Assembly (NCBI RefSeq): GCF_900105415.1
Contig: NZ_FNSM01000001.1
Coordinates: forward strand, 1,674,001-1,738,000
Reading direction: 5' to 3'
Source of the DNA: Streptomyces sp. TLI_105
Lineage (GTDB): Bacteria; Actinomycetota; Actinomycetes; Streptomycetales; Streptomycetaceae
DNA: 64,000 nucleotides
Below, piece after piece: positions 1 to 64,000 of this stretch; the first letter of the stretch is position 1; each line of letters begins with the position of its first letter. The notes below the pieces were generated by a model. The model saw nothing but the letters and a program-made list of their open reading frames with translations. It had not been told where the DNA came from and did no database searches. The position numbers were made by a program, and so were the translations under genes.

Positions 1-67
1 CGTCCACGACGGCGCCGATGACGATCAGGGCCATGGCGCTGCCGAGCAGGATCAGGAAGAGGAACAT
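1..67 (-). CDS. Small hydrophobic protein, 3' part outside window
   Basis: On the minus strand an ATG at 67 opens a frame beginning MFLFLILLGSAMALIVIGAVV that runs off the left edge. The visible 22 residues form one transmembrane helix. An AGGGAGGCGC stretch upstream can serve as ribosome binding site. Small one- or two-helix proteins of this kind often sit near envelope-stress genes in Streptomyces; no specific function can be assigned from the fragment. Confidence 0.5.
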   Translation of the reverse strand, partial: MFLFLILLGSAMALIVIGAVVD

Positions 68-143
68 CGCACTGCGCCTCCCTGTGGCAGGGCGGCCTGG
101 TGAAACCCGACCACGGGGCTGCGTCGGCTCGGAGTTGAGTCGC

Positions 144-299
144 CTACCAGTAATGACGGCGTCCGCCGACCGCGTGACCGACCGCCCCGAGGATCCACAG
201 GATGACCCCGATCACGACCAGGATGATTCCGATCGTCCACAAGATGGAGATGCCGGCCACGAACCCGATGACGAGCAGGATGATCCCGAGAATGATCAT
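144..299 (-). CDS. DUF6131-like small membrane protein
   Basis: 51 residues, starting MIILGIILLVIGFVAG and ending GGRRHYW. Two hydrophobic helices (about residues 2-20 and 22-42) joined by an Ile/Trp-rich turn match the short actinobacterial DUF6131 proteins. I place the start at 299 because GGAGGTCACC directly precedes that ATG; the frame stays open upstream but without an equally good ribosome binding site. Probably an inner-membrane protein of unknown role, in the same orientation as the envelope-stress cluster that follows. Confidence 0.65.
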   Translation of the reverse strand: MIILGIILLVIGFVAGISILWTIGIILVVIGVILWILGAVGHAVGGRRHYW

Positions 300-500
300 G
301 GTGACCTCCGACCTCGCAGGTACCTCGATTCCAGCGTAGGCGCAACCCACTGAGGCGGCCTGTCAGGTTGTCACCCTCCTGCCCTTCCAGCGGGCATGGG
401 CAGAAGCCGTCTGACCGGCAAGCCGATCAGGTGCGATGTGACGGCCGCGACGGCCAGGAGCCGGCGGGTGGGATTCCGTCCCGGACACGGCGGAGAATTC

Positions 501-1097
501 TCAGTCGACCCGATGGGCGCGGTGACGGACCTCCCGGAGGCTGACCTCCGACGGGAGACGGTCCAGGCCCGCCGAGTCCCGGGCGTGTGCGAGCGTGTCC
601 CGGTCGAGTCGGTCCAGGATCCGCTCCGGTTCCGCGTGAGGCTCCAGCCACAGCCGCACTCGCGCGACCGGGGCGGTACGCCGGCCCCCCAGGCACACCC
701 GTGCCCGCGCGACTCCGTCCAAGGCTTGCGCCTCTTTCTCGGTCACGTCCTCCAGGGCGCGGCCGTTGAGCCGGGCCGCCGTGCCGTCCTGGCTGTCGAC
801 GAGGACCTGGTGCAGCCGGTCTCTGCTCAGCAGTGTCCAGAGCCACCACAGCAGCAGCACCAGCAGCACGGCGAGCACCGTGATGACGGTCGGCCACCAC
901 CAGCCCTCCGCCCGCCACCGTAGGCGTCCCTCGTCGCCCAGGACGACATCGGCCGGGCCGCGGAAGGGCCACCAGCCCGGCACGTCGAAACCCCATCGGC
1001 GCTGCAGATCCAGCCCGCCCAGGAGCACGCCGCCGCCCAGGGCGAACAACCCGAGGCCGAGCAGCCCCAGCAGCACCCGGTTCACTGTCTTGATCAT
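501..1097 (-). CDS. amaP: Alkaline shock response membrane anchor protein AmaP
   Basis: 198 residues. Two transmembrane helices near the N-terminus (about 7-27 and 70-90) flank an extracytoplasmic loop rich in Trp. The cytoplasmic C-terminal half resembles the AmaP family, which in Firmicutes anchors Asp23 to the membrane. It is the last gene of a five-gene minus-strand run with two Asp23-like proteins, DUF6286 and a small membrane protein, and starts 11 bases after the DUF6286 stop. That context supports the membrane-anchor role; the physiological signal in Streptomyces is not shown by the sequence. A GAAAGG sequence about 15 bases upstream is the only visible ribosome binding site, so coupling to the upstream gene is likely. 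Confidence 0.75.
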   Translation of the reverse strand: MIKTVNRVLLGLLGLGLFALGGGVLLGGLDLQRRWGFDVPGWWPFRGPADVVLGDEGRLRWRAEGWWWPTVITVLAVLLVLLLWWLWTLLSRDRLHQVLVDSQDGTAARLNGRALEDVTEKEAQALDGVARARVCLGGRRTAPVARVRLWLEPHAEPERILDRLDRDTLAHARDSAGLDRLPSEVSLREVRHRAHRVD

Positions 1098-1108
1098 CGG
1101 GATCAGCG

Positions 1109-1780
1109 TCAGCCTTTCTTCGGCCGTCGGACGTGGACGGTCAGCGAGGGTCGCCGGGCGAGACCCAGGGTCGCCACGGCTTCGCCCAGTGCGGCATCGA
1201 GGTCGGCACGGACCTCGTCGAGATCGCGGAAATGCACCTGCGCCCGGGCTTTGATCTTCCGGCGACCGACATCGACCCGCGCCGACTCCACACCGGACAC
1301 CCGTACGGCCCTGTCGCGCAGGATCAGGGCGACCGCCCGGCGGTCGAGACCGGCGCGGACCTCGCCTGTTCCTCGGGTGCCGGTGGGCTGCCGCATGGGA
1401 AGCAGCCTGCGCAGTCCCGGTGTCACCGCCAGCAGGACGAGGCACAGGCCGAGGGCCATCGCCACCGCGGCCCCGACGATCATCCAGCCGTCGTCCAGCG
1501 GCCGCGTGGCCAGCTCATCCGCGAGCCGGCGTCGCCAGCCCATCCCGGGCCGGCCCGCCCGCACGGAGACCACGTCGTACAGGAGCAGCCCGACGGCTGC
1601 GAGGGACAGCAGAGCCACGATGACCGCAGGAACCCGCCGCGCGGACCAGAAACGACGTGGCGACGCGCGGGCTGCCGACATCGCGCCGGCGTCCGGGTGT
1701 CCCGCGGAGGAATCCGTCGTGGCGGGCTCCGAGGGGAGAACGCCGTCGCCGGGCCGCTGCCGCCCCGTGTGCGCGCTCAT
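1109..1780 (-). CDS. DUF6286 domain membrane protein
   Basis: 223 residues. A Ser/Thr/Gly-rich N-terminal tail (1-48) is followed by two transmembrane helices (about 51-70 and 99-120) and a basic cytoplasmic C-terminal domain, ending in RRPKKG, with the pattern of DUF6286 proteins. This family is found next to Asp23 genes in actinomycetes. The start ATG at 1780 overlaps the upstream Asp23 stop by 4 bp (ATGA) and follows GAGAGG, so translation is probably coupled. The C-terminal region recalls AmaP, suggesting a paralogous membrane anchor for Asp23-like proteins; that part is inference. Confidence 0.65.
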   Translation of the reverse strand: MSAHTGRQRPGDGVLPSEPATTDSSAGHPDAGAMSAARASPRRFWSARRVPAVIVALLSLAAVGLLLYDVVSVRAGRPGMGWRRRLADELATRPLDDGWMIVGAAVAMALGLCLVLLAVTPGLRRLLPMRQPTGTRGTGEVRAGLDRRAVALILRDRAVRVSGVESARVDVGRRKIKARAQVHFRDLDEVRADLDAALGEAVATLGLARRPSLTVHVRRPKKG

Positions 1781-2220
1781 CTCACCCTCTCCCGTTCCGT
1801 CCGCCGCGAGTGAGCCGAGTGCAGCCTCTCGACGGCCACCACGAGGTCGGACACCTCCACACCGGCCCACGCCGTGACGCGTTCGGTGACCTCTCGGCGC
1901 ACCGCCGCGCACTGCGCCCCGATGTCCGACGGATAGCCCAGCTCCACGGCGATGCGCATCCGTACCTGCCCGAGCGCCGGTCGGCTCCCGGCAGGACCGC
2001 CTGCCCTCTCCGAGCCGTTCCTCTCCGGTGCCCTCCGCACCACCGCCGTCACGTCCGGGGTGCGGTGGCCGGGCGGCACGTGACCGGTCGGCTCGGAGAA
2101 ACGGCTCAGTGCCTCGCGCGCCACCCGGGCGGCGATCTTCGCGACGACCCGGTCGGCGACCGTGGTCGCACCCCGTGCCCCGCGGGGGACGGGCGGGCGC
2201 CCGCCGGCTTCCCTGGTCAC
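1777..2220 (-). CDS. Asp23/Gls24 family envelope stress protein (first paralogue)
   Basis: 147 residues. The N-terminal part (about 19-40: VADRVVAKIAARVAREAL) and the segment VRMRIAVELGYPSDIGAQ...VREVTERV match the conserved Asp23/Gls24 fold. The middle carries a Pro/Gly/Arg-rich insertion (about 44-85) that interrupts the domain relative to the shorter paralogue at 2481-2921. It overlaps both neighbours by 4 bp, so the five genes look like one coupled operon. Asp23 proteins coat the inner face of the membrane and respond to cell-wall or alkaline stress in Gram-positives. Confidence 0.75.
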   Translation of the reverse strand: MTREAGGRPPVPRGARGATTVADRVVAKIAARVAREALSRFSEPTGHVPPGHRTPDVTAVVRRAPERNGSERAGGPAGSRPALGQVRMRIAVELGYPSDIGAQCAAVRREVTERVTAWAGVEVSDLVVAVERLHSAHSRRTERERVR

Positions 2221-2447
2221 TGCCGCCAGTCTCTCCGTGCCCGGCGCTGGTCGTCACGAATACGTTGCTGATCGTCCCGGCGGCGGACGAAGTCGCCGGG
2301 TTCGAGATCGCCTTCCGCCAACCGCCCGACCACGAGTCCGACGGCACCCAGCACCAGCACCAGCAGGAAGGCCCAGAAGCCGCCGAAGTACGCAGCGAAA
2401 CCCAGCGCCATTCCGGCGGCCAAACCCACCACGGATCTGCTCATCAC
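2217..2447 (-). CDS. Small membrane protein of the Asp23 cluster
   Basis: 76 residues. One long hydrophobic region (about 5-45, enough for two helices) is followed by a highly charged tail (RRRDDQQRIRDDQRRARRDW). The size and layout resemble the DUF2273-like membrane proteins found in Asp23 operons, but I cannot assign the family with certainty. Its stop overlaps the next start by 4 bp, and it starts 33 bases after the first Asp23 gene. Confidence 0.65.
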   Translation of the reverse strand: MMSRSVVGLAAGMALGFAAYFGGFWAFLLVLVLGAVGLVVGRLAEGDLEPGDFVRRRDDQQRIRDDQRRARRDWRQ

Positions 2448-2480
2448 GCGCTCCTTCGCCTGGTAGCCGACTCCGTCCGG

Positions 2481-2921
2481 CTACTGGAGCCGCTGCCGCT
2501 CCTGCCCCTCGCCCTCCTCGTCCTCCTCGTCGGGCAGCTTCACATCACCGACCATGATGTTGACTTCCACGACTTCCCGACCCGCCATCCGCTCCACCGC
2601 GGAGATCACGCTCTCCCGCACCGCCCCGGCCACGTCCGTGATCGAGACGCCGTAGTCGACGACGAGCTCCAGATCGATGGCCGCCTGCACTTCTCCGACC
2701 TCGACGCTGACCCCGCGGGTGACGGACTTGCCACTACCGGCGCCAGGCATCCGTTCCCGCATGGATCCCATCGAGCGCGCGAACCCGCTGCCCAGGGCAT
2801 GGACGCCGCGCACGTCCCGTGCCGCCATCCCGGCGATCTTCTCCACCACCACATCGGCGATGGATGTCCGGCCACGAGAACCGGGCGCGCCGCCGTACTT
2901 TGCGCCGGTGTGCTCAGTCAT
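2481..2921 (-). CDS. Asp23/Gls24 family envelope stress protein (second paralogue)
   Basis: 146 residues and the first gene of the operon. The conserved Asp23 core is visible: TSIADVVVEKIAGMAARDV (about 19-37), then VEVGEVQAAIDLELVVDYG and VISAVERMAGREVVEVNIMV. The C-terminus is acidic (PDEEDEEGEGQ). This copy lacks the insertion seen in the other paralogue and is the closer match to canonical Asp23. It lies divergent to the P10-family gene across about 100 bp of AT-richer DNA that must hold both promoters. Confidence 0.8.
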   Translation of the reverse strand: MTEHTGAKYGGAPGSRGRTSIADVVVEKIAGMAARDVRGVHALGSGFARSMGSMRERMPGAGSGKSVTRGVSVEVGEVQAAIDLELVVDYGVSITDVAGAVRESVISAVERMAGREVVEVNIMVGDVKLPDEEDEEGEGQERQRLQ

Positions 2922-2951
2922 CAGGCGCTCCTCCCTCGAGAAGTCAGCCGT

Positions 2952-2975
2952 TCACCCCTTATCCGAATTATATTC
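2952..2975 (-). promoter_or_regulatory. Possible SigB-type promoter for the Asp23 operon
   Basis: Read on the minus strand, GAAT is followed 14 bases later by GGGTGA, close to the general-stress sigma consensus of Streptomyces (GNNT-N14-16-GGGTAC/T). It lies about 30 bases upstream of the first Asp23 gene, in a locally AT-rich stretch. The -10 has one departure from consensus, so this is a suggestion only. Confidence 0.3.
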
Positions 2976-3027
2976 GCCATAGACCGTTTTGTTCGGTCGT
3001 CGTGAGTCGAGGGAGAGGGCGGCAGAG

Positions 3028-3795
3028 GTGAGGACCGAGGCGTTGATGCAGTCAGTACGTGGTCGGCTCGGCCTGGGGCGACTGCTGCCGCTCGGAGGGC
3101 CGGACGACGGCACGTGGATCACCGAACAAGCGGCCGTCCGGGCTCTCTGGCGCAAGGCCGCCGGGATCCCCGGCGTTCGACTGCAGAGCATGCGCATCGG
3201 ACCGGTCCCGCACGAACCCGTGCTCGAACCGGCCGTTCGCCCGCCTACCGGCGGGCTCCCGCCCGGCCCGCTGGGGATCGAGGCGGCCTTCACCGGGTCC
3301 GTGACCACACCCGTGCCTCAGGCCGCCGAACAGTTGAGGACGATCCTGCTCGAGACAGCCGACGAAGACCTCGGCCTGAGCGCTGCGACAGTCGATCTGC
3401 GCGTCACGGATCTCCACGAAGGCCCGGAGGCGGACGGAGGACCGCAGACCGCGGAGAACGTCATGATGCCCCCGTCCAAAGAGGCGCCCACGCGAAGCTC
3501 GGCCCCCGCGACCGCAACCGAACCCCTGCGGGGGGTGATCGGAGAGCTGGCCGATGTCGCGTCGGCCGTGCCGGGCGTCGCCCGCCTCACCGCCCCACTG
3601 GGCGGCCACCCCGTCAGGGTGACGCACCAGGACGATCCGCCCGCCCGACACATTCAGATCCAGCTCGCGGTCGTACCCGGCCGCCATCCCCTGGAAGTCG
3701 CGCGGGCCGTCCGGGACGCCGTGACCGTCGCGGCCACGAGTGACGTCCGGGTCCCGACAACCGCTGCCGTCCTCATCACCGGGACCGCGGCGTAG
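3028..3795 (+). CDS. Conserved 'nucleopolyhedrovirus P10 family' protein, function unknown
   Basis: About 255 residues. The opening segment (SVRGRLGLGRLLPLGG...WITEQAAVRALWR) is typical of a Streptomyces family labelled 'nucleopolyhedrovirus P10 family', a label of little functional value. The C-terminal half (LRGVIGELADVASAVPGVARL...HIQIQLAVVPGRHPLEVARAVRDAV) has the same alternating pattern as Asp23 domains, and a similar segment occurs in the first half. So it may be a double Asp23-like protein; that is inference. I chose GTG 3028, preceded by GGGAGAGGG; an upstream TTG and a later ATG (3046) are alternatives. It diverges from the Asp23 operon. Confidence 0.6.
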   Translation: MRTEALMQSVRGRLGLGRLLPLGGPDDGTWITEQAAVRALWRKAAGIPGVRLQSMRIGPVPHEPVLEPAVRPPTGGLPPGPLGIEAAFTGSVTTPVPQAAEQLRTILLETADEDLGLSAATVDLRVTDLHEGPEADGGPQTAENVMMPPSKEAPTRSSAPATATEPLRGVIGELADVASAVPGVARLTAPLGGHPVRVTHQDDPPARHIQIQLAVVPGRHPLEVARAVRDAVTVAATSDVRVPTTAAVLITGTAA

Positions 3796-4439
3796 CCGCA
3801 TCGGCATGGAAGGTCTTCAGGCGGGCGGCCTTCTGCAGCCGCATCGGCACATGGCCCACGCCCGAAGTGGCTGACCGGAAACTTGTGGAGTTGCTCGGAC
3901 TGCACGGCAGGTCCGTGTCCTCACTCTCAGCTGATGGCACGGCGAGTCCGGTGAAGAGCTGAACCTGCGAGGGCGGCGGGCAGGCCGGAGCGGTCTGACC
4001 GGATTCGAGCCGGTCGCAATGTGGCAACGTCCGGTCCGCCAATCTGCCCCTGGTCCCAGGCTGCGGCGACCCTTCTGCGTCAGGTCACCTCGGCACAGCT
4101 GGACTTCGCTCGTTCCGCCAGTTCCGCGGTGGCGACAAGGTCGTGAGCGCGTTCCGGGGACGCCCGACTCGGAACGCGCGAAGCAGCCGTGCGTCTTGAG
4201 TCCCGGGCCCCGGTTCCGCCCAGTCGATGGACGTCTCCCGCACCATGCGGGGGGGGCGGAGGCAATCACCCTGGTTCCTGCGGCACAGCACAGCAAAAAG
4301 CCCACGCCGAAGGCGTGGGCAAAGGGAACTTCCGAACCACGACAGCCAACCGGGGCGGTACACGCCCGCACGCCCCGTCACCAGAGGTGTTCCTCCACAT
4401 GGGAGCGGCCCCGTCCAGGCACGGCGGGGCAGCACCGTC
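3796..4439. other. Gene-free stretch between P10-family gene and BldC-like gene
   Basis: No frame here has a plausible start, ribosome binding site and family resemblance; long frames are mirror shadows of GC-rich DNA. The only clear element is the terminator at 4291-4320. A possible tRNA T-arm at 3998-4014 lacks the rest of the cloverleaf. Confidence 0.5.
4291..4320 (-). terminator. Rho-independent terminator for the BldC-like gene
   Basis: Read on the minus strand, GCCCACGCC-TTC-GGCGTGGGC is followed at once by TTTTTGC. The 9-bp perfect stem with a UUCG-like loop and a T-tract is one of the clearest intrinsic terminators in the window. It lies about 120 bases beyond the stop of the BldC-like gene, giving it a defined 3' UTR. 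Confidence 0.8.
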
Positions 4440-4778
4440 TCAGGCCGCTGCCGGTGGCCCGGCCGTCTCGGCGGCGCGGCGGTGTTCGGCGTTGATGCGC
4501 TGGGCTTCTTCGAGCTGGTCCTCGAGGACGATGATGCGGCAGGCGGCCTCGATGGGGGTGCCCTGGTCGACGAGTTCGCGGGCGCGGGCGGCGATGCGCA
4601 GCTGGTAGCGGGAGTAGCGGCGGTGGCCGCCCTCCGAGCGCAGCGGGGTGATCAGGCGGGCTTCGCCGAGGGCGCGGAGGAAGCTCTGGGTGGTGCCGAT
4701 CATCTCGGCGGCACGGCCCATGGTGTAGGCGGGGTAGTCGTCGTCGTCGAGACGGCCGTAGGAGTCGTCTGCTGTCAT
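4440..4778 (-). CDS. BldC-like helix-turn-helix regulator (MerR superfamily)
   Basis: 112 residues. After an acidic N-terminus, residues about 16-65 (YTMGRAAEMIGTTQSFLRAL...LRSEGGHRRYSRYQLRIAAR) form a MerR-type winged helix with the family's GHRRYS wing. A coiled-coil-like tail follows (VLEDQLEEAQRINAEHR). There is no effector-binding domain, as in BldC. I prefer ATG 4778 because AGAGG lies six bases upstream; GTG 4784 would leave no spacing. It is divergent from the ATPase gene at 5702 across more than 900 bp. Confidence 0.75.
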   Translation of the reverse strand: MTADDSYGRLDDDDYPAYTMGRAAEMIGTTQSFLRALGEARLITPLRSEGGHRRYSRYQLRIAARARELVDQGTPIEAACRIIVLEDQLEEAQRINAEHRRAAETAGPPAAA

Positions 4779-5701
4779 TGGCACCTCTCTCGTGGAACGC
4801 GTGGAGGGGCCCTGGCGCCGTACGGCACCAGGGCCCCGAAGGAACTTCTACACCACGTGCCGACCCTGATACCGCGTCGGCCTTCTGTGTCCGCGTACCC
4901 GACCTGGCTGCTGTCGGGCGTGCGGGGATCGCGGTTGCTTGACCGGAGACCACCTCACTATCGATGTCCTGCGGTACCCGGACCCAAGACTTCCGTCCGG
5001 GCGATCCTGATGGTGCTTCGTTCCTCCGTTCTTCCCTCTGGATCAATCACTTGCCAAACGGGAACTGCGTACTGCTGTCACTGCGTACTACTGGTACTGC
5101 TGGTGTTGCGAACTGCTGATGGCCTCTCACAGCGCCACTTCGGCAGCCAGCCCCGTCGCCCGTCCTGCGTCTGCTCCGGCCTGGAACCCCACTGCCGAAC
5201 TTCCCGGTGCGCGCGTCCGCAGCCGACGCCTTCACCGGGGGTACTGCTCACCGACTTCACTGCGGGGTACTGCGCACTGCACGCGCGGGTACCGCGTCTG
5301 TCATGACCGCGGTCCCGCCGCTGGCGGCCCCTGATCACTGCGGGCCACCCGGTCCGGCCGTCAGTCCCGTCGCCGTCCTGCAACCACCCTGGCTTCGGGG
5401 CTCCACCGCCGTACCGTCCTGCGCACTGCAACCACCTGTACCGCTGGTACTGCTTGCCGGCAGTTCGTCTCTGCCAGGCCCTGCTGTCTCTCTGTGCTAC
5501 GAGAGAAACCATAACTACGCCACTGCTCAATGTCTACTCCAGCCAATATAGATTTCCGTGTGTCCAGCGACGAGATAATCGGCCTCGAAGAGTGACGCGG
5601 GTGGGTGCAGGGTGGTCGCACCGGGTTGACCGCCGCTCGTCGGGGCAGATGCGGCGGGCAGGGAGGAACGGGCAGGGACGATCCGGAGACCAGGGGGCCT
5701 G
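4779..5701. other. Long divergent intergenic region with ACTGC motif cluster
   Basis: 923 bp between divergent genes. Frames on both strands exist (for example minus 5078-5530) but show no family resemblance and their composition follows the short repeats. The region must hold both promoters; 5500-5600 is the most AT-rich part. The repeat cluster is listed separately. Confidence 0.5.
5064..5526 (+). repeat. Cluster of 14 same-strand ACTGC motifs
   Basis: ACTGC begins at 5064, 5071, 5080, 5096, 5112, 5191, 5243, 5259, 5269, 5276, 5337, 5425, 5449 and 5522, many as GTACTGC, GCACTGC or GAACTGC. The reverse form GCAGT appears once. About one copy of a given pentamer is expected in 463 bp. The spacing is irregular (7-80 bp), so this is not a simple tandem repeat. 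Confidence 0.7.
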
Positions 5702-6091
5702 ATGGACACGATGAGCGTCGATGTCGCGACCGATCGCCCTGCCGGTTCCGTCGCCGTGGCACGTGACAGCGCCCGGACCTTCCTCGAAGGGCTCGTGCCG
5801 GCGCTCGCACCCGAGGCCGCCGACACCGTGGTCCTGGTGGTCTCGGAGCTCGTCACCAACGCCCTGCGTCATGGCGGCGGCACCTGCACCCTCGACCTGG
5901 CCGCCCGCCCGGACGGCATCGAGGTGGCCGTGCACGACCACAGTCCCCATGCCCCGCGCATGCGCACCCCCGACCTCGATGTCGGCACCGGAGGCTTCGG
6001 CTGGCCCCTGGTCAACCGGCTCGCCACAGCGACCGCGGTCACTCGCCGGGCAACCGGAGGAAAGACCGTGAGCGCCCTCCTCCCCCGGTAG
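5702..6091 (+). CDS. Anti-sigma-type ATP-binding protein (HATPase_c_2)
   Basis: 129 residues. It is a stand-alone histidine-kinase-like ATPase domain of the RsbW/SpoIIAB type: the N-box is VVSELVTNALRHGGG (about 46-60), a G1-like region is VAVHDHS, and GGFGWPLVNRLA (about 97-108) is the ATP-lid glycine motif. Such proteins in Streptomyces act as anti-sigma factors or kinases of anti-anti-sigma factors. The ATG at 5702 follows AGGGGGCCTG; ATG 5711 is possible. No sigma factor or antagonist lies beside it, so the partner is not evident. Confidence 0.75.
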   Translation: MDTMSVDVATDRPAGSVAVARDSARTFLEGLVPALAPEAADTVVLVVSELVTNALRHGGGTCTLDLAARPDGIEVAVHDHSPHAPRMRTPDLDVGTGGFGWPLVNRLATATAVTRRATGGKTVSALLPR

Positions 6092-6349
6092 CACCAAGGG
6101 ATTGGCATCGGCCCGGGCGTGCCGGTCAACCCGGAGGCCCCAGAGCGCTCGCTCATCACCGCTGTCGAGGCGGCCGAGCTTGCCCGTTGCTGGGGCCAGG
6201 AACGGTCCTCGCAGCTCGTCGACCGGACCACGCCCACGGACGTCGACCAGCTTCAACCCGGGTGCCGCCTGCCAGGGCCCTCGCCCTGGGGCCGTCTCTT
6301 GTGCGACCCGGTGCACTGGAGCAGCGTCAGTACGGCGCAGCGGGTGGGT

Positions 6350-6392
6350 GGTGAAGGTGTGGGTGCCTGACACCGGCCCCCACACCTTCACC
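6350..6392. terminator. 14-bp perfect inverted repeat, terminator-like
   Basis: GGTGAAGGTGTGGG (6350-6363) and CCCACACCTTCACC (6379-6392) are perfect complements around a 15-base loop. There is no T-tract. It may end transcription of the ATPase gene 260 bases upstream, or be a mobile-element end. Confidence 0.4.
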
Positions 6393-6470
6393 TTGCCTAT
6401 GCTGCGGCCCCCAGAAGCGGGAGCGCCAGACGGCAATGGATCAACGTCCTCCGAAGTTTCCGTTTGTAAG

Positions 6471-6505
6471 CACTTCTTTGGGTTCCACCGCACGGAACAG
6501 AAGTG
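6471..6505. repeat. Bulged hairpin upstream of the Nudix gene
   Basis: CACTTCT pairs with AGAAGTG and GTTCC pairs with GGAAC around the loop ACCGCAC, with a TTGG bulge on the left arm. It lies about 90 bases upstream of the Nudix start and could be a leader structure or an operator. Confidence 0.35.
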
Positions 6506-6596
6506 GCTCCAGGCGTAAGAAGTTGATCTGGCTCCACTCGCGGAGCGATGCGCGAATCTTGGACGCTGGGTAGGGTCCGGGCGGGGAGGTGCGGGG

Positions 6597-7064
6597 ATGA
6601 GTTTTCGGTTGGCGGCGTATGCCGTGTGCATCGAGGACGGGTGGGTGCTGCTCGCCCGTCACGTGCCACCGGCGGGCGAAAGTAACTGGACTCTTCCAGG
6701 TGGCCGGGGCGAGCACGGCGAAGATCCGTTCGATGCGGTGATCCGGGAGGTCGCCGAGGAGACAGGCTGCACCGCGGTGGTGGATCGCCTGCTGGGCGTG
6801 GACTCACGGGTGATCCCTGTGGCCGAAGCTCATGCGGGAGTCGAGCATCAGAATGTCGGCGTCTTCTATCGGGTCCGTATCACTGGCGGCCAGTTCCGGC
6901 CTGAGCCGAACGGCGAAATCGTCGAGTCCGTCTGGACCGTGATCTCTGACGTCGCCGGCCTGCGCCGGTCTTCGCTGGTCGATATCGGCCTCTCCCTGGC
7001 CCAGGCCCTTCCGGCAACAAGCCACGTCGATCCTGTCCCGGTCGACGGCCTGATCCAGCACTAG
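6597..7064 (+). CDS. Nudix hydrolase
   Basis: 155 residues. The Nudix box is complete: G-x5-E-x7-REVAEETGC at about residues 38-60, so the catalytic and Mg-binding glutamates are present. Upstream, MSFRLAAYAVCIEDGWVLLARH is the usual first strand pair. The substrate (a nucleoside diphosphate derivative) cannot be named. The ATG at 6597 follows GGGGAGGTGCGGGG. Its 3' end abuts the IS701 remnant, so the gene sits at the border of the decayed accessory stretch. Confidence 0.85.
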   Translation: MSFRLAAYAVCIEDGWVLLARHVPPAGESNWTLPGGRGEHGEDPFDAVIREVAEETGCTAVVDRLLGVDSRVIPVAEAHAGVEHQNVGVFYRVRITGGQFRPEPNGEIVESVWTVISDVAGLRRSSLVDIGLSLAQALPATSHVDPVPVDGLIQH

Positions 7065-7114
7065 TACTCCAGCAGCGGTTCATGTCCTGAGCTGGTGGGG
7101 TTCGTTGCCCGGGC

Positions 7115-7580
7115 ATGGTGGGGATGGTTGAGGCCCAGGTGTGGGCTGCGGAGTCGGAGTCGGTGTTCGCGCGGGTGGCGGGCCGGTTCGCCCGGGCGGA
7201 TCTGCGGTGGCGGATGCGGGACTACCTGCGGGGACTGCTGGCGCCGGTGGGGACGAAGATCCCCGACGAGCGCCAGTTCGCGACCAAGGGCGAACTCGCA
7301 AAGTCCATCGTGACCAGGTGTCTGGGGTCGGCTATGTCGTCGCTGTACCGAAGTCGCAGCAGGTCAAGAGCCTGGCCGGGTTCTGGCGGATCGACGAACT
7401 GATCGCGGGGGCGCCGGAGGAGGTCTGGCAGCGGATCTCCTGCGGTGACGGGGCGAAAGGCCCACCTCTCTACGACTGGGCCAGCGCGAAGCTGCCGTCG
7501 ATCGGATTCTTCGACGGGGACGAGCCCACCCATCACCGGTGGGTACTGGCCCGCCGCAGCCTGATCCGGCCGGACGAGAT
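7115..7580 (+). pseudogene. IS701-family transposase remnant, multiply deleted
   Basis: The frame from ATG 7115 starts like an IS701 transposase N-terminus (VWAAESESVFARVAGRF, RADLRWRMRDYLRGLLAPVG) and jumps at about 7255 to a later segment (PDERQFATKGELAKS). Coding then shifts to another frame near 7320 and continues as GVGYVVAVPKSQQVKSLAG, RISCGDGAKGP and FFDGDEPTHHRWVLARRSL, a central IS701 segment. The DDE domain is incomplete, so at least two internal deletions and a frameshift have inactivated it. Its last residues run in frame into an IS110 fragment. Confidence 0.75.
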
Positions 7581-7581
7581 C

Positions 7582-7708
7582 ACAGCCCTGAAACAACAGA
7601 TCACCGATGTGCTCAAGCAGCACACACCCCACCTGCTCGAGTGCTACGGAGTGGGCCCGGACACCGCGGCGGCCCTCCTCATCGCCACAGGCGACAACCC
7701 CGACCGGC
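7582..7708 (+). pseudogene. IS110-family transposase fragment
   Basis: In frame with the preceding IS701 piece comes LKQQITDVLKQHTPHLLECYGVGPDTAAALLIATGDNPDR. The GVGPDTAAALLIATGDNP segment is typical of the IS110/IS1111 transposase helix-hairpin-helix region (transposase_20). Only about 42 residues remain and similarity stops after NPDR. The junction suggests one element inserted into the other, or deletion between two copies. Confidence 0.7.
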
Positions 7709-7744
7709 AGGTGCCGGTCGGGCCCTCCGAGCTGTCCGGGCGCC

Positions 7745-8387
7745 AGCTCACGTTCGCCCGCGGGTGGCGGTCAGGCCGCCGCGGGGGGCGTCGAGAAGCG
7801 CGGAGGCGTGCCGGATCGGGGCGAGCCCGCGGACGGGCGCGGTGGCCCGGGGAAGGGGGCGGCAGGTGAATCCGAGCTTGGCCATGGCCCGGAGGACCTC
7901 GTCGGCGGCGGAACGCCGTGCGCCGTGCGCCTCGCTGCCGAGGCGGGACCGCGTCGACCGCGGGAGCCCACCTCGGCTTTCTCCGGATACGCCTTCTGGG
8001 AAGGCGTATCCGCACAGCGAGTGACAGTGGCGCCGCCCCGACTGGGGCCTTCGTTCGGGACGACGGGAATCGACCCGCGCCACGAGTGTGGGAGAGGGCG
8101 GGCCGGCTGCCTTCCGGTCCCCTACGACACGCCCATGCCGTGATGGCTGATGATCTCGGCGTCCCCGCTTCCTCGGGCTGGATCTTGCGCGCGAGGCGGG
8201 TCACCCGTACCGGGCGGTGGCATGACGTGGGGTGCGTGGCCTCATGGCGGTGGTCGTCACAACGGCCCCAGCGCATTCACTCCGCCGAGGCCGCCCTTCC
8301 GGATCGTCACACGTGAGCGTGCTCGATCCATGCTCGATCCTACGACTGCCGACCGGGGCGGGCCAGCGGGCCATGGGGCGTTCCGGC
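7745..8387. other. Decayed stretch without recognisable gene
   Basis: 643 bp after the IS fragments. A minus-strand frame (about 7748-7960, containing LGSEAHGARRSAADEVLRAMAKLGF) looks weakly coding but matches nothing I know and has no clear start. The only firm element is the hairpin at 7984-8012. Confidence 0.4.
7984..8012. terminator. 12-bp perfect hairpin, terminator-like
   Basis: CGGATACGCCTT and AAGGCGTATCCG are perfect arms around CTGGG. There is no flanking T-tract on either strand. It could be a factor-independent stop for stray transcription or a remnant of an element end. Confidence 0.4.
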
Positions 8388-8766
8388 TCAGCCGCGTTCT
8401 TCCTCTTCGGCCTCCATGCGGCGGATCCCCTGGTGGGTGAGGGAGACCATCGCGGGTGTGTTGCCCGGTTCCCAGTCGACGCTGATCAGGCCCTCGCCGG
8501 CGAGGTAGGTGCAGGCGGCGGCCAGGTCCTCCTCCGGGATGCGCAGGTCGTTGCGCAGCTTCCGCCCCGGGACGCCGAGGAGGCGATTGCCTTCGGTCTT
8601 CGGAGGCGGGGTAGCTGCGCTGTTCCGTCCCGGCGAAGGGGCGTCGGATCGTCTGGGCGATTGCGCGGGCGGCTTCGGGGGTGGCGGCGACGATGCGGAT
8701 CTCGGCCTGTCCGGCCGAGGGCAGGGGCGCGGTGTCGGTGGGATGCAAGGGGTGTGGTCCCTTCAC
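8388..8766 (-). pseudogene. Frameshifted gene: PAS-like N-terminal piece plus winged-helix C-terminal piece
   Basis: From 8766 the minus strand reads a start then QAEIRIVAATPEAARAIAQTI and TEQRSYPASEDRR, a segment seen in small Streptomyces proteins. Near 8600 sense passes to another frame that reads GNRLLGVPGRKLRNDL, then AAACTYLAGEGLISVDWEPG and MVSLTHQGIRRMEAEEERG, ending at 8388. The second part looks like a winged helix. Either one gene has a frameshift, or two genes have fused by deletion. Confidence 0.5.
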
Positions 8767-9157
8767 GGGCGAGCGGGAGGCCGGTGGGTGGGAGTCCGGT
8801 GAGCGGGAGGCTGGCGGGTGGGTTGTCCCGGGTGCCGGGTGCCCCGCCCGCGGCCTTCGGTCGGAGGAGTGGTCCGGGGTGGTCAGGGCGAGGTGCCCGT
8901 GCGCCTGCGGTGGGCGGCTTGCTCCGTCGGGGTGGGGTGGCTGTGGCCGGGCGGCCGGATCAAACTCGCGAGGCGTCGGCGTCGGCGTCGAGCGAGCCGT
9001 GAGGTGGCGGTCGCGCAGCGGTCCTTGCCGGTTGGTTCATCGCTCTTGTGACGAGATGCCATAGGGGACATTCGAGTGGAGTACGTCGTGCGCCGCAACT
9101 GCCTCCGCTCTGTTTGCAGTCGTCTTGCGCAGTGGCACGACGACCGAGGAGGCATTC
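8767..9157. other. Gene-free stretch with a short direct repeat
   Basis: 391 bp. GAGCGGGAGG followed by C/T-GG-C/T-GGGTGG occurs at 8771-8790 and again at 8801-8820, a 30-bp period. Otherwise no gene. The part just before 9158 should hold the promoter of the following ORF. Confidence 0.45.
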
Positions 9158-9496
9158 GTGACTGGTTTTCAGGCTTTCACCACCGGCACCGTGGCGCTGT
9201 GGGATCTCGACCCGTACCGATTTCCTGCCGCGCCCGTCGACGATCTGCCGGAGCAGACGCCGACGGCCTGCGGCGTCCTGGAGCCCGGCGACCACCTTCT
9301 GCCCGCGCCGGAGCCGACGGGCCGCCCGTCCGCTCGTCTCGAGCCGGCCGACCGTCGCCGTCTGGAGCTGCATGCCGCTCTCACCACCGCGGGTATCGCA
9401 CCCCTGCCGGGCGACATGGATGCCATCGAGGCCCTGTGCCGACTGGGCGACACCACCCATGTCGCGCTGCGGCGATGGATCAGCCACGCCATGTGA
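9158..9496 (+). CDS. Conserved Streptomyces protein of unknown function
   Basis: 112 residues from GTG 9158, which follows a strong GAGGAGG with five-base spacing; an ATG 33 bases upstream lacks one. Segments such as TGTVALWDLDPYRF, QTPTACGVLEPGDHLL and GRPSARLEPADRRRLELHA look like a conserved family, but I do not know its role. No signal peptide, membrane helix or cysteine motif is visible. It sits inside the decayed accessory stretch yet looks intact. Confidence 0.55.
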   Translation: MTGFQAFTTGTVALWDLDPYRFPAAPVDDLPEQTPTACGVLEPGDHLLPAPEPTGRPSARLEPADRRRLELHAALTTAGIAPLPGDMDAIEALCRLGDTTHVALRRWISHAM

Positions 9497-9721
9497 CCCT
9501 CGTGGGGCCGGGCGCGCTGTGGGGCATGGGCCCGCGTCTGTCGGAGGAGACGGGCGAAGACCGTCGCCGGAGGCTCGCTGCCGTATCCAGGGAATCTGGC
9601 GGTACCTGTCAGATCACAAGAATCGGCCGGCTGAATCCGCCACGTCCCGCCTCCCTACCCCTACGGCTGCCGGTCCTGGAGAGTCGGGTACTTCGTCGGC
9701 CGATCGGGGACGGGGTGGCAT

Positions 9722-10162
9722 ATGACTGGCGCGATGAGGTCGGCTCGGTGGCTGGCTTCGGCCTGTGATGACCCAGCCGGGTGCCTGCGTGAGTGGCGAG
9801 TCGGCCCACGGGGTGTCGTGCTCTTGCCCGCGGGGCGGATGCGGGACGCGCTCGCGGTCCCGGAGATACTGGGACGCGGCCTGCTGGCCGCCATCGCCCG
9901 CTCGAGACGGTCGGGCAGCGGCCCGGTGCTCGGTGACAGCAGGTGTCAGGAACTCGTGCTGCTGATGACTCCCGGCACTCCTCCTCCCACGGGGCTGGAC
10001 CGGGCCGCCCGGTATCTGACGAGCGGGGCGTGGCCGGCCGTTCCGGACCCCGACCGGCAGGCGACGGGGCCGGCCTGGCTCGTCGCACCCGACGGGTGCG
10101 GAACCCTGTGCTCCCCGACGGACGTGTCCCCCCTCCTTCCTCAACACCCCTCAGCGAAGTGA
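9722..10162 (+). CDS. Conserved actinobacterial protein, possibly primase/polymerase-related
   Basis: 146 residues. The pattern RWLASACDDPAGCLREW...VLLPAGRMRDALAVPE...GPAWLVAPDGCGTLCSPTDV resembles Streptomyces proteins sometimes labelled 'bifunctional DNA primase/polymerase' that lack catalytic motifs. No catalytic residues are recognisable here and the match is by overall pattern only. The ribosome binding site (GGGGTGG) is weak. A role linked to mobile elements is possible but not shown. Confidence 0.45.
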   Translation: MTGAMRSARWLASACDDPAGCLREWRVGPRGVVLLPAGRMRDALAVPEILGRGLLAAIARSRRSGSGPVLGDSRCQELVLLMTPGTPPPTGLDRAARYLTSGAWPAVPDPDRQATGPAWLVAPDGCGTLCSPTDVSPLLPQHPSAK

Positions 10163-10759
10163 AGGAACAGGCGAGGAAATGGTGCGGCCGCACATTCTCC
10201 AGGCTCTGGAAGCCGTCCTGGACGCCCGGCCCCCGGCACACGACCGTTCGCATCGGCTACTTCTCCGCGCTGCTGCGCCATCTGGCATGGGGCGCATCCC
10301 ACGACGTCTACCGGCTGAGAGGACAGCCCCATGAGACGTCAGCCAATGAAGGTTCCCGGACAGAGGGCAGGCCGGGTCAGCGGCCGCAACCGTAGACGCC
10401 ATGCCCGGGGCAACGAGAGCCCGAAGCGTTCCCGCCCGCCACCACGCCTCGGACCCGAACGGCCGCCTGATCACTCACGGTGGATGTTGTCCGCTCGTCG
10501 TCCCGTGGCATCGAGAGTGATGTCGAAGACCACCTTCTCACCCCGGCACAACCCCCGATCCGGCCCGTGGACCGCGGAAATCTCGGCCCCGACGTCCGCC
10601 TCGCCCCCCATCAGGCCAGACTCAGATCCCCGTACCCTCCTCCCGATCCCAGCCAGTACCAAGGCGTGTGCAGGGGCGCGAAACAGCGCATCAGGGAGTG
10701 CGGTGAAACCAACTCACCCGAACCCGGTTCGCCCTCGGCCAGGTCACCCCGGCCCGGTC
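10163..10759. other. Decayed stretch without supported gene
   Basis: About 600 bp. A minus-strand frame at 10471-10662 (ending VVFDITLDATGRRADNIHRE) faintly recalls the last strand of a cold-shock domain, but has no RNP motifs. Nothing else is supported. Confidence 0.35.
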
Positions 10760-11110
10760 GTCCAGACCGTCGCCGTCGTTGGCTACGCGGCGGCGGCCGG
10801 CCTGGCCGGCGGTCTACTCATAGCCATTGCGGCCTTCGCGCCCTCCTTCGCCATGGTCATCGCTGACGGACCCCGCTTCGACAGCCTGCGCGCCAAATCC
10901 TCGGTGCAGGCGTTCCCCACCTGCGCCGGCCCAGCAGTGATCGGCGCCGTCGCCGGCTCGGCCCTCCCCCTCGGCCTCTCCCGGCCACCCCTGGCAAGCC
11001 GTCGGCCTGGCCGCTGCCGCGCAGACCCTGTTCGTGGCCGAGCGAGGAGTCGTCCCCGCTCTCCTCGGCGCGGGCGTGCTGGGCGTGGCGGCAGTGGCCT
11101 GGGCCGGCCG
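10760..11110 (+). pseudogene. chrA (chromate transporter) C-terminal remnant with frameshift
   Basis: One frame reads VVGYAAAAGLAGGLLIAIAAF, APSFAMVIADGPRFDSLRAK and AGPAVIGAVAGSALPLGLS, the pattern of a ChrA C-terminal half. At about 10990 sense passes to the next frame, which continues HPWQAVGLAAAAQTLFVAER and GVVPALLGAGVLGVAAVA. The extra base lies in the run CTCTCCCGGCCACCCC. The N-terminal half is missing and no start is present, so this is a dead fragment. Confidence 0.65.
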
Positions 11111-12064
11111 TTCGGCTGATCTGCACAGAACCCACGCTGCGTGCTGGTGTGTTCCAGCTCCCGAGCGGCTCCCGCGCCATAAGCTCGGGAAGCTCCTGGC
11201 AGCGAAGGTTGATCTCGGTCGACAACCCGTCTACCAGGAGCTTCGTCGTTCTGCCACGCCAGCCCCAGTGATCCCCGGCCATGTTGGAAAAGGCCCAGTG
11301 GCCCGGGAGTACCCCGCGATTGACATGACTTGGCGAAGCCTCGGTAGCGCTCAGGCCCGACGAAGCCCCGGCTCGGTGGTGCCTCCCGGCCGGGCTTCGT
11401 CGTGTCACGAGGTGTCACAGTCTCTGCGGAGTGAGGCAGACCGAGCGCCGCGCACCGTGCAGTATTCGCACTGTATGGACTGTGTGGACTGTCGCGGAAA
11501 GGCCCTACGACCTGTGGAATGTGGTGCCCAGTGAGGGGCCCAGCACGAGGACCGGAGCGTCTTCTGCCCCGTCAGAGCGGTATTGCAGGGTGTTCGTCGG
11601 TGTCTCACTCACGCCCTGCACCGTCTCACATCTCATGATTTCCCACATGGGCGGGTGAGGGCCCGTGCCAGCCGTCCCGTGTCACGGCGGCTGCGCGAGG
11701 ATCCTCGACGTCCGGCTTCGCGTACCACCTCTTCGTGGCACGCACGCCGGCGTGACCGGCCCACCGCGCCGGGATGTGGTCCGGCACGCCCTCGCCGGCG
11801 AGGTACGTGAGGCAGGGCGAGCGGGCGTCGCAAAGCCTGACAGGGCGGAGACCGAGACCTCCATGAGCCGTACGCCCATCCGGCCCCCGACCCCTCCTGC
11901 CCCGGCAAGCTACGCGCTTGTCCGACGCCGCTGCCGGCTACCGGAGAGAAGCCCGTGGAGGGTCGAAGGGCAGCCCGGGCGAGGAAAGTTGAGGCTTGGT
12001 CAGACATGATCAGATTCGAGCTAGAGTAGACATTTCCAGCCAACACACTTTCCCTGGGGGATCC
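11111..12064. other. Gene-poor stretch before the secreted protein gene
   Basis: About 950 bp. No supported frame. It contains the hairpin at 11358-11402 and, near 11990-12050, a locally AT-rich stretch that probably holds the promoter of the next gene. Confidence 0.4.
11358..11402. terminator. Hairpin with 11-bp perfect outer stem
   Basis: CGACGAAGCCC (11358-11368) and GGGCTTCGTCG (11392-11402) pair perfectly, and the inner bases can extend the stem with one or two mismatches. There is no long T-tract. Terminator-like. Confidence 0.45.
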
Positions 12065-12505
12065 TTGCGCCTCAAGAGCAGCCTCGTCGTCACCGCCGCG
12101 GCTCTGGCCACCGTCGTCACTCCGCTCCTCGCCGGCCCCGCGGCCGCGGCGTCCGGCACCGAGGCGACGGTCTCGACCAACTCGTACTACGGGCGGATGG
12201 TCATCGGCTGGGGGATCAACCCCTACCGTCTCGACCCGATCCAGATCGTCGCCCAGGACCGCGCGACCGACGGCTACGTCGTCGGCATCCGCCTCGTCAC
12301 CAACGGCGAAACCGGCCACAGGGTCTGGTCGATGCGGACCGTGCCGAGTGGCCAGACGACCGCCTCCTGGACCACGTACCTGCAGGCCGGCTGGATCGAC
12401 AACGCCTACTTCGAGGTCTGCAAGATCGGTGCCAGCAGCGGTGCGATCGCGAGCTGCGAGGCCTCCGCCGTGATGAACAACCCGTTCGACGACTCCTCCA
12501 TGTAG
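12065..12505 (+). CDS. Secreted protein of unknown function
   Basis: 146 residues from TTG 12065, preceded by CTGGGGGATCC. A Sec signal peptide is clear: positively charged start (LRLK), hydrophobic core (SSLVVTAAALATVVTPLLAG), and an AAA-ASG cleavage site near residue 31. The mature part has Trp and aromatic residues and two cysteines (in FEVCKIGASS and IASCEA), a likely disulphide. I do not recognise the family. The gene stands alone between the decayed stretch and the gas vesicle cluster and ends just before a very strong terminator. Confidence 0.6.
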   Translation: MRLKSSLVVTAAALATVVTPLLAGPAAAASGTEATVSTNSYYGRMVIGWGINPYRLDPIQIVAQDRATDGYVVGIRLVTNGETGHRVWSMRTVPSGQTTASWTTYLQAGWIDNAYFEVCKIGASSGAIASCEASAVMNNPFDDSSM

Positions 12506-12512
12506 GACGCGC

Positions 12513-12552
12513 GGGAGGGGGTGTCACCCGCATGCGGGTGACACCCCCTCCC
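12513..12552 (+). terminator. Perfect 20+20 bp palindromic terminator
   Basis: The left arm 12513-12532 and right arm 12533-12552 are exact complements (GGGAGGGGGTGTCACCCGCA and its complement), so the tip of the hairpin is GCATGC. It begins eight bases after the stop of the secreted protein gene. Long GC hairpins without T-tract are common Streptomyces terminators. Confidence 0.8.
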
Positions 12553-12720
12553 GTCTGTCTCCGACCGTCGGCCCGGGCCGGCCAAGGCCCGCGACCTCGG
12601 TCCGCACTCGCCGTCGAGCTGACGCGAGGAACGCACCCTGGGGCGAGACCGGGCGCCGCGACGCGCTCCGGCAGCCCGGACGACCGGGTTCGCCGTCAAG
12701 CGCCGCGAGGGGCGGGGCAC

Positions 12721-12753
12721 GCTGGTCCGCCCGGCAGCACCGGGCGGACCAGC
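12721..12753. terminator. 14-bp perfect hairpin at the end of the gas vesicle operon
   Basis: GCTGGTCCGCCCGG and CCGGGCGGACCAGC flank CAGCA. It lies 45 bases downstream of the last minus-strand gene of the gas vesicle operon and can work in either direction. Confidence 0.65.
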
Positions 12754-12797
12754 GTTCCCCGCGGACCGCGCAGGCACTGACTCCCGCGCCCGCCCAC

Positions 12798-13229
12798 TCA
12801 GATCCGGCCGCGCGCGAGGCGGGTCAGGGGGCCCGTCAGCGGACCGGTCAGCGGCTTGGCCGTGGAGCGGCCGATGGCGAACGCGGCGCCGGCGACACCG
12901 GCGACGCCGACCGCCGCACCGGCTGCCACGGCCTTGCGGTGCTTGACGGCCGTCCAGGCCGTGGCAGCCACGGTGGCCGCCTTGCCCGCGTTGGCCGTCA
13001 CCAGCTCCCGGCCGCTCTGGAGGCCGTCGGTCACCGTCCGGCCCGCGCGCCCGGCGGCCTCGCCGACCGACTTCCCGGCGCCCCGCGCCCCGGCCGAGCC
13101 GCCCGTCTTCTCCGCGGCGGAGGCGCGCTTCGCGGTCTGTCCTCGGGCCGCGGTGGTGGTCTTGCCGCCCGCCGTCTTCTTGGCGTTGGCGGTATCGGAA
13201 TTCTTGGCGTTGTCGCTCTCAGCAGTCAT
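12798..13229 (-). CDS. Ala/Lys/Gly-rich protein at the end of the gvp operon
   Basis: 143 residues. The N-terminal half is low complexity and rich in Ala, Lys, Thr and Gly; the second half has a hydrophobic segment (about 97-118: VAAGAAVGVAGVAGAAFAIG) and a repeated KPLTGPLTGPLT near the end. No known domain. It follows gvpK by 50 bases on the same strand and is the last gene before a terminator, so it belongs to the gas vesicle operon by position. The basic, possibly membrane-inserted character could suit a packing or anchoring role; that is speculation. Confidence 0.6.
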   Translation of the reverse strand: MTAESDNAKNSDTANAKKTAGGKTTTAARGQTAKRASAAEKTGGSAGARGAGKSVGEAAGRAGRTVTDGLQSGRELVTANAGKAATVAATAWTAVKHRKAVAAGAAVGVAGVAGAAFAIGRSTAKPLTGPLTGPLTRLARGRI

Positions 13230-13279
13230 GACATTCCTCCTTGCCTCTCCACGTGAAATGACACGGGTCCCTGGCTGTC

Positions 13280-13591
13280 TCAGCCGCCGTTCCGGGGGAG
13301 CAGGGATCCCAGGGGCCCCAGATCCAGATTGAGGTCGTCCATCGACAGGCCGTACCGGTCGCAGAGTTCCTCCATGCGTTCCTGCAGGATCATCAAGGTC
13401 AGCCCGATGCGCTCCTCCTGATCTTCCGTCAGATCTCCTTGGTCGACCCGGTGCACGGCGGTGCGCTCCATCAGCTGCCGGAGCAGCTCGACGATGGTCA
13501 GGACGAGTTTGACGAGGTCCCGTTCCACCGTGTCCGCGTCCGTCCCCAGGCGCCGGGCCACCGCGGAGGCCTCGCTCTCCCGGCTCACCAC
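13280..13591 (-). CDS. gvpK: Gas vesicle protein GvpK
   Basis: 103 residues. The GvpK pattern is clear: VERDLVKLVLTIVELLRQLMER (about 22-43), then GDLTEDQEERIGLTLMILQERME and the end LNLDLGPLGSLL. GvpK is a conserved accessory protein needed for gas vesicle assembly. The start (GTG 13591 or 13588) overlaps the gvpS stop, so translation is coupled. Confidence 0.9.
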   Translation of the reverse strand: MVSRESEASAVARRLGTDADTVERDLVKLVLTIVELLRQLMERTAVHRVDQGDLTEDQEERIGLTLMILQERMEELCDRYGLSMDDLNLDLGPLGSLLPRNGG

Positions 13592-13815
13592 GACGCCGGC
13601 TCCTCTCCCGTGACGGACCGGATCACCGCACGCAGGTTGATGTGGACCAGGTCGACGTCCGCGACGGACAGGACGAGGTCACCGGTGAGCACCGCTCCCC
13701 CGTTCAGGAGCCGGTCCAGGAGATCGATCAGGGCGACGGGCGGTCCGGTGACGGGGCCGGGGGTGGTGATGTCGGGGGTGGTGATGTCGCCGCCCGCGAT
13801 CCGCGTGCCGTTCAT
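13585..13815 (-). CDS. gvpS: GvpA/J-family protein GvpS
   Basis: 76 residues. Residues about 27-66 (ALIDLLDRLLNGGAVLTGDL, VLSVADVDLVHINLRAVIRS) are the GvpA/J helix-strand-strand core, here preceded by a Thr/Pro/Gly-rich leader. Third GvpA-like protein of the operon and the shortest. It starts with ATG in an ATGA overlap with gvpL and overlaps gvpK at its end. Named gvpS by synteny with the Streptomyces cluster. Confidence 0.8.
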   Translation of the reverse strand: MNGTRIAGGDITTPDITTPGPVTGPPVALIDLLDRLLNGGAVLTGDLVLSVADVDLVHINLRAVIRSVTGEEPASW

Positions 13816-14675
13816 CGCCCCCCACCTTCCTCCGTCCCGTACCGGTCCTCCTCGGCCACCGTGGCGAACGAGTACGGGGCCCACGGCCCGGTCACCTCGA
13901 CGCGCACGCCCGGGGTGGCGTCGGCCGACGCACCGAGCGCGGCCATGAACCGGCCGACTTCGCCCGTGGGCACGAGATACGCCTCGTTCGCGATGTTCTC
14001 CCCCCGCGCGGGAGCCAGTCCGCCCTGCTGCGGCCGGTGGACGACCCGCGCGCTGGAGAGTCCCTCCGCCACCCGGACCGCCTCCTCGGCGGCGTCCGCG
14101 GCCGCGCGGTGGAGGTCCTGGATGCTGCGGCGCTGAGCCCGGCGCCGCCGGAGGTAGGCGCGCCCCGGGCTCTCCGCGACCGCCTCCGCCTCTCCTTCCG
14201 CCTTCGGCGGCGTCACCGCGCCCGCGTCCGCGTAGACCTTCATGCCGAGTTCCACATGGCCGTCCAGGCGATCCAGCAGGTCCAGGAAGCGACCGCGCCG
14301 AGCGGTGAGCATCTCGGCCACCCGGGCGTCGTCCAGGTACACGGTCGCCAGCCGCATGGGCAGGACGGTCGTCCCCGCGAACGCGGCGTCGACCACCGCG
14401 TGGTGGGACCGGGCGATCACCTCCAGCCTGGCCATGTCCTCCAGCTGCGTGCGCAGCCCCTGCTCCCCGAACGCGCCGGACGGAACGGAGGACACCACCG
14501 CCGCGAGGCCGGCGGATTCGACCAGCCGCAGCGCCCTCCCGTCGACGCCGGCCAGGCGGGCGACGGCGTCCCGCAGGGCGGGCTCGCCGACACGGCCCAG
14601 GGCGTAGACGTACGACATCTCCTCACCGGCGTCGAGGGGTTCGTCCGCCCGCCGGAGCTGCGAGTCGGTGCTCAC
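13812..14675 (-). CDS. gvpL: Gas vesicle protein GvpL (GvpL/F family)
   Basis: 287 residues. The family start is YVYALGRVGEP (about 22-32), with VLPMRLATVYLDDARV near the middle and NEAYLVPTGEVGRFMAAL and TGPWAPYSFA near the end. A charged insert (EGEAEAVAESPGRAYLRRRRAQRR) lies in the middle. GTG 14675 overlaps the gvpJ stop by 4 bp; ATG 14618 at MSYVYALG is a possible shorter start. GvpL/F proteins are minor components that help nucleate the vesicle. Confidence 0.85.
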   Translation of the reverse strand: MSTDSQLRRADEPLDAGEEMSYVYALGRVGEPALRDAVARLAGVDGRALRLVESAGLAAVVSSVPSGAFGEQGLRTQLEDMARLEVIARSHHAVVDAAFAGTTVLPMRLATVYLDDARVAEMLTARRGRFLDLLDRLDGHVELGMKVYADAGAVTPPKAEGEAEAVAESPGRAYLRRRRAQRRSIQDLHRAAADAAEEAVRVAEGLSSARVVHRPQQGGLAPARGENIANEAYLVPTGEVGRFMAALGASADATPGVRVEVTGPWAPYSFATVAEEDRYGTEEGGGR

Positions 14676-15109
14676 CGCGTCTCCTCCTCTTCTTCCTGCC
14701 GGGAAGCCCGCACCGCGTCGGACGAGGGGCCGGAGAGCCCGGCCGCCGCCCTCAGCCGGGCCAGTTCGGCCCGCAGCCGCTCGTTCTCCTCGGCCGGTGA
14801 CTCGCCCTCGGCGGTCGGAGCGGTCGTCACGGACCTGGTGGGCCCGGCCCGGGAGGAGAGCGAGGGGTCGTGCTCCCACCAGTCGATGCCCATCTCCTTC
14901 GCCTTGTCGACGGACGCGACCAGCAGGCGCAGCTTGATCGTCAGCAGTTCGATGTCGAGCAGGTTGATCTGGATGTCGCCCGCGATGACGATGCCCTTGT
15001 CGAGCACCCTCTCCAGGATGTCCGCGAGGTTCGCGGACGAGCCCTGCGCCCCGTACGCCGGTGCGGCTCGCGGAGAACCCGGCATGCGGCCGGCCAGTGA
15101 ATCGGACAC
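14672..15109 (-). CDS. gvpJ: Gas vesicle protein GvpJ (GvpA family)
   Basis: 145 residues. The GvpA fold core is at about 26-75 (NLADILERVLDKGIVIAGDI, NLLDIELLTIKLRLLVASVD), followed by a long charged tail with a Glu-rich end (RQEEEEETR). The GTG start at 15109 follows AGGGAGAC. About 150 bp separate it from gvpG, where other Streptomyces clusters have gvpY and gvpZ; no such genes are visible here. Confidence 0.85.
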   Translation of the reverse strand: MSDSLAGRMPGSPRAAPAYGAQGSSANLADILERVLDKGIVIAGDIQINLLDIELLTIKLRLLVASVDKAKEMGIDWWEHDPSLSSRAGPTRSVTTAPTAEGESPAEENERLRAELARLRAAAGLSGPSSDAVRASRQEEEEETR

Positions 15110-15262
15110 GATGTCTCCCTGTGCTGCGGTGTCGGTCAGCGGGCGGAGGCCGCGGGGCGAGGCCGGGAGCGACGGACGGGCCCGGGCTCGTCGGGCTCGT
15201 CTGGCTCGTCGTCGGGGAGCTCGTCGTCCTCCCCGGCTCGGTCGTCTGTCGTCGGTGGGGAC

Positions 15263-15520
15263 TCAGCGGCTGCTCCGCGAGCCCCGCCGGTACTCCTCGG
15301 CCTCTTCGAGCCGGTCGAGGAGCTCGTCCTCGCGGCGGTCGAACTCGTCGGCGTCGATGCGGCCGCTCGTCAGCTCCTGTTCGAGCGCCGCCAGCTCCCC
15401 GCGCACCCGCTCGGGGTCGTAGTGCTCCCGCTCCGCGGCGAGGATCACCTGGTCGAGGACCCAGGCGGTGCCGCGGACCGGGGCCAGCGGAAGGGTCAGA
15501 ACGCCGGTGACGAGGCCCAT
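15263..15520 (-). CDS. gvpG: Gas vesicle protein GvpG
   Basis: 85 residues. The opening MGLVTGVLTLPLAPVRGTAWV is characteristic of GvpG, followed by an acidic coiled-coil region (ELAALEQELTSGRIDADEFD, LLDRLEEAEEYRRG). GvpG is an accessory assembly protein. It starts 20 bases after gvpF with a GGGGAGGTGAGGGG ribosome binding site. Confidence 0.9.
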   Translation of the reverse strand: MGLVTGVLTLPLAPVRGTAWVLDQVILAAEREHYDPERVRGELAALEQELTSGRIDADEFDRREDELLDRLEEAEEYRRGSRSSR

Positions 15521-15540
15521 GTCCCCTCACCTCCCCTTGC

Positions 15541-16254
15541 TCAGACGAAGCTGTACGGCGGCAGCGGTCCCGTGAGGGTGAAGTCGTAGGCGTCCCCGAG
15601 CCGGTCGGCCTCGGCCCGCACGGCCCGGACGAACTCGTCCGTGCGCTCGGCCGGGACCAGGAACGAGGCGTTGAGGAAGTGGTTGCCGCCGACGTCGGCG
15701 ACGGCGGAACGGGTGGCCGCCCCGTCCAGCCGGGTCACGATCTCCCCGGCCTCCCGCTCGCCCCGGGCCGCGACCTCGCGCGAGACGAGCTCCCCCAGCG
15801 CGACCCGGTCCTCGTGGGTGCCGGAGCCGCCGCGGGTGCGCTCGTTGAGCTCCCGGGCCTGCTGGGAGTCGGCGAGGACCGCGCGGAGCATGTCGTCCTC
15901 GTCCCTGCCGGCCTTGAGGTGGTACTCGACGTGGCCGTCGAGCTCGGCGAGCCGCTGCCGGTACGCCGGTTCCTCCCGGTCCAGGACGTCGGCGACGCGC
16001 TCGTCGTCGGGGCCGAGCAGGCCGAAGCGCATCGGCAGGGTCGCTCCGTCGGCCATGAGCGACTCCAGGACGTTCTGGTGGGCCATGACGTCGCGCCGCT
16101 TGGCCCGCAGGCCGGGAGGCGCGTCGCTCACGACGGCCGTCAGGGTGTCGGTGCGGACGGTGCGCAGGGGTGAGGGCGGATCGCCGACTCCTCGCAGACC
16201 GTCCAGGCGCACGGGGTGCGTGGCGTCGGTGATGGCGTAGACGTACGTGGACAA
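15541..16254 (-). CDS. gvpF: Gas vesicle protein GvpF (GvpL/F family)
   Basis: 237 residues. The family opening YVYAITDATHPVRLDGLRGV, the central TLPMRFGLLGPDDERVADVL and the ending NASFLVPAERTDEF...TGPLPPYSFV are all present. It is shorter than GvpL and lacks its charged insert. It starts four bases after the gvpA stop, so the genes are surely co-transcribed. Confidence 0.9.
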   Translation of the reverse strand: MSTYVYAITDATHPVRLDGLRGVGDPPSPLRTVRTDTLTAVVSDAPPGLRAKRRDVMAHQNVLESLMADGATLPMRFGLLGPDDERVADVLDREEPAYRQRLAELDGHVEYHLKAGRDEDDMLRAVLADSQQARELNERTRGGSGTHEDRVALGELVSREVAARGEREAGEIVTRLDGAATRSAVADVGGNHFLNASFLVPAERTDEFVRAVRAEADRLGDAYDFTLTGPLPPYSFV

Positions 16255-16258
16255 GGTG

Positions 16259-16696
16259 TCACTCCTCTCGCTTCCGGGCCGTCTGGCGGCCGGCCGTCGA
16301 CTTGCGGACCGGACGCTTGTCGGACTCCTCCTCGGACTCGTCGCGCTTGCCCTTCAGCGTGTCCGTGAAGGCCTCCACGGCGCCGCTCAGCGCTCCTTTC
16401 GACTTGCCCTTGGCGCCGCTCTCGGTCATCTCGCCGACGATGTCGGTGAGTTGGGTGGGCGCCTTGCGGCCGGATTCCAGGTCGAGGCGGTTGCACGCCT
16501 CCGCGAACCGCAGGTACGTGTCGACGCTGGCGACGACCACCCGGACGTCGATCTTGAGGATTTCGATTCCGACCAGGGAGACGCGGACGAAGGCGTCGAT
16601 CACGAGCCCCCGGTCAAGAATGAGTTCGAGAACGTCGTAGAGATTGCCCGAACCACTGCCACTGGTCGTGGGATTGCTCTGCTGGACGAGTGTCAC
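16259..16696 (-). CDS. gvpA: Gas vesicle structural protein GvpA with long C-terminal tail
   Basis: 145 residues. The rib-forming core lies at about 18-70 ([40 protein letters not shown]), the typical GvpA alpha-beta-beta pattern. The tail (about 75-145) is charged and Lys/Glu-rich, unlike the 70-residue shell protein of cyanobacteria. Such extended GvpA proteins are usual in Streptomyces. The GTG at 16696 follows AAGGAG. Whether it builds true vesicles in a soil mycelial organism is not settled by sequence. Confidence 0.85.
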
Positions 16697-16764
16697 GATG
16701 AAGCTCCTTCCGGTGATCGCACGGGGCCGGCGACGGCCGGAAACCCGCCGGTCACCCGCTGGTT

Positions 16765-17070
16765 TCAGCGGCGGTCGATCTGCCCCCTCGCGTAACGGCG
16801 AACGCGTTCGTAGGCGACGAGTCGTCCTTCGGTGTCGAGTTCGACGTGGTAGGTCGCCATGACGCTCATGGTGTCGGGGACCTTTTCGAGTTCGACCACC
16901 TCCACGTCCGCGGACCAGCCCTCGTCGCCGCCCTTCACCGCCGAGACGGCTCCCGGCTCGCACTGGAGCAGGTCCGCGAGCTGGCCGGAGGCGCGGCGCA
17001 TGGCGGTGGCGATGTCGCAGCGCCCGCCGGCGGCGGCATCGGCCGTCCCGCCTTTCCTGTCGTCGGTCAT
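16765..17070 (-). CDS. gvpO: Gas vesicle protein GvpO
   Basis: 101 residues. After a Gly/Ala-rich start, [60 protein letters not shown] and [18 protein letters not shown] follow the GvpO family along its length. It is the first gene of the gas vesicle operon. Halophile GvpO affects gvp mRNA levels, so a regulatory role is possible. A 17-bp palindrome lies 37 bases upstream of its start. Confidence 0.85.
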
Positions 17071-17106
17071 GTTCCTGATCTCGCCTTCGTGCCCCTGGAA
17101 ATCGGT

Positions 17107-17123
17107 CCGGGGAAATTCCCCGG
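17107..17123. promoter_or_regulatory. 17-bp palindrome upstream of gvpO
   Basis: CCGGGGAA-A-TTCCCCGG is a perfect inverted repeat centred 45 bases upstream of the gvpO start and 211 upstream of the divergent GlsB-like gene. Its position suits an operator over the gvp promoter. Confidence 0.5.
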
Positions 17124-17241
17124 CCGCCGAGTGCGGCTGCGGTTCGCGTGCCCCTCCGTTCCGAACGTATGCGTGGTCGCGGCCGATTCACCGAGCGGCC
17201 GGTGGCACCTCACGCATGTCGCTCCCACGGTTTCCGCGCTC

Positions 17242-17266
17242 GAATGCCCCGTCTTCGCACGGGTAG
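17242..17266 (+). promoter_or_regulatory. Possible SigB-type promoter of the GlsB-like gene
   Basis: GAAT-N15-GGGTAG fits the Streptomyces general-stress consensus GNNT-N14-16-GGGTAC/T except for the last base. It is 60 bases upstream of the GlsB-like start, a family often under stress sigma control. Confidence 0.45.
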
Positions 17267-17325
17267 GCGGGCACGGAACCCATCAGGCCTCAAGGAACCC
17301 ACCAGGCCTCGACGAAGGGGAAGTC

Positions 17326-17604
17326 GTGACGATTTCGGGAATCCTCAGCGCCTTGGTCATCGGTGTCGCGGTCGGCCTGCTGGGCCGCCTCGTCCTGCCC
17401 GGAAGACAACACATAGGCGTTCTGTGGACGATCGTCGTGGGAATCGCGGCGGCGCTGGTCGGATCGTGGATCGCCGCCCTCTTCGGGCTGTCGGGCACCC
17501 GGGGCGTCGACTGGACGGAGTGCCTGGTCCAGGTCGTGCTCTCCGCCCTCGGGGTGGCGGCCCTGGACCGCGCCCTGGGCGACGTCCGCCCTCCCGGACG
17601 CTGA
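17326..17604 (+). CDS. GlsB/YeaQ/YmgE family stress membrane protein
   Basis: 92 residues from GTG 17326 after GAAGGGG. Three hydrophobic helices with the glycine-rich pattern LSALVIGVAVGLLGRLVLPG, VLWTIVVGIAAALVGSWIAA and VVLSALGVAALDR match the transglycosylase-associated (GlsB/YeaQ) membrane proteins. They are induced by general stress; the mechanism is unknown. It diverges from the gas vesicle operon and converges on the DUF3662 gene. Confidence 0.75.
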   Translation: MTISGILSALVIGVAVGLLGRLVLPGRQHIGVLWTIVVGIAAALVGSWIAALFGLSGTRGVDWTECLVQVVLSALGVAALDRALGDVRPPGR

Positions 17605-17618
17605 GGTCCGCGGCCCGT

Positions 17619-18044
17619 TCAGTCGCCCTCGGGGAAGGCGTCGGCCCGTACGTGGGGCATGGGGCGGCTGCTCACCCGGTACGGCTCGCCGGCCAAACAC
17701 GCGGACGGGGTGACGCGCACGGTCAGCGGTCCCGCCCACTCGTAGCCCTTGCGCTCCCCGTACCGGGCCAGATCGTCCGTCAGGGACTCGCCCACGTCAC
17801 CTCGGCCTCGGCGGACCAGCTCCTCGTGCACCCCGGCGTCGAGTTCCACCTCGTAGGCGTTCGGTACGACCACTCTGCTCTCGCTGCACACCACGGCGTG
17901 GTCGTCGCACTCGTGGTGCAGCGCGTCGACCAGCTCGACGGGTTCGCGGTGGCGGACCTTGGAGACCAGCCTGTTCTGCCAGCGTTCCAGGGCGCGTTCC
18001 CACCGCGAAAGCCCTTCCCCCGCCGCGTGCCTGCCGCCCTTCAC
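17619..18044 (-). CDS. Stand-alone DUF3662 (FhaA N-terminal domain) protein
   Basis: 141 residues. LSRWERALERWQNRLVSKV, PVELVDALHHECDDHAVVCS and RVVVPNAYEVELDAGVHEEL follow the N-terminal DUF3662 domain of FhaA. There is no FHA domain: the protein ends after the DUF3662 core. In FhaA this domain precedes a phosphothreonine-binding FHA domain and links to cell-wall synthesis, so this is a truncated paralogue. GTG 18044 overlaps the preceding small gene by 4 bp (GTGA). Confidence 0.75.
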   Translation of the reverse strand: MKGGRHAAGEGLSRWERALERWQNRLVSKVRHREPVELVDALHHECDDHAVVCSESRVVVPNAYEVELDAGVHEELVRRGRGDVGESLTDDLARYGERKGYEWAGPLTVRVTPSACLAGEPYRVSSRPMPHVRADAFPEGD

Positions 18045-18187
18045 CGTCGCCCGCGCAGCCGCCCGAGCAGCCTGCGGGCCTGTTCGCGCCTGCGGGGGTC
18101 GGCGGCGGCACGACGGGCCGACGCGATCGTCCGCCGTCCCTGCGGACTGCGGGTGAACTGCTTGATGCGGGTGATGAGTCCGGACAT
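18041..18187 (-). CDS. Small basic protein coupled to the DUF3662 gene
   Basis: 48 residues, starting MSGLITRIKQFTRSPQGRRT and ending LLGRLRGRR, with 16 basic residues and no acidic pocket visible. The ATG at 18187 follows AGGAGG. The 4-bp overlap with the DUF3662 gene makes a two-gene unit. The SPQGRRTIASARRAAADPRR pattern occurs in short Streptomyces proteins; function unknown, nucleic-acid or membrane binding is possible. Confidence 0.6.
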   Translation of the reverse strand: MSGLITRIKQFTRSPQGRRTIASARRAAADPRRREQARRLLGRLRGRR

Positions 18188-18350
18188 GGTTCCTCCTCGG
18201 GCCGTGTGCGGTCCGCCTACCCGGGCACGCCCGGAGCATGTCGGCGGCCTTCGGCGGCGGGCGACGCGCGGCGGGCAACCACCGTACGGGCGACGGGCCT
18301 TGAGGCCGGTTGCCGACGGTGGCACATCCGCTCACCCGCGGGAGGCCGCG

Positions 18351-18947
18351 TCAGGGGCTCGTCGTCGACACCGCGTACACCCGCGGGAAGGCCGGGTCGG
18401 TGAGGTCGACGGTGATGTCGGTCCGCGGGCGCGGTTCCTCGCGGGGGACGATGGCGCCCGCCCAGGTCACGCCGTGGGCGAAGGTCCAGCCGGCGATGTC
18501 GGCGTCGCGCTCGCCGACGGTGATCCGGCCAGAGGTGAGCGCGGAACGGGCGGTCCCGGACTCGGCGAGGAAGGCGTCGAGGCCGCCGGCGGTCGTCGTG
18601 AACTGGACGTACAGTCGGCTGGTCTTCCAGTTGCTGGTCTCGTAGTAGGCGACGTCCCAGGCCCCGGAGGGGATCGGGATCTCGAAGACCCGGCGCTTCA
18701 TCAGCGAGGGCCAGTTGGCCTGGAGGCCGGCCGCCGAGGACTCGCGCTCCTTGTCGCGGCCGCTGTCGCGGCTCTGGCCCGCGGAGATGACGAGGTAGCC
18801 GGCCGGGATGCCGACGAGGAGCACGATGATGACGGCCGTCAGCCAGCGACGGCGGATCATGTGCCGGCGGTCCTCGGGCAGCCTGCCCTGCGGGGGGCGG
18901 GGCAGGGTGGTCTGCTGAGGCAGGGTGGCCTGCTGGGACAGGGTCAT
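18351..18947 (-). CDS. Membrane-anchored protein co-transcribed with the sugar kinase
   Basis: 198 residues. A cytoplasmic Gln/Pro-rich N-terminus (1-30) is followed by one transmembrane helix (about 36-55: LTAVIIVLLVGIPAGYLVIS) and an extracytoplasmic domain containing WDVAYYETSNWKTSRLYVQF and TFAHGVTWAGAI. No known domain. Its ATG overlaps the stop of the ROK kinase by 4 bp, so it is the last gene of the sugar operon. A sugar-operon-linked surface protein is the only role the context suggests. Confidence 0.65.
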   Translation of the reverse strand: MTLSQQATLPQQTTLPRPPQGRLPEDRRHMIRRRWLTAVIIVLLVGIPAGYLVISAGQSRDSGRDKERESSAAGLQANWPSLMKRRVFEIPIPSGAWDVAYYETSNWKTSRLYVQFTTTAGGLDAFLAESGTARSALTSGRITVGERDADIAGWTFAHGVTWAGAIVPREEPRPRTDITVDLTDPAFPRVYAVSTTSP

Positions 18948-20119
18948 GGAGTGGGGTCCTCGGGGGTGCGTGCGGCCCGGCCCGAGGTGCCGTTGCGCAG
19001 GGCCTGGGCGTAGCGCTCGTACCGTTCGTACCGCTCGACGCGGCGCCGGTTGGCGCGGCGGAAGCGGCGGGCGACGAGCCGGGCGAGGTCGGCGGCGCCG
19101 ACCATGCCGGCCTCGGGACCGAGCTGGGCGCGGGTGATGCGGGCCTCGGGGCGGTAGCCGCGGCCGGTGAGGTGGCGGCGGAAGGCGTCCCTCGCGGGGC
19201 CGATGAGCAGGTCGTCGGCGGCGGAGACGCCTCCGCCGATGACGAAGCAGGAGGGGTCGAGGGCGGCGGCGAGGTTGGCGATGCCGACGCCGAGCCACTG
19301 GCCGATGTCCTGGAGCAGCTCGACGCACATGGCGTCGCCCTCTCGGGCGAGCTCGGTGATGAGGGGGCCGGTGATCTCGGGGATGTTCCCCTTGACCCGC
19401 TCGATGATCTCGTACGCGACCGGGGAGTCGGCGGCGGCCAGCTCGCGGGCCTCGCGGACCAGCGCGTTCCCCGAGCTGTACTGCTCCCAGCAGCCGCGGT
19501 TGCCGCAGGGGCAGCGGTGGCCGCCGGGGACGACCTGCATGTGGCCGAACTCTCCGGCGACGCCGTACTTGCCCCGCTTGACCTGGCCGTCCTCCAGGAT
19601 GGCGCCGCCGATGCCGGTGCCGAGGGTGATCATGACGAGGTGGTCCTCGCCTCGTCCGGCGCCGAAGCGCCACTCGGCCCAGGCGGCGGTGTTGGCGTCG
19701 TTGTCGACCATGACGGGGACGGCGAGGCGGCCCTGGAGGGCGTCGCGGAGGGGTTCGTTGCGCCAGGCGAGGTGCGGGGCGAAGAGGACCCGGGCCCGGT
19801 CGGCGTCGACCCAGCCGGCCGCGCCGATGCCGACGGCGTGCACGTCGTGCCGGTCGGAGAGGTCCAGGACCAGCTCGACGATGGTGTCCTCGACGACCTT
19901 GGGGCTCTTGGACTTGTCCGGGGTCTCCGTGCGGAGCTTCTCCAGGATGTTGCCGTCGGCGTCGACGACGCCGGCCATCACCTTCGTACCGCCGATGTCG
20001 ATGCCGACGGTCGGCACCCGGGGCGCCGTCAGGTGGGAGCGCCGCTCCCGGGACCCGACGGTCCGCAGCACGGTCCCGCGGGCGGCTCCCCGGTGGGCGA
20101 GGTCACGGTAGGTACTCAT
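18944..20119 (-). CDS. ROK family sugar kinase
   Basis: 391 residues. The phosphate-binding DIGGTK loop is at about 41-46, the catalytic aspartate lies in VDNDANTAAWAEW, and LGTGIGGAIL and EFGHMQV follow. The ROK zinc motif CPCGNRGCWEQYSSGNAL is complete, and GGGVSAADDLL closes the second nucleotide lobe. There is no N-terminal HTH, so it is a kinase, not a ROK repressor. It probably phosphorylates the sugar imported by the adjacent ABC system. The C-terminal 45 residues are Arg-rich (RRFRRANRRRVERYERYERY), beyond the usual end. Confidence 0.85.
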   Translation of the reverse strand: MSTYRDLAHRGAARGTVLRTVGSRERRSHLTAPRVPTVGIDIGGTKVMAGVVDADGNILEKLRTETPDKSKSPKVVEDTIVELVLDLSDRHDVHAVGIGAAGWVDADRARVLFAPHLAWRNEPLRDALQGRLAVPVMVDNDANTAAWAEWRFGAGRGEDHLVMITLGTGIGGAILEDGQVKRGKYGVAGEFGHMQVVPGGHRCPCGNRGCWEQYSSGNALVREARELAAADSPVAYEIIERVKGNIPEITGPLITELAREGDAMCVELLQDIGQWLGVGIANLAAALDPSCFVIGGGVSAADDLLIGPARDAFRRHLTGRGYRPEARITRAQLGPEAGMVGAADLARLVARRFRRANRRRVERYERYERYAQALRNGTSGRAARTPEDPTP

Positions 20120-20177
20120 CGGCTCCGATTCTGCCAGGTGGGGTGTGAAGGGGCCGTTACGTCGTGGAGCGGGCCGG

Positions 20178-20972
20178 TCACGCGCCGGTCGGCCGCTCCA
20201 GCTCGTGGCGCAGGTCCTCCAGCTCGCTGCCGCCCGCCATCTGCCGGGTCAACTCGTCGAGCGTGACGGAGTCCTTGGTGTGGCTCGCGGCCATGACGCC
20301 CCGCTTGAGGAGGACGAAACGGTCGCCGACGAGGTAGGCGTGGTGCGGGTTGTGGGTGATGAGAACCACTCCGAGGCCTTCGTCGCGGGCGGCCGCCACG
20401 TACTTCAGGACGACCCCGGACTGCTTGACGCCGAGCGCGGCGGTCGGCTCGTCGAGGACGAGGACCTTGGCGCCGAAGTGGACCGCGCGGGCGATGGCCA
20501 CGCACTGGCGCTCGCCGCCGGAGAGGGTGCCGATGGGCTGGTCGACGTCACGGAGGTCGATGCCCATGCGCAGCAGCGCCTCGCGGGTCGTGGCGCGCAT
20601 CAGCTCGACGTCGAGCCGCTTGAGCGGGCCCCTGCCCCTCGTGGGTTCGGAGCCGAGGAAGAAGTTCCGCCAGACCGGCATGAGGGGGACGACGGCGAGG
20701 TCCTGGTAGACGGTGGCGATGCCCCGGTCGAGGGCGTCGCGCGGGTTGGCGAGGGTGACCTCCTCGCCCTCGATGCGGAAGGTTCCGCCGTCGTGCCGGT
20801 GGAGACCGGCGACGATCTTGATGAGGGTGGACTTGCCGGCGCCGTTGTCACCGAGGACGCAGGAGATCTCGCCCGCGCGGACCTCCAGGGAGACCCCTTC
20901 GAGGGCGCGGATGTTGCCGTAGTACTTGCTGACGTCGGCCAGCTCCACGAGCGGAGTCGACTCCGTGGTCAC
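20178..20972 (-). CDS. Sugar ABC transporter ATP-binding protein (CUT2 type, single domain)
   Basis: 264 residues. Walker [10 protein letters not shown], signature LSGGERQ, Walker [12 protein letters not shown] and the switch histidine in ITHNPHHA are intact. CUT2 ATPases such as RbsA have two fused domains; this one has a single domain, like FrcA-type systems, and probably works as a homodimer. GTG 20972 overlaps the permease stop by 4 bp. Confidence 0.9.
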
Positions 20973-22024
20973 TTGGTCGCCTCCACGCGCTTGCGGATCC
21001 AGGCGTTCAGCAGGGTCGCCAGGAGGAGCATCGCTCCCAGGAAGAACTTGAACCAGTCGGGGTTCCACTCGGCGTACACGATGCCCTTGCTGGTCATGCC
21101 GAAGATGAGGGCGCCGACCGCCGAGCCGATGGCCGAGCCGTATCCGCCGGTGATCAGGCAGCCGCCGATGACGGCCGCGATGATGTAGATCAGCTCGTTC
21201 CCGACGCCTTCGCCCGACTGGACGACGTCGAAGGAGAAGAGCAGGTGCTGGCCGGAGATCCAGGCGCAGAAGGCGACGCCCATGTAGAGGCCGATCTTCG
21301 TGCGGTGGACGGGGACGCCGACCGCGCGGGCCGCGTCGGCGCCGCCGCCGACGGCGAAGATCCAGTTGCCGAAGCGGGTGCGGAGCAGGATCCAGGTGGC
21401 GAGCGCGACGAGGCCGAACCACCACAGGATGGTGACCTTGAACTCGACGCCGCCGATCGTCGCCTCCGAGGCGAAGAGCTTCCGCGCGGAGGGGAAGCCC
21501 TCCATGTCGGCGATGGTCTTGGTGGAGACGGTGCCGCTGATCAGCTTGGTGAGGCCCAGGTTCAGGCCGGTCAGCATGAGGAAGGTGCCGAGCGTGATGA
21601 TGAAGCTGGGGAGTTTGGTACGGGTCAGCATGAAGCCGTTGAAGGCGCCGATCGCCAGGGTGACGAGCAGCGAGACGCCGACGCCGACCCAGACGTTCGC
21701 CGTCATCTGGTAGCTGAACATCGAGGAGACCAGCGCGGAGCTGGTGACGAGGACGCCGGCGGAGAGGTCGAACTCGCCGCCGATCATCAGGAGGGCGACC
21801 GGGACGGCCATGATGCCGAGGGTGGAGGCCGCGTAGAGGACCGTGCCGAGGCTGGAGGGCTTGAGGAAGCTGTCGGCGACCACCGTGAAGAAGGCGAAGA
21901 CGGCGATCGCGCCGACGACCGAGCCGAGTTCGGGGCGGGCGAGCAGCTTCTTCAGGGGGGTGGTGCGAAGCAGCCGTTCGTCGACGTGGTCGACACCGTC
22001 CGAGGGCGGGGCGGTGGAGCTCAT
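20969..22024 (-). CDS. Sugar ABC transporter permease (RbsC/AraH family)
   Basis: 351 residues. About ten hydrophobic segments, with the family's [20 protein letters not shown] (near 82-101) and [20 protein letters not shown], and the C-terminal [18 protein letters not shown]. It forms the membrane channel for the periplasmic-binding-protein-dependent importer. It overlaps the genes on both sides by 4 bp. Confidence 0.9.
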
Positions 22025-23040
22025 CGGGTGCCCCGATCCGCGTACTGCTTCAGCGCGGCGGCCTGGTCCTTGGTGATGATCTGGGGGCCGGTCAGGACCG
22101 GCTTGCCGCCGCCGAGGACGTCGGCGTTGTAGCGGTACAGCCAGAGCAGGTCGACGGCCTCGTAGCCCTGGAGGTAGGGCTGCTGGTCGACGGCGAAGCC
22201 GAGGGTGCCGGCCTCCAGGGCGGTCGCGACCTTGGCGTTGAGGTCGAAGGTGTCGACCTCGGCCTTGCTGCCGGCGCCCTTCGCGGCCTGGACGGCGGTG
22301 TCGGCGAAGGGGGCGCCGAGGGTGACGACGGCGTCGACGTCCTTGTCGGACTGGAGCTTGGCCTCGATGGAGGCCTTGACGTCGGGCATGTTGGTGCCGT
22401 CGACGTACAGGTTCACGAGCTCGCCGCCGAAGGTCTTCTTCACTCCGGCGCAGCGCTGCTCGTGGCCGACGTTGCCCTGCTCGTGCAGGACGCAGAGGGC
22501 CTTCTTCTTCCCGCGCTTGTCGAGTTCCTCGCCGACGGCCTCGCCGGCGACGGTCTCGTCCTGGCCGATGTGGGTGAGCGCGCCGTAGGCCTTGGACTGC
22601 TCGGCGCCCGAGTTCACGGTGATCACCGGGATGCCGGCCTTGACGGCCTTCTCGACGGCGGCCTTCATGGCGTCGGGCTTGGCGAGGGTGACGATCAGTC
22701 CGTCGACGCCCTTGGCGACGTACGAGTCGATCAGCTGCGCCTGCTGCTGGGCCTCGTCGTTGTGGGCGTAGAGGAAGTTGATGTTGTCCTTGGCCGCGGC
22801 CTGCTTCGCGCCCTTCTGGACGATGTCCCAGAAGGTGTCGCCGTCGCCCGAGTGGGTCACCATCGCGAAGGTCCACCGGGGGGTGTCGACGGCCGCCCTG
22901 CCCTGGGCCTCGGCGGCCTTGCGTGCGTCCTCCGCCCGCTTTCCGCCGGTGCTGCTGCACCCGGCGAGCGCCGCGGTGAGTGCGAGGGCGAGCACGGCGC
23001 CGACTGCGGCGCGTACCCCTCCTGTCCGAAGCCTGGTCAC
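22021..23040 (-). CDS. Sugar-binding lipoprotein of the ABC transporter
   Basis: 339 residues from GTG 23040, preceded by AAAGGAGG. A lipoprotein signal ends in LAGC ([13 protein letters not shown]), so the protein is tethered outside the membrane. The rest follows the ribose-binding (Peripla_BP_4) fold: [70 protein letters not shown]. The sugar cannot be named; the neighbouring dehydrogenase suggests an inositol-like or amino-/deoxy-sugar. Confidence 0.85.
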
Positions 23041-23136
23041 GAGGCCGTGCCCTCCTTTGTGTCCTTCTGCGTGCATTGCAGTATCGGTCATGCGGGTCGT
23101 GGCGCTCGTCAGGGGGTTGCCCCGGGTCACGGAGCC

Positions 23137-23148
23137 GGTCCGCGGACC
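23137..23148. promoter_or_regulatory. 12-bp palindrome upstream of the sugar operon
   Basis: GGTCCGCGGACC is a perfect palindrome just downstream of the GntR gene and about 100 bases upstream of the binding-protein start. It could be an operator or only a chance GC palindrome. Confidence 0.3.
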
Positions 23149-23152
23149 TGGT

Positions 23153-23911
23153 TCACGGGCGGACCATCAGCTGGAACTCGAAGGAGTAGCGGGTGGCCCG
23201 GTACAGGTGGGAGCCGTACTCGACGGCGCGTCCGGTGTCGTCGAAGGTGACGCGCTCCATGGTGAGCAGCGGCGCGCCCTCCGGCTCGTCGAGGAGCGCG
23301 GCCTCCTCGGCGGTCGCGGCGCGGGCGCCGACGGCCTGGCGGGCGCTGTGCAGGGTGAGCGCGGCGGAGCGGAGCACGCTGTAGAGGCCGGTGGTCTCCA
23401 GGCGTTCGGTGTCGGGGTCGACGAGTCCCGCGGGCAGGTGGTTGCGGAGGTACGCCATCGGCTCGCCGTGCGCGGTGCGGAGCCGTTCGAGGTAGTGGAC
23501 CTCGGTGCCCTCGGGCAGGCCGAGGGCGACCGCGACCGGTCCTGCGGCGGGTTCGAGCCGGTTGACCAGGACCCGGGTGGCGGGGCGCTGTCCGGCGGCG
23601 GCGAGGTCGTCGTAGAGGCTGCTGAGCTCCATGGGGCGGCGGACCCTGCTGTGCAGGACCTGGGTGCCGACGCCGCGGCGGCGGACCAGGAGGCCCTTGT
23701 CGACGAGGGACTGGATGGCCTGGCGGACGGTGGGCCGGGAGAGGCCCAGGCGGGTGGCGAGGTCGATCTCGTTGCCGAGGAGGGTGCCCGGGGCGAGCGT
23801 CCCGTTCTCCACGGCGCTCTCCAGCTGCTGGGCGAGCTGGAAGTAGAGCGGGACCGGACTGGTGCGGTCCACGGAGAGCGGGGGCAGGGGGGAGCCGGAC
23901 TGCTTGGGCAC
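23153..23911 (-). CDS. GntR/HutC family regulator (UTRA domain)
   Basis: 252 residues from GTG 23911. Winged helix at about 20-85 (PLYFQLAQQLESAVENGTLA, NEIDLATRLGLSRPTVRQAI, LLVRRRGVGTQVL) followed by a UTRA effector domain (AVALGLPEGTEVHYLERLRT, ...LLTMERVTFDDTGRAVEYG). It stands upstream of and in line with the sugar operon and diverges from the dehydrogenase gene, so it most likely represses both in response to a sugar phosphate. A matching palindrome lies in the divergent promoter. Confidence 0.85.
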   Translation of the reverse strand: MPKQSGSPLPPLSVDRTSPVPLYFQLAQQLESAVENGTLAPGTLLGNEIDLATRLGLSRPTVRQAIQSLVDKGLLVRRRGVGTQVLHSRVRRPMELSSLYDDLAAAGQRPATRVLVNRLEPAAGPVAVALGLPEGTEVHYLERLRTAHGEPMAYLRNHLPAGLVDPDTERLETTGLYSVLRSAALTLHSARQAVGARAATAEEAALLDEPEGAPLLTMERVTFDDTGRAVEYGSHLYRATRYSFEFQLMVRP

Positions 23912-23975
23912 GGGGCGAGCGTAGCCCGGGGCCGCTGAGGACCGGAAGCTGATGACGGGAAGTCGTGACGTCCGG

Positions 23976-23987
23976 TTGTCCTGACAA
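23976..23987. promoter_or_regulatory. Probable GntR operator in the divergent promoter
   Basis: TTGTC-CT-GACAA is a perfect inverted repeat in the 115-bp region between the GntR gene and the dehydrogenase gene. A TTGACA -35-like hexamer follows four bases later (23992-23997). The short spacing suits a GntR/HutC half-site pair. Confidence 0.5.
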
Positions 23988-24026
23988 ATCCTTGACAGTC
24001 GGGCCGCCCGCCTCCACGGTGGGGCC

Positions 24027-25061
24027 ATGCGCATCGGACTGATCGGTACGGGACGGATCGGGAGTTTCCACGCGGGGGTGCTGGCCCGGCATCCGGAGGT
24101 CGAATCGCTGGTCCTGGCGGACGCGGACGCCGGCCGGGCGGCCGGGGTGGCGGGGGCGCTCGGCGCGGAGGCGGCGCCGGACGTGGACGCGCTGCTCGGG
24201 CAGGCCCTGGACGCCGTGGTGATCGCCTCGGCGACGGCCGCGCACGCGGAGCTGATCGCCCGCGCCGCCCGGGCGGGCCTGCCGGCCTTCTGCGAGAAGC
24301 CGATCGCCCTGGACGTGCCGAGGACGCTGAGGGCGCTCGACGCGGTGGCGGAGGCGGGCACGGTGCTCCAGCTGGGATTCATGCGCCGCTTCGACGCGGG
24401 GTACCGGGCGGCGCGCGAGGCCGTGCGGTCGGGGCGGCTCGGCCGGCTGCACACCGTGCGGGCGGTCACCTCCGACCCGGAGCCGCCGCCCGCCGCGTAC
24501 CTGCCGCTCTCCGGCGGCCTCTTCCGCGACTGTCTCGTGCACGACTTCGACATCGTCCGCTGGGTGACCGGGCGGGAGGTCGTCGAGGTGTACGCGACGG
24601 GCTCGGACACCGGTCCGGCGATGTTCCGGGAGGCCGGCGACGTCGACACGGCCGCGGCCGTGCTCACCCTGGACGACGGCATGCTGGTGACGGCGACCGC
24701 GACCCGGTGCAACGGCGCCGGGTACGACGTCCGCATGGAGCTGGCGGGCGAGCGGGACCAGATCGTGGTGGGCCTGGACGACCGGACCCCGCTCGCCTCG
24801 GTGGAGCCGCAGGGCCCGCCCGCCCCGGGCAAGCCCTGGCCCGGCTTCCTGGAGCGGTTCGCCCCCGCGTACGAGGCGGAGCTGGACGCCTTCGTACGGC
24901 TGGTGCGCGGCGAGGCGCCCAACCCCTGCGACGGCCGGGAGGCCCTGGCGGCGCTCCGGATCGCCGAGGCGTGCGAGCGCTCGCGACGGGAGCGGGGGCC
25001 GGTCCGGCTCGCCGGGGTGGGTGAGCCGGCCGGGGGCGACGGGGCCGGATCAGCCGGCTGA
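24027..25061 (+). CDS. Gfo/Idh/MocA family dehydrogenase (inositol 2-dehydrogenase-like)
   Basis: 344 residues. N-terminal NAD(P)-binding fold GLIGTGRIGSFHAGVLARHP with the GxGxxG motif at 6-11, then the family lysine in FCEKPIALDV (about 90-99), and GGLFRDCLVHDFDIVRWVTG near 175 with the catalytic His/Asp pair. This matches MviM/IolG-like enzymes. It probably oxidises the sugar or inositol brought in by the adjacent importer. It overlaps the convergent thioesterase gene by 12 bases. Confidence 0.85.
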   Translation: MRIGLIGTGRIGSFHAGVLARHPEVESLVLADADAGRAAGVAGALGAEAAPDVDALLGQALDAVVIASATAAHAELIARAARAGLPAFCEKPIALDVPRTLRALDAVAEAGTVLQLGFMRRFDAGYRAAREAVRSGRLGRLHTVRAVTSDPEPPPAAYLPLSGGLFRDCLVHDFDIVRWVTGREVVEVYATGSDTGPAMFREAGDVDTAAAVLTLDDGMLVTATATRCNGAGYDVRMELAGERDQIVVGLDDRTPLASVEPQGPPAPGKPWPGFLERFAPAYEAELDAFVRLVRGEAPNPCDGREALAALRIAEACERSRRERGPVRLAGVGEPAGGDGAGSAG

Positions 25062-25475
25062 CAGCACCGTGCCCTGGGCCACCGCGCACAGCGTCTCGGC
25101 GCCCTGCTCGTCGACGGTCGACAGGTCGCAGCGCACCACCGCCTGCCGCCGCCCGGCGTGGACCACCTCCGCCCGGGCACGCAGCACGCCGCCCGTCGCG
25201 GGCCGGACGTACTGGATGGAGAACCCGGCCGTCAGCACGGCCGCGCCGAGCTCGGCGCCCGCGGCGAAAGTGATCGCGTTGTCCGCCGCGTACGAGAGCA
25301 CCCCGCCGTGCAGGAAGCCGTTCTGCTGTCTCAGCTCGTCGCGACGGTCCAGCTCCAGGACCGCTCGGCCCGCGCCGAATTCGGTGAGGCGGGCGCCGAC
25401 GAGCCGGCTGAACGGCTGCGCGTCGAGGACCTTCCGGGCGAGGTCGAGGTCGAGGGCGGGGGTCTGGTCGCTCAA
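25050..25475 (-). CDS. PaaI-type hotdog thioesterase
   Basis: 141 residues. The hotdog fold with active-site region RQQNGFLHGGVLSYAADNAITFAA (HGG motif at about 55-57) and the later FSIQYVRPATGGVLRARAEV match PaaI/YigI acyl-CoA thioesterases. It starts four bases after the P450 gene stop, so the two are co-transcribed; a tailoring or fatty-acyl role is possible but not shown. Confidence 0.8.
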   Translation of the reverse strand: MSDQTPALDLDLARKVLDAQPFSRLVGARLTEFGAGRAVLELDRRDELRQQNGFLHGGVLSYAADNAITFAAGAELGAAVLTAGFSIQYVRPATGGVLRARAEVVHAGRRQAVVRCDLSTVDEQGAETLCAVAQGTVLSAG

Positions 25476-25479
25476 GGGT

Positions 25480-26658
25480 TCACCACCGAACGGGGAGATG
25501 ACGGGTGCCGCGCATGAGCATGCCGGGCAGCCAGTCCAACGCGCCGGGATCCGTGTCGAGTTCCAGCCCCGGGAAACGGTCGAGGACCGTCCGGAGCGCG
25601 ACCTGCGCCTCCAGGCGGGCGAGCGGGGCGCCCAGGCAGTAGTGGACGCCGTGCCCGAAGGCGAGATGGCCGCGCGTGTCGCGGGTGATGTCGAAGCGGT
25701 CCGGGTCGGGGAAGCGCTCGGGGTCGCGGCCGCTGGAGGCGAGCGAGACGAGGACCGGTTCGTACGCGGGGATCACCGTCTCCCCGAAACCGACGGCCTC
25801 CCGGCTGAACCGGTACGTGGCCGTCTCCACCGGCCCCTCCCAGCGCAGCGTCTCCTCGATCAGGCCGTCCAGCAGGCCCGGGTCGGCCCTGAGCGCGGAG
25901 AGCTGCTCGGGGTGGGTGAGCAGCGCCCGTACCGCGTTGGCGATGAGGTTCACGGTGGTCTCGTGGCCCGCGAGCAACAGGAGGTAGGCGAGTCCGCGCA
26001 GTTCGGGCAGGGAGAGCCGGTCGCCGTCCTCGGCGCGGGCGGCGATCAGCGCGGACAGCAGATCGTCGGTGGGTCCGGCGGCCCGCTTGTCCTCGACGAG
26101 TTCGCCGAGGTAGGCGGCGAGGCTCTCGATCGCCTCCCGCTCGGGTTCCGCGCCGCTGGGCGCGACGATCTCGTTCGACCAGCGGCGGAAGGAGTCGCGG
26201 TCGGCGGCCGGTACGCCGAGGAGTTCGCAGATGACGGTGATGGGCAGCGGGAACGCGAGGGCGTCGACGAGATCGGCGCGCCCGGCCGGCTCCATGGCGT
26301 CGAGGAGCTCGTCGGTGAGCCGCTGGACACGGGGGCGCAGCGACTCGACGCGCCGACCGGTGAACTCCCCGGCGATCAGCCGGCGTATCCGCGTGTGGTC
26401 GGGCGGGTCGAGGATCAGCAGGTTGGGGCCGATGAGCTCCTCGTCGAGCATGGTCGTCCCGAGCACGGACGGCGACTTGGACAGTCTCGGGTCGTTGAGC
26501 GCGGCCCGCGCCTCCTCGTGACCGACGACCAGCCAGACCGTGGCCCCGTCGGGTGTGCGCACCTGGTGGACCGGACCGGCCTCGCGCAGTTTCTCGTAGT
26601 ACGGATAAGGGTTCGCGGTGAAATCCGCGCCGTACTCCCCCAGATCGATGACGGACAT
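25480..26658 (-). CDS. Cytochrome P450
   Basis: 392 residues, normal for a soluble bacterial P450. The I-helix oxygen-binding motif is LLLAGHETTVN (about 225-235), the K-helix ExxR pair is EETLRW, and the haem-ligand loop is AFGHGVHYCLGAPLARLE with the cysteine near 343. The substrate is unknown. It is followed by a thioesterase and lies 9 bases beyond a response regulator stop, so the four genes (kinase, regulator, P450, thioesterase) may form one transcript. Confidence 0.9.
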   Translation of the reverse strand: MSVIDLGEYGADFTANPYPYYEKLREAGPVHQVRTPDGATVWLVVGHEEARAALNDPRLSKSPSVLGTTMLDEELIGPNLLILDPPDHTRIRRLIAGEFTGRRVESLRPRVQRLTDELLDAMEPAGRADLVDALAFPLPITVICELLGVPAADRDSFRRWSNEIVAPSGAEPEREAIESLAAYLGELVEDKRAAGPTDDLLSALIAARAEDGDRLSLPELRGLAYLLLLAGHETTVNLIANAVRALLTHPEQLSALRADPGLLDGLIEETLRWEGPVETATYRFSREAVGFGETVIPAYEPVLVSLASSGRDPERFPDPDRFDITRDTRGHLAFGHGVHYCLGAPLARLEAQVALRTVLDRFPGLELDTDPGALDWLPGMLMRGTRHLPVRW

Positions 26659-26667
26659 CGTCCGACC

Positions 26668-27357
26668 CTAGACCTCGTCCTCGCCCTCCGACAGCCCGGC
26701 ATCGTGCACCAGGAGCGCGATCTGGACACGGTTGTTGAGGCCGAGTTTGGCCAGGATCCGCGAGACGTGCGTCTTCACGGTCGGCACGCTCATGTAGAGG
26801 GCGGCGGCGATCTCGGCGTTGGACCGGCCTCGGCCGACGGCCAACGCCACCTCCCGTTCCCGCTCGGCCAGTTCGGCGAGCCGTTCGGCGGCGACGGTAC
26901 GGCGGGTCCTCTCAGGAGGCTCCGCGGGATCCGGCTGCCCGGCGACGTGGGTCATCAACTGGCGGGTGACGGCCGGCGAGAGGACGGGGTCGCCCGCGGC
27001 GACCCGGCGGACGGCGGCGACGATCTCCGCGGGCGGGGTGTCCTTGAGGACGAAACCGGCGGCACCGGCCCGCAGGGCGCGCAGCACCTGCTCGTCGGCG
27101 TGGAAGGTGGTGAGGACGACGACCTCGGGGGCCCCGGGGCCGACGCGGAGCCGCTCGGTGGCGGTGAGGCCGTCCACGTGGGGCATGCGGATGTCCATGA
27201 GGACGACGTCCGGGGCGTGCCGGGCGACGAGTTCGGGGACGTCCCGGCCGTCGGCGCCCTCGCCGACGATCTCGAGGTCGTCGGCGCCGCCGAGCATGAG
27301 GGCGAGGCCCGCGCGGACCAGGGGGTCGTCGTCGACGATGATCAGCCGGATGGTCAT
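26668..27357 (-). CDS. NarL/LuxR-type response regulator
   Basis: 229 residues. Receiver domain with acidic DDD near 9-11, phosphorylation Asp in VVLMDIRMPHVDGL (about 54), Thr in VVLTTF and Lys in FVLKDTPP. The output domain is a LuxR helix-turn-helix (LAEREREVALAVGRGRSNAE, YMSVPTVKTHVSRILAKLGL). ATG 27357 is preferred over upstream in-frame codons. Its partner is the kinase immediately upstream. Confidence 0.9.
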   Translation of the reverse strand: MTIRLIIVDDDPLVRAGLALMLGGADDLEIVGEGADGRDVPELVARHAPDVVLMDIRMPHVDGLTATERLRVGPGAPEVVVLTTFHADEQVLRALRAGAAGFVLKDTPPAEIVAAVRRVAAGDPVLSPAVTRQLMTHVAGQPDPAEPPERTRRTVAAERLAELAEREREVALAVGRGRSNAEIAAALYMSVPTVKTHVSRILAKLGLNNRVQIALLVHDAGLSEGEDEV

Positions 27358-27400
27358 GGGGGCCACGGTAGCCGCGCGCACGGCGGGATCGACCGGAAGC

Positions 27401-28612
27401 TCATGCCGGCCACGGTAGCCAGGCGTGCAGGGCGAAACCGCCGTCGGGGGCCGGGCCGTGCTCCAGCCGGCCGCCGGCGAGGGCGGCGCGTTCGGTGAGG
27501 CCGATGAGGCCCTGGCCGGAGCCGGGGACGTGGGGCACCGGGCCCGCGGGGGCCGGGTTGTGGATGTCGACGGTGAGGCCTTCGCCGGGCCGGCCGCGCA
27601 CGGTGACGGTGACGGTGGTGCCGGGGGCGTGCTTGCGGGCGTTGGTGAGGGCCTCCTGCGCGATGCGGTAGACGGTGCGGCCGGTGGCGGCGGGCACCAC
27701 GGCCGGGTCGTCGACGGTGGTGTCGAGGACGACCTCCGTACCGGCCTCGCGGGACTCGTCGACCAGTGCGTCGAGGGTGGCGAGGGTGGGCTGGGGCCGG
27801 TCGCCGTCGCCGTTCTCGCCGGGGGCGCGCAGGACGCCGATGATCTCGCGGAGGTCCTGGAGGGCTTCGTGGGCGCTGTCGCGGATGACTCCGGCGGCGC
27901 GGGCGATCTGCTCGGGCGGGGCGTCCGGCCGGAACTCCAGGGCTCCGGCGTGCACGCTCAGCAGGGTGAGCCGGTGGGCGAGCACGTCGTGCATCTCGCG
28001 GGCGATGGCCTCGCGGGCGAGCCGCTGGGCCTGGGCGGCGCGCAGTTCGGCCTCTGCCTCGGCGCGGCGGGCCCGCTCCCTGAGTGCTTCGACGAGCTGG
28101 CGCCGGGAGCGGACGAGCATGCCCCAGGCGGTGACGAGGAGGATGAGGATGAAGCCGAGGGCGACGGAGAGACCGGCGTTGGTGGTGGGGTCGGGGCGGA
28201 CGAAGACCTGGGCGGCGGAGGTGGCGACGGCGAGCGCGCCGATCCAGGCGATCTCGCGGAACGGGCGGCGCACGGCGACGCTGAACAGGCTCGCGAGGAG
28301 GGCCCCGGCGGCGACCGGGGCCACGAGGTTCGCCAGGGAGAGGGCGACGGCGAGCCCGACGGGCCACCGTCGGCGCAGCCAGAGGGCGCAGCAGGCGGCG
28401 GCACCGGCCAGTTGGTCGAGGAGGGTGACGGTCTCGCTGGTGTACTGCGCGCTGGCGTCGGCGGCGAGCAGGCCGACGAACGCGGCGAGGAGGAACAGGG
28501 CGGTGTCCACGGCCCAGTCGCGGGCGGTACGGCGGGGCCGGGCCGCCCCGCTCCCGCCCGGTTCGACCAGGTGGGAGGGGAGCAGCCAACGCTGCCGGTC
28601 CGTACGAGTCAT
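27401..28612 (-). CDS. NarL-type sensor histidine kinase
   Basis: 403 residues. Four to five membrane helices in the first 170 residues, then the dimerisation/phosphoacceptor motif AREMHDVLAHRLTLLSVHAG (His near 206) and a HATPase_c domain (RIAQEALTNARKHAPG, GSGQGLIGLTERAALAGG). There is no large external sensor domain, so it probably senses the membrane. Pairs with the regulator at 26668-27357. Confidence 0.9.
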   Translation of the reverse strand: MTRTDRQRWLLPSHLVEPGGSGAARPRRTARDWAVDTALFLLAAFVGLLAADASAQYTSETVTLLDQLAGAAACCALWLRRRWPVGLAVALSLANLVAPVAAGALLASLFSVAVRRPFREIAWIGALAVATSAAQVFVRPDPTTNAGLSVALGFILILLVTAWGMLVRSRRQLVEALRERARRAEAEAELRAAQAQRLAREAIAREMHDVLAHRLTLLSVHAGALEFRPDAPPEQIARAAGVIRDSAHEALQDLREIIGVLRAPGENGDGDRPQPTLATLDALVDESREAGTEVVLDTTVDDPAVVPAATGRTVYRIAQEALTNARKHAPGTTVTVTVRGRPGEGLTVDIHNPAPAGPVPHVPGSGQGLIGLTERAALAGGRLEHGPAPDGGFALHAWLPWPA

Positions 28613-28679
28613 GTCCGCAAATGTACGCAGGCCGGGCGCGTGCCGGCGGTCGTACGGGCCGTCGGGCTACCGGAGTCGG

Positions 28680-28707
28680 CGAGGTCGATACTTTGGTATC
28701 GACCTCG
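28680..28707. promoter_or_regulatory. 12-bp-arm palindrome between divergent genes
   Basis: CGAGGTCGATAC-TTTG-GTATCGACCTCG is a perfect inverted repeat in the 146 bp between the kinase gene and a small membrane protein gene. The position and symmetry suit an operator; a hairpin with this loop is the alternative. Confidence 0.55.
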
Positions 28708-28758
28708 ATGGACGAACGGCGGACGCGGCCGGTCGGCCCTCCCCTCCATGATCGGATC

Positions 28759-28980
28759 ATGAAGGGATTTCTTGAGGGTTTCGGGGCCTTGCTGCTGGTG
28801 TCCGGCATCGCCGGAGTGATCCGTGAGCTGACCGACGGCTGGTTCAGGTTCCTGGGTCTGACCCGGTTCCTCACGGAGAACGTGTGGTTCCTGCAGGGCC
28901 GGGAGCTGTTCGCGAACATCGTGATCGCGGTCCTCGGGCTGGTCCTCGCGATCGCGGGGAGCCGAAGAGCCGAGGCCTGA
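28759..28980 (+). CDS. Small membrane protein of unknown function
   Basis: 73 residues with two hydrophobic segments (about 6-22: GFGALLLVSGIAGVIRE, and 52-68: NIVIAVLGLVLAIAGSR). No strong ribosome binding site precedes ATG 28759; an in-frame upstream ATG at 28708 is possible, which would place the start right beside the palindrome. No known family. It diverges from the two-component kinase. Confidence 0.5.
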   Translation: MKGFLEGFGALLLVSGIAGVIRELTDGWFRFLGLTRFLTENVWFLQGRELFANIVIAVLGLVLAIAGSRRAEA

Positions 28981-28992
28981 GCCCCCGCGGGG

Positions 28993-29352
28993 TCAGGTGC
29001 TCGCCGCGTTGAGGCGGGTGACCTCGGCGAGGTGCTCGGCCATGCGGTGGGACACGGAGCCGCTGGTGTAGATGACGCCGCCGATGACGGCCACGGGCAC
29101 GGACGCGCCGAGAACGGCGAGGAGTTCGGGCCAGTCGCGCTCGTTGACGCAGCGGCTGTCGCTGTTGTGGAGGTTCTCGCTGGTGAACCGGGAGGTGCAC
29201 TCGCGGCCGCGCTCACCGGTCTCGTAGGGCGTGAAGAGGAGCACCGCGAGCCAGATCCACAGGAGCACGGCCACGGCGAGGAGTCCGAGACCCCATGCCC
29301 GGGTGCGTCGGGCACGGGCGCGGAACGCATTGTCGTACACGAGTGAACGCAT
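28993..29352 (-). CDS. Two-helix membrane protein of unknown function
   Basis: 119 residues. Helix 1 at about 20-40 (GLGLLAVAVLLWIWLAVLLF), an extracytoplasmic loop with two cysteines (RECTSRF, DSRCVNE) that may form a disulphide, helix 2 at about 76-95, and a short cytoplasmic tail. No known domain. It lies 11 bases after the stop of the DMT exporter gene on the same strand. Confidence 0.6.
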   Translation of the reverse strand: MRSLVYDNAFRARARRTRAWGLGLLAVAVLLWIWLAVLLFTPYETGERGRECTSRFTSENLHNSDSRCVNERDWPELLAVLGASVPVAVIGGVIYTSGSVSHRMAEHLAEVTRLNAAST

Positions 29353-29363
29353 GGTCGAAGAAC

Positions 29364-30290
29364 CTACCCGGCGTCCTTGTCGGCCGTGCGGCGGCCCCAG
29401 CTCGTCCCCGCGAGGACCAGTACGGCACCCGCGAGGCCGAGGGCGCCGGGACGGTCGCCGGCGAGGGCGATGCCCGCGGCGGCGGCCCAGAGCGGCTCCG
29501 TGCCGAGCAGGAGGCTGACCCGGGAGGGCGAGGTGCGGCGGACGGCCCACATCTGCACGAAGAAGGCGAAGAGCGTGCAGAAGACGGAGAGGAAGAGGAG
29601 CCCGGCCCACTCGCGCGGGCCGAAGTCGAGGGCGACGGCCCAGGGCGAGGCGCCGGTGCCGGGGAGGGCGGCGATGACGGCGAACACGGCGACGGCGGAG
29701 CCGAGCTGGACGGTGGTGAGGGAGAGCGAGTCGGCCGACCGGACCGCCTTGATCCGGGACATGGCCAGGACGTGGACGGTGCGGGCGAGGGCGGCGAGCA
29801 GCATGAGCAGATCGCCGAGGGAGGGGGCGGTGAAGCCTCCGCCCTGGGTCAGCAGGACGACACCGGTGACGGAGAGCGCGGCGGCGGCGAGGAAGGCGCG
29901 GGGTGGGAGGGCCCGGGTGACGGCGGCCTCGGCGAGGGGGGTGAAGATCATGGTGAGGCTGATGATCAGGCCCGCGTTGGTGGCGGAGGTGTGGACGACG
30001 CCGTACGTCTCCAGGAGGAAGATCCCGCTGAGGATCAGCCCGAGGGTCGCGGCGCCGCGCCACTGGGCCGCGCTCAGGGCCCGGAGCCTGCTCCACCCGG
30101 CGGCGACGAGGACGGGCAGCACCACGGCGAACCGCAGCACGAGGACCGCGATGACGGTGTGGCCGGTGGTGATGCCCTTGGCCGCGAGATAACTGGCGCC
30201 CCAGACGAGGGCGACGAGCAGGACGGGCAGGTCGGTGAGCCAGGCACGACGCGGGGCGCCGAGGGACACGGGTGCGGCGATCGAGGACAT
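29364..30290 (-). CDS. EamA/DMT superfamily exporter
   Basis: About 308 residues from ATG 30290. Ten hydrophobic helices arranged as two EamA repeats; VLLVALVWGASYLAAKGITT opens the first, and LLGTEPLWAAAAGIALAGDR is the typical end of the second. It exports a small metabolite that cannot be named. The start at 30344 would add 18 residues without hydrophobic character, so the shorter form is preferred. Confidence 0.85.
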   Translation of the reverse strand: MSSIAAPVSLGAPRRAWLTDLPVLLVALVWGASYLAAKGITTGHTVIAVLVLRFAVVLPVLVAAGWSRLRALSAAQWRGAATLGLILSGIFLLETYGVVHTSATNAGLIISLTMIFTPLAEAAVTRALPPRAFLAAAALSVTGVVLLTQGGGFTAPSLGDLLMLLAALARTVHVLAMSRIKAVRSADSLSLTTVQLGSAVAVFAVIAALPGTGASPWAVALDFGPREWAGLLFLSVFCTLFAFFVQMWAVRRTSPSRVSLLLGTEPLWAAAAGIALAGDRPGALGLAGAVLVLAGTSWGRRTADKDAG

Positions 30291-30417
30291 CGCGAGCCGG
30301 TTCTCCCACTCTTCTGACGGGGTGGAGACTTCGACGGCTCGCACTCGGAGCGATCACCGTACCCGGACAGGCCCGTGGCGGCTACACCTTTCCTTCGGCC
30401 CGACTCGGCGGCTCTGG

Positions 30418-30678
30418 TCAGTGACTCCCGTACGTGGGGCGGCCGGCCAGTTCGTACGTGTGGAGGGCGACGCCCGCGGCGGTGGTGCGCGCGTCGGTGA
30501 GGCGGAAGGCGGTGGGGCGGGCGAAGAGCTCGGTGATGCGCCGTCCGAAGTCCTCGTCGCCGAACGGCACGGACCAGCCGCCGTGCTGGAAGCCGTCGCC
30601 GGGGTCCTCCTCGGGGCCTCCGGGGGCCTGGATGACGCCGTCGAGGGTGAGGAACCGGGGGAGGCTGAGGGTGGCCAT
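30418..30678 (-). pseudogene. DHFR-like (RibD C-terminal) protein with internal deletion
   Basis: 86 residues where the family has about 190. Residues 1-51 (LSLPRFLTLDGVIQAPGGPE, GGWSVPFGDEDFGRRITELF) are the normal N-terminus. Then, without frameshift, the sequence continues with the family's last segment (FRLTDARTTAAGVALHTYEL, AGRPTYG). About 100 residues, including most of the Rossmann-like core, are missing. The frame is intact, so it is an in-frame deletion; the product is unlikely to bind NADPH. Confidence 0.7.
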
Positions 30679-30861
30679 GGCGGGCGCCCTTTCTGTACTC
30701 CGGACCATCGTGTCCCACCCCTTCCGGCTCCACCGCACGACAGAAGTCATCGGTACTCGGGGCGGTGTCTCGCCGGTCGGTTCGGGCGCCCGGTCGCCGG
30801 TCGGCTCGGCGTCCGATTCCCGCCAGCGTCCGGGCGCCCCGCCGACTTTCATTGAACCCGC

Positions 30862-30873
30862 AACCAGTTGGTT
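30862..30873. promoter_or_regulatory. Possible TetR-type operator upstream of the SDR gene
   Basis: AACCA-GT-TGGTT is an inverted repeat 21 bases upstream of the SDR start, in an otherwise AT-richer stretch. SDR genes of this kind are often repressed by TetR proteins; no TetR gene is adjacent here. Confidence 0.4.
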
Positions 30874-30893
30874 CTTCTCACGGAGGTTTCGGG

Positions 30894-31634
30894 ATGTCCA
30901 CGATGAACGGCACGGCGGTCCTGGTGACGGGCGGCAGCCGGGGGATCGGCGCGGCGACGACGGTGCGGCTGGCCCAGGAGGGCGCCGACGTGGCCTTCAC
31001 CTACGTCCAGGACGAGGCGCGGGCCAAGGAGGTCGCCGCGCGGATCGAGGCGGCCGGCCGCAAGGCGCTGCCCCTGCGGGCCGACGCGGCCGACGCCGGG
31101 GACGCGGCGGGCGCGGTGGAGTGGGCGGCGGATGCCCTCGGCCGTCTCGACGTCCTGGTGAACAACGTCGGCGCCGGGGTCCTCGGCCCGCTGGAGTCGC
31201 TCTCCCTCGCGGACGTGGACCGGGTCCTGGCGGTGAACGTCCGGGCGGCCTTCCTCGCCTCGCAGGCGGCGGCCGCGCGACTGCCCGAGGGCGGCCGGAT
31301 CGTCACGATCGGCACCTGCATGACCCAGCGGGTGCCGGGCCCCGGCGGGAGCCTCTACACGATGAGCAAGGCCGCGTTGATCGGCCTGACGAAGGCGCTC
31401 GCCCGGGAGCTGGGCGGGCGCGGCATCACGGCGAACATCGTCCACCCCGGCCCCGTCGACACCGACATGAACCCGGCGGACGGGCCGTACGCGGAGGGGC
31501 AGGCGGCCATGACGGCGCTCGGCCGCTTCGGCACCCCGGACGAGGTGGCGGCGATGGTCGCCTTCCTGGCGGGGCCGGGCGGGCGGTACGTGACGGGCGC
31601 CGAGTTCTCGGTGGACGGCGGGCACGCGGCCTAG
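30894..31634 (+). CDS. Short-chain dehydrogenase/reductase
   Basis: 246 residues from ATG 30894, after ACGGAGG. The cofactor motif TGGSRGIG is at about 12-19, LVNNVGAGVLG follows the NNAG pattern, and the catalytic YTMSK lies near 158-162. Thirteen residues before the Tyr, where the classical catalytic Ser is expected, the sequence reads IGTCMTQ, with Thr/Cys in place of Ser. The end VTGAEFSVDGG is normal. The substrate is unknown. Confidence 0.85.
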   Translation: MSTMNGTAVLVTGGSRGIGAATTVRLAQEGADVAFTYVQDEARAKEVAARIEAAGRKALPLRADAADAGDAAGAVEWAADALGRLDVLVNNVGAGVLGPLESLSLADVDRVLAVNVRAAFLASQAAAARLPEGGRIVTIGTCMTQRVPGPGGSLYTMSKAALIGLTKALARELGGRGITANIVHPGPVDTDMNPADGPYAEGQAAMTALGRFGTPDEVAAMVAFLAGPGGRYVTGAEFSVDGGHAA

Positions 31635-31667
31635 GCGCGTCTGACGATCCCCAGGAGGGAACGGTTA

Positions 31668-31709
31668 CGCGAGGGCGCACCGGTGCTGTCGGGTCGGTGC
31701 GCCCTCGCG
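31668..31709. terminator. Bidirectional terminator between SDR and allantoicase genes
   Basis: CGCGAGGGCGCACCG and CGGTGCGCCCTCGCG are perfect 15-bp arms around a 12-base loop, placed between two convergent genes. Confidence 0.75.
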
Positions 31710-31753
31710 GGCCGGGCGGGGTGTCGTGCCCGCCCAGTCGGTGGAGGAGTCGG

Positions 31754-32869
31754 TCAGCCGCCGAGCTCCTGGTGGCGGGCGGTCAGCCGCGCCGTACCGG
31801 CCTCCGTGAGGGAGCCGAAGAGACGGAGGCGGGAGATGCCGCCGTCCGGGTAGATGTCGATCCGGACGCGGGAGCCGACGGCCGGGGTGTCGAGCACGAA
31901 CCGGTGGTTGGTGTCGGGCTGGAGGCGGGTCCGGGGCAGGATCTCGGTCCACTCCTCCGATCCCTCGGCCGCGACGGAGAGGGCGGCCCAGCCCGCGCTG
32001 TTGCCCTTGAGGTAGGCGGTGTCGATCTCGACGGCGCGGATCTCGGACTCGGCGACCAGGCCGTAGCGGATCCAGTCGTTGCCCTTGTCGCGGCGGCGGC
32101 GGGTCTCCCAGCCGTCGTCCATCTTGCGGGAGCGGCCCGGCTGGATGGTGTTGGTGGCCGGGGAGTAGAAGCGGTCCGAGGCGTCCTCGACCTGGCCGCC
32201 GTTCTCCAGGGCCGCGAGGTCGAAGGTGCCGAGGACACCGAGCCAGGCCGGGTCCGGGGCGACCTCGCCGTAGACGCGGAGGCGGGCGATGCCGCCGTCG
32301 GGGTGCTGGTTGACGCGCAGGTGCGTGAAGCGCTGCTCGACGTCGACGGCGAAGCCGTTGGCGGCGTGGCCGCCGACGGCGGTGCGCGGGACCAGCGTCG
32401 TCCACTTCACGTCGTCGGCGAGGAGCTCCTCGGGCGAGGGCGAGCCGGCCACGGAGGTGGCCTCGACGGAGACGGCCTGCGGGTAGTTGCCGCGGAAGTG
32501 GGCGGTGTCGACGACGATGCCGCGGACGACGCCGGGCGCGCCGAGGCGTACGAGGGCCCAGTCGTGGTCGTCCTCGGTGGGGTGCGGCTGCTGGGCCGAG
32601 ACACCGCGGCGGCGGCGGGTCTCCCAGCCGTCCATGATCTTGCCCTTGTGGCCGAAGTGCTCGGGGTCGAACTCGGCGGCCTCGGGCTTGAGCAGGTTCT
32701 CGCGCTCGGCGAAGAACTCGTCGTTGGCCGCGATGACGCCCGCGCCCAGGCGCCGGTCCGCGAGGTCCGCGTACTGGGTGAAGGGGAAGTCGGCCGTCCG
32801 GTAGTCGGCGTACGGGTCGCCGCCGCCGTAGGGGCTCGCGTCACCGGTGAAGCTGGGTATGGACGACAC
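31754..32869 (-). CDS. alc: Allantoicase
   Basis: 371 residues. The enzyme hydrolyses allantoate to ureidoglycolate and urea. Two homologous halves are visible: KIMDGWETRRRR...DWALVRLGAPG (about 78-115) and KMDDGWETRRRR...DWIRYGLVAE (about 250-282), the duplicated allantoicase domain. GTG 32869 lies one base after the allantoinase stop region and follows GAAAGGAAC, so translation is coupled. Together with allB it forms the allantoin operon. Confidence 0.92.
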   Translation of the reverse strand: MSSIPSFTGDASPYGGGDPYADYRTADFPFTQYADLADRRLGAGVIAANDEFFAERENLLKPEAAEFDPEHFGHKGKIMDGWETRRRRGVSAQQPHPTEDDHDWALVRLGAPGVVRGIVVDTAHFRGNYPQAVSVEATSVAGSPSPEELLADDVKWTTLVPRTAVGGHAANGFAVDVEQRFTHLRVNQHPDGGIARLRVYGEVAPDPAWLGVLGTFDLAALENGGQVEDASDRFYSPATNTIQPGRSRKMDDGWETRRRRDKGNDWIRYGLVAESEIRAVEIDTAYLKGNSAGWAALSVAAEGSEEWTEILPRTRLQPDTNHRFVLDTPAVGSRVRIDIYPDGGISRLRLFGSLTEAGTARLTARHQELGG

Positions 32870-32870
32870 G

Positions 32871-34205
32871 TCAGTTGTTCCTTTCGAGGAGGCGGCCGGA
32901 GGGCTCGGCGAGGGTGCCGTGGTCGGCGATCCGCTCTCCACGCAGCCAGGTGGAGGTGACGACGCCGCTGAGGGTCTTGCCCGCGTAGGCGGTGATCCGG
33001 TTGCGGTGCTGGAGCTCGGCCGGGTCGACGGTGAAGGTGGCGTCGGGGGCGAGGACGGCGAAGTCGGCGTCGCGGCCGGCCTCGATGGCGCCCTTGCGGG
33101 TGAGTCCGGCGAGCCGGGCCGGGCCCTCGGACATCCAGCGGACGACGTCCTCCAGGGTGTGGCCGCGGCGGCGGGCCTCGGTCCAGATGGCCGGCAGGCC
33201 GAGCTGGAGGGAGGAGATGCCGCCCCAGGCGGAGGCGAAGTCCGGGGTCTTCAGGTCGGCGGTGGACGGGGAGTGGTCGGAGACGATGCAGTCGATCGTG
33301 CCGTCCGCGAGCCCCTGCCACAGGGCGTCCTGGTTCGAGGCCTCGCGGATGGGCGGGCAGCACTTGAACTCGGTGGCGCCGTCCGGGATCTCCTCGGCGG
33401 TGAGCGTGAGGAAGTGCGGGCAGGACTCGACGGTGATCTTCACGCCCTCGGCCTTGGCGGCGGCGATGGCCGGCAGCGCGTCCGAGGAGGAGAGGTGCAG
33501 GACGTGGACGCGGGCGTTGAGCCGGCGGGCCTGGTTGATCAGGTTCTCGATGGCCGTGTTCTCGGCGTCCCGGGGGCGGGAGGCGAGGAAGTCGGCGTAC
33601 GCGCCGCCCGACCGCTGGGGCGCGGCGGCGAGGTGGTGCGGGTCCTCGGCGTGCACGATCATCAGGCCGTCGAAGCCGGAGATCTCGGCGAGCGAGTTGG
33701 CCAGCTGCTCCTGGTCGAGCTCCGGGAACTCCTCGACGCCGGAGGGCGAGAGGAAGCACTTGAAGCCGAAGACGCCGGCGTCGTGGAGGGGGCGCAGGTC
33801 CTTGACGTTGTCGGGCAGGGCGCCGCCCCAGAAGCCGACGTCGATGTGGGCCTTGCTGCGGGCGACCTCCTGCTTGACGCGCAGGTTCTCCACGGTGGTG
33901 GTCGGGGGCAGCGAGTTGAGCGGCATGTCGAGCAGGGTGGTGATGCCGCCGACGGCGGCCGCGCGGGTGGCGGTCCAGAAGCCCTCCCACTCGGTGCGGC
34001 CCGGGTCGTTCACGTGGACGTGGGTGTCGACGAGTCCGGGGAGGACGACGTCGTCGCCGACGTCCTCGAGCCGGGCACCGGCGGGCACCTCGGCGTCGTA
34101 CGGCAGCACGGCCGCGATCGTCCCTCCGGAGACGGCGATCGACGCCGGGCGCGTCCCCTCGGGGGTGATGACGCGTGTCGAGCGCAGGACCAGGTTGACG
34201 TCCAC
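32871..34205 (-). CDS. allB: Allantoinase
   Basis: 444 residues. The amidohydrolase hydrolyses allantoin to allantoate. Metal ligands: [15 protein letters not shown] (HxH near 61-63), the carboxylated lysine in [11 protein letters not shown] (near 149), [18 protein letters not shown], and the Asp in VSDHSPST. Start GTG 34205 follows AAGGGG. It is the first gene of the allantoin operon, and its promoter region carries both operator motifs shared with other units in this window. Confidence 0.93.
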
Positions 34206-34237
34206 CCGTACCCCTTCTTGAAGCACTTCAACGGGAA

Positions 34238-34256
34238 TTTCAACGAACTGTTGAAA
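34238..34256. promoter_or_regulatory. Shared operator (TCAAC-N5-GTTGA type) at allB
   Basis: TTTCAAC-GAACT-GTTGAAA has perfect 7-bp arms and lies 33 bases upstream of the allB start. A further half-site TTCAAC is at 34227-34232. The same arms and spacing recur upstream of aceB, the OHCU decarboxylase gene and the catalase gene. Confidence 0.65.
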
Positions 34257-34334
34257 AGGAGTCTTCACTTCCGAGCGAGGGGTCGTCAAGGGCACACTTC
34301 CAGCATCGGCCGCCGAGGGACCCGCCTTAGAGGT

Positions 34335-34349
34335 TTCCACAAAGTGGAA
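34335..34349. promoter_or_regulatory. Shared IclR-type operator (TTCC-N7-GGAA) between allB and allR
   Basis: TTCCAC-AAA-GTGGAA is a perfect 6+3+6 palindrome in the allB-allR divergent region. The aligned 15-bp sites TTCCACCATGAGGAA (aceB) and TTCCGCAATACGGAA (hyi) share its frame, so a common regulator is likely. Confidence 0.6.
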
Positions 34350-34533
34350 TGGAAATTTCGTACAGTAGAAGGTAGCTCTACACATGCGAGCCGGACCCGG
34401 ACCGCTCCGGGCCGTCACCTACACCGGACAAACACCCCCTGACCGGCGCTGACGCCAGTACCGGGGCCGTGTGCCCCGGTCGGCGGCCCGGTAGGCTGCT
34501 GCCTTGCCCGCCTGCCCCGAAAGGACCGTTGAC

Positions 34534-35340
34534 GTGCCGACGTCCAGCGCCAGCACCACCGACGCCGCCAAGCCCGCCGCGAGCGGGGGCGTCCAGTCCC
34601 TTGAGCGCGCCTTCGACCTCCTGGAGCGGATGGCCGACGCCGGGGGCGAGGTAGGGCTGAGCGAGCTCTCCGCCAGCAGCGGACTTCCGCTCCCCACCAT
34701 CCACCGCCTGATGCGCACCCTCGTCGCCTGCGGCTACGTGCGCCAGCAGCCCAACCGCCGCTACGCCCTCGGCCCCCGGCTCATCCGGCTCGGCGAGTCC
34801 GCCTCCCGCCTCCTCGGCACCTGGGCCCGCCCCTACCTGGCGCGGCTCGTCGAGGAGACCGGCGAGACCGCGAACATGGCGCTGCTCGACGGAGACGAGA
34901 TCGTGTACGTCGCGCAGGTGCCGTCCAAGCACTCCATGCGCATGTTCACCGAGGTCGGCCGCCGGGTCCTGCCGCACTCGACCGGCGTCGGCAAGGCGCT
35001 CCTGGCGCACACGCCGGCGGAGGAGGTACGGGCGCTGCTCGCCCGCACCGGCATGCCGGCCGCCACCGAGAAGACCATCACCACGCCGGACGGCTTCCTC
35101 GACGCGCTCGTGGCGGTCCGCGAGACGGGCTACGCGGTCGACGACAACGAGCAGGAGATAGGAGTCCGCTGCCTCGCGGTCTCCGTCCCCGACTCCCCCA
35201 CCGCGGCGGCCATCTCCATCTCGGGCCCGGCCGGCCGGGTCACCGAGGCGGCCACCGAGAAGATCGTCCCGATCCTCCAGGAAGTGGCCCGCGAACTGTC
35301 GGCGGCCCTGGCGAACACCTCGGGCAACGGCCAGGGCTGA
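34534..35340 (+). CDS. allR: IclR family regulator of allantoin catabolism
   Basis: 268 residues from GTG 34534. Winged helix at about 22-85 (SLERAFDLLERMADAGGEVG, PLPTIHRLMRTLVACGYVRQ) followed by the IclR effector domain (ANMALLDGDEIVYVAQVPSK, LPHSTGVGKALLAHTPAEEV, DDNEQEIGVRCLAVSVPD). It is divergent from allB-alc, as AllR is in Streptomyces, where it represses this pathway. Ligand (allantoate or glyoxylate) not shown by sequence. A GTG 30 bases upstream is less well placed. Confidence 0.85.
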   Translation: MPTSSASTTDAAKPAASGGVQSLERAFDLLERMADAGGEVGLSELSASSGLPLPTIHRLMRTLVACGYVRQQPNRRYALGPRLIRLGESASRLLGTWARPYLARLVEETGETANMALLDGDEIVYVAQVPSKHSMRMFTEVGRRVLPHSTGVGKALLAHTPAEEVRALLARTGMPAATEKTITTPDGFLDALVAVRETGYAVDDNEQEIGVRCLAVSVPDSPTAAAISISGPAGRVTEAATEKIVPILQEVARELSAALANTSGNGQG

Positions 35341-35636
35341 GCCCCTCGTGGGGTCCGGCATCGACGGCGTGATCGAGGTGCGCGGGCCCGGCGGCCGCTG
35401 GGAGTCCTCCCTCGACCCGCCGGAGTCCGCGCTCCGGCGCGACCGGCACGCCCGGGAGGCCCTCTTCGGCTACGGCGGGGCCCTCCAGGTGGAACGGCCC
35501 CTGTTCGACCATCGAGGATGCCCGGACGGCGATGCGGGAACGGGCCGCCGTCCACGGCGACGAGAACGTCCGCCTGGTCGTCCGGTTCGGCTGACGGCGT
35601 ACGTCCGGGCTCGGGGCGGACGGTGACGCCGGGCCG
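35341..35636 (+). other. Possible decayed reading frame after allR
   Basis: The plus frame 35348-35626 begins IDGVIEVRGPGGRWESSLDP, which resembles the start of small Streptomyces proteins, but soon becomes Arg/Pro/Gly-rich and unconvincing. I regard it as a possible remnant only. Confidence 0.3.
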
Positions 35637-36305
35637 TCAGAGCCCCGGCGCACGCGGTGACACCAGGCCCGATTCGTAGGCCAGCACGACGAGTTGGGCC
35701 CGATCGCGGGCCCCGATCTTCGCCATGGCCCGGTTGACGTGGGTCTTCGCGGTCATCGGCGTGATCACCATGCGGTCGGCGATCTCGTCGTTGGACAGGC
35801 CCCGCGCGACCAGGGCGACGGCCTCGCGTTCACGGTTGGTCAGCTCCTCGAGACCGGCTCCGGCGCCCGTCTCGTAGGGCTCGGAGACGTACCGGTCGAT
35901 GAGCCTGCGCGTGATCGACGGGGCGAGGAGGGCGTCACCGCGCGCCGCGACCCGTACGGCGTGCAGGAAGTCCTCCGGCAGGATGTCCTTGACCAGGAAC
36001 CCGGCGGCGCCGGCGCGCAGCGCCTCGAAGACGTACTCGTCCAGGCCGTAGTTGGTCAGGATGACCACGTGCACCCCGGCCAGAGCCGGATCGGCGGCGA
36101 CCCGCCGGGTCATCTCCACGCCGTCCACGACCGGCATCCGGATGTCGACAAGAGCGATGTCGGGCAGGCACTGCCCGGCCAGCGCCAGGCCCTCCCGCCC
36201 GTCGCCGGCCTCCCCCACCACCTCGATGTCGTCCTCCAGGTCGAGGAGCGCGCGGAAACCGCTGCGGATGAGCGGCTGGTCGTCGACCAGCAGGACGCGG
36301 ATCAC
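35637..36305 (-). CDS. NarL/LuxR-type response regulator
   Basis: 222 residues. Receiver with VDDQPLIRSGF, phosphorylation Asp in IALVDIRMPVVDGV (about 54), VILTNYGLDEYVFEALRAGA and LVKDILPE; LuxR-type output LTNREREAVALVARGLSNDE with TPMTAKTHVNRAMAKIGARD. GTG 36305 overlaps the kinase stop by 4 bp. It is the likely binder of the twin palindromes upstream of the kinase gene, but that is inference. Confidence 0.9.
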   Translation of the reverse strand: MIRVLLVDDQPLIRSGFRALLDLEDDIEVVGEAGDGREGLALAGQCLPDIALVDIRMPVVDGVEMTRRVAADPALAGVHVVILTNYGLDEYVFEALRAGAAGFLVKDILPEDFLHAVRVAARGDALLAPSITRRLIDRYVSEPYETGAGAGLEELTNREREAVALVARGLSNDEIADRMVITPMTAKTHVNRAMAKIGARDRAQLVVLAYESGLVSPRAPGL

Positions 36306-37429
36306 GAGGTCCGCTCCAGGGGGAGCCGGGCCCGGACGGTGAAGCCGCCCTCCGTGCGCGGCCGCGCGCTCAGGCCGCCGCCGAGGGCGGTGACCCGTTC
36401 GCGCATCCCGAGCAGCCCCGTGCCGGGTGCCGGCACGGAGTCCGGCGCCGCCTTCCCGTCGTCGTCGACCCGTACGGTCAGGGCGTCGGGACGGCAGTCG
36501 ATCCGTACCGAGGCCGTGGCCGCGTCCGCGTGACGGGCGATGTTGGTGAGCGACTCCTGGACGATCCGGTAGACGGTCCTGTCCACCGCGACCGGCACGT
36601 CGTGCCGCTCGCCCTCGATCGTCAGCGTGGCGTCCAGACCGGTCAGCCGGGCCCGCGCCACCAGGCCCGGAACGTCGTCGAGGCCGCGCGGCGGGGCCGT
36701 GTCGTCGTCGCGCAGCGCCTCCAGGGTCGCCCGCAGTTCCCGGGTCGCCTCCCGCCCGGCCTCCTGGATCGCGAGCAGCGCCTCCGGCACCTGCTCGCCG
36801 CGCCGGCGGGCCACGTGGACCGCGACCTCGGACTGCACCTTGATGATCGAGATCTGGTGGGTGAGCGAGTCGTGCAGCTCGCGCGCGATGCGCAGCCGCT
36901 CCTCGTCGGCGCGGCGCCGCGCGGTCTCCTCCCGGGTGCGCTCGGCCTCGTCCGCCCGCCGCTCGGCCTGCCTCAGCGCCTCCCCCGCGGCGCCGGCGGC
37001 GACCAGCCAGGCCAGCTCCAGGGCGCCGCGGGCCCGCGCGAACGCCTCGCCCGTGTCGTGCAGGCCCGAGACCAGCGCCGCCACCGGCAGGGCGGCGAGC
37101 ACGACCACGCTCACGGCGACCGTGACGGCGCGGTGCCCCGCCCGTACGGCCGCGTACACCGCGAACAGGTACGCGACGGCCGGCACGTCGAAACCGGCCG
37201 CCTGAGAACCGGCCGCGCACAGCCCGGTCACGACCAGGACGGCCACGGGAGCGCGGCGGCGCGCGACGAGGGCCAGTCCACCGGCGGCGAGGAGCGCATG
37301 GCCGAGCAGGCCGGGGCCGTCGGCCGAGTGCTCCCCGGAAGCCCCGGTGAGCAGCAGTGCCGCCGCCACGCCGACGGCGATCACCCCGTCGACGACACCG
37401 TCCGGGACACCGAACCGTCCTCTGATCAT
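36302..37429 (-). CDS. NarL-type sensor histidine kinase
   Basis: 375 residues. Four or five N-terminal membrane helices (to about 150), coiled coil rich in Arg/Glu, phosphoacceptor ARELHDSLTHQISIIKVQSE, and a HATPase domain (RIVQESLTNIARHADA, TGLLGMRERVTALGGGLSAR). Divergent from the DUF6223 gene across a region with two palindromes. Confidence 0.9.
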   Translation of the reverse strand: MIRGRFGVPDGVVDGVIAVGVAAALLLTGASGEHSADGPGLLGHALLAAGGLALVARRRAPVAVLVVTGLCAAGSQAAGFDVPAVAYLFAVYAAVRAGHRAVTVAVSVVVLAALPVAALVSGLHDTGEAFARARGALELAWLVAAGAAGEALRQAERRADEAERTREETARRRADEERLRIARELHDSLTHQISIIKVQSEVAVHVARRRGEQVPEALLAIQEAGREATRELRATLEALRDDDTAPPRGLDDVPGLVARARLTGLDATLTIEGERHDVPVAVDRTVYRIVQESLTNIARHADAATASVRIDCRPDALTVRVDDDGKAAPDSVPAPGTGLLGMRERVTALGGGLSARPRTEGGFTVRARLPLERTS

Positions 37430-37485
37430 GCGCGCACCCTAGCCGCGTGGGGGTTGGGGCGGATCCCGCTCGCGGAGGAGGCCGT

Positions 37486-37507
37486 GACTACCGCGGACGC
37501 GGTAGTC
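37486..37507. promoter_or_regulatory. First of twin palindromes upstream of the DUF6223 gene
   Basis: GACTACCGCG-GA-CGCGGTAGTC has perfect 10-bp arms. With the next element it forms a pair whose centres are 30 bp apart, about three helical turns. Confidence 0.6.
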
Positions 37508-37517
37508 CGGCCGGTTC

Positions 37518-37535
37518 CTGCCGCGTCCGCGGCAG
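37518..37535. promoter_or_regulatory. Second of twin palindromes upstream of the DUF6223 gene
   Basis: CTGCCGCG-TC-CGCGGCAG has perfect 8-bp arms and shares CCGCG-N2-CGCGG with the first. It lies in the divergent promoter region of the kinase gene and DUF6223 gene. Confidence 0.6.
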
Positions 37536-37625
37536 CGCGAAGTGACCACGTCCGCCGGACGACGGGCGGCCGGTCCGGTGGCCATGCTCGGGTGGTCCCG
37601 TTCCCCCGAGGAGAAGGAGCACCCC

Positions 37626-38054
37626 ATGTCGGTCCGCACCGTGCTCGCCATGACCGGAGCCGTCCTGATCGGCGGTCTCGCGCTCGCCGTGCCGGCGGCC
37701 GCCGAAGCCGCCGTCCAGCCGGTCGCCGCGAGCGTCTACACCCTGAGCGTCGGCCGCGTCGGAGCCTCCGTGGCCGCGCTGGTCGGCCTCCTCGGAGCGG
37801 TCAACGGCGGCCTCGCCCTGGCCCGCACGACGGGTCGGGGCCGCCTCCGCACCTGGGCCCGCCGGAACGGTTCCGCCACGGCTCTCGCGGCCGGGCCGAT
37901 CGCCGTGGTCGTCGGGACGGCGGTCGCGGTCACCGCCGACGGAGGCCTCGGCACCGGCAACGGTCTCGGCGGCGCGTACGTCGCCGTGCTGGTGGGCCTG
38001 GTCGCGGTCGCCCTCGGGTGGCGGGCCCGCTCCCGGGCCCGCCGAACCGGATGA
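37626..38054 (+). CDS. DUF6223 family membrane protein
   Basis: 142 residues from ATG 37626, after GAGGAGAAGGAG. A signal-like first helix (about 5-26), then three hydrophobic segments: VGRVGASVAALVGLLGAVNG, ATALAAGPIAVVVGTAVAVT and GAYVAVLVGLVAVALGW. The DUF6223 repeat is recognisable. Probably a target of the neighbouring two-component system. Its last codons form the first copy of a 32-bp tandem repeat. Confidence 0.75.
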   Translation: MSVRTVLAMTGAVLIGGLALAVPAAAEAAVQPVAASVYTLSVGRVGASVAALVGLLGAVNGGLALARTTGRGRLRTWARRNGSATALAAGPIAVVVGTAVAVTADGGLGTGNGLGGAYVAVLVGLVAVALGWRARSRARRTG

Positions 38055-38136
38055 CCGGCCCGCCTCAGGCCCGCCGAGCCGGATGACCGGCCCGCCTCAG
38101 ACCCGCCGAACCGGATGACCGGCGCCCGCCTCAGGC
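38041..38136. repeat. 32-bp tandem repeat, three copies
   Basis: Copies start at 38041, 38073 and 38105, each GCCGA-A/G-CCGGATGACCGG followed by C/G-CCCGCCTCAG. They differ at only a few bases. The first copy overlaps the end of the DUF6223 gene and the last reaches the end of the ABC ATPase gene, so the two convergent genes share this linker. Confidence 0.75.
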
Positions 38137-38811
38137 CCGTACCGACTCCGTCAGGCGGCCGTCCTGGACCGTCACCGTGTGGTCCGTGCGGGCCAGGTGC
38201 GTGCGGTCGTGGGTGACCAGGACCGTCGCCGTCCCGCGCTCGGCCGTCAGCGCGGCGAGGAGGTCCATGACCGCCGCCCCCCGCTCGTGGTCCAGGGCGC
38301 TCGTCGGCTCGTCGACCAGGAGGACGGACGGCTCGTTCATCAGCGCCCGCGCGATGTTCACGCGCTGCCGCTGACCGCCCGACAGCTGGTGCGGCCGCCG
38401 GTGGGCCTGGTCCGCGAGGCCCACCGCGTCGAGGAGGCCCAGGGCCCGGTCCCGTACCGCCTTCGGGGAGCGTCCCGACAGATGGGCCATCACCTGCAGC
38501 TGCTCCGCCGCGCTCAGCGAGGGCAGCAGATTGGGCTGCTGGAAGACGATCCCGATGTGCTCGCGGCGCAGCTCCGCCTTGGCTGCGGGGGTGAGCGCCC
38601 CCGTGTCCGTCCCGGCGACGACGACCCGGCCCTCGTCCGGGGTCACCAGGGTGGCGGCGACCGCGAGGAGGCTGGACTTGCCGGAGCCGGAGGGCCCGAC
38701 GACGGCCGTGAGCGTGCCGGCGGGGACGGTGAGGGAGACGGCGTCGAGGGCGGTGAGCCGGCCGTCGCCGTCGGGGTAGGTGAGGGTGACGGCGTCGAGG
38801 ACGAGGCTCAT
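38131..38811 (-). CDS. ABC exporter ATP-binding protein (MacB/LolD type)
   Basis: 226 residues. Walker A GPSGSGKSS, Q-loop VFQQPNLLPSLSA, signature LSGGQRQRVNIARAL, Walker B VLLVDEPTSALD and VTHD switch are all intact. The size and motifs match LolD/MacB-type ATPases working with an FtsX-like permease. ATG 38811 overlaps the permease stop by 4 bp. Confidence 0.92.
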   Translation of the reverse strand: MSLVLDAVTLTYPDGDGRLTALDAVSLTVPAGTLTAVVGPSGSGKSSLLAVAATLVTPDEGRVVVAGTDTGALTPAAKAELRREHIGIVFQQPNLLPSLSAAEQLQVMAHLSGRSPKAVRDRALGLLDAVGLADQAHRRPHQLSGGQRQRVNIARALMNEPSVLLVDEPTSALDHERGAAVMDLLAALTAERGTATVLVTHDRTHLARTDHTVTVQDGRLTESVRA

Positions 38812-39884
38812 CGGGCGCTCCCGAGGGCGGTGAGGGGGTCGACGGCGGTGATCCGCCGGATGGACAGGGCGGCGCCGAGGACACCGAGGACGACGATCAC
38901 GGCGGCCGGCCCGAGGACGGTGAGCGGTTCCAGGACGAAGGGCACGTTCCCGCCGCTGACGAGGGCGCCGATCCCGACCGCGAGCGCGGTGCCGAGCAGG
39001 GTGCCGGCGGTGAGCATGAGGACGGCCTGCCCGAGGGCGTCCTTGAGGAGGTACGGGGTGGAGGCGCCGAGCGCCTTGAGGACGGCGACGTCGCCGCTGC
39101 GCTGGATGGTCCAGACGGTGAAGAAGGCTCCTATGACGAGCGCGGAGATGGCGAAGAGGAAGCCGCGCATCAGCTGCAGCGAGCCGTTCTCGGCCTGGTA
39201 GGACCCTATGGCGGTGAGGGCCCCGTCGAGGGTGCGGGCCTCGGTGCCGGCGGCCTTGTCGCCGGCCGCCCAGTCGACGCCGTCGCCGCCGAGCGCGATG
39301 ACGGTGGCCTGTTCCTGCGAGGCGGGCCCGCTGTGGCCGAGCTCCTGCCAGTCGTCGAGGGAGGTCCACACCACGGGCGTGTGGCTGTACGAGGCGTCGC
39401 CCGCGACCGCGGCGACGGTGACCTCCAGCGGGCCGAGGCGGACGGTGTCACCGGCGCGCACGGCCAGCTCGTCCGCCGCCGACTCGGACAGGACCGCCTT
39501 CCCGGCGCCGACGGCGCCGGGGGCGAGTCCCGCGGCCGGTTCCGTACCGAAGGCGGAGACGGCGGCGGTGCGGTCCCCGGCGGCGGCGTTGAGGGTGCGG
39601 ATGCCGAGCGGATCGGCCTTCGTCACCCCGGGTCGCTCCGCCCAGCCGCGCCACTGCTCCTCCGTCACCGTCGAGTTGGTGAAGGAGACCGACTGCCCGG
39701 ACGGCGGCGCCGCGAAGGCCAGCCGGTCGGCGGGCAGACCGGTGATCGCGGAGACGTTCTCTCGCGCGAGTCCGGCGGTCAGCCCGGACAGCAACCCCAC
39801 GAGCAGCGTGATCAGCACGATCACGGTGCCCATGAGGGTGAAACGCCCCTTGGCGAATCTCAGGTCTCTCCATGCCACGAACAT
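38808..39884 (-). CDS. FtsX-like ABC permease
   Basis: 358 residues from ATG 39884. One N-terminal helix (about 18-38: GTVIVLITLLVGLLSGLTAG), a large external domain (about 45-235), then three C-terminal helices with the FtsX pattern (DVAVLKALGASTPYLLKDAL, ...). Acts in envelope stress or export rather than import. Divergent from a two-component system, an arrangement common for systems that answer to cell-wall antibiotics. Confidence 0.88.
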   Translation of the reverse strand: MFVAWRDLRFAKGRFTLMGTVIVLITLLVGLLSGLTAGLARENVSAITGLPADRLAFAAPPSGQSVSFTNSTVTEEQWRGWAERPGVTKADPLGIRTLNAAAGDRTAAVSAFGTEPAAGLAPGAVGAGKAVLSESAADELAVRAGDTVRLGPLEVTVAAVAGDASYSHTPVVWTSLDDWQELGHSGPASQEQATVIALGGDGVDWAAGDKAAGTEARTLDGALTAIGSYQAENGSLQLMRGFLFAISALVIGAFFTVWTIQRSGDVAVLKALGASTPYLLKDALGQAVLMLTAGTLLGTALAVGIGALVSGGNVPFVLEPLTVLGPAAVIVVLGVLGAALSIRRITAVDPLTALGSAR

Positions 39885-39996
39885 GCCGACCAGAGTGGTC
39901 GGCGAGGCGCCCCACGGGCATCGCGCCACGGATGGCTCCGCAATCAAACTTTCGGTTGAGTCCGGATCGTCGCCCGATGCCTACGCTGGAGGGATC

Positions 39997-41247
39997 ATGG
40001 ATCCCCGCTCTCTCACCCCCGCCCTGCGCGCGCTGCGCCTCTGTCTGCACCTCCTCATGGCGGGGCTGCTCGTCCTGGCGGCGGTACGGGCGGACTCGGC
40101 CGCCGGGACGGTCATGGCGGTGGTCATGGGCGCGGTCTACGCGGCCGGCTCGTACCTGCCGTCCGTGCGGAGCTCGCAGCGCGCCGCCGCCGCGTGGCTG
40201 GCGGTCCTCGGAGCGTCCTGGCTCGGGCTGCTCTGGCTCACCCCGGAAGCGCTCTGGCTGGCCTTCCCCCTGTACTTCCTCCAGCTGCACCTGCTGCCCA
40301 CGCGCTGGTCGCTGCCGGCCGTGGCGCTGACGGCGGGCGCGGCGATCCTCTCGTACGTGGGACACGGCGCCGCGCTCAATCCGGGGGTCTTCATCGGGCC
40401 GCTGCTCGGTGCGGCGGTCGCGGTGGCGACGGTCCTCGGCTACCAGGCGCTGTACCGGGAGAGCGAGCGCCGGCGCCGGCTCATCGAGGAGCTGATCGAG
40501 ACGCGGGCGGAACTGGCGGCGGCGGAGCGGCACGCGGGGACGCTCGCCGAGCGGGAGCGGCTCGCGCGGGAGATCCACGACACGCTCGCGCAGGGCCTGT
40601 CCTCGATCCAGCTGCTGCTGCGGGCGGCCGAGCGGGTGCTCCCGCCGGACTCCCCCGCCGCGGGCCACATCGGCCGGGCCCGTGAGGCGGCGCAGGACAA
40701 CCTGGCGGAGGCGCGGCGCTTCGTCCGGGCGCTCTCGCCGCCGGACCTGGAGCACGGCTCCCTCGCGGCGGCGCTGGAGCGGCTGTGCGAGCCGGGTGCC
40801 GGGCCGCCCCCGGAGGGGCCTGCCGGTGCGAACCCGTACGAGCCGCCCCCGGAGGGCCCGTCCGGTGCGCACCCGTACGGGCCGGGGGGCGGCCCTCGGG
40901 TCCGGTTCTCGGTGAGCGGCACGCCGGTCGAGCTGCCGACCCCGTACGAGGTGGCGCTGCTGCGGATCGCGCAGTCGGCGCTCGCGAACACGGTGCGGCA
41001 CGCCTCGGCCTCGCGGGCGGAGATCACCTTGTCGTTCATGGACGCGTCGGTGACCCTGGACGTGGTCGACGACGGCCGGGGTTTCGACCCCGCGTCCGTA
41101 CGCCCCTCCTCGGACGGCGGTTTCGGGCTTCCGGCGATGCGCTCGCGGGCGGAGTCGCTGGGCGGCACGTTCACCGTCGAGTCGGCGCCCGGCCAGGGCA
41201 CCGCCGTCGCCGTCTCCCTCCCCCTCCCCGCTGGAGCGTCCGCATGA
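39997..41247 (+). CDS. NarL-type sensor histidine kinase with duplicated linker
   Basis: 416 residues from ATG 39997, after GGAGGG. Membrane helices in the first 150 residues, phosphoacceptor AREIHDTLAQGLSSIQLLLR, and ATPase motifs RIAQSALANTVRHASA and GGFGLPAMRSRAESLGG. Between them is an inserted Pro/Gly-rich linker in which PPPEGP-A/S-GA-N/H-PY-E/G occurs twice. Divergent from the ABC exporter operon across 112 bp. Confidence 0.9.
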   Translation: MDPRSLTPALRALRLCLHLLMAGLLVLAAVRADSAAGTVMAVVMGAVYAAGSYLPSVRSSQRAAAAWLAVLGASWLGLLWLTPEALWLAFPLYFLQLHLLPTRWSLPAVALTAGAAILSYVGHGAALNPGVFIGPLLGAAVAVATVLGYQALYRESERRRRLIEELIETRAELAAAERHAGTLAERERLAREIHDTLAQGLSSIQLLLRAAERVLPPDSPAAGHIGRAREAAQDNLAEARRFVRALSPPDLEHGSLAAALERLCEPGAGPPPEGPAGANPYEPPPEGPSGAHPYGPGGGPRVRFSVSGTPVELPTPYEVALLRIAQSALANTVRHASASRAEITLSFMDASVTLDVVDDGRGFDPASVRPSSDGGFGLPAMRSRAESLGGTFTVESAPGQGTAVAVSLPLPAGASA

Positions 41248-41870
41248 CCATCCGACTCCTGCTCGCCGACGACCACCCGGTGGTACGGGCGGGCTTGCGC
41301 GCGGTCCTCGACACCGAGCCGGACTTCGCGGTGGTCGCGGAGGCGGCCACGGCAGAGCGCGCGGTGGAGCTGGCTGCCGCCGGGGGCGTGGACGTGGTCC
41401 TGATGGACCTGCAGTTCGGCGCCGGGATGCACGGCTCGGAGGCGACGGCGGCGATCACGGCGGCGGCGGGCGGGCCGAAGGTGCTGGTCCTGACGACGTA
41501 CGACACGGACGCGGACATCCTGGCGGCGGTGGAGGCGGGCGCCTCCGGCTACCTCCTGAAGGACGCGCCGCCGGAGGAGCTGGCGGCGGCGGTCCGGACG
41601 GCGGCGGCCGGCCAGTCGGCCCTCGCACCGGCGGTGGCGCACCGGCTGATGGACCGCATGCGGACACCGGCGGAGGCCCTGACCAAGCGCGAGCTGGAGG
41701 TGCTCCAGCTGGTGGGCGAGGGCCTGTCGAACCAGCAGATCAGCAAGGCGCTGTTCCTGAGCCAGGCGACGGTGAAGTCCCACCTGGTGCACGTCTTCGC
41801 GAAGCTGGGCGTGGACTCGCGCACGGCGGCGGTGGCGGCGGCGACGGCACGACGACTGATCAGGCGGTAG
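41244..41870 (+). CDS. NarL/LuxR-type response regulator
   Basis: 208 residues. Receiver with ADDHPVVRAGLRAVL, phosphorylation Asp in VVLMDLQFGAGMHG (near 55), VLTTYDTDADILAAVEAGAS and YLLKDAPPEEL; LuxR output LTKRELEVLQLVGEGLSNQQ with LSQATVKSHLVHVFAKLGVD. The ATG overlaps the kinase stop by 4 bp. Probably controls the divergent ABC exporter. Confidence 0.92.
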   Translation: MTIRLLLADDHPVVRAGLRAVLDTEPDFAVVAEAATAERAVELAAAGGVDVVLMDLQFGAGMHGSEATAAITAAAGGPKVLVLTTYDTDADILAAVEAGASGYLLKDAPPEELAAAVRTAAAGQSALAPAVAHRLMDRMRTPAEALTKRELEVLQLVGEGLSNQQISKALFLSQATVKSHLVHVFAKLGVDSRTAAVAAATARRLIRR

Positions 41871-41914
41871 GCGTTCCGGACCGGCGGGCGGGCCCTCGGC
41901 CGATCCGACGTCAT

Positions 41915-42006
41915 CCGTACGCGGTCGACCCGGCCAGCCGTACGCGGTCGACCCGGCCAGCCGTACGCGGTCGACCCGGCCAGCCGTACGCGGTCGACCC
42001 GGCTAG
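41915..42006. repeat. 23-bp tandem repeat, four copies
   Basis: CCGTACGCGGTCGACCCGGC plus CAG repeats at 41915, 41938, 41961 and 41984, the last with one change (CTAG). It lies between a plus-strand response regulator gene and a minus-strand DUF5955 gene, at the convergence point. Each unit contains the palindrome GTCGAC. Confidence 0.85.
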
Positions 42007-42323
42007 CCGTTCGGGGTCGGCGGCGGGCCGAAGAGTTCCACCGCGTGCCGGACCCCGGCGAGGCCCTCGGCGAGGGCGCTGACGGAGCCGACGGAGCCCG
42101 CGACGAGCAGCAGCGAGCGGCGCAGCCGCCGTACCTCGGGGTCGCCGCTGAGCGCCATGGCGTCAAGGGCGGCGAGTTCGTCCTCGGCGATCTCCCGGTC
42201 GGCGAAATCGACCCGGTGTGCGGCCAGTTCGCGCCGGAGCCGGGACACGGCGGCCCGCAGTTCGGCCACCCTGGGGTCCACGCCCTCGCCGGTCACTCGC
42301 CTCTGCCCCACGCTTCGCAACAC
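42003..42323 (-). CDS. DUF5955 family protein
   Basis: 106 residues from GTG 42323 (after GGGGAGAACC). VDPRVAELRAAVSRLRRELA, FADREIAEDELAALDAMALS and RSLLLVAGSVGSVSALAEGL follow the DUF5955 family of Streptomyces. It is mostly helical with one hydrophobic helix near 75-95. Function unknown. Confidence 0.75.
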   Translation of the reverse strand: MLRSVGQRRVTGEGVDPRVAELRAAVSRLRRELAAHRVDFADREIAEDELAALDAMALSGDPEVRRLRRSLLLVAGSVGSVSALAEGLAGVRHAVELFGPPPTPNG

Positions 42324-42491
42324 GGTTCTCCCCCTCGCACCACACTGTGCGCAGAACTCCACTCCGAACACTCCGAGCCGACCCCCCGGTCGGCGGCCGG
42401 GCGCCCTGAGTCGCGGGCCAGTTAACTCCTTCGCCACCCCGGCGCGCCACCCTTGGTGGACGGAATTCAGGCGACCGTGTGATTCCGCCTC

Positions 42492-43124
42492 ATGAGGTAT
42501 GCAGTCCTCATGACAGCTGCAGAGGATCGAAGCCCCGTCGTCGCCGGACTGCTGCTCGCCGCGGGGGGCGGCAGGCGTCTCGGAGGGCGGCCGAAGGCCT
42601 TGCTCACGCACCGGGGGCGACCGCTGGTCGAGCATGCCGTGGGGGTGCTGCGCGGGGCCGGCTGCGAGGTGGTGCACGTGGTGCTGGGGGCCTCGGCCGA
42701 GGTCGTACGGGAGCGGGCGGAGCTGCCCGGGTGCGTGCTGGTGGACAACCCGGAGTGGGCGGAGGGGATGGGTTCCTCGCTGCGGGCCGGGCTCGCCTCG
42801 CTGGCCGCCGACCCGCGCGGTGTGGACGGGGCGCTCGTCCTCCTCGTCGACCAGCCGGGGATCGGGGCGCAGGCCGTGGCCCGGGTGCGGGCGGCGTACG
42901 GCTCGCGGGATTCGCTGGCGGCCGCCTCGTACGACGGGGAGCGGGGCCATCCGGTGCTGTTCGGGGCCGGGCACTGGGCGGGGATCGCGGAGACGGCGGT
43001 GGGCGACCGGGGTGCGCGGGACTATCTGGCGGCGCACCGGGATGCGATCACCCCGGTGGACTGTTCGGATGTGGCCGAGCCCTACGACATCGACACGGAG
43101 GCGGATCTGTCCCACCTGGAGTGA
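42492..43124 (+). CDS. MobA-like nucleotidyltransferase
   Basis: 210 residues. The NTP-transferase signature LLLAAGGGRRLGGRPKALL lies at about 20-38, VDNPEWAEGMGSSLRAGL follows, and the metal-binding region reads LVDQPG. It most resembles MocA-type enzymes, which make the molybdopterin cytosine or guanine dinucleotide form of the cofactor. Xanthine dehydrogenase needs such a cofactor, so it fits beside purine genes, but no molybdenum hydroxylase is in this window. ATG 42492 or 42510 may be the start. Confidence 0.75.
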   Translation: MRYAVLMTAAEDRSPVVAGLLLAAGGGRRLGGRPKALLTHRGRPLVEHAVGVLRGAGCEVVHVVLGASAEVVRERAELPGCVLVDNPEWAEGMGSSLRAGLASLAADPRGVDGALVLLVDQPGIGAQAVARVRAAYGSRDSLAAASYDGERGHPVLFGAGHWAGIAETAVGDRGARDYLAAHRDAITPVDCSDVAEPYDIDTEADLSHLE

Positions 43125-43173
43125 ACGGCTTGGCACCGAGCGCCATGTTCTGTCGATCCGGAGAATCTCGACA

Positions 43174-43188
43174 TCAACAAACCATTGA
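43174..43188. promoter_or_regulatory. Shared operator (TCAAC-N5-GTTGA type) upstream of aceB
   Basis: TCAAC-AAACC-ATTGA matches the spacing and arms of the site at allB with one arm mismatch. It is 162 bases upstream of the aceB start. Confidence 0.5.
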
Positions 43189-43190
43189 AC

Positions 43191-43205
43191 TTCCACCATG
43201 AGGAA
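43191..43205. promoter_or_regulatory. Shared IclR-type operator (TTCC-N7-GGAA) upstream of aceB
   Basis: TTCCAC-CAT-GAGGAA, one mismatch from a perfect palindrome, directly follows the previous site. It aligns base for base with the sites at allR and hyi. Confidence 0.55.
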
Positions 43206-43349
43206 ACTAGTATCCACTGTTCAGAAGCGCCTGCTCGTCCAGAAGGCGCTCGCGGCCGTATCTCGGCGCCTGCGGCACTCCGTGCCGTCCCGTACGCCCG
43301 GCGGCCGCCTGGCACCGCCCGTGAAGTCCGCTGAAGGAAGTGACAGTTC

Positions 43350-44972
43350 ATGTCCGCACCAGCGCCGTCCCCCCTGGCCGTCGTCGATGCCGAGCCCCTC
43401 CCGCGTCAGGAGGAGGTGCTCACCGAGGCCGCCCTGGCCTTCGTCGCCGAACTGCACCGGCGGTTCACCCCGCGCCGGGACGAGCTCCTCGCCCGCCGAG
43501 CGGAGCGCCGCGCCGAGATCGCCCGTACGTCCACCCTGGACTTCCTTCCGGAGACCGCCGCGATCCGCGCCGACGACTCCTGGAAGGTCGCGCCGGCCCC
43601 GGCGGCCCTGAACGACCGCCGCGTCGAGATCACCGGCCCGACCGACCGCAAGATGACGATCAACGCGCTCAACTCCGGCGCGAAGGTCTGGCTCGCCGAC
43701 TTCGAGGACGCCTCGGCGCCGACCTGGGAGAACGTCGTCCTCGGCCAGGTCAACCTGATCGACGCGTACACCCGGAAGATCGACTTCACGGACCCGCGCT
43801 CGGGCAAGTCGTACGCCCTGAAGCCCGCCGACGAGCTCGCCACCGTCGTCATGCGGCCGCGCGGCTGGCACCTGGAGGAGCGTCACCTCACCTTCGACGG
43901 ACGCCCGGTGCCCGGCGCGCTCGTCGACTTCGGCCTGTACTTCTTCCACAACGCCCAGCGTCTGATCGACCTCGGCAAGGGCCCGTACTTCTACCTCCCG
44001 AAGACGGAGTCGCACCTGGAGGCCCGCCTCTGGAACGACATCTTCGTCTTCGCGCAGGACTACGTCGGCATCCCGCGGGGCACCGTCCGCGCCACGGTCC
44101 TCATCGAGACCATCACGGCCGCGTACGAGATGGAGGAGATCCTCTACGAGCTCCGCGACCACGCCGCCGGCCTGAACGCGGGCCGCTGGGACTACCTCTT
44201 CTCCATCGTCAAGAACTTCCGTGACGGCGGAGCCAAGTTCGTCCTGCCGGACCGCAACGCGGTCACGATGACCGCCCCGTTCATGCGCGCGTACACCGAA
44301 CTCCTGGTGCGCACCTGCCACAAGCGCGGCGCGCACGCGATCGGCGGCATGGCGGCGTTCATCCCGTCCCGCAAGGACGCCGAGGTCAACAAGGTCGCCT
44401 TCGAGAAGGTCAAGGCCGACAAGGACCGCGAGGCCGGCGACGGCTTCGACGGCTCCTGGGTCGCCCACCCCGACCTGGTCCCGATCGCGATGGCCTCCTT
44501 CGACGCGGTCCTGGGCGACAAGCCCCACCAGAAGGACCGCCTTCGCGAGGACGTCTCCGTCGCGCCCGGCGACCTCATCGCCATCGACTCGCTCGACGCC
44601 AAGCCCACCTACGAGGGGCTGGTCAGCGCCGTGCAGGTCGGCACGCGCTACATCGAGGCGTGGCTGCGCGGCCTCGGCGCCGTCGCCATCTTCAACCTGA
44701 TGGAGGACGCGGCCACCGCCGAGATCTCCCGCTCCCAGATCTGGCAGTGGATCAACGCGGGCGTGGTCTTCGAGAACGGCGAGAAGGCCACCCCCGAGCT
44801 GGCCCGCAAGGTCGCCGCGCAGGAGCTCGACGCCATCCGCGCCGAGATCGGCGAGGAGGCCTTCGCGGCCGGCAAGTGGCAGCAGGCGCACGACCTGCTC
44901 CTGCACGTCTCGCTCGACGCGGACTACGCGGACTTCCTCACCCTTCCCGCGTACGAGCAGCTGGTCGGCTGA
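43350..44972 (+). CDS. aceB: Malate synthase A
   Basis: 540 residues, the length of the A form. It condenses glyoxylate with acetyl-CoA to malate. The signature [16 protein letters not shown] lies near 276-291, [20 protein letters not shown] near 117-136, and [19 protein letters not shown] near 330. ATG 43350 follows GAAGGAAGTGACAG. It consumes the glyoxylate made from allantoin, and its upstream region carries both operator motifs of that pathway. No isocitrate lyase gene is adjacent. Confidence 0.95.
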
Positions 44973-45017
44973 CGCAGGAACATCGGCCGACCGCACAGCG
45001 GCCGCACACCTCCTGAA

Positions 45018-45063
45018 CAGGGCTCCGTCCCCGGTGACGCACATCGCCGGGGACGGGGCCCTG
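45018..45063 (+). terminator. 17-bp stem terminator of aceB
   Basis: Left arm 45018-45034 and right arm 45047-45063 pair with a single G-T pair around a 12-base loop. It lies 45 bases after the aceB stop. Confidence 0.7.
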
Positions 45064-45208
45064 TGCCGTCCCCGGTTGCGGCACAGGTGACGTGACGGAA
45101 CCGAGATATGCAGCTACCTAGCGGTAACAAGCCACGCCGTGCGAGATTCCGCCATGCCACCGGCCGGCGGCTGTCCCCCACGTCACTGCGTACCGCAGGA
45201 GCACAGCC

Positions 45209-46354
45209 ATGCCTTCGTCCCCCCACCGTGCGCTGCGCGCACTCCTGGCACTGTGTACCGCCGCCGGGCTCGCCTCGCTCACCGCCCCCGCCGCCCACGC
45301 CTCCCCCGGCTCCGGCCCCACCGCCGTCGTCGCCATGGGCGACAGCTACATCTCCGGCGAGGCCGGCCGCTGGCTCGGCAACAGCCTCACCAACTCCGGC
45401 AGCCGCAACGGCACCGACCGCGCCTGGACGGGCAGCACCTACGACCCGTCCAAGGTGTACGGCGCCACCGCCGGCGGCTGCCACCGCTCGGACGTCTCCG
45501 AGGTGAGGAGCGCCGGTCCGATCGCGAGCTCGCTGATCAACCTCGCCTGCTCCGGGGCGACCACGGACAACGTCTTCCGCGCCTCGCAGGGCGGCCAGGC
45601 CTTCAAGGGCGAGGCGCCCCAGGCCGATCAGCTGGCGGCCGTGGCCGCCGCGAACGACGTCAAGCTGATCGCCCTGTCCATCGGCGGCAACGACCTCGGC
45701 TTCGGCGACATCATCAGCACCTGCGCGACCGACTACATCGTCTGGTACTCGTACTGCCACGACGACCAGCAGGCCGCCGTCGACGCGAAGATCGACGGCG
45801 TGATGGCCGACGTCGGCCGGTCCGTCGACGAGATCCGGGCGGTCATGTCGGCCGCCGGCTACGCCGCCGCCGACTACCGGATCGTCCTCCAGTCGTACCC
45901 CTCCCCCATCCCCCGCGCCGCCGAGAACCGGTACGCGGAGAGCGGCTGGGCCCGCACCAACACCGGCGGCTGCCCGTTCTGGGACGCCGACTCCGACTGG
46001 GCCCGCGACTCGCTGGTCCCCCAGATCGCCAACCGTCTCAAGGGCGTCGCCACGGCCAAGGGCGTGCAGTTCCTGGACCTGCGGGACATGCTCCAGGGCC
46101 GTGAGGTCTGCGCGAAGGCGAGCAAGCAGGTCACGTCGACCGTGCCTCCGTCGGCGGCGACGAGCGAGTGGGCGCGCTGGATCGACAGCCAGAGCACGCA
46201 GGGCCTCGTCCAGGAGTCGATGCACCCCAACGCCTACGGCCAGCAGGCCCTCGGCCGCTGCCTGGCCCTGATCAACGCCCGCCCGACGGGGAACCAGAGC
46301 TGCCGGAACACGGCGGGGACGGGGGCGTCGGGGATGTACCTCACGGCGGGCTGA
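45209..46354 (+). CDS. Secreted SGNH/GDSL esterase or lipase
   Basis: 381 residues. A Sec signal peptide (about 1-31, ending AHA-SPG) leads to VVAMGDSYISGEAGR (block I serine near 45), SIGGNDLGFGD (block III), and the catalytic HPNAYGQQAL near 345. Cysteines occur in pairs as in secreted Streptomyces lipases. It probably hydrolyses ester substrates outside the cell. The gene is monocistronic and ends just before a convergent gene. Confidence 0.88.
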   Translation: MPSSPHRALRALLALCTAAGLASLTAPAAHASPGSGPTAVVAMGDSYISGEAGRWLGNSLTNSGSRNGTDRAWTGSTYDPSKVYGATAGGCHRSDVSEVRSAGPIASSLINLACSGATTDNVFRASQGGQAFKGEAPQADQLAAVAAANDVKLIALSIGGNDLGFGDIISTCATDYIVWYSYCHDDQQAAVDAKIDGVMADVGRSVDEIRAVMSAAGYAAADYRIVLQSYPSPIPRAAENRYAESGWARTNTGGCPFWDADSDWARDSLVPQIANRLKGVATAKGVQFLDLRDMLQGREVCAKASKQVTSTVPPSAATSEWARWIDSQSTQGLVQESMHPNAYGQQALGRCLALINARPTGNQSCRNTAGTGASGMYLTAG

Positions 46355-46372
46355 CGCTCGTCACGGGCATGG

Positions 46373-48160
46373 TCACGGGAGCGTGATGCCGAGCGGGCGG
46401 AGGACCCGCTCGGTCTCGTGGCGGTCCGCCGCGGCCATCGCGCGGACCAGGGCGGCGGAACCGCCGGGCCAGGCGGCCGCCGCCCTGTCGAAGGCGGCGC
46501 GGCGGGACTCCAGGGGGCCCTTCTTGGCCGGCAGCCCGTCGAGGACGTGCAGGGCCCGGGCCGAGGCCCGCACCTGGATCGGGTCCGCCGGCTCGCCCCG
46601 CTCGCGCAGGGCTTCCAGGGCGTACGCGCCGATGACCGGGTCGCGGAGGGCGCGGCGCAGGGCCTCCGGCGGCGCCCCGGCCGTGTCCAGTACGGCGAAG
46701 AGGCCGCGGGTGGTGGCCGCGTCGGAGGTCCCGGCGTGGACGGTGCCGAGGGCGGCGAGCAGCTCGGACCAGGCGTCCACGGTGTCCACGCGCGCGTGGA
46801 GCCAGTCGGCGAGTACGCGCGCGGCGACGGAGGCCGGCCAGCCCCCGGCGGCGGCGACCACCTCCGGCGCGGTCCAGGCGGCGGCCTCGGCGGCGTCGGG
46901 CGCGGTGACCCCGCGCACCGCGAGCAGATAGCGCACGGCGCCCGCCCCGCGCGGGGTGAGACCGAAGGCGTCGCCGCGGCGGAAGACCAGGCCGGTGGCG
47001 GCGAGGCGGTCGAGGACCGCGGCGAGGTCGCGGGCCGCTCCTTCGAGCCGGGCCCGGTCGGCCTCGGTCAGCTCGACCGTGCCGAGGAGCCGTACGAGCT
47101 CCGGCAGGGGCGGGGCGGTGTACTCCTCGGGCGCCGCGTCCGGCACCGGCACCGGCAGGTCCTCCAGGGCCGGGTCCACGGTCCAGTCCTCGTACTCGGC
47201 GGCCTTGCGGGCGACGGACTCGGCGGCACAACCACGCTGGTAGACCACGTACAGCAGGTGCGGCGCCTCGCCCCCGTAGGGTTCGAACTCCTCCTCCGCG
47301 AGCTCCTCGACGGCGGCGATGAGACCGTCGGCGTCCTCCTCGACGGGCCCGGCCTCGATCGCGGGCGGCGGGGGCACGGGGGCCGCGGGGTCCCCGTGGT
47401 AGTCGAGGTGCTCGTCCAGCAGGGCGTCGGCGAGGACGAGGTGGGGGAAGGCCTCGGGCCCCGGCGCGAACCGCGCGTACGGCCCGGCGAGCTGTTCGGC
47501 GAGCCCGGCGGCGGTCCACCGGTCCTGGAGCGCGGCGGCGAGCCGCCCGATGCCGGTCGCGACGGCGTGGTCGGTGAGCAGCGGCCCGGCGGCCGGGGGT
47601 GCTTCGGCGTCCCGCACGTACGCGCGCGTGAGCGCCTCGGCGAGCAGGACGTCGGCGAGGGCGGTCCGCCCCATGAGGTGGGCGCGGCGCACCCCGTCGG
47701 GGAGCGGCGCCCCGTCGAGGGCGGCGAGCCGGCGCCGTACGTCCTCGGGGTCGGTGAGGTCGGCGCCGCAGGTCCGCAGGAGCGAGGCGTACCAGCGGTG
47801 CCAGGTGAGGTTGCCGGGGTCGTTCATGGCGCGTTCGAAGTCGGGCGCGGACTCGGCGACGACCTCGGCGATCCGCTCGCGCCGCCCTCCGTCGAACCGT
47901 GCCGCGAGGGCCCCGAGGACGGCCGGGTAGGCGGCGAGCTGTCCGGGCGGGGCGTACACGAAGGTCGGCAGGTCCTCCACCAGGAGCTGCCGCACGAGGC
48001 CGGGCGTCGGCTCGGGCAGCCCCGTCGCCCGGTCGGCGCCGCGCAGGGCGAGCAGTCCCAGGACCGCTTCGGCGGCCCGCGCGAACGCGGGGTCACGATG
48101 CTCGGGCGCTCCGTCGAGGAAGCCGTCGAGCCCGGTGTTGGTGAGAACGGTCTCGGCCAC
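46373..48160 (-). CDS. Large conserved Streptomyces protein of unknown function
   Basis: 595 residues from GTG 48160 after GGGAAGC. Ala/Leu-rich and helical throughout, with an acidic centre (EELAEEEFEPYGGEAPHLLY). It opens VAETVLTNTGLDGFLDGAPE. The second half (ARDLAAVLDRLAATGLVFRR, AFGLTPRGAGAVRYLLAVRG) has the look of a winged helix. No catalytic motif. It shares orientation with the beta-family gene upstream, 51 bases apart, so they may form an operon. Confidence 0.55.
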   Translation of the reverse strand: MAETVLTNTGLDGFLDGAPEHRDPAFARAAEAVLGLLALRGADRATGLPEPTPGLVRQLLVEDLPTFVYAPPGQLAAYPAVLGALAARFDGGRRERIAEVVAESAPDFERAMNDPGNLTWHRWYASLLRTCGADLTDPEDVRRRLAALDGAPLPDGVRRAHLMGRTALADVLLAEALTRAYVRDAEAPPAAGPLLTDHAVATGIGRLAAALQDRWTAAGLAEQLAGPYARFAPGPEAFPHLVLADALLDEHLDYHGDPAAPVPPPPAIEAGPVEEDADGLIAAVEELAEEEFEPYGGEAPHLLYVVYQRGCAAESVARKAAEYEDWTVDPALEDLPVPVPDAAPEEYTAPPLPELVRLLGTVELTEADRARLEGAARDLAAVLDRLAATGLVFRRGDAFGLTPRGAGAVRYLLAVRGVTAPDAAEAAAWTAPEVVAAAGGWPASVAARVLADWLHARVDTVDAWSELLAALGTVHAGTSDAATTRGLFAVLDTAGAPPEALRRALRDPVIGAYALEALRERGEPADPIQVRASARALHVLDGLPAKKGPLESRRAAFDRAAAAWPGGSAALVRAMAAADRHETERVLRPLGITLP

Positions 48161-48211
48161 GCTTCCCAGGGTAATTCCGGGGAGCCGGTTCCGGCGGGCA
48201 AGGAGCACCGG

Positions 48212-49327
48212 TCAGGAGTGTCGCCGCAGGCCGCGGACGACCTGGGCCATGTGCTGGATGTGGCCGGTGCCCAGCCAGACGGCGGGGGTGCCCGCTCCCC
48301 TGCTTCCGTTTCCTTCGGCGCAGCCGACGAGCCGGCGTTCGCCTTCGCTGAACCCGGCTCCCCGGAAGTCCTCCGCGTGGACGATCTCCCGGACCAGCGC
48401 GCGGACGGCGTCCGCGTGACCGGAACCCTGAGTGGGCACGCGTCCCAGGAGGAAGGTGCGGTCGGTGGTGTAGCGCACGATGCCCCAGGGCGAACCCCCG
48501 CCCGCCTCGCTCGGCCGGTCGACCCCTCCGGTGTGGTCGGCCCCGTAGTCGCCGTACGTGACGCGTACGCCCGGCCGTTCGGGTCCGTCGGCGAGCATGT
48601 GCCACAGGTCCCAGTCGAATCGCTGGGCCTCCGCGAGCGGGGCTCCGTAGCCCTCGGGGAACGTGCGGGGGAAGGAACCGGCGAGCACGGCGACCGTCCG
48701 CCACGGGTGGAGGGGGCCGAGGAGAGCGAGGGCGCGCAGGGCCCACTTCTCTGCCGGGTGGTGCTCGTCGACGACGCCGCCCAGGTCGAGCAGGAGGTCC
48801 ACCGGGCAGCCGGCGAACGCGATCCGTGCGAGGAGCCCGCGGATCTCGTCCCGGAGCGGCTCGTCGGGGAGGGCGTGCAGGAACACCCGGACGCCCAGCC
48901 CGTTTCCGCTCGCGCGGGCGGCCTCGGCGCTGGCCGTCTGCTGCCGGACGTCCCGCTCGAAGCCCGTGACCGGCCGGAGCGGGGTGCCGGCCAGGCCTTG
49001 CCGGAACTCCGTGACGAGGTGCCGGGGTTCGTCCTCCGCGTGGAAGGCGTCCACCCAGGCCGGCAGTCCGCGCTGTACACCGACCAGCCTGCGCAGGGCG
49101 GTCCGCAGGTGGCGGGCGAGTGCGGACGGGTCCGGGTCGAGCGGGCGGTACGGACGACGGCCCAGGGTGCGGGCGCCGCCGGTCCGGGGCGGGACGCTCC
49201 AGAGCGGGGCCACGCCCGCGCGTACGCCGGGAGCCAGCCGGTCGTACGCGGCGAGCGCGCTCGGCCGGGCGGGCAGGGCGGGTACGTAGAGCGGCTCGGA
49301 CGGCGGTACGGACAACGGCTCGGTCAT
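48212..49327 (-). CDS. Beta family protein (Beta_protein, PF14350-like)
   Basis: 371 residues. YVPALPARPSALAAYDRLAP, APLWSVPPRTG, VDLLLDLGGVVDEHHPAEKW, HPWRTVAVLAGSFPRTF and TDRTFLLGRVPTQGSGHADA follow the 'beta family' first noted in phages and mobile elements and now widespread in Streptomyces. The biochemical function is unknown; some relatives lie in defence islands. Soluble, no signal peptide. Confidence 0.7.
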   Translation of the reverse strand: MTEPLSVPPSEPLYVPALPARPSALAAYDRLAPGVRAGVAPLWSVPPRTGGARTLGRRPYRPLDPDPSALARHLRTALRRLVGVQRGLPAWVDAFHAEDEPRHLVTEFRQGLAGTPLRPVTGFERDVRQQTASAEAARASGNGLGVRVFLHALPDEPLRDEIRGLLARIAFAGCPVDLLLDLGGVVDEHHPAEKWALRALALLGPLHPWRTVAVLAGSFPRTFPEGYGAPLAEAQRFDWDLWHMLADGPERPGVRVTYGDYGADHTGGVDRPSEAGGGSPWGIVRYTTDRTFLLGRVPTQGSGHADAVRALVREIVHAEDFRGAGFSEGERRLVGCAEGNGSRGAGTPAVWLGTGHIQHMAQVVRGLRRHS

Positions 49328-49425
49328 CGGCGCCCCCCCCCAGCGACCCGTCGCTTTCCCTGGTCGCAGGGTGAGGGACCGTCAGGATGCGCGAAAGGGC
49401 GCGATTCCGGCCAAGATCCGGGAGT

Positions 49426-50397
49426 TCAGCGGACCACCACGGTCCTCGGCGCCGAGAAGTCGCCCCAGGTGCCGTCCGGGAGCCGGGCGCGGAGGGTGAC
49501 GGTGTGGCGGGTGCCCGGGGGGTCCTGGACCAGGAAGGTGTAGGTGGCGCGGCCCGGGGGCGGGGTGGTGCCCCAGATGATGGTGGTGGCGAAGCGGCCG
49601 TCGAGGTGGAGTTCGTGGTGGGTGACGGGGGCGCCCGTCTCCGGTGGGGTCCAGGTGAGGGTGATCTCGCCCCCGGCGGCCGTCGCGGTGAGGTCCCTGG
49701 GGGCGGTGTTCGGCGGGGCGCCCGGGGAGGGGGCGGTGGTGAGGTCGGCCGGGGCGCTGTCCGGGGAGGAGTTCTCGGCGGCGTCGCGGGCGCGGACGGT
49801 GAACGCGTAGGCGGTGCCGGGGCGCAGGCCGGTGAGGTGGGCGGTGGTGGCGGTGCCGGGGACGGTGTGGACGCGGGTGTCGGCCTGGTAGACGTCGTAC
49901 GCGGTGACCCTGGTGTCGTCGCGGGCCGGCGACCAGCGCAGGGTGGCGGCGCGGCTGCCGTCGGCGGTGACGTGGAGGGCGGTCGGGGTGGTGGGCGGCG
50001 TGCGGTCCTCGGGGGCAGCGGGAAGGGTGGTGGCCGTGACGCCGGCGCTGGGGGGCGAGACGTTGCCGGCGGCGTCGCGGGCGCGGACGGTGAAGCGGTG
50101 ACGGGTGGCGGGGGCGAGGCCGACGACGTCGGTCATCAGGGTGGTGGCGGGGAGGTCCTTGACCTTGCGGCCGTCGCGGTAGACGGCGTATCCGACGACG
50201 GCGCGGTCGTCGGTGGCCGCGCTCCACATGACGTGGACGGTGCTCGCGCTGCCCGCGGTGGCGGTGACTCCGGCGGGGACGGTGGGTGCCCGGGTGTCCT
50301 TCGGCGCGGGGGCGGCGACGGTGGAGCAGGCGGAGAGGGCGAGGGCCGCGGTGAGCGCCAGGGCGGTCGACAGGCTTGCGGCGAGCGGTCGTTGCAC
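49426..50397 (-). CDS. Lipoprotein with three fibronectin type III domains
   Basis: 323 residues from GTG 50397. Signal peptide with lipobox LSAC (ALALSACST), then three FN3 repeats at about 37-120, 124-215 and 227-320, marked by YAVYRDGRKV, YDVYQADTRV and HELHLDGRFA and by repeated RARDAAGN / RARDAAEN. No catalytic domain is attached. Such proteins bind polysaccharides or proteins at the cell surface. The end (RTVVVR) is the last FN3 strand. Confidence 0.8.
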   Translation of the reverse strand: MQRPLAASLSTALALTAALALSACSTVAAPAPKDTRAPTVPAGVTATAGSASTVHVMWSAATDDRAVVGYAVYRDGRKVKDLPATTLMTDVVGLAPATRHRFTVRARDAAGNVSPPSAGVTATTLPAAPEDRTPPTTPTALHVTADGSRAATLRWSPARDDTRVTAYDVYQADTRVHTVPGTATTAHLTGLRPGTAYAFTVRARDAAENSSPDSAPADLTTAPSPGAPPNTAPRDLTATAAGGEITLTWTPPETGAPVTHHELHLDGRFATTIIWGTTPPPGRATYTFLVQDPPGTRHTVTLRARLPDGTWGDFSAPRTVVVR

Positions 50398-50529
50398 GGG
50401 CCGGCCTCCGTCCGTCGAAAAGGTCCAGACCTATATCGCACAGTCCGCGCCGGGTCGGCAAGGGGGGCGTTGTCAGTGGGGTGCGCTTCACTGGAATCGT
50501 TACGCTCCGTAGTCGACCCAGGGGGAATC

Positions 50530-51258
50530 ATGACGGACCGTACGACCTATGTGACGCTCGCCGGAGTGCGCCGGCGCGGCTGGACCGACGCCATGGTGCG
50601 GGACCTGCTCGGCACGCCGGATGTGCAGGGGCGCGATCCCCGTCGCTGGTCCCTCGCGCCCGTGCGGCTCTATCTGCTGGCCCGGGTGGAGGCGGTGGAG
50701 CGGACGCCCGAGTTCGCCGAGACGGCCGCGCTCTGCCGGGCCCGGGCCTCGGCCACCGGGATCCACGCGGAGCGGCGGCGGGCCGCCGTCCTGGCCGCGA
50801 TCCGCGCGGAGCCGATCGAGGTGCCCCTGCTGCCCCGGCCCGAGCTGGAGCGGCGGGCCGTGCGGCACCGGCATCTGCTGGGGGCGCGAAGTCCCGGGCC
50901 ACGGCGGGAGGGGTCATCGGCCGGGGCGGCGGCACCCGGTCCCGGGCGTGGATCCGCACCCGGGACCGGATCCGCATCCGCATCCGCGCCCCCATCTGGA
51001 TCCGCACCCGCGCCCGCGCCCGCGTCCGGATCTGCACCCGCGCCCGTGCCCGCGCCTTCCGGGGCGCTCGTGCGGTGGCAGGTGAGCTATCTGCGGCACG
51101 CCCTGTCGCGGTACGAGTCGCTGCTCGACGGTCTGTACGGCGAGATCGGGCGCGGCGAGGCGGAGCGGCTGCTGAGGCGGCGGTTGTACGAGGCGATCGC
51201 CGCCGCCTACCCCTCGCTGGCCGGTGAGTGCCGGCGGCGGATCGCGGTGGAGCGGTGA
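50530..51258 (+). CDS. Conserved protein with Ser/Ala/Pro repeat linker, function unknown
   Basis: 242 residues from ATG 50530 after GGGGGAATC. N-terminal part (TTYVTLAGVRRRGWTDAMVR, LLGTPDVQGRDPRRWSLAPV, RLYLLARVEAVE) looks like a small DNA- or protein-binding domain. Residues about 130-180 are a low-complexity Ser-Ala-Pro-Gly linker of near-repeats. The C-terminal part (RWQVSYLRHALSRYESLLDG) is helical. Function unknown. It diverges from the FN3 lipoprotein gene. Confidence 0.6.
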   Translation: MTDRTTYVTLAGVRRRGWTDAMVRDLLGTPDVQGRDPRRWSLAPVRLYLLARVEAVERTPEFAETAALCRARASATGIHAERRRAAVLAAIRAEPIEVPLLPRPELERRAVRHRHLLGARSPGPRREGSSAGAAAPGPGRGSAPGTGSASASAPPSGSAPAPAPASGSAPAPVPAPSGALVRWQVSYLRHALSRYESLLDGLYGEIGRGEAERLLRRRLYEAIAAAYPSLAGECRRRIAVER

Positions 51259-51283
51259 GCGGGGTGTGTCCGCCCGCGGCCCG

Positions 51284-51955
51284 TCAGCCCGTCGGCCTTC
51301 GGGCCGTCAGCAGGCGGGTGATCGCGCGGCAGGCCGCCGGGACCGGGGCCACGACGCGGACCGCGCAGCGGGCGTGGAGCTCCTCGGCGGCCTCGCCGAG
51401 CGGTCCGCCGCCGATGACGACGGCGCGGGCCCCGTCTCGTTCGGCGCAGGCGCGGACGGCGCGTTCAAGCCGGTCGAGGAGGAGCACCGGGTCGGCGGAG
51501 AGGCGCTCGGGGGCGCCGGCGGTGAGCCGGAGGCCGGTGTACCGGTCGGCGAGGCCGAGGGCGGTCACGCGCGCGTGGATGGCGTCGGCGAGGAGCGGGG
51601 TGGTGGTGGCGATCCCGAAGGGCGTTCCTTCGGCGGCCGCTTCCAGGAGCGCCGCCTCGCCGAGGCCGACCACCGGGACCCCGGCCGGGGCGGCCGCCTC
51701 GCGCAGCCGCGCGAGGCCCGGGTCTCCGAAGGCGGCGACGAGGAGGGCGGCGCAGTCGCCCTCGGCCGTGGCGCGGAGGCCCGCGGCGAGGACCTCGGGC
51801 GCGGCGGCCCGCAGGGCCTCCGGGTCGGTGAGCATGCGCGGGCCCCGGGCGACGGTCACGCCCCGGACGGGTCGGGCGGGGCCGAGGGCGCGCCGGGCGA
51901 TGGCGGTCATCATCGCGGTCGTGGCGGTGGAGGTGTTGGGGTTGACCAGCACCAC
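51284..51955 (-). CDS. Aspartate/glutamate/hydantoin racemase-like protein lacking both catalytic cysteines
   Basis: 223 residues from GTG 51955. Opening VVLVNPNTSTATT and RGVTVARGP match allantoin/hydantoin racemases. In the family, catalytic cysteines lie before FxDPGL and in a late LGC motif. Here the first reads VAAFGDPGL (Ala near 75) and the second VIGGGPLGE (Gly near 183). The remaining three or four cysteines do not fit those places. It lies 59 bases downstream of a purine permease, where an allantoin racemase would fit. It may be a different enzyme or a non-catalytic relative. Confidence 0.7.
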   Translation of the reverse strand: MVLVNPNTSTATTAMMTAIARRALGPARPVRGVTVARGPRMLTDPEALRAAAPEVLAAGLRATAEGDCAALLVAAFGDPGLARLREAAAPAGVPVVGLGEAALLEAAAEGTPFGIATTTPLLADAIHARVTALGLADRYTGLRLTAGAPERLSADPVLLLDRLERAVRACAERDGARAVVIGGGPLGEAAEELHARCAVRVVAPVPAACRAITRLLTARRPTG

Positions 51956-52014
51956 GGCCCCGGGCCCCGCGGCGTGCGCGGGGACCGGGGCGGGCAGTGG
52001 GACGAGGAGCGGGT

Positions 52015-53463
52015 TCAGTGGGCGTGCGCCGCCTTCGCGGTGTGGCTGCCGGAGATCTCCTCGCCGGGCTCCATGGGCGCGGTCACCTCGTCGGCGTCGC
52101 GGCCCCGGCCCAGGTGGTTGAAGACCACGTTGAGGAGGACGGCGGCCACGCAGCCGGTCGAGATGCCGGAGTCCAGGATGATCTGCGCGGTCTCCGGGAA
52201 GGCGTGGTAGAAATCCGGCTTCGTGATCGGGATGATGCCGACGGCCAGCGACACGGCCACGATCAGCACGTTGTTGTCCTTCTCCAGGCCGGCCTTGACC
52301 AGGGTCTGGATGCCGCTGGCGGCGACCGAGCCGAAGAGGACGACGCCCGCGCCGCCGAGGACCGGCCGGGGCACGACCGAGATGAGCGACGCGGCGACCG
52401 GCGAGAGCCCCATGAGGACCAGGAAGCCACCGCCGCAGGCGACGACGAAGCGGCTGCGGATCCTGGTCATGGCGACCAGGCCGATGTTCTGTGCGAAGGC
52501 GCTGCACATGAAGCCGTTGAAGAGCGGGCTGAGCGCGGAGCCGAGGGTGTCGGCGCGCAGTCCGGCCGCGATGGTCTTCTCGTCGGCGGGCCGCTCGACG
52601 ATCTCGCCGAGCGCCAGCATGTCGGCGGTCGACTCGGTCATGGAGACGAGCATGACCACGCACATGGAGATGATCGCGGCGAGGGCGAACTGCGGGGCGC
52701 CGAAGTGGAAGGGGCTCGGGAAGCCGACGATGTCGGCCTCCTTCACCGGGCTGAAGTCGGTGACCCCGAAGGGTATGGCGATGAGCGTGCCGAGGACGAG
52801 GCCGACCAGGACCGCGACCTGCTTGAGGAAGCCGCGGGTGAAGCGGCGCAGCAGCAGGACCACGACGAGCGTGATGCCGGCGAGCGAGAGGTAGGTGGTC
52901 GAGCCGTAGTCCTCGGCCTTGGGGTTGGGCCCCTGGGCCCAGCCGAACGCGACCGGGAGGAGGGAGACACCGATGAGGGTGATCACGGTGCCGGTGACGA
53001 CCGGCGGGAAGAACCGCACGAGCCGGGAGAAGAAGGGGGCGGCGGCGAAGCCGAGGAGTCCGGCGACGATGATCGCGCCGAAGATCACGGGAAGCGCGTC
53101 GGCCTTGTTCTCTGTGGTGTCGACGATCGCCAGCATCGGCGCGACACCGGCGAAGGTGACGCCGTTGACGAACGGCAGCCGGGCGCCGATCTTCCAGACG
53201 CCGAGCGTCTGCAGGAAGGTGGCGAGGCCGGCGGTGAAGAGGCTGGCTCCGGTGAGGAAGGTGAGCTCGGTGCCGGAGAGGCCGACGGCCGCTCCGACGA
53301 TCAGGGGCGGGGCGACGACGCCCGCGTACATGGCGGCGACGTGCTGGAGGCCGCTGGTGAGCATCTTGAGTGGGGGCAACGTCTCGTCGACCGGATGCTT
53401 CTCGCGGTCTTCGGGGGCGGAGCCTGCGTCTGGTGCATTGCGAACCTGGGGCTTGGCGGCCAC
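52015..53463 (-). CDS. NCS2 purine permease (xanthine/uric acid type), first copy
   Basis: 482 residues. Twelve to fourteen hydrophobic segments; the NCS2 motifs GLQHVAAMYAGVV (about 38-50) and MTESTADMLALGEI (near 270) are intact. The neighbourhood (guanine deaminase, uricase) points to xanthine or urate. GTG 53463 follows GGAGGAACC. A 17-bp hairpin lies upstream, between it and the deaminase gene. Confidence 0.9.
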   Translation of the reverse strand: MAAKPQVRNAPDAGSAPEDREKHPVDETLPPLKMLTSGLQHVAAMYAGVVAPPLIVGAAVGLSGTELTFLTGASLFTAGLATFLQTLGVWKIGARLPFVNGVTFAGVAPMLAIVDTTENKADALPVIFGAIIVAGLLGFAAAPFFSRLVRFFPPVVTGTVITLIGVSLLPVAFGWAQGPNPKAEDYGSTTYLSLAGITLVVVLLLRRFTRGFLKQVAVLVGLVLGTLIAIPFGVTDFSPVKEADIVGFPSPFHFGAPQFALAAIISMCVVMLVSMTESTADMLALGEIVERPADEKTIAAGLRADTLGSALSPLFNGFMCSAFAQNIGLVAMTRIRSRFVVACGGGFLVLMGLSPVAASLISVVPRPVLGGAGVVLFGSVAASGIQTLVKAGLEKDNNVLIVAVSLAVGIIPITKPDFYHAFPETAQIILDSGISTGCVAAVLLNVVFNHLGRGRDADEVTAPMEPGEEISGSHTAKAAHAH

Positions 53464-53634
53464 GGCGGTTCCTCCGGTCGGTTACACGTCGGCGGCGACG
53501 AGGGGTTCAGGGAGGTGGTGCGATGCGGTGCGAAGTGCAGGAGGTGCGGCTCGTTGCGGGGTGGAGCGGTACCGCGGAGGGGTGCGGTGCGGGGACGGGT
53601 GCCCGGTGTGGGGGTGCGGGCACGCTTCACCGTC

Positions 53635-53675
53635 CCGGGTGGTGCCGTACGACTTGTGCGTACGGCACCACCCGG
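53635..53675 (-). terminator. 17-bp perfect hairpin between deaminase and permease genes
   Basis: CCGGGTGGTGCCGTACG and CGTACGGCACCACCCGG pair perfectly around ACTTGTG. On the minus transcript it lies 80 bases after the deaminase stop and 170 before the permease start, so it should end or attenuate transcription. The rest of the 291-bp gap holds no supported gene. Confidence 0.7.
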
Positions 53676-53754
53676 TCGGGCTGCCGCGGACCCCGCTCGG
53701 GTCCGCGGCGACCGGCCGAGGGCCGTCCCCCTCGGTCGGACTCCATGGGGAGGG

Positions 53755-55143
53755 TCAGCTCTGGGCCGTGATCCGGGCCAGGCGCTGCGCCTCCGCGCGC
53801 GCGTCGCGCGCGATCTGCTCCTCGTCGGCGAACAGGAGTCGGTTGTTCTCGACGATCTGCTTGCCGTTGACGAAGGAGGCGGTGACCGGGGCCGCCGCGC
53901 CGAAGACGATGGCGGTGACCGGGTCGGCGATCGAGGAGTGGCCGAGGCCGTCGATCTTCCAGAGGACGAAGTCGGCGAGCTTGCCGGCCTCCAGCGAGCC
54001 GATGTTGTCGGCGCGGCCGAGGACCTGGGCGCCGCCGTAGGTGCCGAGGCGCAGGGCCTGGCGGGCGTTGAGCGCGGCCTCGCGGTGGGCGCCGAGGCGG
54101 TTGATGAGGAGCGCGTTGCGCAGCTCGGTGTGGAGCTCGCCGGACTCGTTGGAGGCCGTGCCGTCGACGCCGAGGCCGACGGGGACGCCCGCCTTGAGCA
54201 TGTCCGGTACGCGGGCGATGCCGGCGGCGAGGCGCGCGTTGGAGGACGGGCAGTGCGCCACACCGGTCTTGGTGCGGGCGAAGGCCTCGATGTCGGAGTC
54301 GTTCATGTGGACGCAGTGCGCCATCCACACGTCCTCGCCGAGGAAGCCGGTCGACTCGAAGTAGTCCGTCGGGCCCATGCCGAAGAGCTCGTGGCAGAAC
54401 TTCTCCTCCTCCACGGTCTCCGAGCCGTGGGTGTGCATGCGCACGCCGAGGCGGCGGCCGAGCGCGGCGCCCTCGCGGAGCAGCTCGGTGGAGATGGAGA
54501 AGGGCGAGCAGGGGGCGACGGCGACCTGGGTCATCGCGTCGAAGGAGGCGTCGTGGTACTTCCGCACCGTCTCCTCGGTCGCGGCGAGCGCGCCCTCGGT
54601 GGTCTCGACGGCGAAGTCCGGCGGCAGGCCGCCGTCCTTCTCGCTGCGGTCCATGGAGCCGCGGGCCAGGGTGAAGCGGACGCCCATGTCGGAGGCGGCG
54701 CCGATGATGGCGCCGGACAGGTCGCCGGAGCCCTGCGGGTAGACGTAGTGGTGGTCCATGGCCGTGGTGACACCGCCGCGGGCCATCATCGCCAGGGAGC
54801 CCTGCGCGGCGACGCGGACCATCGACTCGTCGATCCGGGACCACGTCGGGTAGAGCGCGACCAGCCAGTCGAAGAGGTTGTGGTCGGTGGCCAGGCCCCG
54901 GGTGATCCACTGGTAGAAGTGGTGGTGGGTGTTGACCAGACCGGGCGTCACCAGATGACCGGTGGCGTCGATCCGGCGGACCACGTTCTCCAGGCCCTCG
55001 GGCGCCTTGCCGGCGCCGATGGACTCGATCTTGTTGTCGGCGACGACGAGGTACCCGGAGGCGTACTCGGTGTCGTTCGCGTCCACGGTCGCGATCGCCG
55101 CGTTCTCGATGACGATGCGCTGGGCTGCCGAAGGTGCTGCCAT
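53755..55143 (-). CDS. Guanine/8-oxoguanine deaminase (amidohydrolase)
   Basis: 462 residues from ATG 55143 (after GAAGGAAGC). Metal and substrate motifs: PGLVNTHHHFYQW near 68-80, HTHGSE near 228, MAHCVHMND near 262, HCPSSNARLA near 281 and LGVDGTASNES near 312. The THHHFYQ motif and length match the 8-oxoguanine deaminase subgroup of the ATZ/TRZ family rather than guanine deaminase GuaD proper. It feeds xanthine or urate into this pathway. Confidence 0.85.
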   Translation of the reverse strand: MAAPSAAQRIVIENAAIATVDANDTEYASGYLVVADNKIESIGAGKAPEGLENVVRRIDATGHLVTPGLVNTHHHFYQWITRGLATDHNLFDWLVALYPTWSRIDESMVRVAAQGSLAMMARGGVTTAMDHHYVYPQGSGDLSGAIIGAASDMGVRFTLARGSMDRSEKDGGLPPDFAVETTEGALAATEETVRKYHDASFDAMTQVAVAPCSPFSISTELLREGAALGRRLGVRMHTHGSETVEEEKFCHELFGMGPTDYFESTGFLGEDVWMAHCVHMNDSDIEAFARTKTGVAHCPSSNARLAAGIARVPDMLKAGVPVGLGVDGTASNESGELHTELRNALLINRLGAHREAALNARQALRLGTYGGAQVLGRADNIGSLEAGKLADFVLWKIDGLGHSSIADPVTAIVFGAAAPVTASFVNGKQIVENNRLLFADEEQIARDARAEAQRLARITAQS

Positions 55144-55191
55144 GGCGGTGCTTCCTTCATTCCTCGGGGATGGTTCGGGCACGGCAGGACC

Positions 55192-56610
55192 CTAGGAGGA
55201 TTTGAGTGCCGGAGCGGTGTGACGGCTCCGGGTGCCGAGATGGTGGAAGAAAAGGTTCAGCAGGACGGCCACGAGCGCGCCCGCGCTGATGCCGGAGCCG
55301 AGCACCGTCTGCGCCCAGGCGGGGAAGCCGGCGTAGAAGGTGGGCGCGGCGAGCGGGATGATGCCCGCTCCGAGCGCGACGGCCACCAGGATGATGTTGG
55401 AGCTGTCGTCGAGTCCGGCCTCGGACAGGGTACGGATGCCGCTGACCGCGATCGAGCCGAAGAGGACGATGCCGGCGCCGCCGAGGACGGGCATCGGGAC
55501 CATGGAGACGACCGCGCCGAGGACGGGGAAGGCGCCGAGGACGAGGAGGGCGCCGCCGGCGACGGCGACCACGTACCGGGAGCGGACCCGGGTCAGCGAG
55601 ACGACGCCGACGTTCTGCGCGAAGGCGGAGGTCGGGAAGCCGCCGAAGACGGGGCCGAGCAGGGTGGCGATGCCGTCGGTGCGCAGGCCGCGGGTGATGG
55701 TCTTCCCGTCGCTGCGGCGCTCGCAGATCTCGCCGAGGGCGAGCATGCCGGCGCTGGACTCGGTCATGAGGACCAGCATCACGATGCACAGGGAGAGGAT
55801 CGCGGCGGGCTGGAACTCGGGGGCGCCGAAGGCGAAGGGGGCGGGCAGGGCCGCGACGGGAGCCTCGCGCAGGGCGCTGAAGTCGGCCATGCCGAAGGGG
55901 ATCGCGGCGAGGGTGCCGATGAGGAGTCCGAGCAGCAGGGCGATCTGCTTGACGAAGCCCTTGCCGAAGCGCTGGAAGAGCAGGATGACGACGAGCGTGA
56001 AGGCGGCGAGCGCCAGGTACTTCATGGAGCCGAAGTCGTCGGCGGTCTTGTCGCCGCCCTGGGCCCAGCCGACGGGCACGGGCATGAGGGTGACCCCGAT
56101 GAGGGTGATCACGACGCCGGTGACGAGCGGCGGGAAGAAGCGCAGCAGCCTGCCGAAGAAGGGTCCGACGGCGAGGCAGAAGACTCCGGCGACCATCACC
56201 GCGCCGTAGATGGCGGGGAGTTGGTGTCCGGTGGCGCTGGTCTCGGCGATGGCGAGCATCGGGGCGATGCCGGCGGACGAGGCGGCGTTGACGAACGGGA
56301 GCCGGTTGCCGGCGAAGCGTCCGAGGCCGAGGGTCTGCAGGATGGTCGCGCAGCCGGCGATGAGCAGGCTGGCCGCGATGAGCCGTGTCATTCCTGCGGC
56401 GTCCAGGCCGACGGCCTGGCCGATGATGAGCGGAGGGGTGACGACGCCGGCGTACATGGCGGCGATGTGCTGGAGTGCCGCGGGGACGAGCCGCGAGGCG
56501 GGGAGCTTCTCGTCCACCGGGTGGCACTCGACCGACGCCGAGGCGGTGGTGGACGGAAGGGTGGAACACGGGCCTTCGGCGTTCGCCGGCCCCTTTGCAG
56601 GCTGAGCCAT
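55192..56610 (-). CDS. NCS2 purine permease, second copy
   Basis: 472 residues. Same layout as the first permease: ALQHIAAMYAGVV (about 40-52) and MTESSAGMLALGEI (near 265), where the usual ESTADM reads ESSAGM, a change likely to alter substrate preference. Roughly half the residues are shared with the first copy by eye. It begins 23 bases after a hairpin that follows uricase. Confidence 0.88.
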   Translation of the reverse strand: MAQPAKGPANAEGPCSTLPSTTASASVECHPVDEKLPASRLVPAALQHIAAMYAGVVTPPLIIGQAVGLDAAGMTRLIAASLLIAGCATILQTLGLGRFAGNRLPFVNAASSAGIAPMLAIAETSATGHQLPAIYGAVMVAGVFCLAVGPFFGRLLRFFPPLVTGVVITLIGVTLMPVPVGWAQGGDKTADDFGSMKYLALAAFTLVVILLFQRFGKGFVKQIALLLGLLIGTLAAIPFGMADFSALREAPVAALPAPFAFGAPEFQPAAILSLCIVMLVLMTESSAGMLALGEICERRSDGKTITRGLRTDGIATLLGPVFGGFPTSAFAQNVGVVSLTRVRSRYVVAVAGGALLVLGAFPVLGAVVSMVPMPVLGGAGIVLFGSIAVSGIRTLSEAGLDDSSNIILVAVALGAGIIPLAAPTFYAGFPAWAQTVLGSGISAGALVAVLLNLFFHHLGTRSRHTAPALKSS

Positions 56611-56632
56611 TGTTGTTCCCTCCGGTCCGGTT

Positions 56633-56670
56633 CACCGGCCCCGCCCGACTGCGGGCGGGCGGGGCCGGTG
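56633..56670 (-). terminator. 15-bp perfect hairpin after uricase
   Basis: CACCGGCCCCGCCCG and CGGGCGGGGCCGGTG flank an 8-base loop, 14 bases beyond the uricase stop and 23 before the permease start. It should end the OHCU-HIU-uricase transcript or reduce read-through into the permease gene. Confidence 0.7.
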
Positions 56671-56683
56671 ACGCGGATGCCGC

Positions 56684-57607
56684 TTAGAGGTTGGTCATGT
56701 CGACCGGGATCTGCGCCGTGGCTCCGTCGCGGAGGACGGTGGCCTCGATGAGGCCGTACATGCGGTCGGCGGCGTAGTAGACCTCGTTGTCGTTCTTCAG
56801 GCCGAAGGGCTCGAGGTCCACCAGGAAGTGGTGCTTGTTCGGGAGCGAGAAGCGGACTTCGTCGATCTCCGAGCGGTGGTTGATGATGCGCGTGGCCATC
56901 TGGTACAGCGTCTGCTGGAGGGAGTACGAGTACGTCTCCGAGAAGGCCTCGAGCATGTGCTTCCTGGTCTGCTCGTAGGACCGCTCCCAGTTGGGCATGC
57001 GCTGGTCGTCGTCGGTCCAGTTGAACCGCCAGCGACCGGACACCTGGGTGGCCAGGATGCGGTCGTACGCCTCCTGGAGCGTCGTGTACTGGTCCTTGAT
57101 GTAGCCCCAGAACTCCGAGTTGGTGGAGTTCATGACGACGAGGTCCTTGAGGCCGGAGATGACCTCCCACTTCTCGCCGTCGTAGGTGATCTGCGAGACG
57201 CGGGTCTCCTGGCCCTTGCGGGCGAAGGAGTGGTTGACCTCGTCGGCGCCGATGAACTTGGAGTTGGCGTCGGAGGAGGCGATGCGCTCCCAGGCGTACT
57301 CCTCGATCCGGATGCGCGCCTTCTTGATCGGCTCCTGGCTCGTCACGAAGTGGCGGGCGAGGTGGATGCCGAACTGCTCGGCGGACTCGATGCCGTACTC
57401 CTTGGCGAACGCGAAGACGGTGTTCTTCGTCGTGTCGGTGGGGAGGCAGTGGGCGTTGGAGCCGGTGAGGTGGACGTCGTCGAGGTCGCCGGAGAGGGCG
57501 ACGGAGACGTTCAGGTCCTTGATGTGGTGGGTGGCGCCGTCCCGCGTGATCTTGACGACGCGGTTCTCTGCTTTGCCGTACTGGTTCTGGCCGAGAATCG
57601 TGGGCAT
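56684..57607 (-). CDS. Urate oxidase (uricase)
   Basis: 307 residues, cofactor-free uricase. Active-site Lys in NRVVKITRDG (near 19), Thr in LPTDTTKNTVFAFAKEYGI (near 58-66), HFVTSQEP, and the C-terminal NKHHFLVDLEPFG with the catalytic His. It oxidises urate to 5-hydroxyisourate and releases H2O2. ATG 57607 follows GAGGGAG, which lies in the end of the HIU hydrolase gene five bases upstream. Confidence 0.95.
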   Translation of the reverse strand: MPTILGQNQYGKAENRVVKITRDGATHHIKDLNVSVALSGDLDDVHLTGSNAHCLPTDTTKNTVFAFAKEYGIESAEQFGIHLARHFVTSQEPIKKARIRIEEYAWERIASSDANSKFIGADEVNHSFARKGQETRVSQITYDGEKWEVISGLKDLVVMNSTNSEFWGYIKDQYTTLQEAYDRILATQVSGRWRFNWTDDDQRMPNWERSYEQTRKHMLEAFSETYSYSLQQTLYQMATRIINHRSEIDEVRFSLPNKHHFLVDLEPFGLKNDNEVYYAADRMYGLIEATVLRDGATAQIPVDMTNL

Positions 57608-57612
57608 GTCTG

Positions 57613-58002
57613 CTAGCTCCCTCGGTAAACGGAGTAGCCGAACGGGTTGAGCAGCAGCGGTACGTGGTAGTGCTCGCCCGGCTTGACGGCGAACGTGATC
57701 GCCACCTCCGGGAAGAACGCACCGCTGTCCCTTACGCGGGGGGCGTCCTGCTGCGCCTCGGCTTGCTTCTTGGCGAAGTACGTCTCGGTCTCGAAGTCGA
57801 GACGCACGTGGGTGGTTTCTTCCGGCAGCGCCGGCAGGTCCTTGCAGCGCCCGTCCGCGTCGGTGGCGGAGCCGCCGAGCGTGACCCACTGCGCGTCGGA
57901 GCCGCTGCGGGCCGCGAGCGTGATGGCCACGCCCTCGGCCGGGCGGCCGATGCTGGTGTCCAGGATGTGCGTGGACACCGAGGCGGTGGTGTCGGTGCTC
58001 AT
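57613..58002 (-). CDS. 5-hydroxyisourate hydrolase (transthyretin-like)
   Basis: 129 residues. VSTHILDTSIGRPAEGVAIT at the start and the C-terminal YHVPLLLNPFGYSVYRGS are the two signatures of the family, with His, Arg and the final YRGS of the active site. It converts 5-hydroxyisourate to OHCU. Overlaps the OHCU decarboxylase gene by 4 bp. Confidence 0.95.
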   Translation of the reverse strand: MSTDTTASVSTHILDTSIGRPAEGVAITLAARSGSDAQWVTLGGSATDADGRCKDLPALPEETTHVRLDFETETYFAKKQAEAQQDAPRVRDSGAFFPEVAITFAVKPGEHYHVPLLLNPFGYSVYRGS

Positions 58003-58550
58003 GCGGAGCTCTCTTCCTCGGAGGTCTCGGAGGTCTCGGGGTTCTCGGTGGTCTCCACGAGACGGGTCAGCCGGATGCGGTTGATCTTGCCCAGTTCGGT
58101 GCGGACGATCTCCCGCTCCGTCTCGGGCGAGTTCCCGATCCGCTCCCGGACCGCGTCGCGCATCTGCTCGCCGGTCCTGCCGGTGGCGCAGATGAGGAAG
58201 ACATGACCGAACTTCTCCTGATAGGCCAGGTTCAGTTCGAGCATCTCGGCCTTGAGCTCCGCGGAGGCGCCGGCCATCCCGCTCTGCTCGCGGGAGGAGG
58301 TCGGGTCCCCTGCCTTCGGACGACCGATCGGCGGGTGCCCCGCCATCGCCTCGGCCAGATCCTCGGCGGTCAGCTCGGCCATGGCGGCGTCGCTGGCGAG
58401 GAAGAGGGCTTCGGCGGTGGAGTACGGGCGCTGGGCGAGGACCTTGCTCCCCCACGCCGAACTGGAACACACCTCGTGGAGCGCGGCGACGGCCTCGCTG
58501 TCCGAGGAGGTGTTGAACCGGGTGAGGCCCGGTGTCGTACCTGAAGTCAC
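57999..58550 (-). CDS. OHCU decarboxylase
   Basis: 183 residues from GTG 58550 after GGAGG. LTRFNTSSDSEAVAALHEVC at the start and the catalytic GHPPIGRP near 71 with SREQSGM are diagnostic; EMLELNLAYQEKFGHVFLIC follows. It produces S-allantoin. The C-terminus is a Glu/Ser/Thr-rich tail (TTENPETSETSEEESSA). First gene of the urate operon; its promoter carries the shared TCAAC-N5-GTTGA motif. Confidence 0.93.
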   Translation of the reverse strand: MTSGTTPGLTRFNTSSDSEAVAALHEVCSSSAWGSKVLAQRPYSTAEALFLASDAAMAELTAEDLAEAMAGHPPIGRPKAGDPTSSREQSGMAGASAELKAEMLELNLAYQEKFGHVFLICATGRTGEQMRDAVRERIGNSPETEREIVRTELGKINRIRLTRLVETTENPETSETSEEESSA

Positions 58551-58624
58551 GGGAAGCCTCCGTGGCTGTTTTTCGCTGTGCGTCGGACGGGCTGCGGATA
58601 GCTAACGCCCTCCGCAACACAACG

Positions 58625-58639
58625 TCAACACTTTGTTGA
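58625..58639. promoter_or_regulatory. Shared operator (TCAAC-N5-GTTGA) of the OHCU-uricase operon
   Basis: TCAAC-ACTTT-GTTGA is a perfect 5+5 palindrome 75 bases upstream of the OHCU decarboxylase start and just beyond the terminator of the previous gene, so it belongs to this operon's own promoter. Confidence 0.6.
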
Positions 58640-58657
58640 AAACTCGGCCACACAAAA

Positions 58658-58685
58658 GCCGTCGTCCCGACATCTGGACGACGGC
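58658..58685 (-). terminator. Rho-independent terminator of the HTH gene
   Basis: On the minus strand GCCGTCGTCC-AGATGTCG-GGACGACGGC is followed by TTTTGTG, 20 bases after the stop of the HTH gene. It separates that gene from the urate operon. Confidence 0.8.
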
Positions 58686-58705
58686 TCCCGGCCACACATG
58701 ATCAA

Positions 58706-59092
58706 CTACTCGGCCTTGGCGGCCTTTTCCCTGTTCAGGGCGGTCTCCCGGTTCAGGTAGTTGTACACCGTGAAACGGCTGACGCCGAGCGCGCCCGCCA
58801 CCGTCTCCACCCCATGGCGCACCGAGAAGGCACCGCGCGCCTCCAGGATCCGGACGACCTCCTGCTTCGCCTTGCGGTCCAGTTCGGCCAGCGGCATCCC
58901 GTGCCGCCGTTCCATCGCCGCGAGGATGTGGTCCAGGGAGTCCGAAAGCTGGGGCAGGCGCACGGCGAGGACGTCCTCGCCCTCCCAGGACAGGACGACG
59001 TCGTCGCCCTCCGCCTGCGCGGGGACGAGCAGCTCGGCGCCCATGGCGTCGACCAGGGGCTTCACCGCCGCGACCAAGGGGTGCTCGCTCAC
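58706..59092 (-). CDS. Small helix-turn-helix regulator
   Basis: 128 residues. The C-terminal part has GVETVAGALGVSRFTVYNYL, a Fis/HTH_8-type recognition helix (about 97-118), after a helical segment (QEVVRILEARGAFSVRH). The N-terminal 70 residues (EDVLAVRLPQLSDSLDHILA) lack a known domain. It sits between the urate operon and the divergent hyi-glxR operon, so it is a candidate regulator of either. ATG overlaps the thiamine-binding-like gene by 4 bp. Confidence 0.7.
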   Translation of the reverse strand: MSEHPLVAAVKPLVDAMGAELLVPAQAEGDDVVLSWEGEDVLAVRLPQLSDSLDHILAAMERRHGMPLAELDRKAKQEVVRILEARGAFSVRHGVETVAGALGVSRFTVYNYLNRETALNREKAAKAE

Positions 59093-59343
59093 TTGCCGCC
59101 CTCCCCGATCACGTTCACCTGGAGCGAGACGCGCGTGGCGCCGGCCGCGAGCGACTCGCGCAGCAGGGCGTCGACGGCGGTGAGCACCGCGTCGGCGTCG
59201 CCTTCCGCCGTGTTGCCGAAGGGACCTACGTCCACCGCGTCCAGCTCGGCCGACTGGATGACCTCACGAGCCACGACCGCGTGCGCCGGCGCCTCGTCGA
59301 GGTCGAACGGCTCGGTCGTGAACTCCACTCTCAAACGCTCCAT
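59089..59343 (-). CDS. Thiamine-binding-like protein (DUF77/YqgV family)
   Basis: 84 residues. RVEFTTEPFDLDEAPAHAVV, VGPFGNTAEGDADAVLTAVD and TRVSLQVNVIGE have the alternating ferredoxin-like pattern of the small thiamine-binding (MTH1187/YqgV) family. It overlaps the HTH gene by 4 bp and diverges from hyi. Why a thiamine-binding-like protein lies here is unclear, but glyoxylate carboligase, the missing enzyme of the next pathway, uses thiamine diphosphate. Confidence 0.65.
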   Translation of the reverse strand: MERLRVEFTTEPFDLDEAPAHAVVAREVIQSAELDAVDVGPFGNTAEGDADAVLTAVDALLRESLAAGATRVSLQVNVIGEGGK

Positions 59344-59450
59344 GGCCCCACGCTACGGCCCCACCCGGCCGCGCGGGAGCCCCGGACCTGCGGGGACCCC
59401 TTGACAAGTGCGGCGCCCGCCTTGCAACATTCCGTCAGACAGAAACTTAC

Positions 59451-59465
59451 TTCCGCAATACGGAA
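59451..59465. promoter_or_regulatory. Shared IclR-type operator (TTCC-N7-GGAA) at hyi
   Basis: TTCCG-CAATA-CGGAA is a perfect palindrome 16 bases upstream of the hyi start and overlaps its ribosome binding site. A TTGACA hexamer lies at 59401-59406. It aligns with the sites at allR and aceB. Confidence 0.6.
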
Positions 59466-59480
59466 GGAGCGCCGCCCCTC

Positions 59481-60314
59481 ATGGGATACACGGACCAGCG
59501 CTTCGATGTGAACCTGTCGATCCTCTTCACGGAACTCCCGCTCCTGGAGCGCCCCGCGGCCGCCGCCGCGGCGGGCTTCACCGCGGTCGAGCTGTGGTGG
59601 CCCTGGATCGACACCGCCACCCCCGAGCAGAGCGAGCTCGACGCCCTCAAGAAGGCTCTTGAGGACGCCGGCACCCAGCTGGTGGGCCTGAACTTCTACG
59701 CCGGGCAGCTCCCCGGCCCGGACCGCGGAGCCCTCTCCGTGCCCGGGGAAGAGTCGGACCGCTTCCGCGCCAACATCGAGGTGGCCGCCGACTTCGCCGC
59801 CTCGGTCGGCTGCAAGGCGCTCAACGCCCTCTACGGCAACCGCGTCGAAGGCGTGGACCCGCAGATCCAGGACACCCTCGCCCTGGAGAACCTGGTGCTG
59901 GCCGCCCGCGCGGCCGACCGCATCGGTGCGATCCTCCTCGTCGAGACCCTCAACAAGCCGGAGTCGCCGCTCTACCCGCTGGTGAGCGCCCCCGCCGCGA
60001 TCGAGGTCATCGACAAGGTGAACGCGGCCACCGGCCTCGGCAACGCCAAGTTCCTCCTCGACGTCTACCACCTGTCGATGAACGGCGAGGACGTCAGCCA
60101 GGTCATCGCGGAGTACGCGGCCAAGACCGGCCACGTCCAGATCGCGGACAACCCGGGCCGTGGCGCGCCGGGCACCGGCGACCTGCCGCTCGAGCAGCTC
60201 CTCGACGAGCTGAAGAAGGCCGGTTACGACGGCTGGGTCGGCCTGGAGTACAAGGCCGCCGACGCCGCCGCTTCCTTCGAGTGGCTGCCCGCCGAGGCCC
60301 GCCCGGCCCGCTGA
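59481..60314 (+). CDS. hyi: Hydroxypyruvate isomerase (TIM barrel)
   Basis: 277 residues. Xylose-isomerase-like TIM barrel: FDVNLSILFTELPLLERPAA, GFTAVELWWPWIDTATPEQS, ILLVETLNKPESPLYPLVSA (catalytic Glu), NAKFLLDVYHLSMNGED and TGHVQIADNPGRGAPGTGDL. It interconverts hydroxypyruvate and tartronate semialdehyde. ATG 59481 follows GGAAGGAG. Co-transcribed with glxR, 47 bases apart. Confidence 0.9.
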   Translation: MGYTDQRFDVNLSILFTELPLLERPAAAAAAGFTAVELWWPWIDTATPEQSELDALKKALEDAGTQLVGLNFYAGQLPGPDRGALSVPGEESDRFRANIEVAADFAASVGCKALNALYGNRVEGVDPQIQDTLALENLVLAARAADRIGAILLVETLNKPESPLYPLVSAPAAIEVIDKVNAATGLGNAKFLLDVYHLSMNGEDVSQVIAEYAAKTGHVQIADNPGRGAPGTGDLPLEQLLDELKKAGYDGWVGLEYKAADAAASFEWLPAEARPAR

Positions 60315-60361
60315 CGCAGGCCCCCTCCCCGTATCACCTTGTTTTGAGAGGCACCCTCACC

Positions 60362-61252
60362 ATGAGCACTCTTCCCAAGATCGCGTGGATCGGCCTCGGC
60401 ATCATGGGCTCCCCCATGTCCGAGAACCTGATCAAGGCCGGCTACTCCGTCACCGGCTTCACCCTGGAGCAGGACAAGCTGGAGCGCCTGTCCGCCGCCG
60501 GCGGCACCGCAGCCGGCTCGATCGCCGAGGCCGTCAAGGACGCCGACGTCATCATCACGATGGTGCCCGCCTCCCCGCAGGTCGAGGCCATCGCCTACGG
60601 CCCCGACGGCATCCTGGAGAACGCCAAGCAGGGCGCGCTGATCGTGGACATGTCCTCGATCACCCCGCAGACCTCGGTCGACCTGGCGAAGAACGCCAAG
60701 GAGAAGGGCATCCGCGTCATCGACGCGCCCGTCTCCGGCGGCGAGGCCGGCGCCATCGAGGCCGTGCTCTCGATCATGGTCGGCGGCGAGCGGGCCGACT
60801 TCGACGAGGCCCTCCCGATCCTGGAGGCCCTCGGCAAGACCATCGTGCTCTGCGGCCCGCACGGCTCCGGCCAGACGGTGAAGGCCGCCAACCAGCTGAT
60901 CGTCGCCGTCAACATCCAGGCGTGCGCCGAGGCCGTGGTCTTCCTGGAGAAGTCGGGCGTGGACCTGAACGCCGCCCTCGACGTCCTCAACGGCGGTCTG
61001 GCCGGCTCGACCGTGCTGACCCGCAAGAAGGACAACTTCCTGAACCGGGACTTCAAGCCCGGCTTCCGGATCGACCTGCACCACAAGGACATGGGCATCG
61101 TCACCGACGCCGCCCGCAACGTCGGTGCGGCCCTCCCGGTCGGCGCGGTCGTCGCCCAGCTCGTCGCCTCGCTCCGCGCGCAGGGTGACGGCGGCCTGGA
61201 CCACTCGGCCCTGCTGCGCGCCGTCGAGCGCCTCTCCGGCCAGCAGGTCTGA
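60362..61252 (+). CDS. glxR: Tartronate semialdehyde reductase (2-hydroxy-3-oxopropionate reductase)
   Basis: 296 residues. NAD(P)-binding GLGIMGSPMSENLIKAGYSV (about 11-30), DAPVSGGEAGAIEAVLSIMV with the signature near 122, and the catalytic Lys in GQTVKAANQLIVAVNIQACA (near 171). It reduces tartronate semialdehyde to glycerate. Glyoxylate carboligase, which makes its substrate from glyoxylate, is not found in this window. Confidence 0.92.
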   Translation: MSTLPKIAWIGLGIMGSPMSENLIKAGYSVTGFTLEQDKLERLSAAGGTAAGSIAEAVKDADVIITMVPASPQVEAIAYGPDGILENAKQGALIVDMSSITPQTSVDLAKNAKEKGIRVIDAPVSGGEAGAIEAVLSIMVGGERADFDEALPILEALGKTIVLCGPHGSGQTVKAANQLIVAVNIQACAEAVVFLEKSGVDLNAALDVLNGGLAGSTVLTRKKDNFLNRDFKPGFRIDLHHKDMGIVTDAARNVGAALPVGAVVAQLVASLRAQGDGGLDHSALLRAVERLSGQQV

Positions 61253-61384
61253 TCCCTGGGGCCTGTCTTCCGGGCCAGGCCCCAGCCCCTTCCCGGGGCC
61301 CCTGATTTCCGGTCGGCGGCGGCGCTGACAACCTGTCCTGTCGCGCCCAGGCGTCGCCGCCGACCGGAACACCACACTTCATTT

Positions 61385-61399
61385 TCAACAAACTGTTGA
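61385..61399. promoter_or_regulatory. Shared operator (TCAAC-N5-GTTGA) upstream of the catalase gene
   Basis: TTTTCAAC-AAACT-GTTGACGG: the core TCAAC-AAACT-GTTGA is perfect and lies 66 bases upstream of the catalase start. Its spacer (AAACT) nearly equals those at aceB (AAACC) and allB (GAACT). Confidence 0.65.
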
Positions 61400-61464
61400 C
61401 GGTACGTTCAAGCCGAATTTACGCTCCTCGCACCGTCAGCAGAGCTCCCGTACGGAAGGTCACG

Positions 61465-62922
61465 ATGTCGAAGCGCGTGCTTACGACCGAGTCCGGCGCC
61501 CCCGTCGCCGACAACCAGAACTCCGCCACCGCCGGCGTCGGTGGCCCTCTCCTCCTCCAGGACCAGCACCTGCTGGAGAAGCTCGCGCGCTTCAACCGTG
61601 AGCGGATCCCGGAGCGCGTGGTGCACGCCCGCGGCTCCGGCGCGTACGGCTACTTCGAGGTGACCGACGACGTCACCGCGTACACCAAGGCGAACTTCCT
61701 CGGCGAGGTCGGCAAGCGGACCGAGACCTTCATCCGCTTCTCCACCGTGGCCGACTCGCTCGGCGGCGCGGACGCGGTCCGCGACCCCCGCGGCTTCGCC
61801 CTGAAGTTCTACACCGAAGAGGGCAACTACGACCTCGTCGGCAACAACACCCCGGTGTTCTTCATCAAGGACCCGATCAAGTTCCCCGACTTCATCCACT
61901 CGCAGAAGCGCGACCCCTTCACGGGCCGTCAGGAGCCGGACAACGTCTGGGACTTCTGGGCGCACGCCCCCGAGGCCACCCACCAGATCACCTGGCTCAT
62001 GGGCGACCGCGGCATCCCGGCCTCGTACCGCCACATGAACGGCTACGGCTCGCACACCTACCAGTGGACCAACGAGGCGGGCGAGGCCTTCTTCGTCAAG
62101 TACCACTTCAAGACGAACCAGGGCATCCGCTCCCTCTCCGCCGAGCAGGCCGCCGAGCTCGTCGGCAAGGACGCCAACTCGCACCAGACCGACCTGCTCC
62201 AGGCCATCGAGCGCGGTGTGAACCCCTCCTGGACCCTGTACGTCCAGATCATGCCGGCCGCCGAGGCCGCGGACTACCGCTTCAACCCGTTCGACCTCAC
62301 CAAGGTGTGGCCGCACGCCGACTACCCGCTGCAGCGCGTGGGCCGCCTGGTCCTCGACCGCAACCCGGACAACGTCTTCGCCGAGGTCGAGCAGGCAGCG
62401 TTCTCCCCGAACAACTTCGTCCCGGGCATCGGCCCCTCGCCGGACAAGATGCTCCAGGGCCGCCTCTTCGCCTACGCGGACGCCCACCGCTACCGCCTCG
62501 GCGTGAACCACACCCAGCTCCCGGTGAACGCCCCCAAGGCGACCGTGGCCGAGAACTACGGCCGCGACGGCCTCATGGCCACCCGCAACGGCTCGCGCCA
62601 CGACAAGAACTACGAGCCCAACTCGTACCAGGGCCCGGCCCAGACCGACGCCGCGCTCTCCGCGCCGCTCGCGATCCACGGCTGGACCGGCACGCACGAG
62701 GCGCCGCAGCACACCAAGGACGACGACTTCTTCCAGGCCGGCGAGCTCTACCGCCTGATGTCCGAGGACGAGAAGAAGCGTCTGGTCGCCAACATCGCCG
62801 GCGGTCTGTCCCAGGTGTCCCGCGAGGACGTCATCGAGAAGAACCTCGCGCACTTCGCCGCCGCCGACGCGGACTACGGCAAGCGCGTGGCCGAGGCGGT
62901 CCGCGCCCTGCGCGAGGACTGA
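61465..62922 (+). CDS. Monofunctional haem catalase
   Basis: 485 residues, a small-subunit catalase. Distal His in [19 protein letters not shown] (near 60), Asn in [14 protein letters not shown], the signature [18 protein letters not shown], and the haem-ligand Tyr in [14 protein letters not shown] (near 342). It splits H2O2. ATG 61465 follows GGAAGG. It directly follows the glyoxylate genes and shares an operator motif with the urate operon, so it probably removes the H2O2 released by uricase. Confidence 0.95.
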
Positions 62923-63318
62923 CCGCACAGCAACACCCAGACTGCGTACGGCATCTGACGGGAGGTCAGTGCAGTACGCGGTCCGGATCGCCGGCCCGGA
63001 TGAGGGGTGGTCGGCGGACCGGACAAGCGTGAGGACCGCGGCGGCTCCGAGCCAGTGCGGTGGTCAGGACGCCGGGCCCCCTTCTTGACCTGAAGGAAGG
63101 GGAACCGCCACGGCGCCCGTCGGCACCGCCGCGGTCCCAACGCCCCCTTTCCGAGGGGATGAAAGCCCCCTTCCGAGGGGCCCCGAGACTCCGCCCGGCG
63201 ACGCGAACGTCCTGTCGCGCCAGCCTCGTGCCGCCGGGCGGTCACCAACGGGAGAGCGCGGAACCAGGTTTACGGTCCCTGGTTCCGCGCTCTTCTTCTT
63301 TTTCCGCGGGTACGGAAG
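62923..63318. other. Gene-free stretch between convergent catalase and MFS genes
   Basis: 396 bp. No supported frame. It contains two near-identical short inverted elements, CCCCCTTTCCGAGGGG and CCCCCTTCCGAGGGG, near 63140-63185, and the strong terminator at 63254. Confidence 0.5.
63254..63300 (+). terminator. Rho-independent terminator of the catalase gene
   Basis: GAGCGCGGAACCAGG and CCTGGTTCCGCGCTC are perfect 15-bp arms around TTTACGGTC, followed by TTCTTCTTTTT. Clear intrinsic terminator on the plus strand. Confidence 0.85.
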
Positions 63319-64000
63319 TCAGCGCACGCCGACCGGGTCGCAGCCGAGCGGCACCTCGCCGGCCTCGTCCCTCCCCTCCGCCCGGGCGAGCACGAACGTC
63401 ACGGTGAGCGAGGCGAGGGCGAGCAGCACCATCCCCGCGCGCGGCGACGTGTACTGGGCGAGGGTGCCGGCCAGCGCCGCGCTCACCCCCTGGAGCGCCA
63501 GCATCCCCGAGGTGTGCAGCCCGAGGGCGTGACCGCTCAGCTCCTCCGGCACCAGCGTCATGAGCCGCTCCTGGTGCAGCAGGCTCGCCCCGTACCCGAC
63601 CGCCGACACGGTCACGAGGACGAGCGCGAGGGGAAGCCCCGGATCGAGGGCGAACAGCAGGAACGGGGCCGCGAGCAGCGCCTGGAGCGGGAAGCGGATC
63701 CTGCCGCGCAGCCGCGCCGGCAGGAAGCGGCCGACGGCGGTGTCACCGACCAGCATCCCGAACGCGCCGCAGGCGAAGAGGAGCCCGGCGCGCTCGGGGG
63801 CGTACGGCACGAAGAGGGACTCGCAGCCGACGACGAGACCGTTCGGCACCCAGAGCGCGAGGTAGGCGCGGCGGCGGGCGGGCACGGCCCAGAGCCGTGC
63901 GTTGGTGCGCCAGGTCTCGGCGACCGACGGCCGCCCGGCCGCCCGGGGCGGGCGCGCCCCGAGGCCGAGGCGGGCGGTCAGGGCGGCGGCGAGGTAGAGC
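63319..64000 (-). CDS. MFS transporter, N-terminal part outside window
   Basis: About 227 C-terminal residues are visible; the frame stays open to the right edge (LYLAAALTARLGLGARPPRA...). Six hydrophobic segments remain, with LALWVPNGLVVGCESLFVPY and LLFACGAFGMLVGDTAVGRF as helices 7-8 of a 12-helix MFS protein. The central loop (AGRPSVAETWRTNARLW) is the usual cytoplasmic link. Substrate unknown. Confidence 0.8.
   Translation of the reverse strand, partial: LYLAAALTARLGLGARPPRAAGRPSVAETWRTNARLWAVPARRRAYLALWVPNGLVVGCESLFVPYAPERAGLLFACGAFGMLVGDTAVGRFLPARLRGRIRFPLQALLAAPFLLFALDPGLPLALVLVTVSAVGYGASLLHQERLMTLVPEELSGHALGLHTSGMLALQGVSAALAGTLAQYTSPRAGMVLLALASLTVTFVLARAEGRDEAGEVPLGCDPVGVR

Follow-up and report, generated by a model that had tools for sequence, protein, structure and literature searches.

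The palindrome TCAAC-N5-GTTGA, which recurs upstream of urate, allantoin, glyoxylate and catalase genes in the 64-kb stretch of Streptomyces sp. TLI_105 DNA analysed here (the window), is most probably the operator of a dimeric HTH_22 repressor encoded at 58,706–59,092, which is likely to act together with a DUF77-like sensor encoded at 59,089–59,343. This assignment draws on features seen directly in the sequences, namely the conservation of the site, its co-distribution with the HTH_22 protein, the fusion of the two protein domains and the link between the site and one type of recognition helix.

A scan of the window recovered perfect copies of the palindrome at 34,240–34,254, in the divergent region between allB and allR, at 58,625–58,639, upstream of the uraD–uraH–uricase operon, and at 61,385–61,399, upstream of the catalase gene, while the copy upstream of aceB (43,174–43,188) had one mismatch in the right arm (ATTGA). 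The four-unit palindrome described in the first-pass annotation was thus found again; with their flanks, the sites read TTTCAACGAACTGTTGAAA (allB/allR, the extended form), then CATCAACAAACCATTGAAC, CGTCAACACTTTGTTGAAA and TTTCAACAAACTGTTGACG. The accompanying statement that it occurs nowhere else in the window is valid for perfect sites only, since a fifth match with one mismatch lies at 26,955–26,969, within a long ORF, where it is probably due to chance. With up to two mismatches allowed, 30 matches were found against 8.8 expected from shuffled sequences, and the two-mismatch matches were given no weight. When 30 half-sites composed of the same letters were compared, perfect N5 inverted repeats were found three times for TCAAC and not once for any of the other 29, and when the spacer was varied from 0 to 12 bp, inverted repeats of TCAAC matched in the window at 5 bp only.

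The gene assignments proposed earlier for these units also stood. The urate operon, on the minus strand, begins with the OHCU decarboxylase gene uraD (57,999–58,550; PF09349, E = 2e-42) and includes uraH, encoding the transthyretin-like 5-hydroxyisourate hydrolase (57,613–57,999, start approximate; PF00576, residues 240–359 of the ORF 57,613–58,695), and the uricase gene (56,684–57,889 as the longest ORF, the start being probably further downstream; PF01014, E = 8e-60). The catalase gene (61,465–62,922, plus strand; PF00199, E = 2e-190) starts at an ATG read from the sequence, the longest ORF running from 61,396. On the minus strand, the allantoinase gene allB (32,871–34,205, GTG start, longest ORF from 34,418; TIGR03178 over cutoff) is followed by the allantoicase gene (31,754–32,941; PF03561, E = 3.5e-87), and the malate synthase gene aceB lies at 43,350–44,972 on the plus strand (TIGR01344 over cutoff). 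The plus strand also carries a hydroxypyruvate isomerase-like gene, hyi (59,481–60,314; TIGR03234, 310 bits, under the cutoff of 353), and the tartronate semialdehyde reductase gene (60,281–61,252; TIGR01505 over cutoff).

The own genome (8.88 Mb) contains ten perfect places, three of which fall in 27 kb of the window. The sites L001 and L007 lie within coding regions and are probably chance occurrences, and the conservation checks covered the own-genome perfect sites except L005, L006 and L010. In 61 Streptomyces genomes, TTCAAC-N5-GTTGA was matched 373 times and the reversed pattern 90 times (strands were summed, so sites extended on both sides were counted twice), and per genome the forward pattern was more frequent in 58, equally frequent in two and less frequent in one. 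Conservation at orthologous promoters, on which the first-pass annotation had made its proposal depend, was found: perfect sites were kept at allB (77 of 77 upstream regions examined), uraD and catalase (30 of 30 loci examined each, own genome included), and the one-mismatch site was present in 63 of 66 aceB upstream regions. The aceB site was absent in G221 and also in G031, G037 and G055, which have both regulators; at uraD of G031, which stands beside HTH_22, a perfect site was present. Because the site is conserved at orthologous promoters, comparison of these sequences supports one operator shared by the units for urate, allantoin, glyoxylate and catalase. The regulon extends beyond these four, as a cyclophilin-like gene is preceded by the site in 24/24 cases and, in some species, so is the urease operon ureABC (13/30). 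No TCAAC operator was found in Streptomyces before tbp, hyi (0/15), gcl or allantoicase (0/74 with an operator of its own); gcl and hyi had been considered as targets and were rejected, no site being present at one mismatch or fewer.

Three candidate binders had been named, and the small HTH protein at 58,706 is the one favoured here. This protein, the proposed DNA-binding subunit, consists of 128 aa (58,706–59,092, minus strand) and matched PF13309 with 73.3 bits against a gathering score of 29.6 (E = 1.6e-20); HTH_22 was the sole domain found by profile search, PAS_6 (PF08348) being absent. With the HTH_22 model, no fold match reached E ≤ 0.001, and a sequence search of solved structures returned nothing useful for this protein or for the DUF77-like protein. 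Outside Streptomyces, a perfect site was found at the urate operon in all six loci with a close HTH_22 homologue, five of them genomic (E ≤ 1e-11, four families, in a 394-genome class sample) and one on Tsukamurella plasmid 10, these loci being partly dependent, as G106 and G371 belong to one genus and the intergenic sequence of G372 resembles that of Tsukamurella. In Tsukamurella, uraD and the regulator genes point away from each other, with the perfect site between them. The remaining two perfect TTCAAC-type places of G106 were found before genes of the xanthine dehydrogenase type and next to a DUF3311/symporter pair. The wider reading given below, towards which we lean slightly, would also place xanthine dehydrogenase under control in one other family.

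Informative Streptomyces genomes are few, HTH_22 being absent or split in G043, G211, G257 and G010, and AllR being absent in G221 and G335. G043 and G211 have AllR and lack HTH_22, and no TCAAC site was found at the genes examined; in G043 the urate operon has seemingly been lost too, the best OHCU match being 36%. G257, where no allB was found near allR, and G335, where neither AllR nor a close HTH_22 was found, say little.

The gene at 59,089–59,343 (minus strand), which overlaps the HTH_22 gene, encodes an 84-aa DUF77/thiamine-binding-like protein, the proposed sensor subunit, whose match to PF01910 is marginal (26.1 bits against a cutoff of 24.9). The two genes are separate and overlapping in Streptomyces, while both domains lie in one reading frame in four of the five genomic homologues found outside, and a search for homologues of a fused protein gave both domains in 111 of the 120 matches listed of 1208. 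For the fused homologue P0105 (model pLDDT 90), and not for the window gene itself, the top fold matches were DUF77/MTH1187 structures (1yqh, 2eky and 1lxn; E about 1e-5).

The recognition helix was followed in 19 paralogous HTH_22 loci from plasmid records, the helices being read by eye: TCAAC-type sites were found at four of four loci with the helix R-[FY]-T-[VI]-Y-N-Y-L and at none of the 15 with other helices, with one-mismatch sites only for the Variovorax paralogue (L465) and sites about 1 kb away from the gene for L461. The L460 paralogue has PAS_6.

Since almost all genomes seen have HTH_22 close to their urate genes, the co-distribution of this protein with the site could simply follow the urate operon, and an unlinked regulator could be the true binder with HTH_22 merely travelling along. 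We consider this unlikely, as G010 keeps uricase and uraD while its HTH_22 is split over two frames and its sites decay, the allB site being gone and the uraD site having one mismatch, and as the same-helix paralogues have TCAAC-type sites beside other genes. G062, a single case, has a uricase-like gene, no HTH_22 and no TTCAAC-N5-GTTGA in the whole genome, which also speaks against an unlinked regulator. L351 and L352, whose uricase genes are truncated at the end of the sequence stretch, do not enter this comparison.

The IclR-family regulator AllR (34,504–35,340, plus strand, start possibly at 34,534; PF09339 and PF01614), another of the candidates named, was the starting assumption, under which the allantoin regulon known from Streptomyces would have TCAAC-N5-GTTGA as its operator. 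AllR is conserved in 60/61 Streptomyces genomes, all 78 allR regions of the genus that were examined have a perfect site in the interval between allB and allR, and a paper on AllR and the allantoin genes of S. coelicolor exists, judging by its title in the reference list of PMC12772271. Nevertheless, this assumption was dropped because a TCAAC site within 400 bp upstream of allR was found in 0 of 38 AllR loci from other genera, because the sites at allB and uraD are still perfect in G221, which has HTH_22 and lacks AllR (by a search at E ≤ 1e-90 and by the allB–aceB interval), and because the site is co-distributed with HTH_22; G010, conversely, has AllR and lacks the allB site. From these comparisons AllR is probably not the TCAAC binder, and the rival it stands for appears quite unlikely.

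A second palindrome, TTCC-N7-GGAA, which sits at allB/allR, aceB, hyi and gcl, seems to fit better as the AllR operator. The proposed AllR operator TTCCACAAAGTGGAA (34,335–34,349) was found, at one mismatch or fewer, in 57 of 79 allR upstream regions (control 0); the proposed AllR site TTCCACCATGAGGAA (TTCC-N7-GGAA; 43,191–43,205) directly follows the aceB operator, and TTCCA-N5-TGGAA occurred at one mismatch or fewer in 59 of 66 aceB regions (control 2). A third proposed AllR site, TTCCGCAATACGGAA, lies upstream of hyi (59,451–59,465), which like gcl has this palindrome and no TCAAC site. Outside Streptomyces, TTCC-N7-GGAA was present at allR in 3/38 loci, and in three genomes from outside it lies at both allR and aceB.

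The right arm of the TCAAC operator overlaps a −35-like hexamer at aceB (TTGAAC, with TAGTAT 17 bp further) and at catalase (TTGACG), and TANNNT follows 17 or 18 bp past the right arm in 63/63 and 30/30 cases, respectively. In the same test uraD gave 0/30, with TAGCTA or TAGCTG there instead, and ureA 0/13. That the palindrome is itself a promoter element, which some particular sigma factor would use as its −35 box, is very improbable despite this coincidence, because both arms are conserved and TANNNT is missing at that spacing at allB (0/77) and at the cyclophilin-like gene (0/24).

For the HTH_22 protein, binding, repression, the dimer, the assembly of the subunits and the ligand are what we infer, and its action as a repressor, not an activator, would follow solely from the position of the site. 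Each HTH_22 domain would read one TCAAC arm through the helix R-F-T-V-Y-N-Y-L, and the repressor, which at aceB, catalase and uraD would sit on the −35 box and at allB and the cyclophilin-like gene near the gene start, would prevent transcription until its DUF77 partner binds a metabolite derived from purines; AllR would act in parallel through TTCC-N7-GGAA. More broadly, and with a confidence only a little above even, the pair may represent an undescribed one-component type of regulator, DUF77 and HTH_22 paired or fused, which senses an intermediate of purine degradation and, with AllR at adjoining operators, controls catalase, in some species urease, and the way from urate to malate; the helix R-[FY]-T-[VI]-Y-N-Y-L would serve as a readable code for the TCAAC arm across the HTH_22 family. 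The regulator was not found in the open-access literature.

Among known systems, DauR is a PAS_6 plus HTH_22 regulator of the YheO type. Such regulators share the C-terminal HTH_22 DNA-binding domain with the window protein, and some of their relatives have TCAAC-type sites nearby, but they have PAS_6 N-terminal to HTH_22, whereas the window protein is without PAS_6, its DUF77-like partner is encoded by a separate gene and it is proposed to act on the genes for urate, allantoin and glyoxylate. HucR-type MarR-family urate regulators control uricase genes, as is proposed here for the HTH_22 protein, but the protein families differ. MTH1187/DUF77 proteins (UPF0045, Thiamine_BP) resemble the sensor half by PF01910 and, for the fused homologue, by predicted fold, whereas here the domain goes together with a DNA-binding domain, in the same protein or in a partner protein. 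The S. coelicolor AllR regulon has overlapping targets, malate synthase reportedly being among them in a 2015 study, and AllR is also encoded in the window, but the site proposed for it is TTCC-N7-GGAA, while the TCAAC site follows HTH_22. A YheO-like PAS-HTH protein of Campylobacter jejuni, Cj1387c, is described in PMC4519771 as a repressor of its neighbour.

For actinobacterial urate breakdown, the proposal puts forward a regulator together with its binding site and a candidate sensor, and it separates this circuit from AllR, the regulator that would be the natural guess for the allB and aceB promoters. It provides a concrete regulatory hypothesis for a DUF77-family protein and, for the HTH_22 family, a recognition code that can be tested. 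The same switch would also stand over catalase, which deals with the peroxide made by uricase, and over urease, which deals with the urea made by allantoicase.

The palindrome TCAAC-N5-GTTGA stands where the first-pass annotation had placed it: perfect copies lie at 34240–34254 (allB/allR), 58625–58639 (the operon of uraD, OHCU decarboxylase) and 61385–61399 (catalase), and the copy of aceB at 43174–43188 has one mismatch. TCAAC is the sole half-site giving a perfect repeat in the window, none of the other 29 of the same letters doing so, and when spacers of 0–12 bp were compared there, perfect repeats appeared at 5 bp only. The perfect palindrome occurs at 10 places in the 8.88 Mb of the own genome. 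With one mismatch allowed, it occurs at 186 places versus 82 for the control, the reversed pattern; thus, one-mismatch sites by themselves are weak evidence. TTCAAC-N5-GTTGA was counted 373 times in 61 Streptomyces genomes versus 90 for its reversed control (strands summed). A TCAAC half-site 12 bp ahead of the allB operator forms an overlapping two-mismatch copy (34228–34242) and might provide an extra contact.

Conservation at orthologous promoters, which the first-pass annotation had named as support for an operator, was found upstream of allB and uraD (perfect) and of aceB (one mismatch). Among the 80 named loci obtained through AllR, the perfect site was present in all 77 allB upstream regions examined, a count that drops rows with below 45% identity, a late alignment start or less than 150 bp upstream; aceB carried the one-mismatch site in 63 of 66 cases and the perfect one in none. 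The gene uraD was found in 61/61 genomes. Among the supplied loci, a favourable sample as these are the best-scoring ones and include the own genome, the site was detected at uraD in 30/30 (perfect), catalase in 30/30 and ureA in 13/30. The control gave no match in the allB, aceB and uraD sets and one each at catalase and ureA. The site was absent upstream of allantoicase (0/74) and the hydroxypyruvate isomerase-like gene hyi (0/15), and no gcl upstream region had it at ≤1 mismatch, a two-mismatch match being seen in 3 of 30 loci (the gcl start is misplaced by a contig end in L245, L247 and L254).

The site also extends to genes beyond the window, such as the urease operon (PF00547, PF00699, PF00449) of some species. 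In the own genome, a perfect copy lies 75 bp upstream of ureA of the ureABC operon (7,032,026–7,032,040; L009/L129), and another immediately ahead of a cyclophilin-like gene (PF04126; 4,099,243–4,099,257; L008/L159), which is flanked by cytochrome bd oxidase I and aminotransferase genes. The latter site was kept in all 24 carrier genomes, the control giving 0 (a further two fragments of a single gene were left out). Since urate oxidation produces H2O2 and allantoicase produces urea, catalase and urease suit this regulon. Outside the genus, TTCAAC-N5-GTTGA stands at three distinct places in G106. One is at uricase, another precedes xanthine dehydrogenase-type genes, and the third separates an unknown ORF from a DUF3311/sodium-solute symporter pair. 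The 27-kb plasmid p3 record of Streptomyces angustmyceticus (L457) carries catalase, a hyi-like TIM barrel protein, tbp-hth and uraD-uraH-pucL. Perfect sites stand at its uraD and catalase genes, and two short thiamine-pyrophosphate enzyme pieces occupy a place where one might look for gcl.

A TANNNT hexamer follows the right-arm TTGA by 17 or 18 bp at catalase (30/30) and aceB (63/63), and none was found in the opposite direction. The test gave no match at allB (0/77), the cyclophilin-like gene (0/24), ureA (0/13) or uraD (0/30), the last having TAGCTA or TAGCTG about 18 bp away instead; the operators of allB and the cyclophilin-like gene are closer to the gene start. As the sites sit inside promoters at differing positions, a repressor would explain them better than an activator.

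Among the candidate binders are the IclR-family protein AllR (34504–35340, + strand) and a 128-aa protein (hth; 58706–59092, − strand) with an HTH_22 profile match, whose model has a mean pLDDT of 86 and a helical C-terminal half. AllR is conserved in 60/61 Streptomyces genomes, the exception (G050) being 82% complete. None of its 38 outside-genus orthologues (58–69% identity) has a TCAAC site at ≤1 mismatch within 400 bp upstream of allR; elsewhere in these loci (220 kb) five one-mismatch and two control matches occur. An HTH_22 search in 27 of the 38 genomes revealed G106 as the only carrier. Close HTH_22 homologues (E ≤ 1e-11) were found in five outside-genus genomes of four families (class sample, 394 genomes), in each of which the gap from hth to the adjoining urate gene holds a perfect site. 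Tsukamurella tyrosinosolvens plasmid 10 adds a sixth case, with a perfect site separating tbp-hth from the divergent uraD. The difference (6/6 vs. 0/38) gives a Fisher p of 1.4e-7, with kinship ignored and G106 counted in both sets.

AllR probably recognizes a second palindrome, TTCC-N7-GGAA, found in the window at 34335–34349, 43191–43205 and 59451–59465. It was present upstream of gcl in 25/30 loci, versus 0 for the control, and three of the five loci without it are those with a misplaced gcl start. At ≤1 mismatch, TTCCA-N5-TGGAA occurred at allR in 57/79 (control 0) and at aceB in 59/66 (control 2), and at both genes together in three outside-genus genomes; TTCC-N7-GGAA was absent upstream of allR in the remaining 35 of 38 outside loci, and several Streptomyces lack it at allB/allR.

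Natural knock-outs were also compared. G221 lacks AllR (none at E ≤ 1e-90, none in the allB–aceB interval) and retains the pathway genes; its TCAAC sites at allB and uraD remain perfect, aceB lacks one, and TTCC-N7-GGAA is absent at all three. G010 and G043 have AllR, with HTH_22 split or absent. Both retain TTCC-N7-GGAA at aceB, and the TCAAC site is missing from allR and aceB alike; G010 also lacks it at allB (close to allR in G043, no allB was detected) and still carries a one-mismatch site at uraD. Neither motif was seen at the examined genes of G211 and G257, which have AllR and lack HTH_22; this agrees with HTH_22 as the binder and is of no help to the assignment of TTCC-N7-GGAA to AllR. 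Perfect sites in the HTH_22-less G109 (one, within a coding region) and G043 (two, one of which lies close to a GDSL lipase gene) look like chance.

The overlapping 84-aa gene tbp (59089–59343, − strand) has a marginal Thiamine_BP/DUF77 match. DUF77-like and HTH_22 parts form a single reading frame in G106, G371, G415 and G426, and separate, Streptomyces-like genes in G372. Both domains were present in 111 of the 120 listed matches to a fused protein (1208 in total), none of the legible names among those listed stating a tested function, and the predicted model of a fused homologue (P0105) matched DUF77/MTH1187 structures. We propose the two small Streptomyces proteins as a candidate pair acting jointly. 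In the openly accessible literature searched, no description of a DUF77-HTH_22 regulator or of this TCAAC operator was found.

All 29 aligned sequences share the helix RFTVYNYLNR without change. The analysis also covered 19 paralogous HTH_22 loci of 3.5–3.7 kb from plasmid records, five from an earlier set and 14 chosen for variety with helices then unseen (60 listed of 161 records). TCAAC-type sites accompany the helix R-[FY]-T-[VI]-Y-N-Y-L in 4/4 loci, with a perfect site in each of L460, L461 and L462 and two one-mismatch sites in Variovorax L465, and other helices in 0/15; since the L460–L462 sites were noticed before the helix comparison, only the 14 later loci, including one [FY]-type helix, make a fresh test. 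At ≤1 mismatch, TCAAC gave 12 matches in the paralogue loci; for the other 29 half-sites the mean was 1.2 and the highest count 5. These four HTH_22 regulators, with TCAAC-type palindromes close by, belong to Rhodococcus, Streptomyces and Variovorax; L460 and L465 adjoin amino-acid-type genes, and PAS_6 was found in the L460 regulator, where tested. Judged from sequence, the HTH_22 helix is likely to constitute a family-wide recognition code.
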